From Latilactobacillus sakei (GTDB taxonomy: Bacteria > Bacillota > Bacilli > Lactobacillales > Lactobacillaceae), in contig CP025839.1 in the NCBI GenBank assembly GCA_002953655.1, positions 1,054,001 to 1,118,000 on the forward strand: DNA of 64,000 nucleotides. Reading direction: 5' to 3'. Under the pieces are notes generated by a model, which was not told where the DNA came from, ran no database searches, and was given only the letters and a program-made list of their open reading frames with translations. Of this stretch, positions 1-64,000 are shown one piece after another (position 1 is the stretch's first letter; each line of letters starts with the position of its first letter). Made by a program: the position numbers and the translations under genes.

Positions 1-747
1 ATTGGTGGCGAGCAGTTCACGATGATGGCCGGGCCTTGTTCGGTGGAATCAGCTGACCATATCTTAGCGATGGCTAAAGTGGCCAAGGAAGGTGGCGCAA
101 CTTTACTGCGTGGGGGCGCCTATAAGCCACGGACTTCACCTTACTCATTCCAAGGAATGGGCGAAGCCGGGCTTAAAGCACTCCGCCAAGCAGCCGATGC
201 AACGGGGATGGATGTCATTACAGAAGTCATGGACGAAACCCATGTCGCCCTAATTGCGCAGTACACGGACGTCTTTCAAATTGGGGCCCGGAATATGCAA
301 AACTTTTCATTATTAAAAGCCGTTGGGCAGACGAATATTCCGGTCGCTTTAAAACGCGGTTTAGCAGCCACAGTTGATGATCTATTAAATGCTGCCGAGT
401 ATATCGCAGCCAACGGTAATCAACAGATTATGCTCTTAGAGCGTGGTATTCGGACTTTTGATAATCAATATACGCGTAACACATTTGATTTAAACGCAGT
501 TCCAGTCCTTCAAAAATTATCCCACTATCCAGTGATCGTTGATCCAAGTCATGCGACGGGGGAATGGGACTTGGTGACACCAATGGCCAGAGCCGGCGTG
601 GCAACTGGTGCCAGTGGGATGATGGTTGAAATTCATGATCATCCTGAAGTCGCCTTTTCCGATGGCCCACAAGCGTTGAAACCCGCGACCTATTTGGAAA
701 TGTGTCGCCAGGTCTGGGCAATTGATCAATTGATGCGGACGTGGTAA
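1..747 (+). CDS. aroF: DAHP synthase (3-deoxy-7-phosphoheptulonate synthase), 5' end missing
   Basis: This enzyme condenses phosphoenolpyruvate and erythrose-4-phosphate, the first step of the shikimate pathway in the cytoplasm. The reading frame is open from base 1, so the true start lies upstream of the window. The visible 248 codons contain GPCSVES, the phosphate-binding stretch [15 protein letters not shown], the KRG segment and VDPSHATG. These are typical of the class I beta (KDO8P-synthase-like) family. No chorismate mutase domain is visible in the part shown. The stop is two bases before the preferred aroB ATG, so the two genes are co-transcribed. The family call is secure; the symbol (aroF, aroA or aroG) is a naming convention. 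Confidence 0.93.
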
Positions 748-749
748 AA

Positions 750-1817
750 ATGCCAACTATTTCGGTTAATTTAACGACGCAAGAATATCAAATTAAAATT
801 GAAACTGGCTTAGCGACTGCAATCGGGCATGAGGTTCAACAAGTGTGGTCTGCACGTAAAATTGCATTGGTCACAGATACGAATGTCGGCCCATTGTATC
901 AAACACAAATTACGGAGCAATTAACGCAAGCCGGTTTTCAGGTCACTGTTCTTACCGTCCCGGCCGGCGAATCCGCTAAGTCTCTCGAACAAGCGATGAT
1001 TCTTTATCAGGCTTTGGTAACGGCCAACTTTAATCGCAGTGATGGTTTGATTGCCCTTGGTGGCGGAGTGGTTGGTGATTTGACGGGCTTTGTCGCCTCA
1101 ACTTATATGCGCGGTTTACCATTTATTCAAATCCCCACTTCCTTATTGGCGCAAGTCGATAGTAGCGTCGGTGGCAAAACCGCGCTTGATTTACCGGCGG
1201 GAAAAAATTTAGTCGGGACTTTTTATCAACCGGGCCTCGTTTTAATTGATCCGCAAATGCTCGAGACATTACCGCAACGGCAGTTAGTCACTGGTTACGC
1301 TGAAGTGGTCAAAGTAGCGGCTTTAGTCGGTGCCGATTTTTGGAACCTCGTTCAACAAATCGCATCGCCGACTGCAATTTTGGATAAAGCACCAGAACTG
1401 ATTACGCGTAGTATTGCCTATAAAGCACAGATTGTGATGGCGGATGTCCAAGAGAGTGGTCAACGACGGTTGTTGAATTTCGGTCATACAATTGGCCATG
1501 CTGTTGAGTCTTTGGCAAACGGTGAGCTAACGCATGGCGAAGCAGTTAGTATCGGGTTAGTTGCGATGAGCCGCCTTTTCGAACAACCGACTCAAATTGC
1601 GGCCCAACTACAAACCGTGCTGGAACGGGTTGGCTTACCGGTCACGCACCCGTTATTACAATCACCTGCATTATTTGAGAAAATTGCGCATGACAAGAAG
1701 AATCAAGGCGCTCTGATTAACATCGTTTATTTAAAAGCAATCGGACAGCCGACGATTTTACAACTACCATTAACCCAATTTAGTGCCCAATTAAAGATGA
1801 AACGGCGCTCGTTTTAG
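750..1817 (+). CDS. aroB: 3-dehydroquinate synthase
   Basis: AroB makes 3-dehydroquinate from DAHP with NAD and a divalent metal, shikimate step two. The protein carries the NAD-binding GGGVVGD motif near residue 105, the DSSVGGK motif near 142 and the metal-binding HTIGHAVE near 247. A GTG at 741 that overlaps the aroF stop is an alternative start in the same frame; neither start has a strong Shine-Dalgarno sequence, and the ATG is preferred. The length (355 aa) is normal. The last residues (LKMKRRSF) are unlike the family, and the +1 frame continues a plausible coding stretch past the stop (see findings). A small C-terminal frameshift or a gene remnant is therefore possible. Confidence 0.93.
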   Translation: MPTISVNLTTQEYQIKIETGLATAIGHEVQQVWSARKIALVTDTNVGPLYQTQITEQLTQAGFQVTVLTVPAGESAKSLEQAMILYQALVTANFNRSDGLIALGGGVVGDLTGFVASTYMRGLPFIQIPTSLLAQVDSSVGGKTALDLPAGKNLVGTFYQPGLVLIDPQMLETLPQRQLVTGYAEVVKVAALVGADFWNLVQQIASPTAILDKAPELITRSIAYKAQIVMADVQESGQRRLLNFGHTIGHAVESLANGELTHGEAVSIGLVAMSRLFEQPTQIAAQLQTVLERVGLPVTHPLLQSPALFEKIAHDKKNQGALINIVYLKAIGQPTILQLPLTQFSAQLKMKRRSF

Positions 1818-1894
1818 AAAATACTGGTAACCGGCAGGCAGATACTTTACAATTAGACTAGATTGAAACTGATTTACAGGGGTTGATTCACTAG

Positions 1895-2425
1895 ATGCAG
1901 TTAATTTTAATTGGGTTTATGGGTTCTGGTAAAACAACCATTGCGCGTAAAGTCGCACATCATTTCAAGAGCGATTGGATTGATTTGGACAAATACATCA
2001 TGCAGGAACAACAGATGACAATTAATGAAATTTTTGCCGTTAAAGGTCAATCCGCGTTTCGACAGATGGAATTTGAAGCACTTGCAAAATTGATTCAAGA
2101 AGATGTCGTCATTGCAACCGGTGGCGGGGTGGTTGATGACGCACAGACGCGCTATCTACTAGAACAAAGTGGCATCCCCATCTTTTACTTAAATGGGAGT
2201 TATGAGGCGCATTGGCGCCGCGTTTCGCGCAATGATCGCCGACCATTGGTCAATCAACTTGGCCACGATGGTTTACGCGAATTATATCACGAACGACGTC
2301 CTAAATATTATCGTTTGGCAGACTATACAATCTTCTTCCAACATAAAACACCAAACATGATGTTGACGGAAATTGAAGGTCAATTGCCGCGGATTCAAAA
2401 AAAACTGGCTAAGCGACATACTTAG
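1895..2425 (+). CDS. aroK: Shikimate kinase
   Basis: Shikimate kinase phosphorylates shikimate at the 3-OH with ATP. The N-terminus has a perfect P-loop, GFMGSGKTT (residues 8-16), followed by DLD (residues 31-33) and a GGG motif near residue 76, all of which bind the nucleotide or shikimate. The 176 aa length fits the family. An AGGGG ribosome site lies about 12 bp before the ATG. Only 77 bp separate it from aroB. The aroA, aroC and tyrA genes that sit between them in many lactic acid bacteria are not here. The stop codon lies inside the right arm of a rho-independent terminator. Confidence 0.94.
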   Translation: MQLILIGFMGSGKTTIARKVAHHFKSDWIDLDKYIMQEQQMTINEIFAVKGQSAFRQMEFEALAKLIQEDVVIATGGGVVDDAQTRYLLEQSGIPIFYLNGSYEAHWRRVSRNDRRPLVNQLGHDGLRELYHERRPKYYRLADYTIFFQHKTPNMMLTEIEGQLPRIQKKLAKRHT

Positions 2426-2436
2426 CCAGTTTTTTG
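2401..2436 (+). terminator. Rho-independent terminator of the aro operon
   Basis: A 13-bp stem (arms 2401-2413 and 2421-2433, core ACTGGCTAAG/CTTAGCCAGT) is followed by a T run. It overlaps the last codons of aroK, so the stop codon is embedded in the hairpin. Confidence 0.88.
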
Positions 2437-2510
2437 ATGGGAAAAAGCATATCATTCGCTTTTTGAGAACGTTTACAGGTATGATGTAAGGAGAAAGAGG
2501 AGGGATACCC

Positions 2511-3110
2511 ATGACTTTTAAATTACCAGCATTACCGTATGAGTATGTTGCTTTAGAACCATATATCGACTCCGAAACAATGCATCTGCATCATGATAAG
2601 CATCATAAGACTTATGTGACGAAGTTAAACGCGGCCTTGGCAAAACACCCCGATTTAGCTAGTAAATCGCTCCATGACTTATTAACACATATTGATGATC
2701 TTCCTGAGTCACTACAGACACCGGTCCGCAATAACGCAGGGGGCCACGCTAACCATAGCTTTTTCTGGCGGATTCTCACTGAAAATGCCCCACTGATGCC
2801 AACGGGTGAATTATTAGAAAAAATCGAAGCCCGGTTTGGTAAATTTAAAGACTTTCAAGCGGAATTCAATAAGGCCGCACTAGGCGTTTTTGGTTCTGGT
2901 TGGGCATGGTTAGTCGTTGATCATGATGGTGAACTGCAGATCATGACCACTCCTAACCAAGATTCACCAATTATGAGTGGTAATCGCCCATTGATCGGCC
3001 TCGATGTTTGGGAACATGCTTATTATTTGAAATATCAGAATAATCGCATTGACTATATCGAGAACTTTTGGAAAATAATTAATTGGCCGCTTGTGGCGGA
3101 ATTAATCTAA
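2511..3110 (+). CDS. sodA: Superoxide dismutase (Mn/Fe family)
   Basis: This cytoplasmic enzyme dismutates superoxide. All four metal ligands are recognisable: His27 in MHLHHDKHH, the His in GGHANHSFFW, and the Asp and His in DVWEHAYYL. The FGSGWAWLVV block is also present. The length (199 aa) is typical, and the residues around the metal site fit a manganese-preferring enzyme, though metal choice cannot be read with certainty. The start is set by a strong GGAGAAAGAGGAGGG ribosome site just upstream. The gene stands alone, with the aroK terminator before it and two terminators after it. Confidence 0.96.
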   Translation: MTFKLPALPYEYVALEPYIDSETMHLHHDKHHKTYVTKLNAALAKHPDLASKSLHDLLTHIDDLPESLQTPVRNNAGGHANHSFFWRILTENAPLMPTGELLEKIEARFGKFKDFQAEFNKAALGVFGSGWAWLVVDHDGELQIMTTPNQDSPIMSGNRPLIGLDVWEHAYYLKYQNNRIDYIENFWKIINWPLVAELI

Positions 3111-3124
3111 GCAGTGGCCAATAG

Positions 3125-3180
3125 ATGACAACAACCGGAGTGGTTTCGTGCGTTTCCGCTGGGCGGTTGTCATTTTTTTA
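3125..3180 (+). terminator. Rho-independent terminator after sodA
   Basis: ATGACAAC (3125-3132) pairs with GTTGTCAT (3166-3173), followed by seven T residues. The intervening 33 nt can fold further through CCG/CGG pairs. Confidence 0.75.
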
Positions 3181-3189
3181 TAGATAATC

Positions 3190-3228
3190 AAAAAGAGCTG
3201 GGACAAAATTTTGTCCCAGCTCTTTTTT
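3190..3228. terminator. Perfect-palindrome bidirectional terminator between sodA and the dipeptidase gene
   Basis: The arms AAAAAGAGCTGGGACAAAA and TTTTGTCCCAGCTCTTTTT form a perfect 19-bp inverted repeat with A and T runs on both sides. It can terminate the plus-strand sodA transcript and the minus-strand dipeptidase transcript. GAGCTGGGACAAAATTTTG-type hairpins are, to my knowledge, common between convergent genes in lactobacilli. Confidence 0.88.
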
Positions 3229-3256
3229 GAATATCCGATAACACACTTTTTTTATT

Positions 3257-4693
3257 TTAGAGATTACTATCCGTTGTAAAGTTCAATGGTGAGAGGTTCG
3301 CACTGTCCGTAATGAGCTTAGCGGTGAGGCGTTCCATTTCGTATTGGGCAAGTTGGGCGGCTTTAGCAGAACCTTTGGTCATCAACATCGTCCGTTGGTG
3401 TGCATCGGTTTCAGCTGCAACAAGCTTGTCAGTAGCAACGATATTTTGCACCATCAAACTGTTGATGTGTTTTTGGGTTTGTTCTAAGTCTTTAGCAAAC
3501 TTAGCGTAGTGCGCATCGACTAGAATACCAGCTAATTTATAGGTCCAATAAATTGAGTCTTTCGAGTAATCTTTTGTCCCTTTTTGGTAGTTGACTGGGA
3601 CATCATCAGCACCGGCGTAAAATGGCACGTAGACGCTCTGTGCAGTCACCCCCATCGCTAACCAGTGGATACCGCTGACATCAACAGGGCGGTTAGGGCG
3701 CATTTGAAGAATATGTGATTCTTGTGTCTTCGCTAAACTAATTGGGCGGAAAGCATGTTTTTCTTGTGGTGTGCCGTGACCAATTGGATCGTAGACGGTC
3801 CCTTCATAGTGCGAGCCTAGAATTTGCGCGACATCTTCAACTTGAATGGGGGCATCAGGTTGGCGTAAGAAGGGCAGGTTAAAGTCTTGTGGTTGTTGTT
3901 CAACAGACGGTGTTAACAATTTTTGGCCGTACCAAACCCGTGGTGTGTTGTAAACGAGGTCACTTTGATCTTGTGTCCCAAAGATGTTGCGGAAATTAAA
4001 CGGTGTACCAGCTTGCCAGAGGTGGTTATCACGAGCAAAGTCTTGAAGTCCCTCAGAAGTCATGAAGGCCTCTGGTTGGTCAAAATCAACTTCTTGAATG
4101 GCGAGTTGGTTGGCCACGACAGCGTAACTATCATCAGGAATTCGTTGCGCGACCCAGTGATGACCACTACCGATTTCTAGGTACCACACTTCATCAACGT
4201 CTGAGAAAAGGATACCGTTACTTTCGGTGGTGCCGTATTCACTGACAATCGCACCTAATCGTGCCACCCCTTCGCGGGCCGTTTTCACGTATGGTAAAAC
4301 CACAGTGATCATGGCTTCTTCAGCAATGCCGTTATCGATGTAGGGATCGAAGCCGAGCACGCGACTATTGCTATAGGCACTTTCGGTCCCACTCATAGCT
4401 ACGCCATATTCATTGATACCATCTTCTTCGAATAAGCCGTATTCATCAGTCCATTCGGGGGTTGCGGTATATTTAGCGGCTTCTAGTGGTAGATCAAGCG
4501 TAAAGCCGGTGTCTTTTGAAACAAAGTGAGGAGCTTTCGTTAATTGTTGGTGGGGATGAATCACCATGTGTTTAGGCCAAGCAGCTTGGCTATCTTCGTT
4601 CCGGGCGATTAAGGTCGAGCCATCTGCGCTCGCTTTTTTACCAACCAGAACACTGGTACAGGCGGTTAATTGACGATAAAGGGGTTCACTCAT
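3257..4693 (-). CDS. pepD: C69-family dipeptidase (PepD type)
   Basis: Family C69 dipeptidases cleave a wide range of dipeptides in the cytoplasm, the last step of peptide use in lactic acid bacteria. The 478-aa length and the N-terminus MSEPLYRQLTACTSVLVGKKAS match the family. The nucleophile Cys lies near residue 12, followed by the DGSTLIARNED block. In related enzymes the Cys becomes N-terminal by autoprocessing; that is an inference here. A TTTGGAGGCATT ribosome site precedes the ATG. The gene is monocistronic and shares a terminator with sodA. Lactobacilli usually carry several pepD paralogues, so the exact letter (pepDA, pepDB and so on) is not assigned. Confidence 0.92.
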   Translation of the reverse strand: MSEPLYRQLTACTSVLVGKKASADGSTLIARNEDSQAAWPKHMVIHPHQQLTKAPHFVSKDTGFTLDLPLEAAKYTATPEWTDEYGLFEEDGINEYGVAMSGTESAYSNSRVLGFDPYIDNGIAEEAMITVVLPYVKTAREGVARLGAIVSEYGTTESNGILFSDVDEVWYLEIGSGHHWVAQRIPDDSYAVVANQLAIQEVDFDQPEAFMTSEGLQDFARDNHLWQAGTPFNFRNIFGTQDQSDLVYNTPRVWYGQKLLTPSVEQQPQDFNLPFLRQPDAPIQVEDVAQILGSHYEGTVYDPIGHGTPQEKHAFRPISLAKTQESHILQMRPNRPVDVSGIHWLAMGVTAQSVYVPFYAGADDVPVNYQKGTKDYSKDSIYWTYKLAGILVDAHYAKFAKDLEQTQKHINSLMVQNIVATDKLVAAETDAHQRTMLMTKGSAKAAQLAQYEMERLTAKLITDSANLSPLNFTTDSNL

Positions 4694-4825
4694 AATAATG
4701 CCTCCAAATAAATTCGATATTAATGCTCATTATACAATCTTTTAGGGGAAAACACAGCAATTACCGTTGCCCAATTGCGCTAAAACAGGCATAATAATAG
4801 TATTCGAAAAAAGGAGGCTATTATT

Positions 4826-5014
4826 ATGCCATTAGTACACATCGATCTGATTGCTGGTCGTAGTCAAGCACAATTAAAACAACTTTGTGCTGACGTGACC
4901 GAAGCAATCTCAAAAAACACAGGGGCCCCTGCAGAACACGTGCATGTTGTCTTAAATGAAATGCAACCAGACCGTTACTCAGTAGGCGGCGTTTTAAAAA
5001 GCGACGAAAAATAA
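4826..5014 (+). CDS. 4-oxalocrotonate tautomerase family protein
   Basis: This small 62-aa protein starts MPLVHIDLIAGRS. After removal of Met, the catalytic Pro1 typical of the tautomerase superfamily would be exposed. Members form hexamers that ketonise enol substrates; the natural substrate of the lactobacillar proteins is unknown. An AAGGAGG site 8 bp before the ATG fixes the start. The stop codon is followed immediately by the first of two tandem structured repeats, and a terminator lies beyond them, so the transcript would have a long structured 3' tail. Confidence 0.9.
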   Translation: MPLVHIDLIAGRSQAQLKQLCADVTEAISKNTGAPAEHVHVVLNEMQPDRYSVGGVLKSDEK

Positions 5015-5130
5015 AGTGCGACGTCAGATGGTCATACGCTGAGGATTAGTCTAATACCGTGAATGAGCGGCGTAGCCGATCGTTTGCGGTATGTAACTAA
5101 CCGGAAGCGTATATCTGACGGAGCACGTTT
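5015..5130 (+). repeat. Structured dispersed repeat, copy A
   Basis: This is a full copy of the ~117-nt family. It starts AGTGC directly after the tautomerase TAA and ends GCACGTTT. It folds as nested stems: GTGC/GCAC (5016-5019 with 5123-5126), CGTCAGAT/ATCTGACG, ATACG/CGTAT, GG(A)TTAG/CTAACC, ATACCG/CGGTAT and an apical CGGC-GTA-GCCG. The conserved hinge text is CTGAGGATTAG, GTGAATGAGCG and CTAACCGGAAG. The function is unknown. Confidence 0.85.
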
Positions 5131-5247
5131 AGAGTGCGTTTAAAGCGATTTGACTCTGAGCATTAGCACAGTGTTGCGAATGATCGACAAAGTCGATTGT
5201 TTGCAATACGAAACTAAGCACAAGAGTCAGCTTTAAAAAGCACGTTT
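5131..5247 (+). repeat. Structured dispersed repeat, copy B (tandem to A)
   Basis: Copy B abuts copy A in the same orientation. Its outer stem sequence is different (TTTAAAG/CTTTAAA, GACTCT/AGAGTC), and the inner stems become GC(A)TTAG/CTAAGC and TCGAC-AAA-GTCGA. Pairing is kept while bases change, which is compensatory covariation. Hinge words such as CTGAGCATTAG and GAATGA are kept. Confidence 0.83.
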
Positions 5248-5254
5248 CAGCCAT

Positions 5255-5292
5255 CAAAAAAGCGATTCGACTAAACTGTCGAATCGCTTTTT
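5255..5292. terminator. Bidirectional terminator between repeats A/B and the HAD phosphatase
   Basis: AAAAAAGCGATTCGAC (5256-5271) pairs with GTCGAATCGCTTTTT (5278-5292) around a six-base loop. A and T runs on both sides serve the tautomerase transcript (plus) and the HAD gene (minus). Confidence 0.9.
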
Positions 5293-5293
5293 G

Positions 5294-6103
5294 TTAGCCC
5301 ATTTTAAAATATTGGCGTAAATAATTCGCCACACCATCTTGTGCGTTGGTTAGTGGGGTAATATCATCTGCGATTGCTTTGACTGGTGCGATCGCATTTT
5401 GCATCGCCACCCCAGTGCCGGCATAGGCCAACATGTCTAAGTCATTACTTTCATCACCAAAGGCGATAATGTCGGCTTGATCAATTTGGTAATGATTTGC
5501 TAAGCGTTCAAGACCCGTTGTCTTTTGGATGCCGTGGTGCACAATTTCTAAGACGCTGGCGGGGCCACCCCATGTATTAACGGAAACTTGGGGGAATTGG
5601 CGTAAAATTTCAGCCCGTAAAGCAGCTTGGTCCTCGCGTTCGACAAAGACCGTTACAGCTGCTGGATCTTGTTGCAGTGATTCCCGCGTTAGGATTTCAT
5701 CTGATTTGAGCGTTGCTGGGAAAAATGAAAAAGTATTGCTGTAAGCTTGATCAGCTAAAAACATTGTTTTTCCTTCAGCAGCAATCATCTGAATTTTAAA
5801 ACGTTCTTTTAATTGGAAGAGGCTAAAAACGACGTCCTTATTAATGGTATATTGATATTCGTCGGACCAATTTTGCCCAGGAATATGCATGAGGGCGCCG
5901 TTAAAATTGACCATCGGTGAAGTGAGTCCTAATTGATGATAGAAAGGTTCACTCAAGCGATTAGGCCGACCAGTCACAATGCTGACAATGTGGCCAGCTG
6001 ATTGTAGTTGGGTGAGTGTTTCTTGTGTTTTAAGTGAAATTTTAGCTTCTGGATTTAAAGTCGTGCCATCCAGGTCTAGAGCGATTAATTTTTGGTGCAT
6101 CAT
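5294..6103 (-). CDS. Cof-type HAD family IIB phosphatase
   Basis: This is a haloacid-dehalogenase phosphatase of the Cof/YidA type, acting on phosphorylated sugars or cofactors; the substrate cannot be read from sequence. Motif I is DLDGT with catalytic Asp10 and Asp12. Motif II is the SIVTGR segment, and motif IV is GDESNDLDML near residue 215. The length (269 aa) is normal for the type IIB cap. A GAGGAGG site precedes two adjacent ATG codons, either of which could be used. It is a single gene with its own promoter region. Confidence 0.88.
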   Translation of the reverse strand: MMHQKLIALDLDGTTLNPEAKISLKTQETLTQLQSAGHIVSIVTGRPNRLSEPFYHQLGLTSPMVNFNGALMHIPGQNWSDEYQYTINKDVVFSLFQLKERFKIQMIAAEGKTMFLADQAYSNTFSFFPATLKSDEILTRESLQQDPAAVTVFVEREDQAALRAEILRQFPQVSVNTWGGPASVLEIVHHGIQKTTGLERLANHYQIDQADIIAFGDESNDLDMLAYAGTGVAMQNAIAPVKAIADDITPLTNAQDGVANYLRQYFKMG

Positions 6104-6173
6104 AGGGCCTCCTCTAAAGGGTACTTAAGCTATCATTCTAGGGATAAACGATTCAATTGTCAATCAACCTGTA

Positions 6174-6202
6174 TTGTATCTAAAGCGGTTAAACAGTATA
6201 AT
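6174..6202 (+). promoter_or_regulatory. Sigma-70 type promoter of the SufT/PaaD-like gene
   Basis: TTGTAT (6174-6179) and TATAAT (6197-6202) are separated by 17 bp, upstream of a GGAGG ribosome site and the ATG at 6235. Confidence 0.7.
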
Positions 6203-6234
6203 AAAGCTATTGAAATAGCGTAGGAGGCAGTCAG

Positions 6235-6582
6235 ATGGCAGATGAAGAAATGAACACGCAACAAGACGATTCAGCAATCGAAGATTTAAAAGAACGGATT
6301 TTAGCGGCGCTAGAAACCGTCATTGATCCTGAATTGGGGATTGATATTGTTAATCTAGGCCTTGTCTACGGTCTTAACCTAGATGAAAAGGGCCTATGTA
6401 CAATCGATATGACGTTGACAACGATGGGCTGTCCTTTAACAGACGTCTTAACGGATTCAATTCATCAAGCACTTGCAAAGGTCCCAGAGGTCAAAGATGT
6501 GAAGGTTAATCTCGTTTGGTATCCGGCTTGGGACACCAGTAAGATGTCACGGTATGCACGAATTGCCTTAGGGATTCGTTAA
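6235..6582 (+). CDS. DUF59/SufT-PaaD-like iron-sulfur assembly factor
   Basis: This 115-aa member of the MIP18/DUF59 family is linked to iron-sulfur cluster maturation. The family signature DPELGIDIVNLGLVY starts at Asp31. The conserved Cys66 lies in the TTMGCPLTD loop, followed by VKVNLVWYPAW. An acidic tail of about 15 residues precedes the domain. The gene has a clear promoter and terminator of its own and no suf genes next to it. The biochemical role is inferred from the family. Confidence 0.88.
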   Translation: MADEEMNTQQDDSAIEDLKERILAALETVIDPELGIDIVNLGLVYGLNLDEKGLCTIDMTLTTMGCPLTDVLTDSIHQALAKVPEVKDVKVNLVWYPAWDTSKMSRYARIALGIR

Positions 6583-6594
6583 TCCGATTCGTAT

Positions 6595-6630
6595 GAGCCG
6601 CCTCCTTTAACTTGAATGAGGCGGTTTTTT
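6595..6630 (+). terminator. Rho-independent terminator after the DUF59 gene
   Basis: CCGCCTC (6598-6604) pairs with GAGGCGG (6618-6624), followed by a run of six T residues. Confidence 0.85.
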
Positions 6631-6649
6631 ATGTTATTTAGTCTAAGAA

Positions 6650-7447
6650 ATGAGTGGAATAATGACCCAAGAAACCTACCTAGCACAGTTAAAGCAAAGT
6701 GCCATCTTTTTTAAAAAGATACCGCAACTGACGGCACAGTTTCAAGCGATTGAAGCAAGTTTAGTACGCTTACAGCAAAAACAGTTACCACAACACAATC
6801 TCCCAGTGCTCGGGATTGACGAATCACTCTATCTAACGTTATTATTGGCAGCAGAGCAGGGCCAGTTCAAGGCGGTCTCTTCACAGCAATTACAAGCACA
6901 AATTCAAAAGACGGACCATTTACTTCGGAATTATCGCCAATATTTGCAAAATCAATTCGGTATGTGGGCTTATATTAGTCAGGATTTAACGGATAGTCTG
7001 GTGCAACAGTTTCCTAATTGGCGTTTTTTGGAAATCATGGCCGGTAACGGCTATCTGAGCGCCGGTTTAAAGGCGGCAGGTGCTCGGCAGGTTATTTGTA
7101 CGGATAGTTTGGCCTGGACGAGCGAAAACCAAACAGGACGCCAATTATTGACGCAAGTAGCTCCCCTCGATGCACAAGCAGCGATTGAACAATATGGTAA
7201 TCAAGTGGATGCCGTGTTAATGTCGTGGTCGCCCAATGGTGTGCCGATTGATTTGGCTGTCTTAAATCAACTGCGACAATTAGAAAAGGGACCCGTGCTT
7301 TTGTGTTTGGGTGAGCGCTATGGTGCCACGAATAGTACTGAGTTCTGGGATGCCGCTCATTTTCATAATGATCAACGCTTATCGCGAGTTAATCGCTATT
7401 TACGGCCATTTGATTTAATGCGTGATCGGTTTTATTGGATTCAATAA
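6650..7447 (+). CDS. Methyltransferase-like protein, SAM-binding fold
   Basis: The first ~120 residues are predicted helical with no recognised motif. Next comes FLEIMAGNGYLSAGLKAAGA (from about residue 126), which resembles the glycine-rich motif I of class I SAM-dependent methyltransferases, then an acidic CTDS at the position of motif II. A typical NPPY or DPPY motif is absent; the expected place reads LMSWSPNG, so the target is unclear and activity is uncertain. A second ATG at 6662 with a better placed GAGTGG could be the real start. The next gene starts about 20 bp downstream, behind an AAGGAGG, so they form an operon. Confidence 0.72.
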   Translation: MSGIMTQETYLAQLKQSAIFFKKIPQLTAQFQAIEASLVRLQQKQLPQHNLPVLGIDESLYLTLLLAAEQGQFKAVSSQQLQAQIQKTDHLLRNYRQYLQNQFGMWAYISQDLTDSLVQQFPNWRFLEIMAGNGYLSAGLKAAGARQVICTDSLAWTSENQTGRQLLTQVAPLDAQAAIEQYGNQVDAVLMSWSPNGVPIDLAVLNQLRQLEKGPVLLCLGERYGATNSTEFWDAAHFHNDQRLSRVNRYLRPFDLMRDRFYWIQ

Positions 7448-7469
7448 CGTATCAAGGAGGAATCAGCGT

Positions 7470-8435
7470 TTGCGTTTAAAAAAATTAGTGCTTGATGTGC
7501 TATTTGTCGGGGTAGTCGTCTTAGGACTACTTGTCATTAGTCAGCGAGCCAAATCGATGTACAGTGAACGACTTAATCATAATAGTTTATCGCAAAAGGC
7601 GGTTATCTTTAAGACGAAAAGTCACCAATCGATTCAATCAACGATCCAAGCGATTGATCAGACAAAACTCAATAATTTTCAAGTGCAATTCAATGTTAAT
7701 AATCATTTATCGTATGTTTATGCCAAGGGTAAACAAGCTAATGTGCCGCTTAAAGACGGCCGCTTCTTCTCAAATTATGATTTCAAATCACGAATTCCGG
7801 TAGTGGTCGTTGGCCAATCACGGGTCAACGAACTCTATCAACCAGCTAGTCAAGCGTATTATCAAACTAAGAATCGTTACTTGTCAGTAATTGGCGTTGT
7901 GGGTACCAATCAGACCACTTCGCTCGACCAACACGTCTTTATTTCGGCTTCACCAGAGTTCGTCTTGAACAACCGCGCCTTAAACCAGGTAACCGTGTTA
8001 GTCGATGATCAACAAATCGGGGCGCATCTTAAAGAATATCAAAAAATCTTTAAGACCAAATCAATTTCCAATTTAACGCCTAAGAACACGCCGATTATTG
8101 GGGTCAACTGGTTACGAGAAAATGGAACGGCGGCAATCATCTTGGTCTTATTAATCATGGTTGCTGGGGTGCTTAGTCATTTATTTGCACAATTAGTCAA
8201 TGGCTATCACGCTCAAAAGAATTTAACCGCTAGTCTTTACCGTAAATATAGCGGAGGGCAAACGCAAATTTTCGCGGTGCATCTTTTAAGTATGACACTG
8301 ATTGGTTTTATTATCGGCAGTTGGTTCTTCTACTTAACCCACTTGGGCCTTATCTTCAGTGGGTTAGTGGTAGTGGACTTGATTTTAATTGCTTATTTTT
8401 ACTTTAGAATGACCCGCCTTAAATCAGCGCACTAA
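7470..8435 (+). CDS. Membrane protein resembling a half FtsX/MacB permease
   Basis: A TTG start at 7470 is preferred because a perfect AAGGAGG lies 9 bp before it. The frame is open further up to an ATG at 7422, but that would overlap the preceding gene. The product (~321 aa) has one N-terminal membrane segment, an extracytoplasmic domain with the DGRFFSNYDF and VVVVGQSRVNELY pattern seen in MacB-type permeases, then three C-terminal membrane segments. This is the layout of one FtsX-like half without the usual duplication. No ABC ATPase lies nearby, so the partner is unknown. The family assignment is an inference from topology. Confidence 0.65.
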   Translation: MRLKKLVLDVLFVGVVVLGLLVISQRAKSMYSERLNHNSLSQKAVIFKTKSHQSIQSTIQAIDQTKLNNFQVQFNVNNHLSYVYAKGKQANVPLKDGRFFSNYDFKSRIPVVVVGQSRVNELYQPASQAYYQTKNRYLSVIGVVGTNQTTSLDQHVFISASPEFVLNNRALNQVTVLVDDQQIGAHLKEYQKIFKTKSISNLTPKNTPIIGVNWLRENGTAAIILVLLIMVAGVLSHLFAQLVNGYHAQKNLTASLYRKYSGGQTQIFAVHLLSMTLIGFIIGSWFFYLTHLGLIFSGLVVVDLILIAYFYFRMTRLKSAH

Positions 8436-8474
8436 AAAAGCAAGTTAGTTGTGAGACAACTGACTTGCTTTTTT
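8434..8474. terminator. Bidirectional terminator between the FtsX-like gene and fni
   Basis: AAAAAAGCAAGT and ACTTGCTTTTTT enclose a second stem (TAGTTGT/ACAACTG). The arms carry A and T runs on both sides. Confidence 0.88.
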
Positions 8475-8478
8475 GTAT

Positions 8479-9528
8479 TTAGAATGATAAATGCCGTTCG
8501 TTTAAATAATGTCGTAAATTAGGGCTTAAAATCATTGGAACTGATTGGAGTGCTGTTAAGTTTGCTGCACCCAACATCGCCATAATCGCTTGAATTTGAG
8601 CTTGCCAAGCTAATAATTGTTCGGCAGTTTCAGTAGGCCCCGTTTTGAGTAGCATGTGTAAAATCTGACCTGAAATCCCAACGGCCGAAGCGCCAAGCCG
8701 TAATGCTTTGACGATATCTAGTGGGTTACGAATCCCACCAGAGGCTAAAATCGTTAATTCATTTTGGAAGGCCTGTGATTCAAAAAGTGATTCAACCGTT
8801 GATTGACCCCAATCACTGAGATAATCATAAGCTTTGTCTCGGCGGCGTTCATTTTCGATTGTGACAAAGTTAGTGCCACCTTTTCCGGAAACATCGATAT
8901 TGGTGACCCCAACACTTTGCAATTTAGCAATCGTTTCGGCACTCATTCCAAAGCCGACTTCCTTAATAATTACGGGGACATCTAAGTTGGCGACGATTTC
9001 GCCAATCTGGTCGAGCCAATAGAATTCACGATCGCCTTCTGGCATTACCACTTCTTGCGCGGTATTAACGTGGATCTCGAGGGCATTGGCTTGGGTCATG
9101 GCCACCGCTTTTTGCGCCACTGCTAAATCATTACCAGCACCGATATTAGCGAGGATGAAACCGGCTGGATTAAACTCACGGATGACACTAAATGTATCAA
9201 CAAGTGTCGGGTCTTTAATGGCTACGGATTGTGATCCGGTCGCCATTGGTAACCCTGTAATCTGTGCCACTTGCGCTAATTGGGCATTTAGTTTTTTAGT
9301 TTGTTGGCTTCCGCCAGTCATCCCGTTAATGTAAAAGGGGCTTTGCCAAGTGGTCCCAGCAAATTGGGTACTGATATCAACGTCGGCAATGGCTATTTCA
9401 GGTAAACTTTGATGGATAAAACGAAGCCCGTCAAAATCATTTTGACGATCTTCTTGATGAAATTTTTCTGCTAAAAAGACATGTTCATCTTTACGATGCG
9501 ATTGGATGGATTGTTTTGGTCTCACCAT
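8479..9528 (-). CDS. fni: Type 2 isopentenyl-diphosphate delta-isomerase
   Basis: This FMN-dependent enzyme interconverts IPP and DMAPP, the last step of the mevalonate pathway cluster. The protein (~349 aa) has the RKDEHVFLA N-terminal block, NGMTGGS, the ATGSQ motif, EIHVNTAQE and the C-terminal ASGGIRNPLD flavin phosphate-binding stretch. ATG at 9528 is chosen because an AGGAG lies 9 bp upstream. A TTG at 9537 in frame is only two bases from that site. The ribosome site overlaps the mvaK2 stop codon, so translation is tightly coupled. Confidence 0.95.
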   Translation of the reverse strand: MVRPKQSIQSHRKDEHVFLAEKFHQEDRQNDFDGLRFIHQSLPEIAIADVDISTQFAGTTWQSPFYINGMTGGSQQTKKLNAQLAQVAQITGLPMATGSQSVAIKDPTLVDTFSVIREFNPAGFILANIGAGNDLAVAQKAVAMTQANALEIHVNTAQEVVMPEGDREFYWLDQIGEIVANLDVPVIIKEVGFGMSAETIAKLQSVGVTNIDVSGKGGTNFVTIENERRRDKAYDYLSDWGQSTVESLFESQAFQNELTILASGGIRNPLDIVKALRLGASAVGISGQILHMLLKTGPTETAEQLLAWQAQIQAIMAMLGAANLTALQSVPMILSPNLRHYLNERHLSF

Positions 9529-9540
9529 GTTGGTCAACTC

Positions 9541-10653
9541 CTAATCTACAAGGTGAACGGCAAGGTTTAACCGTTCGATTTGATTATCACGCCATTTTTC
9601 AAAGAGTGACGTTGTATCAATTGCCCGATCAATAATCACAATTCCACAATCACCGCCACCAGCACCAGATGTTTTAGCAGCACCGCCAGCTTCTTCAGCA
9701 AGGGCGCCCATTTTCTGGAGCACGGGGGTTTCAATTGCGACGTGACTAAAATCAGCCAATTCTTGTAATAGTGCGCGATTGTGGCGCAATTCAGTTTGGA
9801 TTTGTTGTAAGTTGTTAGCTCGGAATCCAGCAACCATTTCTTCTAAGCAGGCTTTGCTAGCCTTTAAAAAGTTTTGGTAGTCGGCTTGGCGTTCCGTTTT
9901 TGCCAGGGCGATTTTATCAACCAAATGAGACGTTGAAGCAGGAGAGCCAGTCCAACCAATCAAGAGGGATAATTCAGCAGGCGGTGTCAATAACTCGATT
10001 GATAATGATGGCCAAGGAATCGCCAATAATTCGTTAAGCGTCATCGTTGGTCTAGTCTCTGCCAACCATTGCTTGTCAAAAGAGCGATAGGCAATCCAAC
10101 CACCGTAAACGCTAGCTGCAATATCCCCTAAAGAACCGTTGCCTTGTACATCAAGATGGGCAATCGCCGCGAGTTTATAGAGTTGGTCGTTAGTTAATTC
10201 GAGTTCGTAAAAAGCACAGAGGGCTTTGACTGTCGCCACTGTGACGGCTGCCGAACTACCAAGACCGTATTTTTTACCATCAGCTGAGTCTAAATCGCTG
10301 TTAACCCGTAGATGATAGATGCTTAATTTTTTACCCGCTTGGCGGGCATATTGTTCCGTTAATTTAATGGCGGATAAAATATAATGAAAGGGATTATCAC
10401 GGTTATCAAAAACCATTTCATCACCTTGTCGTTGCCAATATAAAGAATTTTCTTGGTATTGTTTTGAAACAATACTGCCGTATTCTTGACTCTCTTCAAT
10501 TGAAACTGTTACAAATTGATTCAAAGCCACAATAATAGCCGGAAAACCAGTTTCTACTACTGCGTATTCGCCAGCAATATACAGCTTTCCGGGTGCTTTA
10601 GCCGTTATCAAACCATCAGAACCTTTCACATTTAACTTATTCATTATGCTCAC
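9541..10653 (-). CDS. mvaK2: Phosphomevalonate kinase
   Basis: This GHMP-family kinase makes mevalonate 5-diphosphate. The N-terminal AKAPGKLYIAGEYAVVE, the ATP-binding KYGLGSSAAV and the C-terminal KTSGAGGGDCGI are all diagnostic. The GTG start overlaps the mvaD stop (GTGA), which implies coupling. An ATG at 10644 (MNKLNVKGSDG) is the alternative; no strong ribosome site favours either. It is the third gene of the minus-strand order mvaK1-mvaD-mvaK2-fni, which is the common order in Gram-positive cocci and lactobacilli. The mevalonate kinase and this gene are paralogous but clearly distinct. Confidence 0.95.
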   Translation of the reverse strand: MSIMNKLNVKGSDGLITAKAPGKLYIAGEYAVVETGFPAIIVALNQFVTVSIEESQEYGSIVSKQYQENSLYWQRQGDEMVFDNRDNPFHYILSAIKLTEQYARQAGKKLSIYHLRVNSDLDSADGKKYGLGSSAAVTVATVKALCAFYELELTNDQLYKLAAIAHLDVQGNGSLGDIAASVYGGWIAYRSFDKQWLAETRPTMTLNELLAIPWPSLSIELLTPPAELSLLIGWTGSPASTSHLVDKIALAKTERQADYQNFLKASKACLEEMVAGFRANNLQQIQTELRHNRALLQELADFSHVAIETPVLQKMGALAEEAGGAAKTSGAGGGDCGIVIIDRAIDTTSLFEKWRDNQIERLNLAVHLVD

Positions 10654-11624
10654 AGATAGGTCACGCCCGGTCCTGGTTTAGCAACCAATAATTGTTCAGT
10701 TGTAAAGTAGGGCGCAAGAGCTGCCAAAATCTGTGGTGTTTCGCGACTCGTACAAATCACTTTCACGTTTGGACCTGCATCCATAGTATAATAGCAAGAA
10801 ACCCCTTGTTGGCGCAAGCGCGCAACGACTTCTATTGCTTGAAGGGTTTCTGGTTCGAAATAGGTGAAAGGTGGGACGGCACTAAGGGTCGTTGCGTGCA
10901 TCTGCATCGCACTCTTTTCCGCCAGTTGTCCTACTAAATTTATATCTTTCTTAACGATTGCATCTTTCATCTTAGGTAAATCCGCTTGGGCCGTTTCGAC
11001 CCAACTGGGATAATAAGGTGAGGTTGCCACAACACTTGCCATGCCGGCCCGACTGGCAACCCGTTTTTGACGATCGTTTAAAACAATCGCAATCATTTGA
11101 ATGTCCCAATCGATTTCTTCTTGGACAGGAATCGCGTATGAATCTTGATCGTTCGTACCCCGTTGCCATTCGACAAACCCGCCATAAATTGAACGCGTCG
11201 CAGAGCCTGAGCCCCGACGTGCAAGTCTTGATAAGTCACGGCGATTTAAATCCAAACCAGCCGCACGACTACCGGCTGCCGCTAAAGCCGCATAGCCAGA
11301 AGCTGAAGAGGCTAATCCAGCGGCATTTGGCACGTGATTAACGGTTTCAACATTGGCAAAAGTTGATCGGCCTGCTTGTTGGCGAATCAAGTCTAGAAAT
11401 TGACTCATTTTAGCTTGGGTTTGTTCGTCGGCCTCTTGGCCATTAAAAATAATCTGATCACGCGTTAAGGTTTCTGAAAACGTGACAGTCGTATCGGTAT
11501 AAAAATGATCTAACGTCAATGATAAACTGCTATTTTGCGGAATAATCAAGTTGGCGTCTTTTTTTCCCCAATATTTAATGAGCGCAATATTAGTGTGCGC
11601 TCTTGCTGTAGCTGATTGTCCCAT
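10650..11624 (-). CDS. mvaD: Diphosphomevalonate decarboxylase
   Basis: MvaD turns mevalonate diphosphate into isopentenyl diphosphate with ATP. The product starts MGQSATARAHTNIALIKYWGKKD, the typical N-terminus with the KYWGK motif. It contains NAAGLASSASGYAALAAA (the GHMP ATP loop) and the C-terminal TMDAGPNVKV. The frame is open 52 codons further upstream, but that extension overlaps the end of mvaK1 and has no family similarity. The GGGAG site before the ATG at 11624 settles the start. The result (324 aa) matches the family length. Confidence 0.95.
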   Translation of the reverse strand: MGQSATARAHTNIALIKYWGKKDANLIIPQNSSLSLTLDHFYTDTTVTFSETLTRDQIIFNGQEADEQTQAKMSQFLDLIRQQAGRSTFANVETVNHVPNAAGLASSASGYAALAAAGSRAAGLDLNRRDLSRLARRGSGSATRSIYGGFVEWQRGTNDQDSYAIPVQEEIDWDIQMIAIVLNDRQKRVASRAGMASVVATSPYYPSWVETAQADLPKMKDAIVKKDINLVGQLAEKSAMQMHATTLSAVPPFTYFEPETLQAIEVVARLRQQGVSCYYTMDAGPNVKVICTSRETPQILAALAPYFTTEQLLVAKPGPGVTYL

Positions 11625-11646
11625 AGTGATAACTCCCAATTGTTGT

Positions 11647-12594
11647 TTAATTAGTGTGTAGTGCATGTAATGGTTGAATCCAAGTCTTAATCGCACCAGC
11701 TTGGCGTAATTGTTGTGCAAGCCGTTTGGCATCTGTTTGTGTTTTAGCGAGGGCAATAATGCAACCACCACGTCCGCCACCGGTCAATTTAGTCCCCAAG
11801 CTACCGGCTTGGTTGGCGGTTTCGATTAAAGCATCAATGCGTGAATTGCTGACCCCTAAAGCGCGTAAATCATTTTGCGCTAAGCTGAGATTGCGGCCCA
11901 GTGCCACTAACTGATTTTGAGCGATATTGGTTGCGACAGCTTGACTCAATTCCCCAATGTGGGTAATGAGCGGCTGAGTACGTTCAGGATTGGACATCAT
12001 TTGATTTTGAACGCTTTTAACGGCCGGGCCGGTTTGCCCCTTTTGTCCACTGTCAGCGATTACCAAGTACCCTTGGAGGTCAATCGGTAATGGCTGTAGT
12101 GGTTGGCCTTTAACAAACCAAAGGGGGGTCGTTGCACCCGTCGTGGCTGCATCAATGCCACTTGGATTACCATGAATCATATTTTCTGAAAGAGCTGCTA
12201 GTTTAAGTAAGTCGCGTTGGTTTAATTCTTGATGATAAAAAGTAAAGAGGGCGCGAATAATCGCAATGGCGGTGGCTGCAGAAGAGCCCATTCCCCGTTC
12301 AGCTGGTAATTCACTTTCAATTGTCAGTTCAAAAGCGGTTTGCTGGTCGTCTAATTGTTGCCAGAGCTGTTCGATTAATCGACGAATACCTTGCATCTGA
12401 CCAATCGCTTGACTTAAAGGGCCACTGTAATAAGGGCTGTTAATCAAGGGTTCGCTCAGTGTTGGTTGTGCCGTGACATGAACCGTTGTCTGGACTGCAA
12501 AAATAGGAAGCGCAATCGCGGGTTGCCCGTACACGACAGCGTGCTCTCCAATCAAAATAATCTTAGCGTGACTGTTTCCCACACTCGTTTGCAT
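11647..12594 (-). CDS. mvaK1: Mevalonate kinase
   Basis: Mevalonate kinase is the first gene of the isoprenoid operon. Diagnostic parts are HAKIILIGEHAVVYG near the N-terminus, ERGMGSSAATAIAI (ATP loop) and TKLTGGGRGGCIIAL. The ATG at 12594 has AAGGGTGA a few bases upstream. An upstream in-frame start at 12615 is possible but would put the ribosome site inside the gene. The length is about 315 aa. HMG-CoA synthase and reductase, needed earlier in the pathway, are not in the window. Confidence 0.95.
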   Translation of the reverse strand: MQTSVGNSHAKIILIGEHAVVYGQPAIALPIFAVQTTVHVTAQPTLSEPLINSPYYSGPLSQAIGQMQGIRRLIEQLWQQLDDQQTAFELTIESELPAERGMGSSAATAIAIIRALFTFYHQELNQRDLLKLAALSENMIHGNPSGIDAATTGATTPLWFVKGQPLQPLPIDLQGYLVIADSGQKGQTGPAVKSVQNQMMSNPERTQPLITHIGELSQAVATNIAQNQLVALGRNLSLAQNDLRALGVSNSRIDALIETANQAGSLGTKLTGGGRGGCIIALAKTQTDAKRLAQQLRQAGAIKTWIQPLHALHTN

Positions 12595-12874
12595 CGTATC
12601 ACCCTTAATCATCAATTTCTGAACTTAATCATACTGTTACTACTATACTGCAATTTAAAAGTGACTGCCACAAACAGTCCGCAAATAGTGAAAACTATTT
12701 AAAACACTAGTAGCTAGTGATGATTGACCTCGAAGCTATCATTTTACCAGAACGATGCTTGAAATAGCCATCTTAATTGTGAACTTTAAAGTTTTTTATA
12801 GGTTGCTGTCATAATAAGTCACAGCATAAAACCAGGTGATTTTATGGTAAAATTAGCCCAAAGGAGTGGTAATA
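12595..12874. promoter_or_regulatory. Divergent intergenic region between mvaK1 and rexB
   Basis: This 280-bp gap holds the start regions of two divergent operons. Two small inverted repeats are visible: AAATAG-TGAAAA-CTATTT and CACTAG-TAG-CTAGTG (about 12685-12720). The ribosome site of rexB (AAGGAG, 12861-12866) closes the region. No gene was found in it. I do not see promoter elements good enough to place with confidence. Confidence 0.5.
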
Positions 12875-15800
12875 ATGAGCTTAAAATTTATTCTAGGAAC
12901 CGCAAGTTATGATCACCACCAAGCACTCGTCACTAACCTGAAGGCTACTTTTCAAGAAAAGCCACAAGAACGCTTTTTTTATTTAGTACCAAACCACATT
13001 AAATTCGAATCAGAAGTCTCGATTTTAGAAGCACTCAAGTCAGATGAAAATGATTACGTCGCAGCTTCTCAAATTCAAGTTTTTTCATTGACGCGATTAG
13101 CTTGGTATTTTATGAAAAACACGCCGTATTACCAAATTCCACGTATCTCGACGGCCGGCTTAAATATGTTAGTTTTTCGGCTACTGCAAGAACATCAAGA
13201 CCAACTGCAATTATTCCGTGGTGAAGTCAGACATACCGGCTTTGTGGCCCAATTAACGAAACAATTACTTGAACTTAAGATTGGTTGTATCACCCCAGAA
13301 GATTTAACCGTGATGGCGGAAAAGCTCGGTGGCCAACAAGTTGAACTTGCTAAAAAATTACATGATTTAACCATTATTGCGACCGCTTTTGAAGCGGCCA
13401 TGCAAAAACGGTTTATTGAAAATACCGCGTTAATTGATGCCTTGACCATCTTTTTGCAGCAACAATCACTAACAGATTGTCATTTTTATGTGGAAGGCTT
13501 TGCACAATTTACAGCACAAGAACAGGCATTATTAACCACCTTGATGCAACAAGCAGAAGTGCAAATTGCGCTTATCTTAGATCGGGCTTACCCTAATCAG
13601 CAACCTGATGGTCTAAATTTCTTCTTTCAAGCTGGGCGGACCTACTATAATTTATATCAACAAGCACGCTTGAATGCTGTACCAGTCATGGTGGATCAAA
13701 TGGCGGCCAAGCAGCGATTATCGCCAGCTTTAGCAGCGCTTGATCAATTTTGGATTAATTCTGAAAGCTCCGGTAATCGAAAACTAAGCCCCGTGCCGGT
13801 TACTGAGCATTTGCACGTTGTGGCTGCTGAAAATCGCTATGCAGAGTTGCGCTATGTGGCTCGTGAAATCCGGCGCTTAGTCCAAACTGGCCGTTATCGC
13901 TACCAGGATTTCTTAATTTTGACGCGTCACTTAGCACCATATCAAACGATGATAGCCCCGATTTTAACGGAATATGAGATTCCGTACTTCTGTGATTTAC
14001 CACAAACAATGGCAGCCCATCCCTTAGTATCACTATTGGAGAAATTATTGGATGTTAACCTGCATTTTTACCGGTACGAAGACGTCATGGCCTTATTAAA
14101 AACCGAATTGTTAATTCCTAAAGGGATGTCGATCACCGATTTTAGGGCTGATTTAGATCTCTGTGAAAATTTAATTCTAAAAAATGGCTATGAAGGTAAA
14201 GATTGGTTAAGTGATTTAGATTGGCAATTTTATCGTTTCGGTTCTTATCAAGAAGGCACGCGCACGACTCAAGATGAAGCCTTAACGGAACGCATTAATG
14301 GTATTCGGCGCTATGTACAGACAATTTTGCCCCCGTTTTATCGTGCACTGAAAGCAGCCAAAACGGGGCGCCAAGTGGCCCAAGTACTCTATCAATTTTT
14401 GATTGACCAAGGCGTTGATCGCCAACTATTAAATTGGCGGGACCAAGCATTGGCTGCCAATCATGTGGCGCAAGCCGGGCAACCGGAGCAGACGTGGTCG
14501 ACCTTTATACAAATGCTTGATGACTATGTCACCTTGTTAGGAGACGTTTCGTTTGAAGAAGAAGATACCGACCGGTTAAATGAATTTAAGCAACTTCTTT
14601 CGGCCGGTTTTGCGGCAGCTCAATATGCACAGATTCCCTCAACACTTGACCAAGTGGTTCTCTCAGAATCCGGAATGGTCCAGACCAAGCAACGTCAGAT
14701 CACCTTTATGATTGGGTCGACTGATCAAGTTATGCCTGATCAAATTGAGAATACGGCATTACTAACTGATCAGGATCGTCAGCGATTGTTGGATAATGAA
14801 GGGCAAGCCACGCCGTTATTAAACGAATCTAGTGTCGGTAAAATGAACGCTGAACCTTACTTGAACTACCTCGCTTTTTTAAGTAGTCAAACCGCGGTTT
14901 ATTTTACGTATCCATTAGGCAATGGTGAGGGAACAACTTTCAAAATGTCACCTTATGTTGAACGCATTAGAAATTATTTTAATTTGACCGTTCAAAAGGT
15001 CACGGCTGAACCAGCATTACAAACCACAGAAATCCCCCGAGGATCATGGCGTAGCTTGTTAAGTGATCTCATTCAAGTCAGTCGACAAGCGCAAGAAAAT
15101 CAAGCATTGATTCCGAAACAGTGGTTAACGACCTATCGACTCTTGCAACAAGCACCGCAAAGTCAGTTCTTAACAACGCAATTATTCCAAAGTCTCAATT
15201 ATCGTAATGAGCCAGAGCGCTTGACACCGGAAATTGTCACTGGTTTATACGGCAATGAAATCCACACATCGATTTCAAAACTAGAAGAGTTCTATCAAAA
15301 TCAGTACGCTTACTTCTTGAAATACGGTTTGAAATTACAAGAACGGCCTGTTTTTGAATTAACACCGGCTAATACCGGGAACTTTTACCACGAAGTGATG
15401 GATCGCTTTATTAAGCTGATTCAAGGCCAACAAATTGCCCTGCCAGAATTGGATGATCAGCAAATTGATAAGCTTGTCAGTGAAGTCTTGGCTAAAACCT
15501 ATGAGCAACCCGAGTTTAAGATTCTCAATAAAACGGCGCGGATGGGCTATATTCGTCAGCAATTAACGCAAACTGTTAAACGCGTCAGCCTAGCGCTTCG
15601 TAATCAGAGTCTTTCAACTAACTTACGGCCGTTAGCGACCGAAGTCTTATTTGGCCAAGTCGGTGCCGAAAAAGGGCTCCAAGGGTTAAACTTCATGTTA
15701 GACAATCATCGTGAAGTAAAGGTCCGAGGAAAGATTGACCGGATTGATCAATTGACGATTAATAACCAACCTTACTTAGGGATTGTTGATTATAAATCTA

Positions 15801-16435
15801 GTCAACATAGTTTTAATTTCCGGGATGCTTATTACGGGTTGGCCCTGCAGATGTTGACCTATCTTGAAACAGTTTTGCAAGATCAACAGGCTATTTTGCC
15901 GGCCAATAGTGCGGTAAAACCGGCCGGCGCTTTTTACTTACATTTGAAGAATCCAACATTGACCCTCAAGCAACTAACTAAGAAAAAAATGGGGCAATTA
16001 CAAAAGGGCGAGTTCGATCAAATGTTATTAGATCAATTTAAATACAATGGGCTCATTGTCAATGATGAGGAATTACTCGAAAATCTCGATACGACGCTTG
16101 TTAACGGGCAATCACCGTTATTTGCCTTCAGTAAGTTAAAGAGCGGTAAATTTAGTTCTAAACAACTGGTGACGCTAGATCAACTCGATTTATTGATGGC
16201 GCACAACGAAGAATTAATCAAAGAAGCGGGCCGAGCGATTTTTGCTGGGGAAACAGCATTAAATCCGATTATGCGTCCAGATCGAACGAATGCCTTAACC
16301 TTGTCGCCTTTTAAGTCGATTTTCCAATTTGATGCGATGTTACCGGAAAATAACTATCGCCAACTAGAAGCACTAGACGAAAAAGCAGTTCTTGAACGCT
16401 TAATGAGTAAAAAAGGAGATGGCAATCTTGAGTAA
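12875..16435 (+). CDS. rexB: ATP-dependent helicase/nuclease subunit B (RexB/AddB)
   Basis: RexB is the second nuclease subunit of the RexAB/AddAB complex, which resects double-strand breaks for RecA. At 1186 aa it fits streptococcal and lactobacillar RexB. The C-terminal RecB-type nuclease motif GIVDYKSS lies near residue 970. The N-terminus reads GTASYDHHQ where Bacillus AddB has an intact Walker A. The C-terminus lacks the cysteine cluster that holds the iron-sulfur centre in Bacillus AddB. Both features are known for the RexB branch. ATG at 12875 is chosen over a GTG nine bases upstream because AAGGAG would overlap the latter. It overlaps rexA by 8 bp. Confidence 0.95.
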   Translation: MSLKFILGTASYDHHQALVTNLKATFQEKPQERFFYLVPNHIKFESEVSILEALKSDENDYVAASQIQVFSLTRLAWYFMKNTPYYQIPRISTAGLNMLVFRLLQEHQDQLQLFRGEVRHTGFVAQLTKQLLELKIGCITPEDLTVMAEKLGGQQVELAKKLHDLTIIATAFEAAMQKRFIENTALIDALTIFLQQQSLTDCHFYVEGFAQFTAQEQALLTTLMQQAEVQIALILDRAYPNQQPDGLNFFFQAGRTYYNLYQQARLNAVPVMVDQMAAKQRLSPALAALDQFWINSESSGNRKLSPVPVTEHLHVVAAENRYAELRYVAREIRRLVQTGRYRYQDFLILTRHLAPYQTMIAPILTEYEIPYFCDLPQTMAAHPLVSLLEKLLDVNLHFYRYEDVMALLKTELLIPKGMSITDFRADLDLCENLILKNGYEGKDWLSDLDWQFYRFGSYQEGTRTTQDEALTERINGIRRYVQTILPPFYRALKAAKTGRQVAQVLYQFLIDQGVDRQLLNWRDQALAANHVAQAGQPEQTWSTFIQMLDDYVTLLGDVSFEEEDTDRLNEFKQLLSAGFAAAQYAQIPSTLDQVVLSESGMVQTKQRQITFMIGSTDQVMPDQIENTALLTDQDRQRLLDNEGQATPLLNESSVGKMNAEPYLNYLAFLSSQTAVYFTYPLGNGEGTTFKMSPYVERIRNYFNLTVQKVTAEPALQTTEIPRGSWRSLLSDLIQVSRQAQENQALIPKQWLTTYRLLQQAPQSQFLTTQLFQSLNYRNEPERLTPEIVTGLYGNEIHTSISKLEEFYQNQYAYFLKYGLKLQERPVFELTPANTGNFYHEVMDRFIKLIQGQQIALPELDDQQIDKLVSEVLAKTYEQPEFKILNKTARMGYIRQQLTQTVKRVSLALRNQSLSTNLRPLATEVLFGQVGAEKGLQGLNFMLDNHREVKVRGKIDRIDQLTINNQPYLGIVDYKSSQHSFNFRDAYYGLALQMLTYLETVLQDQQAILPANSAVKPAGAFYLHLKNPTLTLKQLTKKKMGQLQKGEFDQMLLDQFKYNGLIVNDEELLENLDTTLVNGQSPLFAFSKLKSGKFSSKQLVTLDQLDLLMAHNEELIKEAGRAIFAGETALNPIMRPDRTNALTLSPFKSIFQFDAMLPENNYRQLEALDEKAVLERLMSKKGDGNLE

Positions 16436-19400
16436 CCCGCAATTTACACCTTCACAGCAAGCGGCTGTCAATCATGACGGCCACGATATTTTAGTATCCG
16501 CATCAGCTGGTTCAGGGAAGACATCCGTCTTGGTTGCCCGGGTCATCCAGAAAATCTTAAAAGGCACCGATGTCGACACCTTGCTTGTTGTGACTTTTAC
16601 GGAAGCCGCTGCTACTGAAATGCGCCAACGGATTCAAGCCGCACTACGCGATGCTAGCGAGAAAGCGACCGAGCCAGCTGTTAAACAACGTTTACGGCAA
16701 CAACTGAGTCTCGTGCCAACCGCACAAATCAGTACGCTGCATGCTTTTTGTTTAAAAGTCATTAAACAATTTTATTACGTGATTGACCGTGATCCTGTTT
16801 TTCGCTTATTAAGTGATACCGCAGAACGCCTTCTATTAGCGGATCAAGTATGGCAACGGGTGAGAGAAGCATTCTACAGCCACGAGTATGTTGAAAAGGG
16901 CACCCAAGACACCTTATTTTACGAATTGGCCCAAAATTTCTCGAACGATCGTAACGATGACGGTCTAACCGACATTGTTTTTGAGTTGCTCGATTTTGCA
17001 AATGCCAATCCGAACCCGGTTAAATGGTTAAACGAACTACCCAAAAGCTATGCTGTTGATGAGACTGGTTTGACTGCCAGTCGCTATTTCCAAGAAAAAA
17101 TATTACCGATATTACAGCAAACACTCACCGAATGCTTAGAAGCTTTACAAGAAGCTGAACAGCTCAGTCAAACTAGCGAAAATCTGATGGTTTATGCGCC
17201 TCAAATTACCACTACGCAAGCAGCCTTAACACAAATCAAAGCAGATGCCAAAACGTTAAATTGGCAAGCATGGCGCCAACAACTAACGGATGCCCAGCTG
17301 GGGCCTGCTAAACGCACTAAGAAATTGGAGCCTGATGAACAAATTAATAAAGACCGGCTGAAAGCCGATTTAGATGATGTCAAAAAGAAAATCCAAACGT
17401 TATTAGACACTTATTTTGTGTTTGATGAAGCAACCACCACTAATATTCAGCGCCAAGCTGGCCAGTTGGTTCAAAAATTGGTGCGCGTCACGTTAACTTT
17501 CAGAGAAGCCTTTCAAGCCGAAAAAGAACGACGCCATTTATTGGACTTTAGTGATTTAGAACAACTCTGTCTGACAATTTTATCGGCAGAAGATTCACCA
17601 GCAAGGGCCTTTTATCAACAAAAATTTAGCGAAGTATTAGTCGATGAATACCAAGATACGAATCCGCTTCAAGAAACGATTATCCAAAAAGTCACTTCTG
17701 ATCATCCGCGCAATCTCTTCATGGTCGGAGATGTTAAGCAGTCAATTTATGCTTTCCGATTGGCCGATCCGAGCTTATTTAAGAATAAGTATAACGAATT
17801 TGGTGTCACGGAAACTGAACGTGATAGTGAACGGATCATTTTAGCTGAAAATTTCCGTTCACGCCGTAATATCGATGACTTTACCAATCTGATTTTTAAA
17901 CAATTGATGGACGAAAATCTTGGTGAGTTAGACTACGACGACAATGCCGCCTTGCAATATGGTGCTCGCTACTATCCTGATCAGCAGCCAACCGCACCAA
18001 CCGAACTCTTGCTTTATGAGACTAAGCCAGAAACCGCAGTCGCCAAACCGCAATTGGATAAGAGTGAGGGGCAAATTGTTGCAGTGGCTAAACGGATTCA
18101 AGCCATGATAACTAATGGAGAAACGATTTGGGATAAGAAACTCGAAAAAATGCGGCCGATTGAATATCGGGATATCGTTTTACTAGCCCCCACTCGTGGT
18201 AATAATTTGTTTATCTTAGATTATTTTAAACGGTTCGGGTTACCAGTTGTAATTAAAGATGCGCAAAATTATTTCCAAACAACCGAAGTCCAAATTATGT
18301 TATCCCTGCTCCAGGTGATTGATAATCCCAACCAAGATATTCCACTGGTCAGTGTTTTACGCTCGCCAATTGTCGGGTTAACCGAAAATGAATTGGCATT
18401 AATTCGAATTAATGATAAGACGGATGATTATTATCAAGCAGTCTTTAACTTCATTAATCAGTATAACGAACAAAAAGTCGGTCACTTAGGCCAACAAGTC
18501 ATGCAGAAGTTGACGCACTTTATGCAATTATTGACGTCATTTAGAACCATTGCGCGTCAACAACCGATTGTTGACTTAATTTGGACGATCTACCAAGAGA
18601 CCGGCTTTTTAGATTATGTCGGGGGGATGCCAGCTGGGCGCCAACGCCAAGCTAACTTACACGCGCTTTATGAACGCGCCACAGCATATGAAGAAAATGG
18701 ATTTAAAGGGCTTTTCCAATTCATTCAATTTATTGAACGCCTCCAAAAACAAGATAAAGATTTAGCACAACCAACAAGCTTAGAAAATCAAGACGCCATT
18801 TCGGTCATGACTATTCACGGGAGTAAGGGACTTGAATTTCCCGTCGTTTTTTTAATTGATACGAGTCGCCGCTTTAATCAACAGGATTTACAACGCTCAT
18901 ACGTTTTGGATAATCATGGTGGTTTAGGGGTCGTTTATTTAGATGACCAAAAGCGGTTGAAAGTGCCAACGTTACCAGAATTGGCCATTACCGCCCAAAA
19001 GCGAAAAAAATTACGAGCAGAAGAAATGCGAAAACTGTACGTTGCTTTGACACGCGCAGAACAACGGTTAATCATCGTCGGACACTGTGATAATCAGGCC
19101 CAACTGATGAAGCAGTGGCAAAAGGGACAAAACAGTACCCATCAAATATTAGATGATAATGTCCGGAATGATGCCACTAGTTTATTGGATTGGATTGGTC
19201 TCAGTTTAATTCGCCACCCACAAGCTAAAGACTGGACTGATGATTATGAGCCACTACTGGCTTTAGGTGGTGATCAAACTGAGTTTAAGTTAATCATGAC
19301 TAATGAAACCTTACTTGGTGAAATACCAGGTAGCCTGCATAATGATCAAGACTGGGGACAACAACAGCAACAGGCGCTTCAAGCGATTGATTTAAACAAT

Positions 19401-20162
19401 GAAACAGCAACTGCAATTGCTGAACAATTAACCTTTAAGTATCCCGCCAATGTTGCCACCCAAACGACGGCTTATCAATCGGTATCGGAAGTCAAACGTC
19501 TTTTTGAAGATCCTGATAATATGGGCTTAGGGCAATTAGATTTAGCTGCTGATCAGCCGCGTCAAGCTAATCGTTACGTGACGGATAGTTTAGCACAACC
19601 GCAATTTTTACAAACTGTGCAACAACCAACGGCGGCAGAAGTGGGGACGGCAACACATCTGGTCTTGCAAGAAATTGATTTAACGCAACCAGTCACACTA
19701 GCGAGTTTGCAAGCCCTTGTCGATCGGCTTGTTTTACAGCATAGTTTAACGGCCAATGTTGCGGCTAAAATTAATCTCAATCATCTATTGACCTTCTTTG
19801 AAAGCGACTTAGGTCAGCAATTATTAGCGCATCCTGAAGCGGTTAAGCGAGAAGTACCATTTTCGTTGTTATTACCGGCAGAAACGATTTTTGAAGGGAT
19901 TCGTCCCATAGATGACGATCATGTCTTAATTCATGGGATTATGGATGGTTACTTATTGATTGACGACGATTGTTATTTATTTGATTACAAAACCGACTTT
20001 ATTGACCCGAGTGATCAAGAAGCGGCGATTGAACGCGTTAAGACCCGCTATGCTGGCCAGATTAACCTCTATAGCGCTGCTTTAAATCAGATTGTCCAAA
20101 AGCCAGTGACGCATAAATATCTCTATTTATTGTCAATTGGGAAGCTGGTTGAGATTAACTAG
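16428..20162 (+). CDS. rexA: ATP-dependent helicase/nuclease subunit A (RexA/AddA)
   Basis: RexA is a UvrD-type 3'-5' helicase fused to a RecB-family nuclease. Visible parts are Walker A SASAGSGKTSVLV (residues ~24-36), VDEYQDTNP (~404), the motif V region MTIHGSKGLEFPVV (~794) and the nuclease DYKTDF (~1186). A TTG start at 16428 is favoured because AAAAGGAG lies 9 bp before it. The in-frame ATG at 16419 touches that site directly and could hardly be used. The gene overlaps rexB and the pair forms one operon. The length (~1244 aa) is normal. Confidence 0.95.
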   Translation: MSNPQFTPSQQAAVNHDGHDILVSASAGSGKTSVLVARVIQKILKGTDVDTLLVVTFTEAAATEMRQRIQAALRDASEKATEPAVKQRLRQQLSLVPTAQISTLHAFCLKVIKQFYYVIDRDPVFRLLSDTAERLLLADQVWQRVREAFYSHEYVEKGTQDTLFYELAQNFSNDRNDDGLTDIVFELLDFANANPNPVKWLNELPKSYAVDETGLTASRYFQEKILPILQQTLTECLEALQEAEQLSQTSENLMVYAPQITTTQAALTQIKADAKTLNWQAWRQQLTDAQLGPAKRTKKLEPDEQINKDRLKADLDDVKKKIQTLLDTYFVFDEATTTNIQRQAGQLVQKLVRVTLTFREAFQAEKERRHLLDFSDLEQLCLTILSAEDSPARAFYQQKFSEVLVDEYQDTNPLQETIIQKVTSDHPRNLFMVGDVKQSIYAFRLADPSLFKNKYNEFGVTETERDSERIILAENFRSRRNIDDFTNLIFKQLMDENLGELDYDDNAALQYGARYYPDQQPTAPTELLLYETKPETAVAKPQLDKSEGQIVAVAKRIQAMITNGETIWDKKLEKMRPIEYRDIVLLAPTRGNNLFILDYFKRFGLPVVIKDAQNYFQTTEVQIMLSLLQVIDNPNQDIPLVSVLRSPIVGLTENELALIRINDKTDDYYQAVFNFINQYNEQKVGHLGQQVMQKLTHFMQLLTSFRTIARQQPIVDLIWTIYQETGFLDYVGGMPAGRQRQANLHALYERATAYEENGFKGLFQFIQFIERLQKQDKDLAQPTSLENQDAISVMTIHGSKGLEFPVVFLIDTSRRFNQQDLQRSYVLDNHGGLGVVYLDDQKRLKVPTLPELAITAQKRKKLRAEEMRKLYVALTRAEQRLIIVGHCDNQAQLMKQWQKGQNSTHQILDDNVRNDATSLLDWIGLSLIRHPQAKDWTDDYEPLLALGGDQTEFKLIMTNETLLGEIPGSLHNDQDWGQQQQQALQAIDLNNETATAIAEQLTFKYPANVATQTTAYQSVSEVKRLFEDPDNMGLGQLDLAADQPRQANRYVTDSLAQPQFLQTVQQPTAAEVGTATHLVLQEIDLTQPVTLASLQALVDRLVLQHSLTANVAAKINLNHLLTFFESDLGQQLLAHPEAVKREVPFSLLLPAETIFEGIRPIDDDHVLIHGIMDGYLLIDDDCYLFDYKTDFIDPSDQEAAIERVKTRYAGQINLYSAALNQIVQKPVTHKYLYLLSIGKLVEIN

Positions 20163-20227
20163 ACTGGTTTATCAGCGCCATTCATAGTATGATTAACATT
20201 AATTATGAGTAAAGTATTGGTGACAGC

Positions 20228-23062
20228 ATGAACCGAGAGACTATTTATGCCGTTGTTGATTTGGAGACAACGGGAACGAACATTAAAGATGGGGACCGCA
20301 TCATTCAATTTGGTTGTGCCCTTGTTCAAAACGGCAAAATTATTCAAACCATTTCACAAGATGTGAATCCACTACGCGATGTACCAACTAAAATTCAACA
20401 TTTGACGCACATTACGGCTGATCAGTTAGAGTTAGCCCCAATCTTTGAAGATTTAGCGCCCACATTAGTTGAAATTTTATCTGGCACTGTTTTTGTGGCC
20501 CATAATATTAATTTTGATTTACCATTTTTAAATGGCGAATTAAAGCGCGTTGGCCTACAACCATTAGACTTAGCTGGGATTGATACAGTTGAATTGGCCC
20601 AAATTATCTTACCCGAAGCGCCTAGTTATCGATTACAAGATTTAACGCAACTCTTAGAGATTGAACATGATAATCCCCACCAAGCGGACAGTGATGCACT
20701 TGTAACGGCTAAACTCTTCTTGAAGTTGAGCGCCCGCTTGCAGGCTTTGCCATCTGTGACCCTCAATCGTCTAAGTGAACTCGGTGAGGGCTTATTACGG
20801 CAAACCGGTGATTTCTTTACCGATACAGCCCAACAGATGCGTGAAAAATCGCAGCCACTGCCTAACGAATTGTTAATTCAAGAGGAGATTGCACTTCGTA
20901 AACCAGCACCGGTTGATTTCGAAATTTATCCAGGTTCGAGCTATGCGGCCCAGTATCCCGTAACTGAAGCTGACAAGAAACGGCTTTTAAAGCCCCATTT
21001 GAAATGGCGTAAAGCACAGGCAACGATGATGGATTTAATCCATGCTAATTTCGAGTCTGAAACGCCGGAGCCATTATTGATTGAAGCAGCCACTGGGTTA
21101 GGAAAAACAATTGGTTATCTATTACCTTATAGTTATCGAATGTCGCGGGACCATAAATTAGTAGTTGCGACCTCAACGACGCTATTGCAAGAGCAAATCC
21201 TAACTCAGGCTAAACCACTATTAGAACGCTTGGTCGGTCGGCAAATCAATGCGGCGGTAGTCAAAAGTGCGAGTCATTACATTGATTTACATCGCTTTGA
21301 ATTATCATTGCGGTTACCCCATAAAAATCGGATGATTCGGTTATTGCAGATGAAAATTTTAGTTTGGCTAACGCAAACAACAACTGGTGATTTAGATGAA
21401 CTTAATTTGACGAGTTATCGAACCCCATTTTTTGTCAGCATTCAACATCGAGGCCTAGCTAGTTTGAATCCCCAAGCACCGTTTTATCACGAAGACTTCC
21501 TGAGACGATTGACACATCGGCAGCAGCAAGCCGAATTATTGGTGACCAATCATGCTTATTTGGCAAGTCACGCGGATGAACAACAAATTTGGGGACCGAA
21601 ACCTTACTTGGTTTTAGATGAAGCTCAAAACATGGTGTTTAATGTGCAGACCATTTCACAAGAGACATGGTCGTTGTCCAGTTGGCAATTTTGGGCCCAA
21701 AAAGGACTGCAGTATACGACAAGTGCGCAAACCAATAATTTAGTCCGACTATTTCCGGCGGAAACACCACAAAATCGTTCATTGAAGTTATTGCATAAAA
21801 CATTGGGTAAGCTAACCCGGACTTTAACACATTTAGAAACTTATCTAACGGAACAGTTTAAACCGGATGAACCGACAGACGGGCAAACCTTTAGTGAACG
21901 GTATTTGAATCCAGACGAAGTCATTCAATTCGTTAATGCTAGCCAGCGTGAGTTTGGCCAGTTAAATCGGGAATTGTTGACGATCCAAGATCATTTTTTG
22001 GCGTTACGCTATGCTCTTGAAGAGCAATTGGCACGTTATACCGAATCTGATTTAGTAATTTGGCAATCTTTTGAAAATGAACTCAATCTCCTATTAGCAG
22101 ATGTTGATCATTATCAACGCTTTGAACAACTATTCATTGCGACGAAACCGCAGGAACGCCATGCGTTGGCGATCCAGATTACACGTCCTAGTCAACCAAG
22201 CCAGTTACCACAATTTAAATTGCACTGGCAATTAGTATCCGCGGGGCCCCAAATGCAACAAGTGTTAAGCCATTTTGAACCTGTTACATTAACCGGCGCC
22301 ACGTTAGCGGTTAATGGTCATTTCGACTATTTAAAGCGTGAATTTGGTTTCACTGAAGAACAAGCCTTACAAACTAAGAAGTTAAGAAGTCCGTTCCGCT
22401 TTAAACAACAAGCCCGTTTTTATATTGCAGAAGACGGTCCGGTTCAAAAAGAATTAACTCCTAGCGAATACCATCAACAAGTAGCAATGCAAGTGATGAC
22501 TTTAATTGCCGATAATCCGCATCAAACCCTTATTTTGTTTAATGCTAACCAAACATTGGAGCAGGTTTATTACGCGTTAGGTCGCGCTGGGTTATCTCTC
22601 GATCGTGAAGTATTGGCCCAAGGGATTACCGGCAGTGCCGAAAAAATTACTAAGCGGTTCATGTTGGGACATGATTCGGTCTTACTGGCAACTAGTAGCT
22701 TTGTCTCGGGGGTTGATTTCCCAGAGGCCGCCCTGGAAATGGTTATTTTAGTCCAATTACCGTTTGATGCACCTAATGCATTGCAGACACGTGTCCGTTA
22801 TGCACAGTTATCAGCCCAAGGGATTAATCCTTTTAAGGCAGAAGCATTGCCTAAAGCAACGATTCGCTTGCGGCAATCATTTGGCCGCTTGATTCGAACG
22901 CCCAATGATCGAGGCTTGTTTATTTGTTTAGATCCACGCTTGTTGACAACGCAATATGGGCAACAGATGCGCCGCGCTTTACCAGCAAGTTTGCCGCAAA
23001 AAGCGGCCCCTGTGCAGACAATTCGAGAGCTTAGTGATTTATTTTGGTTAAATTCTGACTAA
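20228..23062 (+). CDS. dinG: DinG-type helicase with N-terminal 3'-5' exonuclease domain
   Basis: The first ~170 residues form a DnaQ-like exonuclease with Asp11 and Glu13 in VVDLETTG. The HNINFDLPFL and HQADSDALVT motifs are also present. An XPD/DinG helicase follows with Walker A EAATGLGKT (~285) and Walker B LDEAQN (~463), DEAQ instead of DEAH. No four-cysteine iron-sulfur cluster is visible, as in other Firmicutes DinG proteins, several of which act mainly as exonucleases. The 944-aa length fits. It lies 65 bp after rexA and precedes ypmB-asnS, the classic Bacillus-type order. Confidence 0.93.
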   Translation: MNRETIYAVVDLETTGTNIKDGDRIIQFGCALVQNGKIIQTISQDVNPLRDVPTKIQHLTHITADQLELAPIFEDLAPTLVEILSGTVFVAHNINFDLPFLNGELKRVGLQPLDLAGIDTVELAQIILPEAPSYRLQDLTQLLEIEHDNPHQADSDALVTAKLFLKLSARLQALPSVTLNRLSELGEGLLRQTGDFFTDTAQQMREKSQPLPNELLIQEEIALRKPAPVDFEIYPGSSYAAQYPVTEADKKRLLKPHLKWRKAQATMMDLIHANFESETPEPLLIEAATGLGKTIGYLLPYSYRMSRDHKLVVATSTTLLQEQILTQAKPLLERLVGRQINAAVVKSASHYIDLHRFELSLRLPHKNRMIRLLQMKILVWLTQTTTGDLDELNLTSYRTPFFVSIQHRGLASLNPQAPFYHEDFLRRLTHRQQQAELLVTNHAYLASHADEQQIWGPKPYLVLDEAQNMVFNVQTISQETWSLSSWQFWAQKGLQYTTSAQTNNLVRLFPAETPQNRSLKLLHKTLGKLTRTLTHLETYLTEQFKPDEPTDGQTFSERYLNPDEVIQFVNASQREFGQLNRELLTIQDHFLALRYALEEQLARYTESDLVIWQSFENELNLLLADVDHYQRFEQLFIATKPQERHALAIQITRPSQPSQLPQFKLHWQLVSAGPQMQQVLSHFEPVTLTGATLAVNGHFDYLKREFGFTEEQALQTKKLRSPFRFKQQARFYIAEDGPVQKELTPSEYHQQVAMQVMTLIADNPHQTLILFNANQTLEQVYYALGRAGLSLDREVLAQGITGSAEKITKRFMLGHDSVLLATSSFVSGVDFPEAALEMVILVQLPFDAPNALQTRVRYAQLSAQGINPFKAEALPKATIRLRQSFGRLIRTPNDRGLFICLDPRLLTTQYGQQMRRALPASLPQKAAPVQTIRELSDLFWLNSD

Positions 23063-23099
23063 GTTCTATGATTTAACCGTAGCAAAACTTGTTTTTTGC

Positions 23100-23105
23100 T
23101 ATAAT
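23100..23105 (+). promoter_or_regulatory. Candidate -10 box for ypmB
   Basis: A perfect TATAAT lies 35 bp before the GTG start of ypmB. No convincing -35 hexamer at standard spacing was found, so this is only a candidate. Confidence 0.4.
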
Positions 23106-23139
23106 AAAGCTATTCAATGTAGCAAGGAGAGAATGCGCC

Positions 23140-23616
23140 GTGCGTAAATATAAAAGATGGATATGGGTATTTTTATTAGTAGTCTTGATGGGCGCAATGT
23201 TTTTTGTCTACCACCAAGCGCGCTCACCGGAGGTCACCGCAGAAGCGAAGGCAACCAAGATTGCTAAGAAATACGCTAAACTAGAAAATCCAGATGGCTT
23301 CTACACGTACCATCGCAATGGCACGTACTATACAGTCAGTGGCCAAGATAAAAATCAAAACGGCATTTATGTGTTAATTAACGAAAAAGGCAACCATGTG
23401 ACCATATATCGTCAATCAAAAGGGATGACTAAAAATGAAGCCCTTAAAAAGACTTGGGCCACTAAGAACCCCCAAAAGGTCCTCAATATTAACTTTGGTT
23501 TTTATAAGGGTAAACCTGTTTGGGAAGTTGTTTACCGCAGCGACAATGGCCGTCTTTGTTATTTAACACTTGATTTCAAAACAGGTAATACCACCCAATT
23601 AATTGAAAATATCTAG
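23140..23616 (+). CDS. ypmB: YpmB-like membrane-anchored protein (DUF5590)
   Basis: The GTG at 23140 with AAGGAGA 9 bp upstream gives a 158-aa protein. It has one N-terminal membrane segment (about residues 6-24) and two PepSY-like repeats outside the membrane (EAKATKIAKKYAKLE, then KNEALKKTW). This is the layout of YpmB/DUF5590. The position between dinG and asnS matches Bacillus subtilis, which supports the name. The function is unknown. The frame is open upstream to 23089, but that stretch holds the candidate promoter and has no ribosome site. Confidence 0.82.
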   Translation: MRKYKRWIWVFLLVVLMGAMFFVYHQARSPEVTAEAKATKIAKKYAKLENPDGFYTYHRNGTYYTVSGQDKNQNGIYVLINEKGNHVTIYRQSKGMTKNEALKKTWATKNPQKVLNINFGFYKGKPVWEVVYRSDNGRLCYLTLDFKTGNTTQLIENI

Positions 23617-23657
23617 GACTTTTGCTAATTGGGGCTGTTGTCGTCAGTGTTTTGTTA

Positions 23658-23663
23658 TATAAT
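23658..23663 (+). promoter_or_regulatory. Candidate -10 box for asnS
   Basis: TATAAT sits about 65 bp before the asnS ATG. A weak CTGTTG at 23635-23640 would be 17 bp upstream. No T-box features (specifier loop, TGGTACC-type box or competing terminator) are seen in the 110-bp leader. Confidence 0.45.
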
Positions 23664-23726
23664 GATAATTATCAGTTATTTTGAACTGTTTAAGTTAAAT
23701 TAAGTCAGCATAAGGAGACAGAGTAT

Positions 23727-25025
23727 ATGGTTAAAAAAATCAGTATTATTGACGCTAAAGACCATGTCGATGAAGAAGTCAAAATCGGCGTTTGGTTAAC
23801 CGATAAGCGTTCAAGCGGTAAGATTTCATTCTTACAATTGCGCGATGGCACAGCCTTCTTCCAAGGGGTAGTTGTCAAGAGCCAAGTGAGTGAAGAAGTC
23901 TTCCAATTGGCTAAAGAGGTTAAACAAGAATCAAGTATGTGGATTACAGGTGTGATTCATGAAGATACCCGTTCACATTTTGGTTATGAAATTGAAGTCT
24001 CAGACATTGAATTAATTGGTGACAGTAGTGAATACCCAATTACACCTAAGGAACATGGGATCGAATTCTTATTAGATCATCGTCACTTATGGTTACGTTC
24101 AAAACGCCCATTTGCGATCATGAAGATTAGAAATGAAATCATCCGCGCTTCTTATGAATTCTTCAACCAAGAAGGCTTCATCAAGATGGATCCACCAATC
24201 TTGACGGGTAGCGCCCCTGAAGGTACCACCGAATTATTCCACATCGAATACTTCGACAACGATGCTTATTTGACCCAAAGTGGTCAATTATACGCAGAAG
24301 CTGGTGCAATGGCCTTTGGTAAAGTCTTTACCTTCGGACCTGTTTTCCGTGCTGAAAAATCAAAAACACGTCGTCATTTGACTGAATTCTGGATGATTGA
24401 ACCAGAAATGGCCTTCATGGAACAAGATGAAAGTCTTGAAGTCCAAGAAAAATACGTGGCTTACCTTGTTCAAAACGTTATCGATCACTGTGCCTATGAA
24501 TTAAAATTATTGGACCGTGATATTGACCAATTGAAGAAGTACACACAAACACCATACCCACGTATTTCATACGATAAGGCTGTTGAAATGTTACAAGCAG
24601 CTGACTTCGATATTAAATGGGGCGATGATTTCGGTGCACCAGATGAAACTTACTTATCTGATCAATTCGAACAACCAGTCTTCATTTTAAACTACCCTAA
24701 AGCCATCAAACCTTTCTACATGAAGCCACATCCAACACGTGATGATGTCTACTTATGTGCTGATTTACTAGCACCAGAAGGTTACGGTGAAATTATCGGT
24801 GGTAGTGAACGTGAAACTGACTTCGATAAATTAGAAGCTGAAATCAAAGCAATGGGCTTAGATATTGAAGAATATCAATGGTACCTAGATTTACGTCGTT
24901 ACGGCTCAGTGCCACATTCTGGTTTCGGTTTAGGACTTGAACGCGCCATCACATGGATTTGTGGTATCGATCATTTACGTGAAGCTATTCCATTCCCACG
25001 AATGATTAACAGAATTAAACCATAA
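23727..25025 (+). CDS. asnS: Asparaginyl-tRNA synthetase
   Basis: This class IIb aminoacyl-tRNA synthetase charges tRNA-Asn. The N-terminal OB-fold ([23 protein letters not shown]) binds the anticodon. The catalytic core shows motif 2 ([19 protein letters not shown]) and motif 3 ([13 protein letters not shown]). Discriminating residues place it in the AsnRS rather than the AspRS branch. At 432 aa the length is typical. A TAAGGAGACA ribosome site precedes the ATG, and a terminator follows the stop. Confidence 0.96.
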
Positions 25026-25036
25026 ATTAAATTTTG

Positions 25037-25073
25037 AAAGCATGTCGTCAATTATTGACTGACATGCTTTTTT
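25037..25073 (+). terminator. Rho-independent terminator after asnS
   Basis: AAAGCATGTC (25037-25046) pairs with GACATGCTTT (25061-25070), with an inner GTCAAT/ATTGAC pairing and a T run. Confidence 0.88.
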
Positions 25074-25130
25074 ATTGTCACCAAACCCGTTACAATAGAA
25101 GTAATCATTTTTCAAAAAGAAGGCTAGTAT

Positions 25131-25754
25131 ATGAACGAATTAACGGCATTTATAGAGGGCGGCCAGCTTAGCGTGTCGCGCTTACTATTACAACACTACC
25201 AAACGCTCAGAATGTCTTCTGACGAACTGGTTGTTTATTTACAACTGAGTGATTTTGCCAGCCAAGGGGATACTTTTCCAGACTTAGCGGTGATTGGTGA
25301 ACGGATGGGATTGGCACCAACGCAAATTTATGAGTTAATCCATCAATTACTTAAAAAGAAAATTATCACGTTGAACTCAACGGTTAATGAACAAGGCCAG
25401 CCAGTTGATCATTATGATCTAACACCAGCATTGTCCAAGCTCAGTGTCCTAGCTGTCCAACAAAATCAGGCAGCATTAAATTCGCAAGAAACAAATCAAC
25501 GCCTGTCCGTCTTTAACCAAATTGAGCAAACCTTTGGGCGCCCATTGTCGCCACTTGAATCTGAAATTATCTCAAATTGGTTGGATTTAGATCATTATTC
25601 AGCTGAACTAATTCAGCTCGCAGTCCGCGAAGCAGTCTTAAACCAAGTTTATTCACTTAAATATGTCGATAAAATTCTATTGAATTGGCAAAAACAAAAT
25701 ATTCAGACTAAGGAAGATTTACAAGCGTATCAAAAGGCGCATCCACGACGTTAA
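25131..25754 (+). CDS. dnaD: DnaD replication initiation protein
   Basis: DnaD acts with DnaB and DnaI in loading the replicative helicase in Firmicutes. The N-terminal winged-helix region (about residues 1-100) precedes a DnaB_2/DnaD C-terminal domain with FGRPLSPLESEIISNWLD and the YVDKILLNWQKQNIQT motif near residue 180. The 207-aa length is normal. The neighbours asnS (upstream) and nth (17 bp downstream) match the conserved Firmicutes order. Confidence 0.94.
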   Translation: MNELTAFIEGGQLSVSRLLLQHYQTLRMSSDELVVYLQLSDFASQGDTFPDLAVIGERMGLAPTQIYELIHQLLKKKIITLNSTVNEQGQPVDHYDLTPALSKLSVLAVQQNQAALNSQETNQRLSVFNQIEQTFGRPLSPLESEIISNWLDLDHYSAELIQLAVREAVLNQVYSLKYVDKILLNWQKQNIQTKEDLQAYQKAHPRR

Positions 25755-25777
25755 TTTAACAAGGGAGGTAGTTGAAC

Positions 25778-26428
25778 ATGTTATCAAAAGCAAAAACCAG
25801 ATGGGCCATGACACAACTGTACGACCTGATTCCCGATGCCAAAGGGGCCTTAATTGCGGACAGTCCGTTTCAATTATTAATTGCGGTGATGTTAAGTGCG
25901 CAAGCGACCGATGTCTCAGTCAATAAAGTAACACCCCAACTATTTGAACATTTCCCAACCCCAGCCAGTTTTGCGGCCGCAGATCTAACCGCAATCGAAG
26001 CCGATATTCGTTCAATTGGGTTATATCACAATAAAGCGAAACATATCCGCACTTGTTGTCAGCAGTTAATCACGGATTTTGGTGGCGAAGTCCCACAAAC
26101 CCACGCAGAACTCGAGCAATTAGCCGGTGTTGGTCGGAAGACCGCTAATGTTGTTTTAGGCGATGCATTTAATGTGCCATCGTTTGCTGTCGATACGCAT
26201 GTTAGTCGAATTGCCAAGCGCTTAACGATTAGTGCTGAAAACGCCTCTGTACGCCAAATTGAAACTGACTTTCAAACCAAGCTCCCCCAAAAAGAGTGGG
26301 TGCAAGCGCACCACACATTAATTTTATTTGGTCGGCAAGTCTGTACAGCACGGAACCCCAAGTGTAATCAGTGTCCGTTATTAAGTATCTGTCCGGCAGG
26401 GCAACGAATACTTCAAGAACGTGGTTAA
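25778..26428 (+). CDS. nth: Endonuclease III
   Basis: Nth removes oxidised pyrimidines and nicks the abasic site. It has the helix-hairpin-helix LAGVGRKTANVVLG with the catalytic Lys, the catalytic Asp in VDTHVSR, and a complete [4Fe-4S] ligand set C-x6-C-x2-C-x5-C near the C-terminus (CTARNPKCNQCPLLSIC). AAGGGAGG lies 9 bp before the ATG at 25778; a TTG six bases upstream is too close to it. It is co-transcribed with dnaD and ends at a strong terminator. Confidence 0.95.
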   Translation: MLSKAKTRWAMTQLYDLIPDAKGALIADSPFQLLIAVMLSAQATDVSVNKVTPQLFEHFPTPASFAAADLTAIEADIRSIGLYHNKAKHIRTCCQQLITDFGGEVPQTHAELEQLAGVGRKTANVVLGDAFNVPSFAVDTHVSRIAKRLTISAENASVRQIETDFQTKLPQKEWVQAHHTLILFGRQVCTARNPKCNQCPLLSICPAGQRILQERG

Positions 26429-26450
26429 CGGCGTTAGTAATTTTAAGAAA

Positions 26451-26500
26451 AAAATAGCCTGATTGTCCGAACTCTTAAGAGAGCGACAATCAGGCTATTT
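26451..26500. terminator. Bidirectional terminator between nth and pbp1A
   Basis: AAATAGCCTGATTGTC and GACAATCAGGCTATTT form a perfect 16-bp stem around a 17-nt loop. A and T runs on the two sides serve the converging genes. Confidence 0.9.
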
Positions 26501-26502
26501 GA

Positions 26503-28797
26503 TTAGTGCGAGGTTGTTATTGATGGTTGGCTCGTCGACTGACTTGTTGTCGGTGCACTTGACGAACTAGCGGGGGCTTCAGAAGAAGAACTTACTGTTG
26601 AAGATGGTTCACTTGGTGTCGATGACACACTTGAACTAGATTCAACAGAGCTACTACTTACTGATTCACTGCTTTCAGAAGAGGGAACACTTTGACTTGA
26701 GCTTTGTACCGAAATCGATGGTGTTGGTGTTTCGATGACACTATGGGTTGATGAATATGAGGAGCTCGTTGAAGCATCTGAAATTGCGGCGGTCGTACCT
26801 TTAACAAAGAGTTCTTTAACACCAGCAATCGTTTTAGCTTGAACTGAGCTAGGCATCGTCCAATCCGTATTCGAAACATTTTGTGAGAGGTAAACCATCA
26901 TTGCGCGGTAAATGTAAGCCGCAATGTTTCGTTCTTCCATGGTTAACCCATTTTCGAGCGGCTTATCGTAACCTGTCCAAACGGTAATGGAGTAATGTTT
27001 CGTGTAGCCGGCAAACCAACTATCTTTCGCGAGGTCTGAACTGAGTCCTGATTTAGCTAATTCTTCGCTTGAATAATCAGTTGTCCCAGTCTTACCAGCT
27101 TGGTGTAATCCAGGAATCTGTGCTAATGTCCCTGAGCCATTCTTGATAACGTCTTTCATCATATCAGTCATCATGTAGGCCGTTGAGTCTTTCATTGCGT
27201 CCGAGCCTTCAGAATTATAATTATGGGTAACACCGTCCGCAGTTTCAACTTTATTGATGTAAGTTGGTTTGTAGTATGTCCCACCATTGGCAAAAGCACT
27301 GTAGGCAGCTGATTCTTCTAAGGTTGAAACATTGCCACCAATCCCGTAGGCAAGCCCGGTATCTTCAGGAATCGTAATGCCTAAGCCCTTAACAAACTTA
27401 CGTGCACGGTTCATGCCAACATCTTCTAATAAGCGAATTGCGGGGACGTTTCGAGAATTAGCTAATGCATTACGCGCCGTAATTGTGCCCAGGTAACGAT
27501 TATCAAAATCATGAAGTTGAATGTTAGTGCCTGGATAAATATAAGGTGTATCTTGTAATTTTTGCGCGGTTGAATAGTTTAGATATTCAATCGCTGGTGC
27601 AAAGTCCATCATCGGTTTCATAGAAGACCCATTACTACGACCGGAAGAAACCGCTCGGTTATAACCTAATTGGACATCACCAGTTTTACGACCACCAATC
27701 ATGGCGACAATCTTACCATTGTTAGGATTAGTAATCGTGACAGCTGTTTGCATTTTATCATCTGGAAATTGGACGGTGGTATCGTCATTGACAGTCTCGT
27801 ATAACTTCTTTTGCGCGTCCATATCCATATTTGTATAAACCTTCAAGCCGTCTTTGTAAGGATCATAACCTTTTTTCTTGAGATCTGTAATCACTTCTTT
27901 AACATAGGCATCAGTTGCTTTAGCGTTCGTTGATTCATTGGTTTCAGATTTTTGTGCGACTAAACCAGTGTTAATCGGAACAGCCTTAGCTTCAGTTGCT
28001 TCTGCTTCGGAAATCTTATTGTTTCGTTGCAAGGCATCGAGTACTAAATCACGACGCGTCTTGGCCTGATCTGGATGTGCATAGGGGTCATAATTAGCAG
28101 GGGACTGTGGCATACCAGCAATCAATGCTAATTGGGGGAGGCTCAATTGTTTTAATGTCTTATCGTAATAGTATTTAGCGGCAGTTTGCATACCATAAAC
28201 GCCATTATTCAAGTAAACCTTATTCATATAGTATTCCAAAATCTGGTCTTTAGAATACTGCCGTTCAACTTGAACCGCCAACCAAGCTTCTTGTGCTTTT
28301 CGTTTGAGCGTTTGATCACTATTTTTCGTTGAAAAGACCGATAATTTAATTAATTGTTGTGTTAAGGTACTCCCACCTTGTAGCCCTAGCGAAGAGTGCC
28401 CCGTAATATTAGAAAAGGCCGCCGATGCAATTCGGACGGGATCAATCCCAAACTTTTCCTTATAAAAGCGCCGATCTTCGATTGAAACAACAGCATCTTT
28501 TAACGTTTGTGGGATTTGATCGCTGCTAGCATAAGTCTGGTTAGCAGCCCCTAATCGTTTGAAGGCTTTGTTGTTAGTGTCATAAAGGACACTTGCATTG
28601 CCGTTTTGCAATTTATCCTGTGTAATCTCCGGGGCATCTTTGGCATAATATGCAAATAAGCCAATCCCCGCGATAATTAGTGCTAAGAGGGCTAATAAGC
28701 CCCATTTGATAATACGGCCCAATAGCGACTTAGTACGCTTTTGGGTTGGTTTTTGGTGCCTTGTGACACGCGTGTTACCTGTTTGATTGGCAGACAT
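26503..28797 (-). CDS. pbp1A: Class A penicillin-binding protein PBP1A
   Basis: This bifunctional peptidoglycan synthase has a basic cytoplasmic tail, one membrane segment (about residues 32-52), a GT51 glycosyltransferase domain (EDRRFYKEKFGID near 107, GGSTLTQQLIKL) and a transpeptidase domain. The catalytic SSMK lies near residue 390 and KTGTT near 571. The C-terminal ~90 residues are a Ser/Thr/Pro-rich low-complexity tail, as in other lactobacillar PBP1A proteins. At 764 aa it fits the family. It follows recU with only 6 bp between them, as in Bacillus (recU-ponA). Confidence 0.95.
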   Translation of the reverse strand: MSANQTGNTRVTRHQKPTQKRTKSLLGRIIKWGLLALLALIIAGIGLFAYYAKDAPEITQDKLQNGNASVLYDTNNKAFKRLGAANQTYASSDQIPQTLKDAVVSIEDRRFYKEKFGIDPVRIASAAFSNITGHSSLGLQGGSTLTQQLIKLSVFSTKNSDQTLKRKAQEAWLAVQVERQYSKDQILEYYMNKVYLNNGVYGMQTAAKYYYDKTLKQLSLPQLALIAGMPQSPANYDPYAHPDQAKTRRDLVLDALQRNNKISEAEATEAKAVPINTGLVAQKSETNESTNAKATDAYVKEVITDLKKKGYDPYKDGLKVYTNMDMDAQKKLYETVNDDTTVQFPDDKMQTAVTITNPNNGKIVAMIGGRKTGDVQLGYNRAVSSGRSNGSSMKPMMDFAPAIEYLNYSTAQKLQDTPYIYPGTNIQLHDFDNRYLGTITARNALANSRNVPAIRLLEDVGMNRARKFVKGLGITIPEDTGLAYGIGGNVSTLEESAAYSAFANGGTYYKPTYINKVETADGVTHNYNSEGSDAMKDSTAYMMTDMMKDVIKNGSGTLAQIPGLHQAGKTGTTDYSSEELAKSGLSSDLAKDSWFAGYTKHYSITVWTGYDKPLENGLTMEERNIAAYIYRAMMVYLSQNVSNTDWTMPSSVQAKTIAGVKELFVKGTTAAISDASTSSSYSSTHSVIETPTPSISVQSSSQSVPSSESSESVSSSSVESSSSVSSTPSEPSSTVSSSSEAPASSSSAPTTSQSTSQPSITTSH

Positions 28798-28803
28798 GTT
28801 AAT

Positions 28804-29436
28804 TTAAACTCCTTTGTGGTGGCGTGCGATTAATTGATCGACGGCCTCTAAATAGGGAATACTTGGGTTTAATTGGTATTGAATTTCAAACCCATCGGCA
28901 ATAATCGCCGCTAGTGGAATTGATTTTCGACCACCTGTTGCTTGATTGTCCCATTGTGTAATCAATAAACTTGCCGGATACACAAATAAACGTTGCAAGG
29001 GGACGAACTTCATAATCACAAAACAAACCCCACCTTGTTGTAAGCAAGCTCTGAAATGATCAATTTGATGTTGGTGAAAGTTTTGGAATGGAAATGACGT
29101 TTTATTCTTAGTTTCCTTCGCTTCAAAATCCACATAGTGTCCCTGATAGATACCGTTATAATCGGTGGTTGAAGCTTGCTTAAAATAGGCTTCTTTAATA
29201 ACGGCTTGACTACGCGCTGGGTAATCAACCTTAACAATTTGAATAGGGGTGGGTTTCTTATAGATCACTGCAGCATCACGCAATCGATAGTACTGATTGC
29301 TATCGTTGATTTCTTCTTCTAATGACATACCACGTTTACCATATAAAGTGGTGGGACTAGTATGTCGCCCTTGCTTTTTAGGCTGTTTTGTTTCATGATT
29401 TGAATAGGGCTGTCCGTTTGGATAATGAAAGGCCAT
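28804..29436 (-). CDS. recU: Holliday junction resolvase RecU
   Basis: RecU resolves recombination intermediates and aids chromosome segregation. The N-terminus FHYPNGQPY, the GKRGMSLEEEINDSNQYY block, the nuclease core YNGIYQGHYVDFEAKETKNKTSFPF (Asp, Glu, Lys of the PD-(D/E)xK fold) and FHQHQIDHF are diagnostic. The ATG at 29436 follows a TTG by one codon, and the AGGAG upstream would suit either. The gene is divergent from ypsA-gpsB and upstream of pbp1A, the standard Firmicutes arrangement that couples repair and cell wall genes. Confidence 0.95.
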   Translation of the reverse strand: MAFHYPNGQPYSNHETKQPKKQGRHTSPTTLYGKRGMSLEEEINDSNQYYRLRDAAVIYKKPTPIQIVKVDYPARSQAVIKEAYFKQASTTDYNGIYQGHYVDFEAKETKNKTSFPFQNFHQHQIDHFRACLQQGGVCFVIMKFVPLQRLFVYPASLLITQWDNQATGGRKSIPLAAIIADGFEIQYQLNPSIPYLEAVDQLIARHHKGV

Positions 29437-29511
29437 CAAGAATCACACTCCTGTGAAACTATTATAGCAATATTCATTCAAATTTAAAATCATTAGGTGG
29501 AGGACTGACAA

Positions 29512-30072
29512 TTGAAACGACTATGGTTAACTGGCTATCGAAGCTATGAACTCGGTGTTTTTGGCGAATCTGATGAGAAACTTAAAGTTATTAAATATTC
29601 TTTAAAAAAACAACTTAATAATTACCTCGATGATGGCTTAGAATGGCTTATTACCGGGGGTCAGATGGGTATCGAACAGTGGGGAATTCAAGTTGCACAA
29701 GAACTTAAAATAGATTATCCTGAGTTGAAGGTTGCGATGATGCTACCGTTTAGTGATTTTGGTCAACAGTGGAACGAACAAAATCAGGGCACGTTGATGA
29801 CGTTAAAAGCCCAGGTCGACTTTTGCGAACCCGTCATTAAAGCCCCGTATTCTGGGCCCCAACAGTTGCGCCAATATCAACAGTTTATGCTGACCCATAC
29901 GGATGGGGCATTATTGTACTATGATCGTGAGGCACCTGGTAAACCAGAATACGATGCTAAAGCAATTGAGACCTATCAAGAACAACATGAGTATCCCAAT
30001 AATCAGGTCGATTTTTTTGAACTGCAAGATTTAGCAAACGAGTTGGCGGAGTTAGAGAATCAAGCTTTTTAA
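29512..30072 (+). CDS. ypsA: YpsA, SLOG-superfamily protein (DUF1273)
   Basis: The TTG start is fixed by GGTGGAGG 8 bp upstream. The protein (186 aa) begins MKRLWLTGYRSYELGVF and contains the LITGGQMGIEQWG and MMLPF motifs typical of the SLOG/Rossmann-like YpsA family. Bacillus and Staphylococcus YpsA are linked to cell division; the ligand is not known. It is followed by gpsB, its usual partner. Confidence 0.9.
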   Translation: MKRLWLTGYRSYELGVFGESDEKLKVIKYSLKKQLNNYLDDGLEWLITGGQMGIEQWGIQVAQELKIDYPELKVAMMLPFSDFGQQWNEQNQGTLMTLKAQVDFCEPVIKAPYSGPQQLRQYQQFMLTHTDGALLYYDREAPGKPEYDAKAIETYQEQHEYPNNQVDFFELQDLANELAELENQAF

Positions 30073-30107
30073 GGCTTTTAATTCTTTAATAACTTTAATA
30101 ACTTTGC

Positions 30108-30113
30108 TATAAT
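30108..30113 (+). promoter_or_regulatory. Candidate -10 box for gpsB
   Basis: TATAAT lies 39 bp before the gpsB ATG. Upstream is a direct repeat of TTTAATAAC with no clear -35 hexamer. Confidence 0.4.
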
Positions 30114-30151
30114 GGGATTTATGGTATATTTATTATAAATGAGGTGTCAAA

Positions 30152-30532
30152 ATGGATAATCAATTAGAAATCGAATTAAACCCAACTGAAATTTTGAAAA
30201 AAGAATTCAAGTCAAAAATGCGCGGCTATGATCCTGAAGAAGTCGACGGTTATTTAGATTTAGTGATTAAAGATTACCAAACTTATCAAGAAAATATCGA
30301 TCGTTTAACGGCCGATAATACCCGCTTATTTAACAAGGTTGAAGAACTTAATCGTCAACTGAGCGCTTCTGACAGTGTTAAAGAAGTCAAGCCACAACAG
30401 GCTTCAGCAGCAACTAACTATGATATTTTGAAACGTTTATCAAATCTTGAACGTCACGTATTTGGGGCTAAGTTAAGCGACCAAAATGGTGCCGCTCAAA
30501 CAAGAGTTCAAAATCATTCACAATTTGATTAG
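30152..30532 (+). CDS. gpsB: GpsB cell division protein
   Basis: GpsB is a small DivIVA-like adaptor that links PBP1A and other wall enzymes to the division site. The N-terminal domain shows LNPTEILKKEFKSKMRGYDPEEVDGYLDLVIKDY, with the YDPEEVD motif and the groove that binds penicillin-binding proteins. A coiled coil follows (about residues 45-75), then a variable linker and a short C-terminal helix (YDILKRLSNLERHVFG). The 126-aa length fits. Its location near pbp1A is typical and fits the shared role. Confidence 0.95.
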   Translation: MDNQLEIELNPTEILKKEFKSKMRGYDPEEVDGYLDLVIKDYQTYQENIDRLTADNTRLFNKVEELNRQLSASDSVKEVKPQQASAATNYDILKRLSNLERHVFGAKLSDQNGAAQTRVQNHSQFD

Positions 30533-30558
30533 ACAAATCGCTTAAGATGTACTATAAT
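30529..30558 (+). promoter_or_regulatory. Promoter of the RNase P RNA gene
   Basis: TTAGAC (30529-30534) and TATAAT (30553-30558) are 18 bp apart. The expected start near 30565 is a few bases upstream of the mature RNA. The -35 overlaps the gpsB stop codon. Confidence 0.65.
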
Positions 30559-30576
30559 AATATACATTGATTAACA

Positions 30577-30953
30577 TTTGTAAATCTTGAGTAATCGCGG
30601 TCTACATCAGTAGGCTGAGGAAGGTCCATGCCCGCACAGGCTGAGATGCTTGTAGTGTTCGTGCCTGGCCCAATAAGCCAGGGTACCTTAACGGTAACGG
30701 CGGAAAAAGCGCTAAAACTTCGGTCATGCGTTAATATCCTTAAATAGTGCCACAGTGACGGAGCGTTTGGGGAAACCCAAACGATGGAACGAGGTAAACC
30801 CCGCGAGCGAGTAACCCAAACTTTGGTAGGGGCGTCTCATTTATGGAAATGAACTAAAAATGAGAGTTCGTAAGAACAGATAGATGATTACTGAAGGAAC
30901 TTTCTTCCTGGGGAAGTTCTGGAACAAAACATGGCCTATAGAGGTTTACAAAC
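30577..30953 (+). ncRNA. rnpB: RNase P RNA, type B (Bacillus type)
   Basis: The catalytic RNA of RNase P matures tRNA 5' ends. Conserved parts in order are GAGTAATCGC, GAGGAAGGTCCATGC, GCTGAGATGC, TAGTGTTCGTGCC, GTGCCACAGTGACG, GGAACGAGGTAAACCCC with GCGAGCGAGTAACCC, TTTGGTAGGGG, AGATAGATGATTACTG and GGAACAAAACATGGCCTATAG. Helix P1 forms between GTAAATCTT at the 5' end and AGAGGTTTAC at the 3' end. The ends are set by that helix and may be off by a few bases. Its place between gpsB and the THUMP methyltransferase is the Bacillus order. Confidence 0.95.
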
Positions 30954-30958
30954 AGGTG

Positions 30959-30987
30959 GCTTGGGCTTTTGCCCAAGCTCTTTTTAT
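30959..30987 (+). terminator. Terminator of rnpB
   Basis: GCTTGGGC-TTTT-GCCCAAGC is followed by TCTTTTTATTT. Confidence 0.9.
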
Positions 30988-31021
30988 TTAAAAAATAATT
31001 TCCTAAGGGGATCTTTAAAAA

Positions 31022-32173
31022 ATGACTTACCAACTATACGCTACAATGGCAAGTGGTATCGAATCCATTACGGCTAAAGAACTACAGAATTTAGGCTACG
31101 AAACGCGTTCAGATAACGGTCGGGTTTATTTCGAAGGGGATTTGGCAGATATCGCCAAGACCAACCTTTGGTTACGCAGTGCCGATCGGGTGAAGATTGC
31201 CATCGGTCAATTCGAAGCAAAGACGTTCGATGACCTTTTTGAACAAGTGAAAGCTTTGCCATGGGACCAATATTTACCACTGGATGCTGCTTTCCCAGTA
31301 GCTGGTCGTTCTGTGCGTTCAACACTCCATAGTGAACCAGATGTCCAAGCCATCACTAAAAAAGCGATTGTTGATAAGTTAAGTACTGTTTATCACCGTC
31401 GGACGCGTTTGGCTGAAACGGGTTCTGTCTATCCGCTAGAAGTCAGCATCTTAAAAGACATGGTGACAATTAGCTTAGATACAACTGGTCCTAGTTTATT
31501 CAAACGTGGTTACCGTCTTGAAAAAGGGGAAGCGCCATTGAAGGAAAACTTCGCGGCTTCATTAATTCTCCTCAGTCGTTGGCAACCAGATATGCCGTTT
31601 GTTGATCCAACGACCGGTTCAGGAACCATTGCGATTGAAGCGGCCTTAATTGGTCATAATATCGCGCCTGGTATGCACCGTAAGTTTGCCTTTGAAGACT
31701 TTGACTGGATTGACACTACTGTTTTAGCTGATGCGAAGGCTGATGCTAAAGCACAAGAAAAACCAGATCAAGAACTTGAAATCTTCGGCTATGATATTGA
31801 CCAAAATATGGTCGATATTGCTAAGTTGAATGCTAACGAAGCCGGCGTCTTACATGATATCCAGTTCAAACAACTGGCTGTTAAAGATTTTAAAACCGAT
31901 TTAACAAATGGTGTCATTATCGCTAATCCACCATACGGTAAACGTTTGAGTGATCAAACCCAAGCGCGAGTATTGTATAAAGAAATGGGCGATACTTATC
32001 GTTCGTTGAAGACTTGGAGTAAATACATTTTAACCAGTGATTTACAATTCCAAGAATCTTACGGTCAACGTGCAACAAAACGGCGTAAACTTTATAATGG
32101 TCGGATTCAGACCGATTTATTCCAATATTGGGGTCGTCCAGTCTGGCCACGTGCTGAAAAAGCCGAAAAATAA
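31022..32173 (+). CDS. ypsC: THUMP-domain class I SAM-dependent RNA methyltransferase (RlmL/YpsC-like)
   Basis: This is a 23S rRNA guanine-N2 methyltransferase-like protein. The N-terminal THUMP domain (about residues 1-160, starting MTYQLYATMASGIE) binds RNA. The methyltransferase part has FVDPTTGSGTIAIEAAL (motif I, near residue 195) and the catalytic NPPYGKRL (near 301). The 383-aa length corresponds to the single-domain Bacillus YpsC form, not the long E. coli RlmKL fusion. It lies directly after rnpB as in Bacillus, with an AAGGGGATC ribosome site. Confidence 0.92.
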   Translation: MTYQLYATMASGIESITAKELQNLGYETRSDNGRVYFEGDLADIAKTNLWLRSADRVKIAIGQFEAKTFDDLFEQVKALPWDQYLPLDAAFPVAGRSVRSTLHSEPDVQAITKKAIVDKLSTVYHRRTRLAETGSVYPLEVSILKDMVTISLDTTGPSLFKRGYRLEKGEAPLKENFAASLILLSRWQPDMPFVDPTTGSGTIAIEAALIGHNIAPGMHRKFAFEDFDWIDTTVLADAKADAKAQEKPDQELEIFGYDIDQNMVDIAKLNANEAGVLHDIQFKQLAVKDFKTDLTNGVIIANPPYGKRLSDQTQARVLYKEMGDTYRSLKTWSKYILTSDLQFQESYGQRATKRRKLYNGRIQTDLFQYWGRPVWPRAEKAEK

Positions 32174-32180
32174 GAAATTT

Positions 32181-32218
32181 AAAGCATTTTCCCATTATCT
32201 TAGGGTAAATGCTTTTTT
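32181..32218 (+). terminator. Terminator after the THUMP methyltransferase gene
   Basis: AAAGCATTT pairs with AAATGCTTT, with an inner CCC/GGG and a T run. Confidence 0.85.
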
Positions 32219-32275
32219 ATTTGTCCAAAATCCATTATAATTAAGATTACTTCAATAATAAGGTGAGGGATCGAC

Positions 32276-33229
32276 TTGACAGTCATATTAGCAGCAGAAC
32301 CAATTCCTGAACAACACGTAGAAGATTTACAGCAACAAGGGTTAACCATTATCAATTTGGCTGACGTACAACCCGAACAATTCGCAACCATTGATATCAT
32401 GTTTGGGTGGAATAAAATGGTCGGGCCTAAAATCTTGGCTACTCCTAACCACCGCTTGAAATGGATTCAAGCCGCTAGTTCTGGTGTTGACTATTTACCA
32501 TTAGCAACATTGAGCGAACAAGGCATTATCGTTTCAAACGCCAAGGGTATGCACGCTGTTCCAATTGCACAAACCGTGATGAGTTATATTTTATATTTTA
32601 CTCGCGGTATTCGCCAAAGCTTGCGTTCTCAAGCTAATAAAGAATGGCGTCACCATGAAATTGGCCGCGCAACTGAAACGCTTGAACACCGAACGGTCAT
32701 GATTTTTGGCACTGGCCAAATTGGGCATCAAATTGCTGTTTACGCTAAGGCGTTGGGGTTGAGAACCATTGGAATTAATCGGCATGGTGAAAAGCGCGAT
32801 GCGTTTGACGAAATTTTAACGGATCAAGATTATCAAACGAAATTGGCTGATGCAGATTTCGTCGTGAACGTAATGCCGTTAACGCCGGCAACCAAAAATT
32901 TCTTTGATGTAACGTTCTTCAACACAATGGGTGAAGGACATTACTTCTTCAACCTAGGACGGGGCGCTTCAATTGATGAGACAGCGCTCATGGCACAGTT
33001 GAACAACGGCCATCTAGCGGGGGCCGCAATTGACGTTGCGCAAACTGAGCCGTTACCAGCAACGTCACCACTTTGGACCACAACCAACTTAGTGATCACG
33101 CCACATATCTCAGGTTACATTCCAGATATTCATGAACGACTCTTTAGAATCTTCGAACAGAATTTACCGGTCTTCTTAACGGACGGGCAACTCGTTGTTA
33201 ACCAAGTTGATTTATCAGCAGGTTACTAA
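32276..33229 (+). CDS. D-isomer specific 2-hydroxyacid dehydrogenase family protein
   Basis: This NAD(P)-dependent oxidoreductase reduces a 2-keto acid to a D-2-hydroxy acid; the substrate is not defined by sequence. The Rossmann motif GTGQIG lies near residue 145. The catalytic trio is the Arg in NLGRGASID (~226), the Glu in AQTEPLP (~257) and the His in PHISGY (~276). The TTG start follows AAGGTGAGG. At 317 aa it is slightly shorter than D-lactate dehydrogenase and lacks that subfamily's features, so it is probably not the main D-LDH. The gene is monocistronic. Confidence 0.88.
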   Translation: MTVILAAEPIPEQHVEDLQQQGLTIINLADVQPEQFATIDIMFGWNKMVGPKILATPNHRLKWIQAASSGVDYLPLATLSEQGIIVSNAKGMHAVPIAQTVMSYILYFTRGIRQSLRSQANKEWRHHEIGRATETLEHRTVMIFGTGQIGHQIAVYAKALGLRTIGINRHGEKRDAFDEILTDQDYQTKLADADFVVNVMPLTPATKNFFDVTFFNTMGEGHYFFNLGRGASIDETALMAQLNNGHLAGAAIDVAQTEPLPATSPLWTTTNLVITPHISGYIPDIHERLFRIFEQNLPVFLTDGQLVVNQVDLSAGY

Positions 33230-33273
33230 AAAATAAGGCTTAACACTGATCAGGTGTTAAGTCTTATTTTTTT
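33229..33273 (+). terminator. Terminator after the 2-hydroxyacid dehydrogenase gene
   Basis: AAATAAGGCTTAACAC pairs with GTGTTAAGTCTTATTT (one G-T pair), followed by a T run. Confidence 0.9.
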
Positions 33274-33641
33274 GATTTAAATTCTTAGGGTTAAAAATTA
33301 GGGTTGCACTTAGACCATAAATTTATCACACAATAATAACTCATTTTTGACAAGTAAAACGCCTTTTTTGAAATCCGTAATTTAAGACGTTTTAACGACC
33401 ACTTATCCGTTAATCAATCTGAAATGCGCTTAAAATGCGCCTCTCGCGATTGATGTGTTCTAAACGTGATTAGACCGGTCTTGGGACCACTTCTAGTATT
33501 CAGTGGTATGAGCGCACGCTTTTGGTAGAAAGAATGCGGTCGGAATCCCTTTAAATCAACGATAGTTAGGGGTGCAAAATACGACCGCATGGTTTATAAT
33601 GATATAAGTAAAAAGAATGCGGTCAAAAGGACGGAATTTTA
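33274..33641. other. Repeat-rich noncoding spacer before the recombinase gene
   Basis: These 368 bp contain no credible gene. They carry direct repeats (AAATGCGC twice, 33422-33440), a perfect palindrome AGACCGGTCT (33472-33481), an inverted repeat ACCACT/AGTGGT (about 33485-33508), and three copies of GAATGCGGTC described separately. Such density of small repeats is unlike the other spacers in the window and resembles recombinase or replicon control regions. Confidence 0.7.
33532..33624. repeat. Three GAATGCGGTC sites around the recombinase promoter
   Basis: Site 1 (33532-33542, GAATGCGGTCG) and site 3 (33615-33624, GAATGCGGTC) are direct repeats. Site 2 (33582-33590, CGACCGCAT) is inverted relative to both. 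A TATAAT (33595-33600) lies between sites 2 and 3. They could be binding or crossover sites for the adjacent recombinase, or operators for its control; neither is shown. Confidence 0.65.
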
Positions 33642-34226
33642 ATGCGAAAATCACGAACTAAAAAAGGCAAAAAATTAAACGTACAGCCTTTAAGGACCAA
33701 AGACGAGATTGAGGACATGAAAGTGATCTTACGACACTCCCAAATGGGTAGTCGGAATTATTTACTTTTTTTATTAGGCATCAATACCGGTTTACGTTGT
33801 TCTGATATTGTCCAATTAAAAGTGAAAGACGTGATCGAAGACAACCCGGTCATCGTCGAACAAAAAACAGGTAAGTGGCGCCAAATTAGTTTAACCAGTT
33901 TGCGACCTTACATTAGTTTATATATTCAAAATAATGAACTGACTGGTAACGACTGGTTATTCAAAAGTCGCGTCGGTGATAGTCACATTACAGTCAATGG
34001 TGTTTATCGTATGTTGACCGAGGCCGGCAAAAAACTCGGCCGGAACGATATCGGTACACATACAATGCGCAAAACTTATGGGTATTGGTTCTATAAACAA
34101 TTTGGCGATGTGCGGTCATTGATGATTGATTTTGGCCATTCAACACAAGAAACAACTTTACACTATATCGGGATTACGCAAGATGAAGTTTTAAGCAAGA
34201 AACAACAATTAGCAATCGGCCTTTAA
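33642..34226 (+). CDS. Small tyrosine recombinase/integrase, catalytic domain only
   Basis: This 194-aa tyrosine recombinase lacks the usual core-binding and arm-binding N-terminal domains of phage integrases. All catalytic residues are in place: Arg52 (TGLRCSDI), Lys75 or Lys78 (QKTGKW), His140 and Arg143 (HTMRK), His166 (FGHS) and Tyr175 (HYIG). It is therefore probably active. The size recalls FimB/FimE-type invertases and the short integrases found on lactobacillar chromosomes and plasmids. No phage, excisionase or transposon gene is adjacent. The RBS AAGGACGG precedes the ATG. The gene sits between housekeeping-like genes and may be acquired. Confidence 0.88.
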   Translation: MRKSRTKKGKKLNVQPLRTKDEIEDMKVILRHSQMGSRNYLLFLLGINTGLRCSDIVQLKVKDVIEDNPVIVEQKTGKWRQISLTSLRPYISLYIQNNELTGNDWLFKSRVGDSHITVNGVYRMLTEAGKKLGRNDIGTHTMRKTYGYWFYKQFGDVRSLMIDFGHSTQETTLHYIGITQDEVLSKKQQLAIGL

Positions 34227-34233
34227 AAAAGGC
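34219..34233 (+). terminator. Weak hairpin after the recombinase gene
   Basis: GCCTTT-AAA-AAAGGC overlaps the end of the recombinase gene. No long T run follows, so terminator function is doubtful. Confidence 0.35.
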
Positions 34234-34264
34234 TTGCCTTAAAGTGGGCTTCAAGGTGTATAGT
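34234..34264 (+). promoter_or_regulatory. MerR-type promoter upstream of the alcohol dehydrogenase
   Basis: TTGCCT (34234-34239) and TATAGT (34259-34264) are separated by 19 bp instead of 17. The spacer holds an inverted repeat CCTTAAAG-TGGG-CTTCAAGG (7 of 8 pairs). This architecture is characteristic of promoters activated by MerR-family regulators through DNA distortion. No MerR gene lies in the window. A second TATAAT at 34312-34317 might give a basal promoter. Confidence 0.7.
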
Positions 34265-34356
34265 AGAGGTATCAATTATATAAGCTGTAATTGTATTTAG
34301 AAATTTCGCTATATAATAGGAAGAAACACGTTCAAAAAAATTTGGGAGATGTTTTT

Positions 34357-35394
34357 ATGAAAGCAGCAACTTTTATTGAACCAGGAAAAATGGTGATTAC
34401 CGCGGTACCAAAACCAACCATCGAAAAGGAGACAGATGCCGTTATTCGGATTATCCGGGCTTGCGTTTGTGGTTCTGATTTATGGTGGTATCGTGGCCTT
34501 TCAAAACGCGAATCGGGATCACTAGTTGGACATGAAGCAATTGGGGTTGTGGAATCCGTTGGTGAAGCAGTTACCGATATTAAAGCCGGGGATTTTGTGA
34601 TTGTGCCATTTACCCATGGTTGCGGACATTGTGCTGCTTGTTTAGCTGGCTTCGACGGAGACTGTACGACTAAAGACTCTAATCCTAGTGGATATCAAGC
34701 TGAGTACCTTCGTTACCATAATGCTAATTGGGGCTTGGTTAAAATTCCTGGCCAACCAGCTGATTATTCAGACGAGATGTTAAACAATCTTTTAACCCTT
34801 TCAGACGTCATGGCAACCGGCTATCACGCTGCTGTTTCTGCTGAAGTTAAACCTGGTGACACAGTGGTCGTCATGGGAGATGGTGCGGTTGGCTTATGCG
34901 GTGTGATCGGTGCTAAATTATTAGGGGCAAAACGGATTATCGCCATGAGTCGGCATGAAGACCGGCAAAAATTAGCACTAGCATTCGGTGCAACCGATAT
35001 TGTTGCTGAACGTGGTGACGAAGCCGTTGCAAAAGTGATGGCACTAACTGACAACGCTGGGGCTAACGCCGTCTTAGAATGCGTTGGGACGGAACAATCC
35101 GTTGCAACTGCTGTAGCCGTGGCTGGTGCGGGTGCTGTTATTGGGCGCGTTGGGATTCCACAAAAGGCAGAAATGAATACCAATGTCTTATTCCGGAAGA
35201 ACATCGGCCTCCGTGGTGGGATTGCGGCCGTCACAACCCATGATAAGACACGGTTACTCGACGCTGTTTTAAAGGGTGAAATCAATCCTGGTAAGGTCTT
35301 TACACAACGCTTTACCTTAGATGATATTCAAGCCGCTTATGAAGCAATGGATCAACGCCAAGCCATCAAATCGTTATTAGTGATTAGCGATTAG
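34357..35394 (+). CDS. Zinc-dependent alcohol dehydrogenase family protein
   Basis: This medium-chain dehydrogenase is of the threonine dehydrogenase/formaldehyde-type branch. It has the catalytic Cys in RACVCGSD, GHEAIGVVESVG, a structural zinc cluster (CGHCAACLAGFDGDC) with slightly unusual spacing, and the cofactor motif VMGDGAVGLCG. ATG at 34357 with TTGGGAG upstream is chosen; the frame is open to 34291 but without a ribosome site. The length is 345 aa. The MerR-type promoter suggests induction by aldehydes or another electrophile, as for adhR-controlled genes in Bacillus. A 51-aa membrane protein follows in the same transcript. Confidence 0.88.
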   Translation: MKAATFIEPGKMVITAVPKPTIEKETDAVIRIIRACVCGSDLWWYRGLSKRESGSLVGHEAIGVVESVGEAVTDIKAGDFVIVPFTHGCGHCAACLAGFDGDCTTKDSNPSGYQAEYLRYHNANWGLVKIPGQPADYSDEMLNNLLTLSDVMATGYHAAVSAEVKPGDTVVVMGDGAVGLCGVIGAKLLGAKRIIAMSRHEDRQKLALAFGATDIVAERGDEAVAKVMALTDNAGANAVLECVGTEQSVATAVAVAGAGAVIGRVGIPQKAEMNTNVLFRKNIGLRGGIAAVTTHDKTRLLDAVLKGEINPGKVFTQRFTLDDIQAAYEAMDQRQAIKSLLVISD

Positions 35395-35415
35395 TTATTT
35401 GAAAGGAATGGTCTC

Positions 35416-35571
35416 ATGATTTTTCGGTTAATTAGTTTAATTTTTGTCATTTTATTACTACTTAGCTTCTGGATAAAAATGCCATTTTTCAATGATTACC
35501 GGCCAATTATGATTCTCGTATATGGTCTTACTTACTATTTCGTTAATCGACATCAACGACTAACACGCTAA
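35416..35571 (+). CDS. 51-aa predicted membrane protein
   Basis: ATG follows GAAAGGA by 8 bp. The product, starting MIFRLISLIFVILLLL, has one or two hydrophobic segments separated by a short polar hinge (KMPFFNDYRP) and ends in a basic tail (NRHQRLTR). It starts 21 bp after the alcohol dehydrogenase and ends before a strong terminator, so it is co-transcribed. No family is recognised. Confidence 0.65.
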   Translation: MIFRLISLIFVILLLLSFWIKMPFFNDYRPIMILVYGLTYYFVNRHQRLTR

Positions 35572-35579
35572 TATAGCTC

Positions 35580-35619
35580 AAAAAAGCCGTTCGGGTATTA
35601 TTATCCGAACGGCTTTTTT
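35580..35619. terminator. Bidirectional terminator between the 51-aa gene and the DUF3307 gene
   Basis: AAAAAAGCCGTTCGG pairs perfectly with CCGAACGGCTTTTTT around a 10-nt loop. Confidence 0.9.
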
Positions 35620-35627
35620 ATGTGTTT

Positions 35628-36383
35628 TTAAATGAGTTTAAGTAAATAACCACCTAAGCAACCAAAGATAAGACTTAATAAACTACCGATTAAATAGTAT
35701 TCTGCAAAGTGATGTTCATTGGCTTCAATGGCGCGAAACCGCGTCAGGGCTTTGATTGCGACGACAACTGCGATACTCGCAACGTTATTGGTATAGCATA
35801 GTAACAGGATCGCCAAACGTTCTAGACGACCGATATGCCGACCTAATTGTGCCCGGTCTGGTAGTCGTTCCACATTTAAATCTAAACTTTTTAAAAATAG
35901 GCTGATGAAATAATCAGCAAAATATAATGTCGCAATTATCACACTTGCGGCTAACAACCACCGACTAATCGTGGTTGATTGCCAATTTGTCCCCCAAAAT
36001 TGACTAACAATGACAATCACAACTAAATGCAAAACCTGATCCAAAACGTAACTGATTAGAGGGACTTGATTGGGCTTTAAGCGTAAAGCACGTTTCAAAA
36101 TGGGCTGGCAATTCTGCTTAGTGACGTCGATTAGCCAATGCGTTAGCACGACGATGATTAAGCTAATCCCGAACATTTTAAGCGAAGGCCAGTTTGCGAC
36201 ACGCAGTAGCGTGCCGATTAACCAGATACCAACCACCATTGGCACTTGCGTCAACGCATGTCCCAATAATGGGTACCATTTAACGGCCAATTTCGTTGAG
36301 CGCTTGTAACTGGCCATTCGATCGGATTGGATTAAAAAATCCGTCCAGAAATGGGCCAATAGCAAAATCGCAAATAATGTCAT
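35628..36383 (-). CDS. DUF3307 membrane protein
   Basis: This 251-aa integral membrane protein starts MTLFAILLLAHFWTDFLIQSDRMA, with the conserved HxxxDFxxQ pattern of DUF3307, then about five more hydrophobic segments. GHALTQVP and HWLIDVTKQ also fit the family. It overlaps the SatD gene by 4 bp (ATGA), so the two are translationally coupled. The function is unknown; DUF3307 and SatD genes are often paired in lactobacilli and streptococci. Confidence 0.82.
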   Translation of the reverse strand: MTLFAILLLAHFWTDFLIQSDRMASYKRSTKLAVKWYPLLGHALTQVPMVVGIWLIGTLLRVANWPSLKMFGISLIIVVLTHWLIDVTKQNCQPILKRALRLKPNQVPLISYVLDQVLHLVVIVIVSQFWGTNWQSTTISRWLLAASVIIATLYFADYFISLFLKSLDLNVERLPDRAQLGRHIGRLERLAILLLCYTNNVASIAVVVAIKALTRFRAIEANEHHFAEYYLIGSLLSLIFGCLGGYLLKLI

Positions 36384-37183
36384 AGATTCACCTCCGCTAA
36401 GCTCATTAATTGCGCTCGAACCGATGTTAATGTCTGTTCAATGAGGGGATAATCCATCTGATTGAGTAGTCGACTGATCTTACTAGAGGCGACGGCCCGC
36501 TCTTTTTGTTGCGTATAATCCACTTGGTAAGTCAGATTACCGTATGCTTCCCATAAAATTTGAGCTAGCTGATAGCGCTTCAAGTTCGGTTGCGCATAAA
36601 GTAGGGCAAACGCCTCTTTTCGCAGTTTCGTATTTAATAGCCGTTCATAAATTAGATACAGAAGGGCACTGACCCCATTGGCGGTTTCTGCAGCCTGGTC
36701 AGTAACTAATTGCCATTTAAAAAGAGAGGTCGAAAACGGATAGCCGAGGGGTAAAGTTGCCCCTTTCATTAAGCGTTTCGCCTGGTCAACGGCCGTCAAG
36801 GCATTAACAATTGCCGAACCATTTACACGGTTAACGTCTTGATAATCTGTCTTTTCGACTGTGACTAAATTTCCTAAGCCAACGCCAAAATAAAATTCCG
36901 GCAGGTCTGTTGACCCAAAAAGCGGTTGCCAGAATTGTCTAAACGCCACACTTCGTAAATAGGCATTACAAAATACAAATAGATCTGCCAATTGCGATTG
37001 GTCTGCGGCTTGAAAACCACCTAATAGCCCATCACCATCTTTTACCATAAAAGGGGTGAGTAAATCCGGAAAACGGTCATTCAGTTTTTCCTGCAGATGC
37101 TGTAATAAGATTAAAATCTGAGTCTGATCGGTAAAATTTGTCCGACTACCAACTAAATCGATAAAACAATAAGCAGCTTGCAT
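36380..37183 (-). CDS. SatD family protein
   Basis: The protein (~267 aa) starts MQAAYCFIDLVGSRTNF and contains the FGVGLGNLVT and VNGSAIVNALTA motifs of SatD, first described in the acid tolerance response of oral streptococci. It has a soluble, possibly nucleotide-binding fold. An AGGGAGG site lies 6 bp before the ATG at 37183, with another ATG just upstream. The frame is open to 37204, but that would swallow the ribosome site. The downstream DUF3307 partner overlaps it. The role in acid stress is inferred from the name-giving homologue only. Confidence 0.75.
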   Translation of the reverse strand: MQAAYCFIDLVGSRTNFTDQTQILILLQHLQEKLNDRFPDLLTPFMVKDGDGLLGGFQAADQSQLADLFVFCNAYLRSVAFRQFWQPLFGSTDLPEFYFGVGLGNLVTVEKTDYQDVNRVNGSAIVNALTAVDQAKRLMKGATLPLGYPFSTSLFKWQLVTDQAAETANGVSALLYLIYERLLNTKLRKEAFALLYAQPNLKRYQLAQILWEAYGNLTYQVDYTQQKERAVASSKISRLLNQMDYPLIEQTLTSVRAQLMSLAEVNL

Positions 37184-37264
37184 CATGAACCTCCCTAAAA
37201 ACATTTGATTATAAGTACATAATAGCTAAATATATCCTTAAAATCAAATGTTTAATGTGGTGAC

Positions 37265-37313
37265 TTGCGTTTTTCGAGGTTAGTGTTATAGTTAACTACA
37301 TGAGTAACTAACC
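37265..37313 (+). promoter_or_regulatory. Promoter and candidate operator of the GntR-ABC operon
   Basis: TTGCGT (37265-37270) and TATAGT (37287-37292) are 16 bp apart. A 7-bp inverted repeat GGTTAGT (37278-37284) and ACTAACC (37307-37313) brackets the -10 box. This is a plausible site for autorepression by the GntR protein encoded next. Confidence 0.6.
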
Positions 37314-37340
37314 AATCAACTAACGGAAGTAGGTGATCCT

Positions 37341-37712
37341 TTGTTTTTTGAATTTAATAACGAAACGCCTATCTATCGACAGATTGCCGATCAAATTGAA
37401 GCAGGCATTTTTACAGGCGTTTTTCCACCAGAAAGTCAGGTACCTTCAACAACCGAGATTTCACGACAATTTAATATTAATCCGGCCACTGTTTTAAAGG
37501 GCATGAATCAGCTTGTCGAAAAAGGGTTAATTGAAAAGAAAAGAGGGCGCGGTATGTTTGTCACGACAACAGCACAAAAACAAATTAATCAACAGCGACA
37601 AGATGAATTTTTTGATCACTACGTCGCAGCGTTTATTACCGAAGCACAACAACTAAAATTATCGAAGGACGACTTAATTGCACTGATTGAAAGGGGCTAT
37701 CAAAATGACTGA
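37341..37712 (+). CDS. GntR family regulator, YtrA subfamily
   Basis: This 123-aa regulator has an N-terminal winged helix-turn-helix (TPIYRQIADQIEAGIFTG, then STTEISRQFNINPATVLKGMNQLVEKGLIEKKRGRGMFV) and only a short C-terminal dimerisation region. That is the YtrA type that controls adjacent ABC transporters. It starts with TTG after AGGTGAT. The ATPase gene overlaps its end by 8 bp, so regulator and transporter form one autoregulated operon. The effector is unknown; YtrA of Bacillus responds to cell wall antibiotics. Confidence 0.88.
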   Translation: MFFEFNNETPIYRQIADQIEAGIFTGVFPPESQVPSTTEISRQFNINPATVLKGMNQLVEKGLIEKKRGRGMFVTTTAQKQINQQRQDEFFDHYVAAFITEAQQLKLSKDDLIALIERGYQND

Positions 37713-38577
37713 ATTAACAACGGAACATCTGATCAAACAATTCGGTAACCACATTGTATTAGACGATATCAATTTAACTTTAAAACCAAACACGATCTAC
37801 GGCTTACTGGGTCGAAACGGTGCTGGCAAGAGTACCCTATTGAGTATTCTAGCGAATCAAATTTCTGCTTCAAGTGGCACAATCAATTGGGATAAAACAC
37901 CTTTAACCGGGCGAGATCATCCTGTACAAGCCATTTACCTTATGTCTGAACAAAATTTATTCAATAAGGAAAATCGGCTTAAAAAGATTATGAAAGATAC
38001 CGCCCTATTACAAGGAGACTTCGATCAAACACTAGCTGATAAAATGTTAGCTGATTTTGAACTCAATCCCAAACAGAAACTCAATCAACTTTCAACCGGG
38101 TATCGGACAATTTTCAAAACAATTGTTGCGTTATGTGTGCCCGCGGATTACGTTTTTCTAGATGAACCAATCCTCGGATTAGATGCTAATCACCGCGTTT
38201 TATTATATCGCTATATTTTGGAAGCTTATGAAAATCGACCACGGACATTTGTCTTATCAACTCATATTATCGAAGAGATTGCTAATCTAATCGAACACGT
38301 GTTAATCCTCGACCAATCTCGGATCATTATTGATGATGATTTAGAAACAGTCCTCGACCACAGCTACCAAATTAGTGGCCCTAAAGAAGATGTCTTGGCC
38401 TATTGCCAGGAATTGCCAATTTTAGCGAGCGAACAAATTGGGACACTCTACACCAACTATCTCTACACTGAGTTACCCGCAGACCGGGTGATTCCCGATC
38501 GAGTATCAATCAAACATATCGATTTGCAAACAATCTTCATCAAATTAACTGAAAAGGGGCGTGAACAGCATGTTTAA
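37705..38577 (+). CDS. ABC transporter ATP-binding protein (YtrA-linked)
   Basis: This 290-aa ATPase has Walker A GRNGAGKST (near residue 38), a degenerate signature LSTGYRTIFK (near 133), Walker B YVFLDEP and the switch His in STHIIEE. The variant signature is common in the YtrB-like group. It starts at the ATG at 37705 with AAAGGGG upstream. It is coupled with the GntR gene before and the permease gene after, each by an 8-bp overlap. It probably exports or senses an antimicrobial or envelope substrate; this is an inference from the regulator family. Confidence 0.88.
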   Translation: MTELTTEHLIKQFGNHIVLDDINLTLKPNTIYGLLGRNGAGKSTLLSILANQISASSGTINWDKTPLTGRDHPVQAIYLMSEQNLFNKENRLKKIMKDTALLQGDFDQTLADKMLADFELNPKQKLNQLSTGYRTIFKTIVALCVPADYVFLDEPILGLDANHRVLLYRYILEAYENRPRTFVLSTHIIEEIANLIEHVLILDQSRIIIDDDLETVLDHSYQISGPKEDVLAYCQELPILASEQIGTLYTNYLYTELPADRVIPDRVSIKHIDLQTIFIKLTEKGREQHV

Positions 38578-39316
38578 AGCAATGTTACGCTATCGATTAA
38601 CGGCTATTTGGAAAACGTTGCTAATTGCGTTAGCGATTGGCGCTGTTGTAACAACTGCCAGTGAATTAATTTTAAGCACACAAGCATTTAGTATCGGATT
38701 ACTAGGCGCTAGTTTAGCAATGACCGGTTTAATCGTCACTCAACTTTGCCTCATCATCCTTTCATTTACAATGACCCGTCCCTATTTTGAGTTTGGGATT
38801 CTAAATGGGATTTCCAGAAAAACGAATTATGCAACGCATCTGGTAAGTCTATTAGGTAGTCAACTTGTGACCTTTATGCTTTTTTATCCCGCAACAGCTG
38901 CCATTTTCCAATCACATATCAAAGACGATACGAATCTATTTGATCCGTATCTCATGTTCATCCTGATTATTGGTACTTGGATTTTGATTGCTAGTGGCAT
39001 TGAAATTAGCAGTTTTATCACTTTATTCGAACGTAAGATTTGGTGGATTGTGATTACCTTATGGGTAGTACTGGATATTCTTTTTGAACATTATGTTCAT
39101 CCCGTTATTAATTCAATCTTACCAACTTGGATTAAGCTCACAGCGCTCAACCTCAATAACGCCAACATTATGACAGCTGCTAAAGTGGTAGTGATGAGTC
39201 CGTATTTCTGGCTAACGATCTTCACCAGTTTTGTTTTCCCATTGTTAGTCGCGTGGGTCTGTCAATACTTCATGCAAACCAAAAAAATCGCACTTAAATG
39301 GCGTCGTTCAGCTTAA
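38570..39316 (+). CDS. ABC transporter membrane subunit (YtrA-linked)
   Basis: This 248-aa protein has six predicted membrane segments and no recognised motif, the usual picture for ABC-2-like permeases in GntR-ABC operons. ATG at 38570 lies 10 bp after AAAAGGGG; a GTG nine bases upstream is too close to that site. It overlaps the ATPase gene by 8 bp. The operon ends at a strong terminator just downstream. Confidence 0.78.
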   Translation: MFKAMLRYRLTAIWKTLLIALAIGAVVTTASELILSTQAFSIGLLGASLAMTGLIVTQLCLIILSFTMTRPYFEFGILNGISRKTNYATHLVSLLGSQLVTFMLFYPATAAIFQSHIKDDTNLFDPYLMFILIIGTWILIASGIEISSFITLFERKIWWIVITLWVVLDILFEHYVHPVINSILPTWIKLTALNLNNANIMTAAKVVVMSPYFWLTIFTSFVFPLLVAWVCQYFMQTKKIALKWRRSA

Positions 39317-39318
39317 TT

Positions 39319-39354
39319 AAAAAAGTCGGTCAATGATTATTGACCGACTTTTTT
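39319..39354 (+). terminator. Terminator of the GntR-ABC operon
   Basis: AAAAAAGTCGGTCAAT-GATT-ATTGACCGACTTTTTT is a near-perfect hairpin with a T run. Confidence 0.9.
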
Positions 39355-39364
39355 GCTGGACGAA

Positions 39365-39397
39365 TAAAGAAGCATCCGGCCATTGACGAATGCTTCT
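39365..39397 (-). terminator. Candidate terminator of lplA
   Basis: On the minus strand GAAGCAT and ATGCTTC flank a 14-nt loop, followed by TTTATT. The T run is short, so the neighbouring bidirectional hairpin may help. Confidence 0.5.
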
Positions 39398-39403
39398 CAG
39401 CGT

Positions 39404-40417
39404 CTATTGCGCTAATAATTCTACTAATTCGGTTTTAGGAATGCCTGTAAAGTAAGGTGTTGTGTCAATTGGTTCGAGGGTGCTTGCTAAGTGTTCACGG
39501 TCATAAATCGTGCCGACTAATTTTTCTGCTAAATCATTAGCATCACCTGAACCGAAGAAATCGCCGTAGAATTTAACGTTGGCAATCTTCCCATTTTCGA
39601 TCAATAAGCGGGCATCAATCGTCCCAAAATCAAAGTGTTTCCGCTTTTGAATTGTTGATTTAGGTGACTTGCCATAAACCCAGTCCCAGTTACTATAGAG
39701 ATCATTGAAAATCTTGTCGATGGCTTGTTCATCTACCGCCGTTAATTGATATTCACGATCGGCAATTTCTGGTAAGCTTTTGGCATTAAACAGGTTCAAG
39801 AGTAAGACATCTCTAAATTCTTCGGTCGACATATTTTGATATTCAGGGTTCACATGGTCTTTTAAGTTGGTTACCCGCTGGCGAATGGACTTGATGCCTT
39901 TAGAAGCAATCTTATCAGCAGGGACGTTTAACGCTTGTGTGAGGACATCTAAATCGACGTCCCATGAAAGCGTACCGTGCGAGAACGTTTTGCCGTTTTT
40001 GGTATACATCGCATTCCCAGAGAATTTCTTACCAGCGACTAACATATCATTACGGCCAGAGACTTCAGCTGATGTGGCGCCCATTTCGTGAAGTGCATCG
40101 ACGATTGGTTGCGTAAAGGATTTGAAATCCCCAAATTGTTCTGAATCAGCATCGACAACAAAGCTAAAGCAAAGATTGCCGAGATCTTGATAAATACCAC
40201 CACCGCCAGATAAGCGACGGGTCACCGTAATGTGATGATCTTCAACGTATTTTTGATTAATTTCTTCATACGTATTTTGATTCCGACCCACAATAATACA
40301 TGGTTTTTCAATATAGAAGAGCAATAATGGTTCATCAAAGTTCTTTTGGTTCATTAAATATTGTTCGGTGGCCAGATTACGGCGGATATCATTTGACTTC
40401 ATAACAACGTAATACAT
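39404..40417 (-). CDS. lplA: Lipoate-protein ligase A
   Basis: LplA activates lipoate with ATP and attaches it to E2 or GcvH proteins. The 337-aa protein shows the family N-terminus MYYVVMKSNDIRRNLATEQYLM, VGRNQNTYEEIN, the RRLSGGGGIYQDLGNLCFSF lipoate-binding block and GKKFSGNAM. The C-terminal accessory domain is present. An ATG two codons upstream (40423) is an alternative; GAAAGGGG lies before both. No dehydrogenase genes are adjacent. Confidence 0.94.
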   Translation of the reverse strand: MYYVVMKSNDIRRNLATEQYLMNQKNFDEPLLLFYIEKPCIIVGRNQNTYEEINQKYVEDHHITVTRRLSGGGGIYQDLGNLCFSFVVDADSEQFGDFKSFTQPIVDALHEMGATSAEVSGRNDMLVAGKKFSGNAMYTKNGKTFSHGTLSWDVDLDVLTQALNVPADKIASKGIKSIRQRVTNLKDHVNPEYQNMSTEEFRDVLLLNLFNAKSLPEIADREYQLTAVDEQAIDKIFNDLYSNWDWVYGKSPKSTIQKRKHFDFGTIDARLLIENGKIANVKFYGDFFGSGDANDLAEKLVGTIYDREHLASTLEPIDTTPYFTGIPKTELVELLAQ

Positions 40418-40500
40418 CAGCATAAAACCCCTTTCATTTTCACTACTTTTTCATTATACTACAGATTTAAAAAAAGGGACTAACAAAAAGAAAGTTACTA

Positions 40501-40534
40501 AAAAACCCGGATAAATGACCATTATCCGGGTTTT
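40501..40534 (-). terminator. Terminator of the DUF2975/XRE operon
   Basis: AAAACCCGGATAA pairs with TTATCCGGGTTTT; the T run is on the minus strand side. Confidence 0.85.
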
Positions 40535-40535
40535 C

Positions 40536-40742
40536 TTAATCATCTACATATTCTAATAGGTCGCCTGGCTGACAATCAAGCACTTGGCAAAGACGCTCTA
40601 GTGTGGAAAAACGAATCGCTTTTGCCTTTTCCGTCTTTAAATTTGAAAGGTTGGCAATCGTGATTTCAACTTTTTGTGAAAGTTCAGTGACACTCATCTT
40701 TCGTTGGGCCAGAATGACGTCTAAATTAACCCGAATTGGCAT
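40536..40742 (-). CDS. Small XRE-type helix-turn-helix regulator (YozG-like)
   Basis: This 68-aa DNA-binding protein consists almost only of an HTH_3 domain (VILAQRKMSVTELSQKVEITIANLSNLKTEKAKAIRFSTLERLCQVLDCQPGDLLEY). It follows the DUF2975 gene by 12 bp behind TAAGGAGGA. YozG-like regulators paired with DUF2975 membrane proteins are common in Firmicutes. A set of CGATAA-type inverted repeats around the operon promoter may be its operator. Confidence 0.88.
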   Translation of the reverse strand: MPIRVNLDVILAQRKMSVTELSQKVEITIANLSNLKTEKAKAIRFSTLERLCQVLDCQPGDLLEYVDD

Positions 40743-40754
40743 TTTAAATCCTCC

Positions 40755-41222
40755 TTAGACTGTGAGGTCGTTTTCCGTCTGAAGCGCGATAGCACTCTTA
40801 AATAGATCTTCAACGATCTGCATCAAAATGGTCAAAGCAAACGGAATGAAGATGAGGGCAATCCCGAGTAACAACAAGCCCGGCGCATCTTCTAGTTGCG
40901 TAATCCGATAGAAAAAGGGCAGTGATAATAAACTAGCAAAACTTGCGATTAAGACCGCCTTTCTAATTGATGATACGTAGCGCAATGTTTGTGGCGCAAA
41001 CACTTGGTGTTGTTCAATCGTATTGAGAATGCGATGCAGCGCATATAAGGCAACCAACACGCAAATCGTCACGCTATAAGCAGCCAGGGCCAACGTGATA
41101 ATTTCAAAAGGATAGTCTAATTTAGACGCCGTCACAATCTGGACGGTCACTAAAAAACTAAAAAGGAAGAAGACTGCGCCGATTCCTAAAAGTGCTAAAC
41201 GTAAAAGCCATTTTTTCAACAT
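40755..41222 (-). CDS. DUF2975 membrane protein
   Basis: This protein of ~155 aa has four predicted membrane segments and the layout of DUF2975. ATG at 41222 is chosen because GAGGTG lies 6 bp before it; the GTG at 41231 would be part of that ribosome site. The function is unknown. The constant pairing with a small XRE regulator suggests a regulatory or stress-sensing unit. Confidence 0.8.
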   Translation of the reverse strand: MLKKWLLRLALLGIGAVFFLFSFLVTVQIVTASKLDYPFEIITLALAAYSVTICVLVALYALHRILNTIEQHQVFAPQTLRYVSSIRKAVLIASFASLLSLPFFYRITQLEDAPGLLLLGIALIFIPFALTILMQIVEDLFKSAIALQTENDLTV

Positions 41223-41255
41223 ATCAAACACCTCATTGACTAAATTAATAGCTTG

Positions 41256-41307
41256 ATTATACCATTTTAATATCGATAAACAATTAATTTTTATCGTTTT
41301 TCGATAA
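41256..41307 (-). promoter_or_regulatory. Promoter and candidate operator of the DUF2975/XRE operon
   Basis: On the minus strand TTGTTT (41278-41283) and TATAAT (41256-41261) are 16 bp apart. The -35 is bordered by TATCGATA (41271-41278) on one side and a palindrome TTATCG-TTTTT-CGATAA (41291-41307) on the other. The shared ATCGA/CGATAA words suggest binding of the XRE protein. Confidence 0.6.
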
Positions 41308-41346
41308 ATTTTAAAATTTGTAACTGTTTAAAAAAGCGTTAACTGT

Positions 41347-41352
41347 TATAAT
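41347..41352 (+). promoter_or_regulatory. -10 box of the lipoprotein gene
   Basis: TATAAT lies about 37 bp before the lipoprotein ATG. CTGTTT at 41324-41329 gives a 17-bp spacer as a weak -35. Confidence 0.5.
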
Positions 41353-41388
41353 CAAAGGGATAAACTAATCTATGAAGGATTGACTCAC

Positions 41389-41871
41389 ATGAAAATGAGA
41401 TACTTATTGTTGCCAATCATATTAGCGATTGCATTACTAGGGCTAACGGCTTGCCAGCAATCTCCCCAAAAAACAACAAGTTCGCAGCACAATTCACAAG
41501 CAGAAAGTATTAGCCGACAAAACCAACAGACCTACACCAAAAAAACGGTCCAGACCTATTGGTTGTATTATCGACACAAGACGTTCTTCGTGATTGCGCA
41601 TCAACCGAATGAACAACTGAATACGAAAGATAAGCTCAAAACGTTTTTGAGTCAAACCACTACGCAAACACTAGCACATTCTGCTTATCAGAAGCTAGAC
41701 GAAGACGGCTTCATTTTCATTGCTGATAATCACTTTAAACCACATAAGCATTTTGGTTATGGGGCAGTCACAGTGGGAATCCCACGCGACTACACATTGT
41801 ATGACATCGTTGCCACGGCCAATTTAAACGACCCGTCCTATAATCGCTACAAAATTTATCAAATTCAATGA
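41389..41871 (+). CDS. Predicted lipoprotein of unknown function
   Basis: ATG at 41389 follows GAAGGA by 9 bp. The protein (160 aa) has a signal peptide with a lipobox, LTAC, cysteine at residue 22. A Ser/Gln-rich linker (to about residue 50) and a ~110-residue extracellular domain rich in Tyr, His and Lys follow. I recognise no domain family. The small membrane protein 84 bp downstream may belong to the same transcript. No transporter is adjacent. Confidence 0.8.
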   Translation: MKMRYLLLPIILAIALLGLTACQQSPQKTTSSQHNSQAESISRQNQQTYTKKTVQTYWLYYRHKTFFVIAHQPNEQLNTKDKLKTFLSQTTTQTLAHSAYQKLDEDGFIFIADNHFKPHKHFGYGAVTVGIPRDYTLYDIVATANLNDPSYNRYKIYQIQ

Positions 41872-41955
41872 ACGATTCATTATACTGACTTGCGAGACGC
41901 CAATAGTTTAATACTAACGTTTGATAATAATATTTAATTTATAGGAGGCAAGCTC

Positions 41956-42132
41956 ATGAAAAACATCAAATCAAATCTGATTTTTCTCGTCATTTTCGTT
42001 GGGAGCGGTATCTTGGCACTAATTGAAAGTTTATATTTTAACTTAAATATGATACTGTTATTCTCACTCCTAATAGGAGTCGCTTTGAGTTTTGCAACTT
42101 ATTCGATTTTAACCCATCATACAAATAGATAG
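41956..42132 (+). CDS. 58-aa two-helix membrane protein
   Basis: ATG follows ATAGGAGGC by 6 bp. The product has two hydrophobic segments (about residues 8-24 and 31-50) with a polar turn, beginning MKNIKSNLIFLVIFVGSG and ending in a polar THHTNR tail. It ends at a terminator hairpin. No family is recognised. The good ribosome site makes expression likely. Confidence 0.65.
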   Translation: MKNIKSNLIFLVIFVGSGILALIESLYFNLNMILLFSLLIGVALSFATYSILTHHTNR

Positions 42133-42176
42133 AAATAGCACGCTATACTAACTTACTGGTATAACGTGCTATTTTA
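42133..42176. terminator. Bidirectional terminator at 42.15 kb
   Basis: AAATAGCACG pairs with CGTGCTATTT, with an inner TATAC/GTATA pairing. Confidence 0.82.
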
Positions 42177-42187
42177 GTACGAAAATT

Positions 42188-42964
42188 TTATTGGCGGTGT
42201 TGATAAGCCAGCAGCGTCAATGGCATAAATAATGCGATAATCAGCGCACCACTGATGAGGACCATTGTTGCTGTATTGTTCCAACTGCCAGTATTTAAGA
42301 TTGTCCGAATCGCGGTAATTGTTGTGCTGACCGGATTAACTCTGACGATTGGTTGTAAAAAGTGGGGCAGCGTTTTGATGGGAATAAAGGCGTTCGATAA
42401 GAATGTCAATATGAGGATAATCATCATCGATAAACTACTAATCAGTTCGGCATTTTTGACTATTAAACCCACTAAGGCAAAAATCCAAGAAGTTGACCAG
42501 CCGATAAAGACCGCCAGTAGTAATGCTCCGGCCAGTGCCCCCAGATTGACGGTGGGGCGCCAACCCATTATTACCGCGGTGAGAATTGCCATTCCGCCAG
42601 AAAGCACTAATCGCAAAATATCACCTACTAATTGGCCAGCTAGGGGTGCTATTGGAGAAATCGGTAATGTTTTAAAGCGGTCGAAGATGCCATTATTAAT
42701 ATCTTCCCGTAATTGTTGGCCAGACCCAGAAGCCGCATTTAAGATGCTTTGAACTAAAATACCAGAAACCAGCATCGGTAAGTAGGCGCGGACACTACCG
42801 GCGATAACCCCGCCGAATAGATAGCCAAACAATAGGGTAAAGATAATTGGTTGAATGAGCACATCACTGACGTTATCGGGATTGTGGCGCGTTTTTAATA
42901 AGTTACGGTGGGTTAAAGTGAGAATATCACGTAAAGTATGACGCTTTATTATATTTGTATTCAT
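42188..42964 (-). CDS. ABC-2 type permease (DrrB-like)
   Basis: This 258-aa membrane subunit has six segments and belongs to the ABC-2 multidrug/polysaccharide export family. The SGILVQSILNAASGSGQQLREDINNGIFDRFKTLPISP region and the NPVSTTITAIR C-terminal motif match DrrB-type permeases. AGGAG lies 8 bp before the ATG, and the ATPase gene ends 12 bp upstream. Together they form a two-gene efflux operon divergent from a MarR gene. Confidence 0.9.
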   Translation of the reverse strand: MNTNIIKRHTLRDILTLTHRNLLKTRHNPDNVSDVLIQPIIFTLLFGYLFGGVIAGSVRAYLPMLVSGILVQSILNAASGSGQQLREDINNGIFDRFKTLPISPIAPLAGQLVGDILRLVLSGGMAILTAVIMGWRPTVNLGALAGALLLAVFIGWSTSWIFALVGLIVKNAELISSLSMMIILILTFLSNAFIPIKTLPHFLQPIVRVNPVSTTITAIRTILNTGSWNNTATMVLISGALIIALFMPLTLLAYQHRQ

Positions 42965-42976
42965 TATCGGAGCTCC

Positions 42977-43918
42977 TTAGTTTTTACCAACCGTCATTTT
43001 TAGGAAAACATCATCTAACGAAGGTGTTTCAAGTTTTAAATGACTAATTGTAATTTTAGCAATTTGTAATTGATTTAATATTGCGGTCACCGCTGGCAGA
43101 GCGTCGCCACCAAGTGGACTGATTAATGTTTGTTCACTAACGCTAATTGGCTGCTTTAAAACGTCCTGGACAATCGCGCGTGCTTGGGGTAATTGTGCTA
43201 ACTCCGTGACGGCTAAAGCCAGTTGTAAGCCACCTAATTTTTGCTTTAATTCATTAGGTGTACCACTGGCGATAAGTTGACCGTGATCAATGAGCGCAAT
43301 GTGATCGGCAAATTGGTCGGCTTCCTCTAAATATTGGGTGGTTAAAAAGACAGTTGATCCTTGGGCCACCAATGATTGAATGGCTTGCCACATTTGAATT
43401 CTTGTTCTAGGATCTAAACCGGTAGTCGGTTCATCCAAAAATAAAATCTTCGGATGCCCCACTAAACTGACTGCCAAGTCTAAACGGCGTCGCATGCCCC
43501 CGGAAAAAGTGGCCAAGGCTTGATTAGCTGATTGCGTTAAATCAAAAGCCATCAGTAACTCGTCAGCACGAATCCGACTGGCGCGGCTGCTAAGCCCATT
43601 TAGCCGTCCAAATAAACGGAGATTCTCATGTGCACTTAAATCTTGATCAATCGCTGCCGTTTGGTTCGTCACACTAAATTGTTGGCGTGCTTGGCGACTT
43701 TGGCTTAGCGTATTAAAACCATTCACCGTGATCTGCCCCTCATCAGGACGTAACAAAGTCGTCATCATTTTTAACAGAGTTGTTTTACCAGCGCCATTCG
43801 GGCCTAAGAGGCCAAATATTTCGCCTTTTTTTACAGTGAAAGAAACGTTTTGAACGACTTTCTTTTGACCGAACCTTTTTTGAATGTTGCTGACTTCAAT
43901 GACATTTTCTTCACGCAT
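42977..43918 (-). CDS. ABC transporter ATPase (DrrA-like, multidrug type)
   Basis: This 313-aa ATPase has Walker A GPNGAGKTT, signature FSGGMRRRLDLA, Walker B ILFLDEPTTGLD and a C-terminal extension of about 90 residues typical of the DAUNORUBICIN (DrrA) group. GAGGAGG precedes the ATG. The promoter region shared with the divergent marR gene holds two palindromes. A role in drug export is inferred from the family; the substrate is unknown. Confidence 0.92.
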   Translation of the reverse strand: MREENVIEVSNIQKRFGQKKVVQNVSFTVKKGEIFGLLGPNGAGKTTLLKMMTTLLRPDEGQITVNGFNTLSQSRQARQQFSVTNQTAAIDQDLSAHENLRLFGRLNGLSSRASRIRADELLMAFDLTQSANQALATFSGGMRRRLDLAVSLVGHPKILFLDEPTTGLDPRTRIQMWQAIQSLVAQGSTVFLTTQYLEEADQFADHIALIDHGQLIASGTPNELKQKLGGLQLALAVTELAQLPQARAIVQDVLKQPISVSEQTLISPLGGDALPAVTAILNQLQIAKITISHLKLETPSLDDVFLKMTVGKN

Positions 43919-43934
43919 ATTAGCGCCTCCTCAT

Positions 43935-43982
43935 ATTTAATCAGGTGACCTGATTAAATAATATAGTAAGGCCCCCTTACTA
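43935..43982. promoter_or_regulatory. Two palindromic operators between the ABC operon and the marR gene
   Basis: A perfect 12-bp inverted repeat (ATTTAATCAGGT, 43935-43946, and ACCTGATTAAAT, 43948-43959) has a single central G. Next to it, TAGTAAG (43964-43970) and CTTACTA (43976-43982) form a second one. The size and symmetry fit MarR dimer sites in a shared control region. Confidence 0.8.
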
Positions 43983-44055
43983 AAATGTCAAGGATTGCTA
44001 TTTTCAAATTTTAGAATGGTGTATACTGGATGAAAGACGAAGGGGAAGATGACAC

Positions 44056-44562
44056 ATGACAAATAGCGTCAAAGCAGAAATAGTCGCTGGTAAATTAGCC
44101 GAATATGAACAACTCAGTAAAATCTATGATGATATCGTCAAACAGGCACGGCCCCATCTGATTGTTGAAGGGCAGGGGAAAATCTTATTGGCGCTAGCTG
44201 ATGAAGATCACTTATCCCAACGAGAACTCGCCACACGTTTAGGCATGTCACCACAATCTACCAGTGAATTTGTGGCGAAACTCGTTAAACGTGAATTAGT
44301 CACTTTGACCAAGTTACCGAGTGATCGGCGGATTAATTTAGTAAATCTGACCGCTGCTGGTCGCCAGGAAATCGAATCCGCTAGTCAAGAAGTGCCACCG
44401 TTTGTGAACGCACTTTCTGAAGCGGAACTAGATCAACTCGTACCGTTACTGACAAAAATCACAACAGCGATGTATGCTGATATCGACGCGTCTAATCCCA
44501 CATTAGGCGTTAAATTCCATAAGTTACTGGCTAGTCGCTACTTAAACCAATTCAAAAAATAA
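44056..44562 (+). CDS. MarR family transcriptional regulator
   Basis: This 168-aa winged-helix regulator has a central DNA-binding part: LSQRELATRLGMSPQSTSEFVAKLVKRELVT, then LPSDRRINLVNLTAAGRQ with the wing residues DRR. It is divergent from the DrrAB-like transporter, a standard arrangement in which the regulator represses both itself and the pump until a ligand binds. The ATG follows GAAGGGGAAGATG. A bidirectional terminator separates it from nrdF. Confidence 0.93.
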   Translation: MTNSVKAEIVAGKLAEYEQLSKIYDDIVKQARPHLIVEGQGKILLALADEDHLSQRELATRLGMSPQSTSEFVAKLVKRELVTLTKLPSDRRINLVNLTAAGRQEIESASQEVPPFVNALSEAELDQLVPLLTKITTAMYADIDASNPTLGVKFHKLLASRYLNQFKK

Positions 44563-44571
44563 ATTACAATC

Positions 44572-44615
44572 AAAAAAGCGAGACTCACTAATTGCTTAGT
44601 GAAGCTCGCTTTTTT
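44572..44615. terminator. Bidirectional terminator between the marR gene and nrdF
   Basis: AAAAAAGCGAG and CTCGCTTTTTT enclose a second stem CTCACTAA-TTGC-TTAGTGAAG. Confidence 0.9.
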
Positions 44616-44629
44616 AGTTGGATTTATTA

Positions 44630-45586
44630 TTAATCAAAATCATAATCGCTGTCGTTCATGGCTTCAACGTTCCCCAAGCGGTAACCATTCCCAACTTGTG
44701 AGAAGAAATCATGGTTCGCTGTTGATGTTGACATTCCGTTTAAGACAACTGGGTTCACATCTTCAGCAGTATCTGGGAAGAGGGCGCCTTGTCCTAAGTT
44801 CATTAGGGCCTTATTGGCGTTATAACGGAGATAAGTTAAGACTTCTTCCGTCCAGCCAGTGCCATCGTAAACTTCGTGGGTATACTTTTCTTCATTGGCA
44901 TAGAGATCATAGAGTAAATCGTACATCCAGTTTTGTAGTTCTTCTTGTTCAGCTTTTGTTAATTCGTTAAAGCCGAGTTGGAATTTATAACCGATGTAAG
45001 TGCCATGAACAGATTCATCACGGATGATCAACTTAATGATTTCAGCAACGTTGGCCAATTTGTTGTTCCCTAAGTAATAAAGAGGGGTGTAGAAACCAGA
45101 ATAGAAGAGGAATGTTTCTAAGAAAACACTGGCAATCTTTTGTTGGAGCGGTGAGCCATTTTGATAGATACTGTTAATTTTATTGGCTTTATATTGTAGG
45201 TATTCGTTAGTATTCGTCCAGTCAAAAATTTCATCAATTTCATTAGGCGTATTTAGCGTTGAAAAGATTGATGAATAACTCTTGGCATGCACTGATTCCA
45301 TAAATTGGATGTTATTCAAAACAGCTTCTTCATGCGGTGTTCTGATATTGGCTTTTAAGCTCGCCATACCGTCTTGTGATTGCAGCGTATCAAGTAGCGT
45401 TAAGCCCCCGAAAACGTGACCCACAATCCATTTTTCATTGTCTGGTAAACTCCGCCAGTCATCTAAATCATTTGAAAGGGGAATTCGTGTATCTAACCAA
45501 AATTGTTCGGTTAGTTTTTCCCAAGTCGCTTTATCGATTTGATCTTCAACTTGATTCCAATTAATTGCATGATAATTTTCTGTCAT
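44630..45586 (-). CDS. nrdF: Class Ib ribonucleotide reductase, beta subunit
   Basis: NrdF carries the metal-tyrosyl radical that starts ribonucleotide reduction. Asp66, Glu97 and His100 (ESVH) are ligands, with Tyr104 the likely radical site. The second EXXH lies in RDESVHGTYIGY. The 318-aa length fits. It is the last gene of nrdH-nrdE-nrdF but is separated from nrdE by 291 bp holding two structured repeats. An AAAGGAG ribosome site precedes the ATG. No nrdI gene, which encodes the flavodoxin for the manganese form, is in the window. Confidence 0.95.
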   Translation of the reverse strand: MTENYHAINWNQVEDQIDKATWEKLTEQFWLDTRIPLSNDLDDWRSLPDNEKWIVGHVFGGLTLLDTLQSQDGMASLKANIRTPHEEAVLNNIQFMESVHAKSYSSIFSTLNTPNEIDEIFDWTNTNEYLQYKANKINSIYQNGSPLQQKIASVFLETFLFYSGFYTPLYYLGNNKLANVAEIIKLIIRDESVHGTYIGYKFQLGFNELTKAEQEELQNWMYDLLYDLYANEEKYTHEVYDGTGWTEEVLTYLRYNANKALMNLGQGALFPDTAEDVNPVVLNGMSTSTANHDFFSQVGNGYRLGNVEAMNDSDYDFD

Positions 45587-45636
45587 CGTCTATGAACTCC
45601 TTTAAGGTATGTAGACCAGCTGAAGAACAGCTGGGG

Positions 45637-45754
45637 GAACGTGCTTTTAATTGGCAGCTTCCTGTACCTAGCCACATCAGTTAAATCACCGACTTTGGCG
45701 GTAATCCGCCTGACTGAACTAGTGCTCGGAAGCTAACCACCAATTAACGCACTC
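45637..45754 (-). repeat. Structured dispersed repeat, copy C (divergent)
   Basis: Read on the minus strand, it starts GAGTGCGTT and ends AAAAGCACGTT. The outer stems TTAATTGG/CCAATTAA and AGCTTCC/GGAAGCT are perfect. Inner parts have drifted: the apical loop is replaced by GGCGG-ATTA-CCGCC, and the GAATGAGCG word is lost. It is the least conserved full copy. Confidence 0.72.
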
Positions 45755-45761
45755 TTATTTT

Positions 45762-45879
45762 GAAACGTGCTTTTTCCGACATATTCTTCCGGTTAGCTAC
45801 GCCCTGTGAATAATCGCCTTTGGCGCTCATTCACAGGCCTATGCTAATCCTCAGAATATCCCCGTCGGAAACGCACTCT
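45762..45879 (-). repeat. Structured dispersed repeat, copy D
   Basis: Read on the minus strand, this copy begins at the nrdE stop codon (TAG then AGTGCG). Its stems are GTGC/GCAC, TTTCCGAC/GTCGGAAA, ATATTCT/AGAATAT, GG(A)TTAG/CTAACC, CCTGTGAAT/ATTCACAGG and CGCC-AAA-GGCG. The hinge words CTGAGGATTAG, GAATGAGCG and CTAACCGGAAG match copy A, while most paired bases differ. Confidence 0.85.
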
Positions 45880-48049
45880 AGATAACACAGCTTTCACATG
45901 CATTTGCGCCGACTTCGTTTTCGTCGTCCGTGTATGTGCGGATATAGTAGATTGATTTAATACCTTTGTGGTGTGCGTAGTTTCTGAGGATGTTAAGATC
46001 TCGAGTCGTCATCTTATCGGTACGACCATCTTTCCAGTCATATAAGCCAGCTGGAATCGTTGAACGCATGAAGAGCGTCATACTCATCCCTTGATCAACG
46101 TGTTTTTGTGCGGCCGCATAGATGTCGATCACTTTACGCATGTCAATGTCGTAAGCTGATTCATAATAAGGCATTGTTTCATTTGATAGGCCTGGTGCTG
46201 GATAGTAAATTGTCCCAATTTTCTTTTCTTGGCGATCTTCAACGCGATTGACGATTGGTTGGAGACTAGCTGAAGTATCGTTGATATATGAAATTGAGCC
46301 ATTAGGCGCAACCGCGAGTCTATTTTGATGATATAACCCGTCTTGCATAACGGCTTCTTTCAAGGCGGCCCAGTCTGCTTGGGTTGGGATGAAGACACCG
46401 TCGAATAGTCCTTTGACTTTAGCCGTCTTAGGGGCCCATTCAGTATTCAAGTATTGATCAAAGTAACTACCGTCAGCATACTTACTGTTTTCAAAGTTGT
46501 CAAAAGTAATCCCACGTTCTTTCGCAATCTTATTTGAAGCAACTAATGTCCAGTAGTTCAATAACATAAAGTAATTGCTAGTAAAGTCGATTGATTCTTC
46601 TGAACCGTACATCATTTGGTTCTTAGCGAAGTAGGTATGCAAGCCCATGCCGCCTAAGCCGATTGTGTGGGCTAATTGGTTACCATGTGCCACCGAAGGG
46701 ACCACATCGATATCAGAATGATCGGTCACATAAGTTAATGAACGAACCATCGTTTCAATTGAATGCCCGAAATCAGGAGCGGCCATCATGTTCGGGATAT
46801 TAGTTGAACCTAAGTTACAGCTAATATCAGTTCCTAACACGTCATATTCTTGGCGATTGTTAATTTGAGAAGGCGTTTGTACTTGTAAGACTTCAGAACA
46901 AAGGTTACTCATGATAATTTTACCGTCAATTGGGTTGGCTTTATTAGCCGTATCGATATTCACGATATAAGGGTAGCCTGATTCTTGTTGGAGCTTACTA
47001 ATTTCATTTTCTAAATCACGGGCTTTGATTTTCGTTTTCTTAATCGCATCGTTAGCCACTAAGTTGTCATATTCAGCCGTAATATCGATATATGAGAAAG
47101 GTTGGCCGTACTCACGTTCAACACTATATGGACTAAAGAGATACATATCAGCGTCTTCTTTGACTAATTCATAGTACTTATCTGGCACTGTTAAGCCGAG
47201 TGAGAGGGTCTTTAACCGATATTTTTCATCCGCATTCTCTTTTTTAGCGCCCAAGAAAGCCACAACGTCTGGATGGAAAACGTTCAGATAAACGACACCA
47301 GCGCCTTGACGTTGCCCTAATTGGTTAGAATAAGAGAATGAATCCTCTAATAATTTCATAACAGGTAAAACGCCACTTGCCGCACCGTCGATACCTTTAA
47401 TTGGATCACCAGCACCACGCAAGTTAGACAAGCTAATCCCGACGCCACCGCCAATTCGTGATAATTGGAGGGCCGAGTTGATGGTCCGGCCAATGGCATT
47501 CATATCGTCGGTTGTTTGCAATAAGAAACATGATACTAATTCACCACGGCGTGAACGACCGGCATTTAAGAAGGTCGGCGTCGCTGGTTGGTAACGTTGG
47601 TGGATCATTTCATCAGCAACACTCATTGCGAGCTCTTCGTCACCATCCGCAAAATAAAGTGCGTTGGTGAAGACCCGGTCTTTAAAGTCTTCTAAGTAAA
47701 AGCCGTTATCATTTGTTTTAAGGGCGTATTGCGCATAAAACTTATAAGCCGCCATAAAAGATTTAAAATGAAAGTCTTGATCGATTAAATATTGATTCAA
47801 GCGTTCCATAAAGTCGATTGAGTAGGCCTTTAGAAAATCCGCTTCGTAATAGTTTTCAGCCACCATGTAATCCAAGCGATCTTGTAGTGATTTAAAAGTC
47901 ACCATGTTGGGTTGCACATTTTGTTCTAAAAAGGCTTCTAGTGCTTCTTGATCCTTTTGAAGGGGGATTTGACCGTTAACCGGAATGTTAATTTGGTTAT
48001 TCAATTCATAATAAGTTACGTTTTCAGTTTTAATCTCTTTTAAAGACAT
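45878..48049 (-). CDS. nrdE: Class Ib ribonucleotide reductase, alpha subunit
   Basis: NrdE is the catalytic subunit that reduces ribonucleoside diphosphates. Conserved parts include the active-site stretch RRGELVSCFLL, SRIGGGVGISLSNLRG, the NLCSEV cysteine and the C-terminal redox pair CESC (residues 718 and 721), which is recharged by NrdH. The N-terminal activity domain is short, as in class Ib. The length is 723 aa. It lies about 125 bp after nrdH. The stop codon runs directly into repeat copy D, so translation of nrdF depends on a transcript through that structure. Confidence 0.96.
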   Translation of the reverse strand: MSLKEIKTENVTYYELNNQINIPVNGQIPLQKDQEALEAFLEQNVQPNMVTFKSLQDRLDYMVAENYYEADFLKAYSIDFMERLNQYLIDQDFHFKSFMAAYKFYAQYALKTNDNGFYLEDFKDRVFTNALYFADGDEELAMSVADEMIHQRYQPATPTFLNAGRSRRGELVSCFLLQTTDDMNAIGRTINSALQLSRIGGGVGISLSNLRGAGDPIKGIDGAASGVLPVMKLLEDSFSYSNQLGQRQGAGVVYLNVFHPDVVAFLGAKKENADEKYRLKTLSLGLTVPDKYYELVKEDADMYLFSPYSVEREYGQPFSYIDITAEYDNLVANDAIKKTKIKARDLENEISKLQQESGYPYIVNIDTANKANPIDGKIIMSNLCSEVLQVQTPSQINNRQEYDVLGTDISCNLGSTNIPNMMAAPDFGHSIETMVRSLTYVTDHSDIDVVPSVAHGNQLAHTIGLGGMGLHTYFAKNQMMYGSEESIDFTSNYFMLLNYWTLVASNKIAKERGITFDNFENSKYADGSYFDQYLNTEWAPKTAKVKGLFDGVFIPTQADWAALKEAVMQDGLYHQNRLAVAPNGSISYINDTSASLQPIVNRVEDRQEKKIGTIYYPAPGLSNETMPYYESAYDIDMRKVIDIYAAAQKHVDQGMSMTLFMRSTIPAGLYDWKDGRTDKMTTRDLNILRNYAHHKGIKSIYYIRTYTDDENEVGANACESCVI

Positions 48050-48173
48050 TAGCGCACCACTTTCTTAAAAAAATTAATAAAATGCCCGATTTTGGGTGTA
48101 AAAAAAGTGAAGACCAACTCTTCACGGAGTTGGTCCCACTCGTAGATGCCTATTTTAAGGACAGCACTTAAAC

Positions 48174-48404
48174 TTAAAAGGCCAATTTTTGTAATTCGGC
48201 TGGTCTAAAACCGGAGAAACTTTCAACACCGTCAGCTTCAAGCACCGGAACAGCTTGGAACCCTTTTTCTTTTAAGTAATCAATATATTGGGGTTCATCG
48301 TTAATATTATGTTCGCTAAAAGTGATGTTATGTGTTTCTAAAAAATGCTTTGTCATACGGCATTGGGGGCAGCCGTTCTTCGTATATAGTGTAATGTTAG
48401 CCAT
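48174..48404 (-). CDS. nrdH: Glutaredoxin-like NrdH redoxin
   Basis: NrdH supplies electrons to NrdE. The true protein is 76 aa, starting MANITLYTKNGCPQC with redox Cys12 and Cys15. A Phe-rich C-terminus with ESFSGFRPAELQKL follows; the WSGFRPD-like motif is slightly changed. AAGGAGT lies 9 bp before this ATG; the frame is open 22 codons upstream but that stretch overlaps the promoter. It is the first gene of the nrd operon. Confidence 0.93.
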   Translation of the reverse strand: MANITLYTKNGCPQCRMTKHFLETHNITFSEHNINDEPQYIDYLKEKGFQAVPVLEADGVESFSGFRPAELQKLAF

Positions 48405-48441
48405 TGTGATTAACTCCTTGTAGAACTTAATTAGTAATTTC

Positions 48442-48470
48442 AGTATACCGTTTAAAAAAGAATCATGCAA
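48442..48470 (-). promoter_or_regulatory. Promoter of the nrdHEF operon
   Basis: On the minus strand TTGCAT (48465-48470) and TATACT (48442-48447) are exactly 17 bp apart. They lie about 38 bp upstream of the nrdH start. Confidence 0.72.
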
Positions 48471-48477
48471 TGTTTAA

Positions 48478-48524
48478 ATACCAGATATGGTAGTTAAAAG
48501 TAAAACAGCCACTATAATTAGTGG
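48478..48524 (-). promoter_or_regulatory. Candidate tandem NrdR boxes upstream of nrdH
   Basis: Two palindromes, TACCA-GATA-TGGTA (centre 48485.5) and CCACTA-TAAT-TAGTGG (centre 48516.5), are 31 bp apart centre to centre. That gives two 16-bp boxes with a 15-bp gap, the known geometry of NrdR box pairs. The second also forms the stem of a hairpin (AACAGCCACTA/TAGTGGCTGTT, 48504-48529) with a T-rich tail on the minus strand. It may instead, or also, be a terminator of upstream transcription. Confidence 0.5.
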
Positions 48525-48532
48525 CTGTTTGC

Positions 48533-48723
48533 GAATAATTCTAAATTCGACTTGTGTAGTGTTCCTGTTTTAAAGTTACCATTATCCAGGATAATGTCAA
48601 TCCCCAATTCGATTGCAAACAATTTGAAACCGACACCGTTTCAGTTGTAGCAACGTTCTCAAAAAATATTAAAATTTCTGAGCCACCCCTGAAAAATTGG
48701 AGGACATTTTTTTAACGAACGAT
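48533..48723. other. Unexplained noncoding spacer between nrdH and cls
   Basis: No gene is visible. It contains a palindrome ATTATCC-A-GGATAAT (48581-48595) directly beside a TTGACA on the minus strand (48595-48600). It also contains an imperfect 41-nt hairpin (48613-48653) with stems TTGC/GCAA, ACAA/TTGT and TGAAAC/GTTTCA. It could be a small RNA, a vestigial control region or an insertion scar. Confidence 0.5.
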
Positions 48724-50181
48724 TTATAAAATGGGTGATAAGAGGCGCGAAAATTTTTGTTTAAAATGTAGCCAAGTCGATTGTTGAGCAATCATCTCAT
48801 CTGTTAATAATACCGCGTTTTTAATATCTTCTAAATAAATTTGCTCAAGCTGGCGCGCTAATTTAGGATCATAGATAAAGGCATTGGCTTCAAAATTCAA
48901 TTTGAAACTCCGGATATCCATGTTGGCAGAACCAATGGTGCTGATATGACTATCCATGACAACTGTTTTAGCATGTAAGAAACCGTCTTGATAAGCGTAA
49001 ATCTTAACACCAGCTTCATGTAATAATTGACTATAGTATTGTGTGGCCCGGTAGATGAAAGGATGATCTGGCATATTGGGCGTCATAATCCGGACATCAA
49101 CACCAGACATCGCTGCCGTGGTGAGCGCATCGATAATACTATCATCGGGTACCAAATAAGGGGTTTGAATCCATAATTTTTTCTTAGCCGAACTAATCAT
49201 CTTTAAATAACCCAACTTAATTTGTTCGTCTAATTTATCAGGCCCACTCGAAACAATTTGCATTGCTGCCGTCCCACGGTTAGCTTCGGCGGCGATTGGA
49301 AAATGACTCTCAGAATAGGTTAAGCGAATCGCTTCTTCAACACTGGCATTCCAATCCATTAAAAAGCGTACTTGGAGCGCCAAAACGGCATTCCCGGTAA
49401 TGCGCATGTGCGTATCACGCCAATTGCCAAACTTAGCGCTCCGGCCTAGATATTGATCACCAACATTAAAGCCACCAATATAGCCAATTGTGCCATCTAA
49501 AACGACGATTTTACGGTGATCTCTAAAATTCAAACGGAAATCAGTAATTGAATGCTTCGAACTAAAGAAGGTCCGAGCATGGCCACCGGCTTCTTCAAGC
49601 GGCCGCCACCATTTTTGCGTTGCGCCTTGTGAGCCCCAAGCATCGTATAAGACGTTTACTGCGACACCTTCTTGCGCCTTTTGAACTAATAGTGCTTGTA
49701 ATTCATTACCGATTTGATCGTTGTAAATCGTGTAGTACTCGATATGAATACTCTTAGTTGCTTTTTTAATATCGGCAAATAAGGCAGCAAACTTCTCAGT
49801 CCCGTCAGTATATAATGTGACGTGATTATCCTTTAAAACGGGCGCGTTATTGATGTTTAAGAAAAGATTGACCATTTCAGTCGCTTCACTGGACAACACC
49901 TTCTTAGGTAATAACTCGTTACGTCGGTTTTCTTGACGTTGAATATCAACTAAGGCTAAAACCCCATCGTTGATTTGTGACTGACTTTGGAAAATCTTTT
50001 TCCGGGATAACCCCCGCCCTGTAAAAAGGTACAAAATAAAACCGACGACAGGCAGTAAGATTAAAACTAATAGCCACGCCCAAGTCGCCGCAATATCGCG
50101 CGGTTGACGTAAGACGGTAATGACCGCAAAAAGACCGTTAATTAAAATAATCGCGGAAATAATCTCCGTTAGTAATACCAT
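48724..50181 (-). CDS. cls: Cardiolipin synthase
   Basis: This membrane-bound phospholipase D-family enzyme condenses two phosphatidylglycerols. Two N-terminal membrane segments (residues ~3-25 and ~35-55) precede two HKD domains. The first lies near residue 220 (HRDHRKIVVLDG, with GYIGG after it) and the second near 400 (HAKTVVMDSHISTIGSAN). The 485-aa length is standard. ATG at 50181 is favoured by AAGGA 10 bp upstream; a TTG two codons earlier is possible. Confidence 0.94.
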   Translation of the reverse strand: MVLLTEIISAIILINGLFAVITVLRQPRDIAATWAWLLVLILLPVVGFILYLFTGRGLSRKKIFQSQSQINDGVLALVDIQRQENRRNELLPKKVLSSEATEMVNLFLNINNAPVLKDNHVTLYTDGTEKFAALFADIKKATKSIHIEYYTIYNDQIGNELQALLVQKAQEGVAVNVLYDAWGSQGATQKWWRPLEEAGGHARTFFSSKHSITDFRLNFRDHRKIVVLDGTIGYIGGFNVGDQYLGRSAKFGNWRDTHMRITGNAVLALQVRFLMDWNASVEEAIRLTYSESHFPIAAEANRGTAAMQIVSSGPDKLDEQIKLGYLKMISSAKKKLWIQTPYLVPDDSIIDALTTAAMSGVDVRIMTPNMPDHPFIYRATQYYSQLLHEAGVKIYAYQDGFLHAKTVVMDSHISTIGSANMDIRSFKLNFEANAFIYDPKLARQLEQIYLEDIKNAVLLTDEMIAQQSTWLHFKQKFSRLLSPIL

Positions 50182-50266
50182 ATGCAACCAATCCTTCCAG
50201 AAACTAATTAAGTGTGTTTATAAACAGTCTACTAAAACCCATTCCGAAACACCATGTTTTTAATGA

Positions 50267-50650
50267 CTATTTTTTTAAGCCTTGTTGTGCGAGGTGGTGC
50301 GCGCCTTTATTTTGCCGATCAGGTAGCCATTGATGCAAGACCAGGGCATAGTCCTGTTCCAAAGCAATAATCTGATCGACATATTGCTGATAATGCTTCG
50401 CATATTGTTTTTCGAGACTTTGACAAACAATTTTACTATCAACATTGATTTGAAGCAGCGATTCGGCTAAACCGAGTGTGGTAATCTTTTCTAAACCCAA
50501 TTGAACCGCCATAAATTCAGCAACGTGATTATCAACCGGCGGTAAGGAAACACTAAATTGATATTGCTGTTTAGCGGTTACAATCAAAATTCCCGCGGCA
50601 CTAGGACCGGGATTGCCAAGTGTGGCCGCATCCGTATAAAGTTTAATCAT
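50267..50650 (-). CDS. RNase H-like protein
   Basis: This ~127-aa protein of the RNase HI fold has the active-site Asp in LYTDAATLGNPGPSAAG, the Glu in HVAEFMAVQLGLE, the Asp in NVDSKIVCQSL and a terminal KGAHHLAQQGL with the flexible His. It lacks the basic protrusion of E. coli RNase HI, as Bacillus-type short proteins do. ATG at 50650 is the family-like start; a GTG at 50663-50665 extends it by five residues. It is divergent from the ebsA-like gene. Confidence 0.85.
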   Translation of the reverse strand: MIKLYTDAATLGNPGPSAAGILIVTAKQQYQFSVSLPPVDNHVAEFMAVQLGLEKITTLGLAESLLQINVDSKIVCQSLEKQYAKHYQQYVDQIIALEQDYALVLHQWLPDRQNKGAHHLAQQGLKK

Positions 50651-50725
50651 TCGTAAAGTTTCCACCTTTCCACTGACAGAGCCCCCTAGTTAATGGTAAT
50701 ATGGACTGCATAAGGAGTGTTTCTA

Positions 50726-51142
50726 TTGCAAACTAACAAACGCCTATTTTATCAGCCAAACTACGCTTATTGCGTCACGATTTGGTCTTGGATTGGTTTT
50801 ATTTATACGCTAGCTTTAATTCTGCAACTTGAACTCATTAATCTTAATTGGCAATCAATTACGGTGGGGGTCATCGCGGTTATTTTAACCATTATTAATC
50901 TATTTGGTCACCGTCTCGACATCTCTGCACAGACAATAACGCTTAAACGACCATTATTTAAATATAACCGAACAATTCAATTGGCACAAACGACAGCCGT
51001 AATTGTTCAAAAACACGGCTTATTAATTAAAACCACTGAGCTTGACTATCAACCAGAGCAATTATTACTATCACCAAAGGTCAAAAAACGACTAATTACC
51101 ACATTACAAGCAAACAACTGGCCGGTTCAAAATGGACAGTAA
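50726..51142 (+). CDS. ebsA: EbsA-like protein
   Basis: TTG at 50726 follows AAGGAG by 8 bp. The ~138-aa protein has two N-terminal membrane segments (about residues 17-36 and 45-60) and a soluble C-terminal domain, with the QTNKRLFYQPNYAYCVTIWSW start typical of the EbsA family of enterococci and lactobacilli. In lactobacilli this gene commonly sits beside an RNase H-like gene and a csp gene, as here. The family name is historical; the function is not established. Confidence 0.75.
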   Translation: MQTNKRLFYQPNYAYCVTIWSWIGFIYTLALILQLELINLNWQSITVGVIAVILTIINLFGHRLDISAQTITLKRPLFKYNRTIQLAQTTAVIVQKHGLLIKTTELDYQPEQLLLSPKVKKRLITTLQANNWPVQNGQ

Positions 51143-51196
51143 AAAATAGAGGACTCGTGCAAAACGCAAAATCGTTTTGGCACGGGTCCTCTTTTT
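51143..51196. terminator. Bidirectional terminator between ebsA and csp
   Basis: AGAGGACTCGTGC pairs with GCACGGGTCCTCT (one mismatch), with an inner CAAAACG/CGTTTTG stem and A and T runs outside. Confidence 0.9.
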
Positions 51197-51204
51197 AAAT
51201 GTCG

Positions 51205-51411
51205 TTAAGCTTCAATTTTTTGGACGTTGGCCGCTTGTAAACCGCGGGCGCCTTCTTTGACCTCAAATAAGACCTGATCATCTTTGTCTAATGTCTTATA
51301 GCCGTCAATTTGGATTGCGGTAAAGTGGACGAAAATTTCCTCATCATCTCGGTAATTGATGAAGCCATAACCTTTAGCATTGCTAAACCATTTCACGATT
51401 CCTCGTTCCAT
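51205..51411 (-). CDS. csp: Cold shock protein (CspA family)
   Basis: This single OB-fold RNA-binding protein of 68 aa acts as an RNA chaperone. RNP1 is KGYGFI and RNP2 is IFVHF, preceded by the start MERGIVKWFSNA. GAGGAGGG lies 8 bp before the ATG at 51411; a GTG one codon earlier is less well placed. An inverted repeat TGGTGTGT-CA-ACACACCA (51433-51450) in the leader could form a hairpin close to the ribosome site. Confidence 0.93.
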   Translation of the reverse strand: MERGIVKWFSNAKGYGFINYRDDEEIFVHFTAIQIDGYKTLDKDDQVLFEVKEGARGLQAANVQKIEA

Positions 51412-51432
51412 CACAATCCCTCCTCTAAAGAG

Positions 51433-51450
51433 TGGTGTGTCAACACACCA
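51433..51450 (-). promoter_or_regulatory. Hairpin in the csp 5' leader
   Basis: Perfect 8-bp arms TGGTGTGT and ACACACCA enclose two bases, about 20 bp upstream of the csp start codon. It might be a leader structure affecting translation; this is an inference. Confidence 0.5.
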
Positions 51451-51613
51451 TTGTCATTGTGCCAATTAAGTTGTAGGCCTTAACGGGTCACAATTACATC
51501 TTACCACTTTAGTTGAGACGTGTCGAAGATAAAATTTATCAGATTACTATCTGCCAATTCCGTACAAAATCAGCTATACTAGGTACTATCATAAACAAAA
51601 GGAGCTGGTCGTT

Positions 51614-53287
51614 ATGTCAGATATTCAAATCGCACAAGCAAATGAAGCTACAGAAATGAAGCCCATTACAGCAATTGCCGAACAAATCGGGTTACAGGCC
51701 ACCGATATTGAACAATATGGGCCTTACAAAGCAAAACTTAACTTTCAAGCTATCAATCGGTTAAAAGAAAAAGAAGATGGCAAACTCGTTTTAGTCACTT
51801 CGATTAATCCAACCCCAGCCGGCGAAGGGAAGTCGACCGTTACTGTTGGGTTAGGGGACGCCTTACGCCAACTTGATCAATCAGCAGTGATTGCCTTACG
51901 TGAACCTTCATTAGGCCCTGTCATGGGGATGAAGGGGGGCGCAACTGGTGGCGGTTATGCCCAAGTCGTACCAATGGCTGATATTAATCTGCATTTTACC
52001 GGTGACATGCACGCCTTAACGGCCGCTGTAAATACCCTAGCAGCCTTAATTGATAACCATCTACAACAAGGAAATGTTTTAAACATTGATCCTAGACGGA
52101 TTATCTGGAAACGCGCACTTGATATTAACGATCGCGCTTTACGCCAAGTCGTGATTGGCTTAGGTGGGCCAGTACAAGGGATGCCAAGACAAGATGGCTT
52201 TGATATTACCGTTGCCAGTGAATTAATGGCGATTCTTTGTTTAGCAACCGACATTACCGACCTTAAAAACCGGATTAGTAAAATCGTGATTGGCTACAAC
52301 TATGATCGCGAACCTGTAACTGTTGGCGACTTAGAAGTCACTGGGGCCATCGCCATGTTATTAAAAGATGCGCTCAAACCGAATATGGTTCAAACCTTAG
52401 AACATACCCCAGCACTCGTGCATGGTGGTCCATTTGCTAATATTGCCCACGGCTGTAACAGTATCTTAGCGACTCAAACAGCCTTGAAATTAGGCGATAT
52501 TGCCATTACTGAAGCTGGTTTTGGCGCTGATTTAGGCGCTGAAAAATTCCTTGATATCAAGGTACCGCAATTAGGAAAAACACCAGATACCATCGTGATT
52601 GTCGCAACTATCCGTGCTTTGAAGTACAACGGTGGGATGGCCTTAGCTGATTTAACCACTGAAAACTTAACCGCTTTAAAAGCGGGTTTCAGTAATTTAG
52701 CCAAACATATTACTAATATGCAACGCTACGGTGTCCCCGTTGTGGTATCAGTTAACGAATTTACAAGCGATACGGCTGCCGAAGTCCAATTACTACAAGA
52801 TCTTTGCCAAGCCATGGACGTCACTGCGGTCCCAACCAGTGTTTGGGCTAATGGTGGTCAAGGCGGGGTTGAACTCGCCAAAGCGGTCTTAGAAGCCTTA
52901 CAACAACCTAAGGCCTTCAAACCACTATATGACCCACAAGCTGACATCAAGTCTAAGTTAACAACCGTTGTGACCGAAATTTACGGTGGCCGCGACGTTG
53001 TGTTCGAAGGCAAAGCGATCAATCAATTAAAACAAATTGAAAAAAATGGGTGGGCGCACTTACCCGTCTGCATCGCCAAAACGCAATATTCATTATCAGA
53101 TGATCCTAAAGCACTTGGTGCACCCAGCAACTTCACTATCCACGTCCGCGAATTGATTCCAAAGCTCGGGGCCGGTTTTATCGTCGCAATGACTGGTGCT
53201 GTCTTAACGATGCCCGGACTCCCTAAGAAACCAGCCGCCCTCAACATGGATGTCACTGCAGATGGGCAAATTAGTGGCTTATTCTAA
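51614..53287 (+). CDS. fhs: Formate-tetrahydrofolate ligase
   Basis: This enzyme makes 10-formyl-tetrahydrofolate from formate, ATP and tetrahydrofolate, feeding purine and fMet-tRNA synthesis. The P-loop [14 protein letters not shown] is near residue 66, followed by [23 protein letters not shown] and DINLHFTGD. The C-terminal [15 protein letters not shown] equivalent reads [16 protein letters not shown]. The 557-aa length fits. It is a single gene; a candidate -10 TATACT lies at 51575-51580. AAAAGGAG precedes the ATG. Confidence 0.96.
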
Positions 53288-53336
53288 CAAGCCGGTATCT
53301 AAATTATATAATCCTGCATCCCACCACGAAAACTGA

Positions 53337-53365
53337 TTGACAAGCGCGCTCTTTTTAAGGACAAT
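53337..53365 (+). promoter_or_regulatory. Promoter of lspA-rluD
   Basis: TTGACA (53337-53342) and GACAAT (53360-53365) are 17 bp apart, 28 bp before the lspA start codon. Confidence 0.7.
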
Positions 53366-53392
53366 GTTAATCAGTATGAATAGGAGGCAACC

Positions 53393-53848
53393 ATGCTACT
53401 TTATATTATTTTAGGCCTGTTAATCTTGGTAGGTGATCAACTCTTAAAAGGGTGGATTGTCGCCAATGTTAGCTATGGCGCATTGCATACTGTGATTCCC
53501 AACATTCTCGGCCTTACTTACGTCCAAAATGACGGCGCTGCTTGGAGTATGTTGGCTGGTCAGCAATGGTTCTTCTATATTGTAACCATCATCGCAGTAG
53601 GTGTTATCAGCTATTTATTTTATACTTCTGAACGCTCTGAAAAACTGTATCGCATTGGTTTAACGTTAATGTTAGCCGGTGCATTAGGGAATTTCATCGA
53701 TCGTTTACATTTAAAATACGTGGTTGATATGTTCCAGTTAGAATTTATTAATTTCCCCATCTTTAATGTTGCAGATACCGCCCTCACTTGTGGTGTCATC
53801 TGCGTCTTTATTGCCATCTTGTTGAAAGAGAAAGTGACTCATGACTGA
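53393..53848 (+). CDS. lspA: Lipoprotein signal peptidase (signal peptidase II)
   Basis: LspA cleaves prolipoproteins after lipidation. Its four membrane segments fit the family, with LVGDQLLKGWI near residue 15 and the two catalytic aspartates in GNFIDRL and FNVADTALT. The 151-aa length is standard. TAGGAGG lies before the ATG. It overlaps rluD by 8 bp, the conserved Firmicutes pairing upstream of the pyr genes. Confidence 0.95.
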   Translation: MLLYIILGLLILVGDQLLKGWIVANVSYGALHTVIPNILGLTYVQNDGAAWSMLAGQQWFFYIVTIIAVGVISYLFYTSERSEKLYRIGLTLMLAGALGNFIDRLHLKYVVDMFQLEFINFPIFNVADTALTCGVICVFIAILLKEKVTHD

Positions 53849-54746
53849 AAAAAAAGAATTTACAATTACAACCGAAACCGGCCGGATTGATAAGGTATTA
53901 AGCCAATTACTACCTGATTATTCGCGTTCCCAAATCCAACAATGGTTAAAAAAGGACCTCGTTGAAATCAATGGCCAAACTTCTAAAGGTAACCATAAAG
54001 TGGTTGCTGACGAAAAGATTAGCGTCACCATTCCGGATCCTGTCTCACTCGATTTAGTACCCGAAGATATTCCCTTAGACATTGTCTATGAAGATGACCA
54101 AGTCTTGGTGGTCAATAAACCACAAGGGATGGTTGTTCATCCTTCACCAGGCCATCCTAATGGGACTTTAGTGAATGCTTTATTAGCCCATACACCACTT
54201 TCTGAAATCAATGGTGTTTTCCGCCCCGGGATTGTGCACCGAATTGATAAGGATACTTCCGGCTTATTAATGGTCGCTAAGACTAACGAAGCCCACGAAT
54301 CATTATCAGAACAATTAAAAGCGAAGTCTAATCTCCGTGAATACCTCGCATTAGTGCATGGTAATATCGAAGAAGATGAAGGCACAATCGACGCGCCAAT
54401 TGGCCGTTCAAAACTAGACCGGATGAAACAAGCAATTGTCCCAGACGGTCGGCCAGCGGTCACTCATTTTGAAGTTGTCGAACGCTTTACGGATTACACT
54501 TTAATTCGGTGTCGCTTAGAAACGGGCCGGACACATCAAATTCGTGTCCATCTGGCTTATATTAACCGCCCAGTAGCCGGTGATCCAACTTATGGGCCTC
54601 GGAAGACATTGCCTGGTAAAGGGCAATTCTTACATGCGGCCGTTTTAGGCTTTAAGCACCCAACAACCGGTGAAAACATGCGTTTTGAAGCGCCATTACC
54701 AGCTATTTTTGAAAAAACGTTGCAGGAATTACGCGAAAACAATTGA
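53841..54746 (+). CDS. rluD: RluD-family 23S rRNA pseudouridine synthase
   Basis: An N-terminal S4 RNA-binding domain (about residues 12-75, RIDKVLSQLLPDYSRSQIQQWLKK) precedes the pseudouridine synthase core. The catalytic Asp is in HRIDKDTSGL near residue 137, and the RLETGRTHQIRVHLA motif follows. The 301-aa length corresponds to the YlyB/RluD group. It overlaps lspA, and its stop codon sits inside the -35 box of the pyr promoter. Confidence 0.93.
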   Translation: MTEKKEFTITTETGRIDKVLSQLLPDYSRSQIQQWLKKDLVEINGQTSKGNHKVVADEKISVTIPDPVSLDLVPEDIPLDIVYEDDQVLVVNKPQGMVVHPSPGHPNGTLVNALLAHTPLSEINGVFRPGIVHRIDKDTSGLLMVAKTNEAHESLSEQLKAKSNLREYLALVHGNIEEDEGTIDAPIGRSKLDRMKQAIVPDGRPAVTHFEVVERFTDYTLIRCRLETGRTHQIRVHLAYINRPVAGDPTYGPRKTLPGKGQFLHAAVLGFKHPTTGENMRFEAPLPAIFEKTLQELRENN

Positions 54747-54771
54747 CAAACCGCGAGTTATCAACTATGAT
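54743..54771 (+). promoter_or_regulatory. Promoter of the pyr operon
   Basis: TTGACA (54743-54748) and TATGAT (54766-54771) are exactly 17 bp apart. The start is expected near 54778, giving a 145-nt leader before pyrR. Confidence 0.82.
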
Positions 54772-54786
54772 TATCACAACTTAATA

Positions 54787-54907
54787 GAAACCTTTAATTT
54801 CAGTCCCGTGAGGCTGAGAAGGCACGGTGAATTAATCCATTAGACTAGGACTCTAGGACTAGACTCAAACTGTAACCTCTCAACCAATATCGGTTGAGAG
54901 GTTTTTT
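54787..54907 (+). promoter_or_regulatory. PyrR-responsive transcription attenuator in front of pyrR
   Basis: The PyrR-binding hairpin has CCCGTG/CACGG arms and the loop GAGGCTGAGAAGG (54804-54828). It is followed by a terminator AACCTCTCAACC/GGTTGAGAGGTT with a T run (54874-54907). In the known mechanism, UMP-bound PyrR stabilises the anti-antiterminator and lets the terminator form, lowering pyr expression when pyrimidines are plentiful. Confidence 0.88.
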
Positions 54908-54922
54908 GTTGGAAGGAGTGTC

Positions 54923-55468
54923 ATGAACATGGTGAAAGAAGTTGTAGATAGCACAACCATGAAACGTGTTTTTACACGGATTACTTACGAGATTATCGAA
55001 CAAAACAAGGGGATTTCAGACCTTGTCTTTGTCGGCATTAAAACCCGGGGTGTTTTTATCGCTGAACGCATCGCTAAACGTTTAGAACAACTCGAAGGCG
55101 TAACAGTACCAGTGGGGACGCTTGATATTACACTTTATCGTGACGATCAACATGATTTAAACAGTCATAACGAACCCCAACTAAATGGCAATGACATCCC
55201 TGTCGATATTACGGACAAACACGTCATCCTTATCGATGATGTCTTATATACTGGCCGGACAATTCGGGCCGCACTTGATGCCTTAATGGATCTTGGCCGC
55301 CCTAAAAAAATCTCACTTGCGGTTTTAGTGGATCGCGGTCACCGCGAACTACCAATTCGGCCGGATTTCGTTGGTAAAAACATTCCAACCGCCCTTAACG
55401 AACAAATTAAAGTCGCCATGCAAGAAATTGATGATCACGATGGCATTACTATTGAAAAATTGAATTAA
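54923..55468 (+). CDS. pyrR: PyrR, pyrimidine regulator and uracil phosphoribosyltransferase
   Basis: PyrR binds pyr mRNA leaders and also has uracil phosphoribosyltransferase activity. It has the PRPP loop [19 protein letters not shown] (near residue 93), FVGIKTRGV and [14 protein letters not shown]. The 181-aa length fits. GGAAGGAG precedes the ATG. It is the first gene of the pyr cluster, with attenuators both before it and after it. Confidence 0.96.
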
Positions 55469-55483
55469 AGCTAGAACCGTTTA

Positions 55484-55600
55484 ATTGTCTCCAGAGAGAG
55501 CAAAAGGGTTTGCCCGCATAATTGGCGAAGACTGACTAGCATCAGTCCACCCACTATGCGTCCAAAGGACATACCCGCAGAGTAGGGATGTCCTTTTTTT
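55484..55600 (+). promoter_or_regulatory. Candidate second PyrR attenuator in front of uraA
   Basis: TCTCCAGAGAGAGCAAAAGGG (from 55488) resembles a PyrR-binding loop but deviates from the usual GAGAGG sequence. CGCATA (55516-55521) could pair with TATGCG (55555-55560) as an antiterminator. The terminator is AAAGGACAT/ATGTCCTTT with an inner CCC/GGG and a T run (55564-55600). The location between pyrR and uraA is as in Bacillus. Confidence 0.7.
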
Positions 55601-55642
55601 ATCGCCATTATCACTTAATGATTAATTATCGGAGGTCTTCAT

Positions 55643-56947
55643 ATGACAAAATCAACTTACCGCAATCCCGATGCGGTGTTAGACGTAAACGAGCGTCCAA
55701 CAACCGGGAAATGGATCGGCTTATCGATCCAACACATGTTCGCCATGTTTGGGTCAACCGTCTTAGTCCCCATCTTAGTCGGCTTAAACCCTGGGATCGC
55801 ACTCTTTAGTTCCGGCGTTGGTACCCTGATGTACTTATTAATCACTAAAGGAAAGATTCCAGCTTACATGGGCTCAAGCTTCTCATTCATCGTCCCAATG
55901 CTGGCTTTAATGAAAACAACTGGTTATCCTGGGATTGCGCAAGGGACGATGGCCGTCGGTGCAGTTTACCTCATCGTTTCTGTCTTGGTGAGTCTGATTG
56001 GTTCCGGCTGGATCGACAAAGCCTTGCCACCAATTGTTGTCGGCCCAATCGTCATGGTTATCGGCCTTTCATTAGCGGGGACGGCCGCTAAACAAGCGAC
56101 CATCAATGCCGCTGGTAACTACGATTTGAAGTTTTTCGCGGTCGCTATCTTAACTTTACTAATTACAATCGCCTTTAACATGTATCTCAAAGGCTTCATG
56201 AGTTTGATTCCGGTCTTACTCGGGATTGTCTCAGGTTACATCATCGCCGTTTTATTCGGCATCGTCGATTTCCAACCAGTCTTAAACGCCCCTTGGTTCA
56301 AGGTGCCGGATTTCCAAGTGCCATTTGTCACCTATAAACCCGGTCTTTACTGGGGTGCAATTCTCAGTATGGCACCGATTGCCTTTGTCACAATGACGGA
56401 ACACATGGGCCACATCATGGTCTTAAATAAATTAACAAAACGTAACTTCTTCAAAAATCCTGGTCTCCACCGGACTTTAGCAGGGGACGGGACAGCTTCA
56501 ATCATCGCCGCTTTTGTTGGAGGTCCTCCGGTCACCAGTTATGGTGAAAACATCGGTGTCTTAGCCATTACTAAAGTCCACAGTGTCTGGGTATTAGGTG
56601 GCGCTGCATTCTTTGCCATCATCTTCGGTTTCATCGGTAAACTGAGCGCACTCATCCAAAGCATCCCAGCCCCCGTTATCGGCGGGATCAGCTTCTTACT
56701 CTTCGGCGTTATCGCTTCAAGTGGACTGCGGGTCTTGATCGACAACCAAGTCGACTTCGATAAAAAACGGAACTTAATGATTGGCTCCTCAATCTTAGTA
56801 ATTGGGATTGGGAATGCCTACTTACAACTTGGTCAATATCAATTCTCAGGCTTAGCGATTGCGACAGTCTTAGGCATCGCAATGAACCTTGTTTTACCAC
56901 AAAAATCAAAGAGTGAAATCGAATTGGAGGCACAACAAAATGACTAA
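55643..56947 (+). CDS. uraA: Uracil permease (NCS2 family)
   Basis: This uracil:proton symporter of 434 aa has about 12-14 membrane segments. QHMFAMFGSTVLVPILVGLNPG near the N-terminus, MTEHMGHIMVLN (substrate-binding Glu) and GGPPVTSYGENIGV are diagnostic NCS2 motifs of the uracil branch. GGAGG precedes the ATG. The gene overlaps pyrB by 8 bp and would be controlled by the attenuator upstream. Confidence 0.94.
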   Translation: MTKSTYRNPDAVLDVNERPTTGKWIGLSIQHMFAMFGSTVLVPILVGLNPGIALFSSGVGTLMYLLITKGKIPAYMGSSFSFIVPMLALMKTTGYPGIAQGTMAVGAVYLIVSVLVSLIGSGWIDKALPPIVVGPIVMVIGLSLAGTAAKQATINAAGNYDLKFFAVAILTLLITIAFNMYLKGFMSLIPVLLGIVSGYIIAVLFGIVDFQPVLNAPWFKVPDFQVPFVTYKPGLYWGAILSMAPIAFVTMTEHMGHIMVLNKLTKRNFFKNPGLHRTLAGDGTASIIAAFVGGPPVTSYGENIGVLAITKVHSVWVLGGAAFFAIIFGFIGKLSALIQSIPAPVIGGISFLLFGVIASSGLRVLIDNQVDFDKKRNLMIGSSILVIGIGNAYLQLGQYQFSGLAIATVLGIAMNLVLPQKSKSEIELEAQQND

Positions 56948-57857
56948 GCAAGCGGCGATCGTATCGGTTGAACAACTAACGAATGCATCTGTTTTAGATT
57001 TAATTGAACGGGCGGAAGCCTTTAAACAAGGCGCGACTTGCGAATTAACGCGTCCCGTATACGCGATGAACCTCTTCTTTGAAAATAGCACCCGGACCAA
57101 AACGAGTTTTGAAATGGCTGAACGCAAGCTCGGGTTATCCGTAATGTCTTTTGAAGCCGAAACGAGCTCAGTCTCAAAAGGGGAGACACTCAGCGATACA
57201 CTCAAGACGGTCCAAGCAATCGGCGTCGATTTTGTCGCTGTGCGCCATCCGCAAAACAACTACTACGATGATTTGCTGGCTGATCCAGCCTTCCACTTAG
57301 CCTTGGCTAACGGCGGAGACGGCAGCGGTCAACATCCATCCCAATGTCTACTCGATATGATGACCATTCATGAAGAGTTCGGACACTTCGCCGGTTTAAA
57401 AATTGTCATCTGTGGCGATTTACGCCACTCACGAGTTGCTAAATCCAATATGCAACTTTTAAAACGACTGGGTGCCCAACTGTATTTCGCCGGTCCTGAA
57501 GAATGGTTTACCGCTGAATTCAACGATTACGGTCAACACGTCGCCCTCGATAGCATCTTAGATCAAGTCGATGTGGTTATGTTACTCAGAATCCAATACG
57601 AACGCTTTGATTCCGCTGAAACAATGACTGATGAAGCTTTCCACGTTAAATACGGCCTGACAGCACAGCGGGCCGTCCAATTAAAAGCAAGTGCCATCTG
57701 GTTACACCCAGCACCGGTTAACCGAGACGTTGAAATCGCCGATGAATTAGTTGAAGCACCCCAATCACGAATTTTTAAGCAGATGCATAACGGGGTCTTC
57801 ATGCGCATGGCCATGATTGAACATTTATTAAAGCAAAAAAATCTCATTAAAGATTAG
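56940..57857 (+). CDS. pyrB: Aspartate carbamoyltransferase
   Basis: PyrB makes carbamoyl aspartate. The carbamoyl phosphate site FFENSTRTKTSFE is near residue 50, followed by VRHPQNNYYDDL and the HPAPVNRDVEI motif. The length is 305 aa. ATG at 56940 has GGAGGCAC upstream inside the end of uraA; the frame is open to 56889 but lies within uraA. No pyrI regulatory subunit is present, as usual in Firmicutes. Confidence 0.96.
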   Translation: MTKQAAIVSVEQLTNASVLDLIERAEAFKQGATCELTRPVYAMNLFFENSTRTKTSFEMAERKLGLSVMSFEAETSSVSKGETLSDTLKTVQAIGVDFVAVRHPQNNYYDDLLADPAFHLALANGGDGSGQHPSQCLLDMMTIHEEFGHFAGLKIVICGDLRHSRVAKSNMQLLKRLGAQLYFAGPEEWFTAEFNDYGQHVALDSILDQVDVVMLLRIQYERFDSAETMTDEAFHVKYGLTAQRAVQLKASAIWLHPAPVNRDVEIADELVEAPQSRIFKQMHNGVFMRMAMIEHLLKQKNLIKD

Positions 57858-57868
57858 GGGTCTGCAGT

Positions 57869-59158
57869 ATGTATCGACTTATCCAAAATGGTCAACTATT
57901 AATTGACGATCAACTCGTCAAAAGAGACATCGCGATTGATGAAAAAGGACGGATCACTGCGATTGAAGCGCATATCACACCGAGCGACGAGCCAGCCGAA
58001 ACCATTTTTGACGCGCAAGGTGCACTTGTAAGTGCCGGGTTAATTGATGGACATGTCCATTTCAGAGATCCAGGTTTCACCGATAAAGAAACCCTCCAAA
58101 CAGGTAGTCGGGCTGCGGCTCACGGGGGTTATACGAGTGTCATTGCAATGCCGAACCTCAACCCAGTACCTGATAAGCTAGCTGATTTCAAAACGTTAGT
58201 TGCCCGGAACCAAACGGAAACCACCGTCCATACGTATCAATTCGCGCCAATCACCGGCGATTTAGTCAATAACAATCTGGTTGATATGCCGGCTTTCAAA
58301 GCAGCCGGTGCCGCCGGTTTTACCAATGATGGTCACGGTGTGCAAGACGCCCAAACAATGTACCTCGCCATGCAACAAGCAGCCGCAATTAAGGCGCCAA
58401 TTGTCGCACACGTTGAAGATATCTCGCTAGTCAACGGGGGTGTTATTCACGACGGTAACGCAGCCAAACGTTTAAACGTTCCTGGTATTCCAAGTGTGAG
58501 TGAATCCGCTCAAGTGGCGCGCGATATCGAACTCGCTCGTGCAACCGGCGTTCACTATCATATCTGCCACATTTCAACTAAGGAAACCGTGGCACTTGTC
58601 CGCCGCGCTAAAGCAGATGGTGTCAATATCACCTGCGAAGTCACCCCACATCATCTTTTACTCGACGATCGTTCAATCATCAGTGACGATGCCCTGTTAA
58701 AAATGAATCCGCCCCTCAGAACGTTAGCAGACCGTCAAAGCCTCTGGGCAGGTCTGATGGATGGCACAATCGACGTGATTGCGACCGATCACGCACCACA
58801 TACCGCGGCTGAGAAAAGTCAGTCGTTATTACAAGCACCATTTGGTATAGTAGGGAGTGAAACAGCCTTCAGTTTACTCTATACACACCTAGTCGTTAAT
58901 GGCCCCTTTAGCTTAGCGCAATTATTAGCTAAAATGACGACCGTTCCGGCGCAGGTTTTCAATCTACCCGCAGCCGGTCAACTACGCGTTGGCGACCAAG
59001 CCGATATCGCTGTTTTTAACCTGACACAACCCACTACTATTCAAGCAACCGACTTCCAATCTAAGGGCCACAACACACCATTCATCGGTGAAACGGTACT
59101 TGGCGGTACAGAATTAACCCTAGTTGCCGGTCAAGTTGCTTATCAAAGGAGTAAATAG
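57869..59158 (+). CDS. pyrC: Dihydroorotase (class I, PyrC)
   Basis: PyrC cyclises carbamoyl aspartate. The metal-binding DGHVHFRDPG is near residue 60. Asp in TNDGHGVQ holds the position used for metal binding in class I enzymes, and His ligands follow in VAHVED and CHIST. The catalytic Asp is in ATDHAPHT near residue 308. The 429-aa length fits. It begins 11 bp after pyrB. Confidence 0.95.
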   Translation: MYRLIQNGQLLIDDQLVKRDIAIDEKGRITAIEAHITPSDEPAETIFDAQGALVSAGLIDGHVHFRDPGFTDKETLQTGSRAAAHGGYTSVIAMPNLNPVPDKLADFKTLVARNQTETTVHTYQFAPITGDLVNNNLVDMPAFKAAGAAGFTNDGHGVQDAQTMYLAMQQAAAIKAPIVAHVEDISLVNGGVIHDGNAAKRLNVPGIPSVSESAQVARDIELARATGVHYHICHISTKETVALVRRAKADGVNITCEVTPHHLLLDDRSIISDDALLKMNPPLRTLADRQSLWAGLMDGTIDVIATDHAPHTAAEKSQSLLQAPFGIVGSETAFSLLYTHLVVNGPFSLAQLLAKMTTVPAQVFNLPAAGQLRVGDQADIAVFNLTQPTTIQATDFQSKGHNTPFIGETVLGGTELTLVAGQVAYQRSK

Positions 59159-59161
59159 CTT

Positions 59162-60238
59162 ATGAAACGTTATCTCATTTTAGAAGACGGCACCGTCTTT
59201 AGCGGTTTTGGCTTTGGTGCACCTACCATCTCAACTGGTGAAATTGTCTTTAACACCGGTATGAGTGGTTATCAAGAAACCATTACAGATCAATCCTACA
59301 ACGGCCAAATTATTGCTTTTACATACCCATTAATCGGCAATTATGGCGTTAACCGCGATGATTTTGAATCAATTAAACCCACCTGTAAAGGGGTGGTCGT
59401 TCATGAAGTCCCACGCTTAGCTAATAACTGGCGGATGAACATGAGCCTTGACGACTTTTTAAAACAAAAGAAAATACCCGGTATTTGGGGCATTGATACG
59501 CGGGCTTTAACGCGCCGCTTACGGGATAAAGGCACGATGAAAGCCAGCATCGTGGATGCCGCCGACGATCATGCTTTTGATCAATTAAAAGCTTTGGTAT
59601 TACCTAAAAATCAAGTCCAGCAAGTATCAACGGCTAAACCATATCCTAGTCCTGCGACTGGTCGCAATATCGTGGTGATTGACTTCGGCTTGAAGCATAG
59701 TATTTTACGCGAATTATCAAAACGTAACTGTAATTTAACCGTCCTACCTTATAATGCGACTGCTGAAGAAATTCTCAGTCTCGATCCAGACGGCGTCATG
59801 TTAACCAACGGCCCTGGGGATCCAGAAGACGTCCCCGAAGCAATCGAAATGATTCGGGGCATTCAAGGCAAATTACCAATCTTTGGGATTTGTCTGGGCC
59901 ACCAGTTATTCGCACTCGCTAACGGGGCTAAAACCTACAAAATGAAATTTGGTCACCGCGGTTTCAACCATCCCGTTCGTGAAATTGCCACTAACCGGAT
60001 CGATTTCACATCACAAAATCACGGTTTCGCCGTTGATGCGGACTCAATCGACCCCCAACAACTATTAGTGACCCATATTGAAATTAATGACCACACTGTC
60101 GAAGGACTCCGTCATCGTCAGTACCCAGCATTTTCCGTTCAATTCCATCCAGATGCAGCACCTGGTCCACACGATGCTGTCCACCTATTTGATGAATTCA
60201 TTGACATGATTGATGATTTTAATCGCCGCCAAAAATAG
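59162..60238 (+). CDS. carA: Carbamoyl phosphate synthase small subunit
   Basis: This glutaminase subunit supplies ammonia to CarB. The N-terminal domain begins [19 protein letters not shown]. The class I amidotransferase domain has the nucleophile Cys in GICLGHQ (near residue 244) and the His/Glu pair in [13 protein letters not shown], where the last part is slightly unusual (PDAAPG instead of PEASPG). The length is 358 aa. Being inside the pyr cluster, it is the pyrimidine-specific copy (pyrAa). Confidence 0.95.
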
Positions 60239-60255
60239 AAAAAGGGGATTTAGTG

Positions 60256-63200
60256 ATGCCAAAAAGAACCGATATTCGTAAAATTTTAGTCATTGGCTCC
60301 GGTCCAATCGTGATTGGTCAAGCTGCCGAATTTGATTACTCAGGAACCCAAGCCTGTCTTGCACTTAAAGAAGAAGGGTACCAAGTGGTGCTCATCAACT
60401 CAAACCCTGCGACGATTATGACTGATAAAACAGTTGCTGACACGGTTTATATCGAACCAATCACGCTTGATTTTGTCACGCAAATTTTAAGAAAAGAACT
60501 GCCCGATGCAATCTTACCAACCCTTGGGGGTCAAACCGGCTTAAACATGGCCTTAGAACTCGCTAATTGTGGGATTCTTGCTGAACTCGATATCGAATTA
60601 CTTGGGACAAAATTAAGTGCCATCGATCAAGCAGAAGATCGGGAATTATTCAAGAACTTGATGAACCAACTCAATGAACCCATCCCGGAATCAGCGATTG
60701 CGCACTCATTAGCTGATGCACAAGAATTTGTAAAACAAAATGGCTTCCCCGTCATTATTCGCCCGGCCTTCACACTTGGTGGGACAGGCGGTGGGATTGC
60801 CGAAAACGCGGGCCAACTTAAAATAATCGTCAAAAACGGGATTGCATTATCCCCAGTTGGTCAAGTCCTTGTTGAACAAAGCATTGCGGGTTACAAAGAA
60901 ATCGAATTTGAAGTGATGCGTGATCGCAACGACAACGCCTTAGTCGTCTGCAACATGGAAAACTTCGACCCCGTCGGTATCCATACTGGTGATTCAATTG
61001 TCTTTGCCCCAGTTCAAACATTAAGTGACCGCGAAGTGCAAATGCTTCGGGACGCTTCATTAAAAATTATCCGGGCTTTGAAGATTGAAGGGGGCTGTAA
61101 CGTTCAATTAGCCCTTGATCCTAACAGCGAGCGCTACTTCATTATCGAAGTTAATCCTCGGGTGAGTCGCTCATCAGCTTTAGCCTCAAAAGCAACCGGT
61201 TATCCGATTGCTAAGATGGCCGCTAAAATTGCGGTTGGTTTAACACTCGACGAAATCTATAACCCAATTACCGGGACCACTTACGCGCAATTCGAACCGA
61301 TGTTAGATTACGTCGTTGCCAAGATTCCCCGTTGGCCTTTTGATAAGTTCAATAAGGGTGACCGTCAATTAGGTACCCAGATGAAAGCGACTGGCGAAGT
61401 CATGGCGATTGGCCGGAACATCGAAGAATCACTCCTAAAAGCCGTTCGCTCACTTGAAATCGGCACAGCCCACCTTGAATTAGCAGGTTTAACCAGCGTC
61501 AGCGACAACGATTTGGTCCAACGGATTATTCATCCGCAAGATGACCGCCTTTTCTACCTCGCAGAAGCATTACGACGAGGCTATCTCATTCAGGAATTAG
61601 CTGAATTAACGAAAATTGATTTATTCTTCTTAGATAAGATCAGCCACATCGTTGAACTAGAAGAACAACTCCGTAGTCAAAAAGGCGACGTCGAATTACT
61701 CGAAATCGTTAAGAAAAACGGCTTTTCAGACGAAAAGATTGCTAAGACTTGGCAAATCACGCCAATCCAAGTGCGCCAAATGCGCCAAGAAAGTGGCATT
61801 CAACCCGTCTATAAGATGGTTGACACTTGTGCCGCCGAGTTTGAATCACAAACCCCTTATTACTACGCGACCTACGAACAAGAGAATGAAAGTTTAGTGT
61901 CCGTTAAACCATCAATCTTAGTCATCGGTTCTGGCCCCATTCGGATCGGTCAAGGGGTCGAGTTCGATTACGCAACCGTCCACTGTGTACAGGCCATTCA
62001 AAAGGCTGGTTACGAAGCAATCATCATGAATAGTAATCCAGAGACGGTTTCTACCGATTTTTCAATCTCCGACAAGCTTTACTTTGAACCATTAACACTC
62101 GAAGATGTTTTAAACGTCGTCGAACTAGAAAAACCAGAAGGCGTTATCGTTCAATTCGGGGGTCAAACAGCGATTAACTTAGCTGCACCACTTGAAGAAA
62201 ACGGCGTTAAGATCTTAGGGACGAGCGTTGCCAACTTAGACCGCGCTGAAGACCGTGATTTATTCGACCAATTAATTCAAGAATTGAATATTCCTCAACC
62301 TGTTGGTAAAACAGCAACCAACGCCCCTGATGCATTAACGATTGCAAGTGAGATTGGTTATCCCGTCTTAATTCGGCCTAGTTTCGTCTTAGGCGGCCGG
62401 GCAATGGAAATTGTGCATACGCCAGAAGACTTAACTCACTATATGCAAGAAGCCGTTAAGGTCTCAGACGAACATCCAGTCTTAATCGATCGTTACTTAA
62501 TGGGTAAAGAATGTGAAGTCGATGCTATCTGTGACGGTCAAGAGGTCTTAATTCCAGGCATCATGGAACATATCGAACGGGCCGGCGTCCATTCAGGCGA
62601 TTCAATGGCCGTTTATCCACCACAAAACCTCACAGAAGATCAAAAAGCAGCAATTATCGACTACACCACTAAACTCTGTCTTGCACTCGATTGTCATGGT
62701 TTGTTGAATATCCAATTCATCATTCAAAATGACGAAGTTTACGTCATCGAAGTCAACCCGCGTGCTAGCCGGACAGTGCCATTCTTAAGTAAAGTTACTC
62801 AAATCCCAATGGCACAACTTGCAACCCAATTAATCTTAGGTAGCACCTTAGCTGAATTGAAGAGCCCAACTGGTTTATTACCCGCCGGGCCACTCATCCA
62901 CGTGAAAGCACCAGTTTTCTCATTTTCAAAACTAACCCGCGTTGATAGTCTCTTAGGACCTGAAATGAAATCAACCGGGGAAGTGATGGGCACAGATGTC
63001 ACGATGCAAAAAGCACTTTATAAAGCCTTCGAAGCTAGTGGCATGCATTTGCCCAGTCACGGTAACGTCTTAATGACAGTCACGAACCAAGATAAAGCCC
63101 AAGCACTTGCTTTAACAAAACGCTTTAGAGAAGTCGGTTACCAAATCATTGCAACACCCGGAACGACACAACAATTTAAAGCAGCGGGCATTCCAGTCCA

Positions 63201-63438
63201 ACAAGTCGACAAGATCAACGCCACTTCAGGCGACTTACTCGACAAGATTAAGGCCGGCCATATCCAACTGGTCATCAATACAACCGGTTTAAACGAAGCA
63301 CCCCAAGTGGCTAAAGACAGTATTGTCATTCGCCAAACCGCTATTGAACACGGCATTCCATTATTAACATCGCTCGATACAACGGATGCCATTTTGACAG
63401 TCCTAGAATCCCAATCACTCCTCACAAAACCACTATAA
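60256..63438 (+). CDS. carB: Carbamoyl phosphate synthase large subunit
   Basis: This large subunit has two homologous ATP-grasp halves and a C-terminal MGS-like domain. The repeats are visible as [18 protein letters not shown] near residue 12 and [17 protein letters not shown] near 555, and as [12 protein letters not shown] and [12 protein letters not shown]. The length is 1060 aa. ATG at 60256 lies 7 bp after AAAGGGGA; the preceding GTG is an alternative. Repeat copy E begins 4 nt after the stop codon. Confidence 0.96.
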
Positions 63439-63440
63439 AG

Positions 63441-63556
63441 GAAGTGCGTTCAAACTGATTATATTCTGAGCATTAGCCTAATACTGTGAATGAGCGACAG
63501 AGTCGATTATTTACGGTATGTTGCTAAGCACAGAAGTTAGTTTCAAAAAGCACGTT
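63441..63556 (+). repeat. Structured dispersed repeat, copy E
   Basis: This full copy follows carB by two bases. Stems are GTGC/GCAC, TTCAAACT/AGTTTCAA (one mismatch), TTCTG/CAGAA, GC(A)TTAG/CTAAGC, ATACTGT/ACGGTAT and CGAC-AGA-GTCG. Hinge words CTGAGCATTAG and GTGAATGAGCG are kept. Confidence 0.85.
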
Positions 63557-63560
63557 ACAA

Positions 63561-63595
63561 AGAAGTGCGTTCATACTGATTGTATTCTGAACATT
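63561..63595 (+). repeat. Structured dispersed repeat, copy F, truncated
   Basis: Only the 5' arm (AGAAGTGCGTTCATACTGAT and TGTATTCTGAACATTA) is present. It runs into the hairpin that follows. The text is close to the start of copy E, which suggests a tandem duplication with loss of the 3' part. Confidence 0.75.
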
Positions 63596-63598
63596 ATT

Positions 63599-63634
63599 AA
63601 AGCGCCAAGGGCCGCCTTGGTCTTGGCGCTTTTA
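63599..63634 (+). terminator. Terminator-like hairpin between carB and pyrK
   Basis: AAAGCGCCAAG pairs with CTTGGCGCTTT around a 12-nt loop, followed by TTATT. It may terminate or attenuate transcription into pyrK. Confidence 0.8.
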
Positions 63635-63662
63635 TTACATAAAAATTCAAAGGAGTCACGCT

Positions 63663-64000
63663 TATGTTGCCACTAGAATGGCTATTAACGATTCAAGATC
63701 AAACTGAAATTGCGCCTGGTATTTTCGAACTCCGCTTATCAGGTGACTTAGCCCAAGAAAAGGTACAACCCGGACAATTCGTCGATGTCAAAATTCCTAG
63801 CGATGCGCTCTTATTGAGGCGCCCATTTGGGATCGCCAATGTCGATGCCGCACATAACACCATTACCTTACTCTATCGGACGGTTGGCGAAGGCACTCAA
63901 ATCCTCAGTGAGTGTTCACAAGGGACTGAATTATCCGTCTTAGGCCCATTAGGCGGTCATGGTTATCCAATCGACCAACTTAAGCCGCATCAGAAAGCTT
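63663..64000 (+). CDS. pyrK: Dihydroorotate dehydrogenase electron transfer subunit, 3' end cut by the window
   Basis: The first 112 codons of an FAD/[2Fe-2S] protein that links dihydroorotate dehydrogenase B to NAD are visible. The start MLPLEWLLTIQDQTEIAPGIFEL, the FAD-binding LRRPFGIANVD, YRTVGEGTQILS and LGPLGGHGYP fit PyrK. AAAGGAG lies 7 bp before the ATG. The gene runs past the window end, where pyrD is expected. It is separated from carB by the repeats and a hairpin. Confidence 0.92.

Follow-up and report, generated by a model that had tools for sequence, protein, structure and literature searches.

We describe a family of structured repeats that are best explained, with a confidence somewhat above even, as mobile-like, non-coding hairpins of ~114 nt, which occupy the sense strand at the 3' ends of genes and act as RNA on the mRNA of the upstream cistron. 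At many genes they immediately follow the stop codon, and they keep their fold as the sequence changes, which suggests that they share a job at mRNA ends. That this action takes place at the level of RNA we infer; single-stranded DNA of the same strand would give similar pairing. The exact placement raises the question of how such a repeat finds, or is kept at, the ends of reading frames.

Copies in the window and extent of the family

The window, the whole 64-kb stretch of DNA that was analysed, belongs to a 2.10-Mb Latilactobacillus genome (G000). The five full copies proposed for it in the earlier note were all recovered within 2 nt of the positions given there, at 93.5 to 117.4 bits (Table 1), while the antisense strand at the same five places scored 19.5 to 33.6 bits; the stem words quoted in that note are likewise present in the sequence. 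In addition to what had been noted, all three window sites begin 0-4 nt behind a stop codon, in sense. What comes next at these sites is either a further gene of the cluster or a distinct hairpin resembling a terminator. At the site of the truncated copy only a left half remains in the congener G093, with the same end point.

Table 1. Elements, adjoining genes and hairpins in the window
Feature	Position	Strand	Remarks
2-Hydroxymuconate tautomerase-like gene	4826-5014		TAA at 5012-5014; copy A follows at 0 nt
Copy A	5015..5129	+	102.2 bits by profile R1
Copy B	5133..5246	+	117.4 bits by profile R1; tandem to A, 3-nt spacer TAG
Terminator-like hairpin with T run	5256..5293	+	Behind the A-B array; seen by eye, not listed by a simple scan
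nrdF	44630-45586	-	NrdF by NCBIfam
Copy C	45638..45753	-	98.1 bits by profile R1; between D and nrdF
D/C spacer	45754..45763	-	10 nt, A-rich; from sequence
Copy D	45764..45877	-	114.3 bits by profile R1; 0 nt behind TAG of nrdE
nrdE	45878-48049	-	NrdE by NCBIfam
carB	60253-63438	+	CarB by NCBIfam; pyrimidine gene cluster
Copy E	63443..63556	+	93.5 bits by profile R1; 4 nt behind TAA of carB
Left half of another copy (truncated)	63564..63597 (about)	+	By eye; runs into a terminator-like hairpin

The earlier note knew the window copies only, and the family proved to be genome-wide, with 128 non-overlapping matches in G000 (135 matches minus 7 that overlapped better matches on the opposite strand) and 148 matches in each of the congeners G062 and G093. 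The unit is one long imperfect hairpin of about 105-122 nt. A strict pattern for the two ends, AGTGCG N{90,115} AAAGCACGTT, has 38 occurrences in the genome and none when it is read backwards. A search of Lactobacillaceae genomes, which had been proposed as a check, returned matches in 100 of 251 sampled genomes and in 17 of 40 sampled genera, and 86 of 395 sampled genomes of the order also gave matches. A phage collection queried with one copy, and plasmid searches with a copy from G515 and a copy from G919, gave no match.

The earlier note had recognised no described family, and a match to Rfam, named there as a refuting outcome, was not found on the elements. At the gathering threshold, the Rfam 15 matches in the whole window were limited to RNase P class B and a PyrR site; copies A-D, searched at E up to 10, gave nothing on the elements, and copy E, searched at the gathering threshold only, gave no match. 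Two weak Rfam matches below the threshold fall on the terminator region that follows copy B. Similarly, Rfam 15 gave no match at the element places in 20 of 30 loci from other families. The portions consulted of the literature on Lactobacillus repeats, MITEs, REPs and Listeria repeats hold no account of this family.

Fold, covariation and strand

Each window copy folds far better than its dinucleotide shuffles (z -6.3 to -9.0, 0 of 200 as good). Antisense folding, tested for two copies, was good for copy A (z -8.2) and less so for copy E (z -3.2). In 30 copies from the genome, both partners have changed in 32 of 43 pairs. In the alignment from the genome itself (138 rows), pairing holds in 94.8% of cells compared to 69.5% after shuffling, and sliding the partner by 1-3 columns lowers the value to 34-45%. 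The corresponding values for 55 copies from relatives are 96.9% and 67.4%, with a covariation of 0.81 compared to 0.23 for shuffled sequences. L007 is absent from alignment A2, as its match to the strict pattern begins in a second end that lies upstream. The selection on an RNA or single-strand fold that had been proposed from the window copies is supported in three alignments, drawn from the genome itself, mostly from other genera of the family, and from other families of the order; a lack of covariation, named beforehand as another refuting outcome, did not appear, the covariation lying far above that of the shuffles.

G-U pairs outnumber A-C pairs by 518 to 93 in the genome itself, by 159 to 13 among family relatives and by 79 to 12 in other families, which places the constraint on the sense strand. 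Single-stranded DNA of the same strand would pair similarly. Conservation extends to an unpaired core, consisting of a G-N-U-U bulge, a G-A / A internal loop, a bulged A, an outer A and a 3' GUU, and unpaired bulges and loops are maintained across families. With regard to the terminal inverted repeats of a classical MITE, GTGC and GCAC pair close to the two ends, and A...GTT, the letters at the very ends, show no inversion.

Placement behind stop codons

Of the 88 arrays in G000, 73 follow their upstream ORF in sense, as judged by a crude ORF calling (longest ORFs of at least 60 aa, no trained gene finder), and 15 are not in sense behind the nearest upstream ORF. Array sizes are minima, a later search of the same stretches having given 138 rows, of which 136 are distinct. 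When the 6 sense arrays with an overlapping neighbour are set aside, 67 can be tested, and in 57 of these the element starts 0-9 nt past the stop codon; uniform placement predicts 6.1, and the maximum reached in 100,000 simulated runs was 18. Nine of the 73 sense arrays sit 44-284 nt from the stop. The stops ahead of the elements are TAA or TAG, with TGA in 0 of 56 cases, and at most of the few sites compared the native C-terminus is retained. Base pairing between the stop codon and a CTAT downstream of it, judged by eye, did not hold.

Among relatives within the family, 25 of 55 matches, tandem followers included, are in sense at -15 to 12 nt from a stop, and for 17 of the 55 the upstream ORF is on the opposite strand. 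In other families, 16 of 48 rows are similarly placed and 14 of the 48 have the upstream ORF on the opposite strand, both as counted by hand, the former with tandem followers included and with 2 rows that are duplicates.

Origin and possible role of the elements

Several observations show that the elements are dispersed and turn over, and it is for this that we call them mobile-like. Near-identical pairs (97%) occupy unlinked sites with unlike flanks, and sites that are empty in G000, at about 53286 (behind fhs), 59152 (pyrC-carA) and 25026 of the window, are filled in the congener G062. Between copy A and its G062 counterpart at that site identity reaches 99.1%, compared to about 81% in the flanking DNA. 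Copies have been gained, lost and replaced between species. At nrdE-nrdF an element was found at the site in 1 of 56 named loci, as a weak match of 21 bits in L. graminis, and with sites so poorly conserved between species, the elements are unlikely to be strictly needed at particular genes.

If the elements act as RNA at the 3' end, the transcribed hairpin might be bound by a protein, or might act on the terminating ribosome and on exonucleases, and would thereby determine how stable the upstream cistron is and how much it yields; in an operon like nrdE-nrdF it would also set the ratio between the cistrons. Spread would occur in trans or by ectopic recombination, and copies may persist at stop codons because they are harmless or useful there. 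If this holds true, food lactobacilli carry more than 100 copies per genome of one structured RNA that recurs in enterococci and other Bacilli, often at a fixed position behind stop codons, and is absent from Rfam. It would provide a testable case of repeats turning into regulators at mRNA 3' ends, and would open the effects of stop-adjacent hairpins on ribosomes and decay to study outside E. coli.

A purely selfish element, its hairpin recognised as single-stranded DNA by some recombinase or transposase, is a serious if rather unlikely alternative, in which compensatory changes would keep a DNA fold and the position at stops would reflect target choice or tolerance. The dispersed near-identical copies, the empty and filled sites and the tandem arrays all fit such an element, as do the outer ends, which recur among copies; the gap is 8-11 nt in 34 of 40 same-strand tandem neighbours. 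Within arrays, spacers resemble the left flank (3.17 compared to 1.41). A looser local alignment finds left and right flanks slightly more alike than permuted ones, both in all 88 arrays (4.97 compared to 4.52, 0 of 5000 permutations) and in the 59 that remain without the 29 carrying a downstream remnant (4.75 compared to 4.38, 29 of 5000 permutations), which could reflect a short target duplication. However, a strict test on the same 59 of 88 arrays, in which the end of the left flank was sought within the right flank, shows no duplication (1.80 compared to 1.74 permuted), orientation and stop adjacency far exceed uniform placement, and no Y1 or reverse transcriptase domain, the only enzyme types searched, was found in G000, G062 or G093.

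For the Y1 transposase (PF01797), there were likewise 0 matches in G123, G042, G153 and G232; the domain is present in G233, G525 and G303, i.e. in 3 of 10 element-bearing genomes tested, and 2 of the 4 genomes that gave no element match have it too. The reverse transcriptase domain RVT_1 (PF00078) gave 0 matches in G000, G062, G093, G042, G153, G232 and G525, and 20 in G123, 4 in G303 and 2 in G233. Mobilisation by reverse transcriptase in G000 was rejected, as no RVT_1 domain was found there. A group II intron, the 5' motif of which is GUGYG, was dropped because enterococcal and other copies start differently, lacking this motif, and G000 has no RT domain. Similarly, an integron attC was dropped by eye, since the left flank holds no partner of the 3' GTT, as the attC motif would require.

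A mobile structured RNA that inserts selectively where reading frames end would be in line with the sense placement 0-9 nt behind TAA or TAG, the lack of TGA and the retained C-termini, with neither a Y1 nor an RT domain in the richest genomes; such a stop-codon-targeted element we consider improbable. Ordinary intrinsic terminators or attenuators that are alike by chance would share the hairpin shape and the location behind genes and are nevertheless highly improbable, as no T run follows directly (T is at 75% at +1 in the 128 copies, and the sequence is then A-rich), separate terminator-like hairpins lie further on at many sites (by eye) and at 26 of 88 arrays with one recognisable core, copies occur within gene clusters, as between nrdE and nrdF and between carB and the gene that follows it, and the internal loops are conserved. 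We give equally little credence to near-palindromes kept complementary by template-switch repair with an unselected fold: such correction can produce paired changes, and the antisense of copy A also folds well, but it should treat both strands alike, yet G-U exceeds A-C 5.6- to 12-fold, and bulges and loops that do not pair are kept across families. Least credible of all are REP-type repeats mobilised by a RAYT/Y1 transposase, which are favoured by the intergenic 3' position near stop codons, as in E. coli REPs, and by PF01797 in three of the ten element-bearing genomes, and are opposed by its absence from the other seven, G000 included, by its presence in two of the four element-free genomes, and by a hairpin several-fold longer than a REP.

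The sense-strand 3'-end hairpin that we favour can be compared to known systems as far as the accessible parts of the sources describe them. The bcr1-bcr18 repeats of the Bacillus cereus group are similar as intergenic repeats, some of them MITE-like, and the mRNA of two strains contained 84 of 165 and 62 of 155 copies, respectively (PMC3446304); in a comparison by description only, a placement 0-9 nt behind stops is not described for bcr in the parts consulted. E. coli REPs that lie no more than 15 nt from a stop codon are reported to stall ribosomes, nrdAB being a named case in the accessible part of that account (PMC12306157), and resemble the present elements as hairpins near stops, with nrdE-nrdF as the counterpart here. 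REPs, given as 20-40 bp in the part consulted (PMC3733652), differ from the present elements, which measure about 114 nt, share a conserved core, lie mostly in sense, and occur in G000 together with no Y1 transposase domain. In the parts consulted, the Efa elements of E. faecalis prefer the 3' end of coding sequences (PMC1590033), Efa-1 has 163 nt in two adjacent stem-loops (PMC2267715), and EFAR, with which Efa-1 is presumably identical, is counted among the MITEs (PMC3733652). By description only, Efa-1 differs from the single hairpin of about 105-122 nt that is found here in 17 of 40 sampled Lactobacillaceae genera. As dispersed structured repeats of the same bacterial order near the 3' ends of coding sequences, EFAR/Efa and the present elements are alike in these accounts, and EFAR may be what the copies of the E. 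faecium type represent, with a kinship of the whole family to the enterococcal EFAR repeats being possible.

Fold, covariation and anatomy of the element

The five full hairpin copies and the truncated copy lie where the earlier note had placed them, as judged by the sequence of the window and, for the full copies, the model matches. Each copy forms one long interrupted hairpin whose energy on the sense strand was not reached by any of 200 shuffles; on the antisense strand, copy A folds nearly as well as in sense and copy E much more poorly. The proposal that a single-stranded fold is under selection is borne out by three alignments in which pairing and covariation are well above shuffled controls, which are not exact probabilities, as the alignments were fitted to the model and the copies are related. 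In the genome holding the window (2,103,571 bases, one contig), 94.8% of paired cells are complementary compared to 69.5% after shuffling, with a covariation of 0.684 versus 0.225. Similarly, 55 copies from relatives, five of them from congeners, reach 96.9% versus 67.4% and 0.809 versus 0.228, with two-sided changes in 39 of 43 pairs, and 48 rows (45 distinct) from other families of the order reach 90.6% versus 53.8% and 0.828 versus 0.187. Sliding the partner by 1-3 columns lowers pairing to 33-45%, and a structure-free alignment of 30 genome copies already displays two-sided changes in 32 of the 43 pairs.

Mismatches are strand-biased: in the own genome, relatives and other families, G-U occurs 518, 159 and 79 times versus 93, 13 and 12 times for A-C, and 294, 110 and 79 versus 87, 10 and 12 times when columns with common G-U are left out. 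This bias argues for a constraint acting on the sense strand and speaks against symmetrical palindrome repair. The folded form might act as single-stranded DNA; an RNA is more parsimonious, given that most copies follow genes in the sense orientation.

Behind an A-rich left flank, which often ends with AG, the element opens A GTGYG. From there, two variable stems separated by a G-N-U-U bulge lead to a G-A / A internal loop, which has a GC pair and a bulged A; next come a UUAG-type stem, a 3x3 loop and the variable apical stem, and the return strand closes with GCAC GTT. Same-strand neighbours within 400 nt are spaced by 8-11 nt in 34 of 40 cases. As the spacers match the 3' letters of their own array's left flank (3.17 versus 1.41 permuted, maximum 2.58), arrays (single elements or tandem runs) seem to expand by units that include the leader. 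At single insertions, a strict test for target duplication was negative, and a looser test was above permuted values.

Placement behind stop codons and a candidate role at the 3' end

Neighbouring open reading frames were called crudely (at least 60 aa, longest first). The genome contains 88 arrays, at minimum sizes 62 single, 15 double, 8 triple and 3 quadruple, of which 73 lie in sense behind the upstream frame (31 in convergent and 42 in co-directional gaps); the remaining 15 are antisense in co-directional gaps (12) or in divergent gaps (3). Sixty of the 73 sense arrays start 0-9 nt past the stop codon, and among 67 arrays testable against uniform placement within the gap, 57 do so versus 6.1 expected. 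TGA stops are found in 0 of 56 frames of at least 120 aa with an element 0-11 nt behind, compared to 24 of 245 others (p 0.011). Among the relatives' 55 matches, sense orientation is combined with a distance of -15 to 12 nt from a stop in 25 (tandem followers included) and with a larger distance in 12; in 17 the upstream frame is on the opposite strand, and one has no upstream frame. In other families, a hand count over 48 rows (2 duplicates) found 16 close to a stop in the sense orientation and 14 with the upstream frame on the other strand. A DUF2188 gene on the L. curvatus plasmid NZ_CP031004.1 is followed by a copy after about 11 nt.

Stop adjacency, sense orientation and the conserved core suggest the cistron's 3' end as the site of action. 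Based on these features and on the precedents of REP, Efa and bcr repeats, the hairpin would most likely control the upstream cistron at the mRNA level, with ribosome and decay routes both candidates. E. coli REPs lying up to 15 nt from a stop are described to cause ribosome stalling and mRNA cleavage, with nrdAB named (PMC12306157). For the E. faecalis Efa elements, preliminary, unpublished stabilising effects are mentioned (PMC1590033), and in two B. cereus strains, 84 of 165 and 62 of 155 copies of the bcr repeats are found in mRNA (PMC3446304). The statement that no described family is recognised holds for Rfam 15, which has no family matching the elements at the thresholds searched, and a search of an open-access library listed no description of this hairpin family in Lactobacillaceae. 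The nearest described repeats are EFAR/Efa of enterococci (PMC3733652, PMC2267715, PMC1590033).

Distribution, turnover and possible mobility

A covariance model from 30 own-genome copies (R1; E up to 0.001) gave 135 matches in the genome, 128 once overlaps were removed, and a repeated search of the surrounding stretches gave 138 rows, 136 distinct. In each of the congeners G062 and G093, where at most 150 candidates were scored, there are 148 matches. With stricter filters for the large scans, R1 matched in 100 of 251 sampled genomes and 17 of 40 sampled genera of the family. A second model from 55 matches (R2) matched in 86 of 395 genomes and 30 of 80 genera in a sample of the order, four other families among them, and, at E up to 0.0001, in 7 of 398 genomes in a sample of the class, five of these belonging to a single genus (f17/g108) from outside the order. 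In G919, a genome outside the order, a related hairpin sits within a larger dispersed repeat with largely common flanks (L283-L290); the 8 stretches taken from it, one of them cut 100 bases short, are nearly identical as far as compared.

Sites were compared across the 64 kb of the window. G093 (91-95% identical, one stretch 84%) carries a different single element at A/B and at C/D and the left half alone at E. G062 (68-81%) has elements at A/B and C/D and three further filled sites that are empty in the window's genome. At window position 53286, the stop TAA corresponds to TAG followed by an element in G062 with the last residues unchanged, and at the pyrC-carA site the G062 element alters the PyrC end (both by eye). 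The best nrdE matches in the named collection, records very near the window left out, are L. fragifolii, L. fuchuensis and L. graminis (91-92% over 200 residues), which places the genome in Latilactobacillus. R1 at E up to 0.001 detected no copy in their compared stretches; by eye, L. fragifolii and L. graminis retain short remnants at A/B and C/D, and C/D is empty in L. fuchuensis. Among 56 named nrdE-nrdF loci, one has a match at the site, a weak one.

Pfam domain searches did not find the Y1 transposase domain PF01797 in the window's genome, G062, G093, G123, G042, G153 or G232, nor the reverse transcriptase domain PF00078 in the window's genome, G062, G093, G042, G153, G232 or G525; among element-bearing genomes, the former is present in G233, G525 and G303 and the latter in G123, G303 and G233. 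Plasmid records of L. curvatus and E. faecium carry copies, and a copy pair of G525, from an Enterococcus faecium-like group, matches an E. faecium plasmid at 97.7% identity. As two of four L. curvatus plasmid records are typed as mobilizable, such plasmids could move copies between species. Three plasmid records, CP069367-CP069369, labelled Klebsiella pneumoniae, contain copies 80-88% identical to an Enterococcus-type query and may be mislabelled or mixed assemblies.

Other structured features nearby

Hairpin copies and other structured features
Feature	Position or locus	Strand	Basis
Copy A, behind tautomerase-like gene	5015-5129	+	window sequence, model matches
Copy B, same site	5133-5246	+	window sequence, model matches
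RNase P class B RNA	30583-30943	+	Rfam search of window
Copy C, between nrdE and nrdF	45638-45753	-	window sequence, model matches
Copy D, same site	45764-45877	-	window sequence, model matches
PyrR binding site	54787-54910	+	Rfam search of window
Copy E, behind carB	63443-63556	+	window sequence, model matches
Hairpin-like sequences behind nrdE	L184, L189, L197, L199, L201, L209, L211, L213		by eye

The PyrR binding site lies upstream of pyrimidine genes including carB, the gene that precedes copy E. An apical core, ACAAA...TTTGT, flanked by outer stems that vary, recurs in terminators behind 26 of the 88 arrays and at other sites. When up to 1 mismatch is allowed, the pattern of this 19-base core matches 19 places in the window's genome, 17 in G093, 7 in G062 and none in G123 or G525. 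The places are partly away from hairpin elements, and the core could represent a second repeated module in Latilactobacillus. In Lacticaseibacillus, Levilactobacillus and related bacteria, nrdE is directly followed by other long sequences that look hairpin-like by eye and have unlike letters, and thus several hairpin families may be drawn to this spot.
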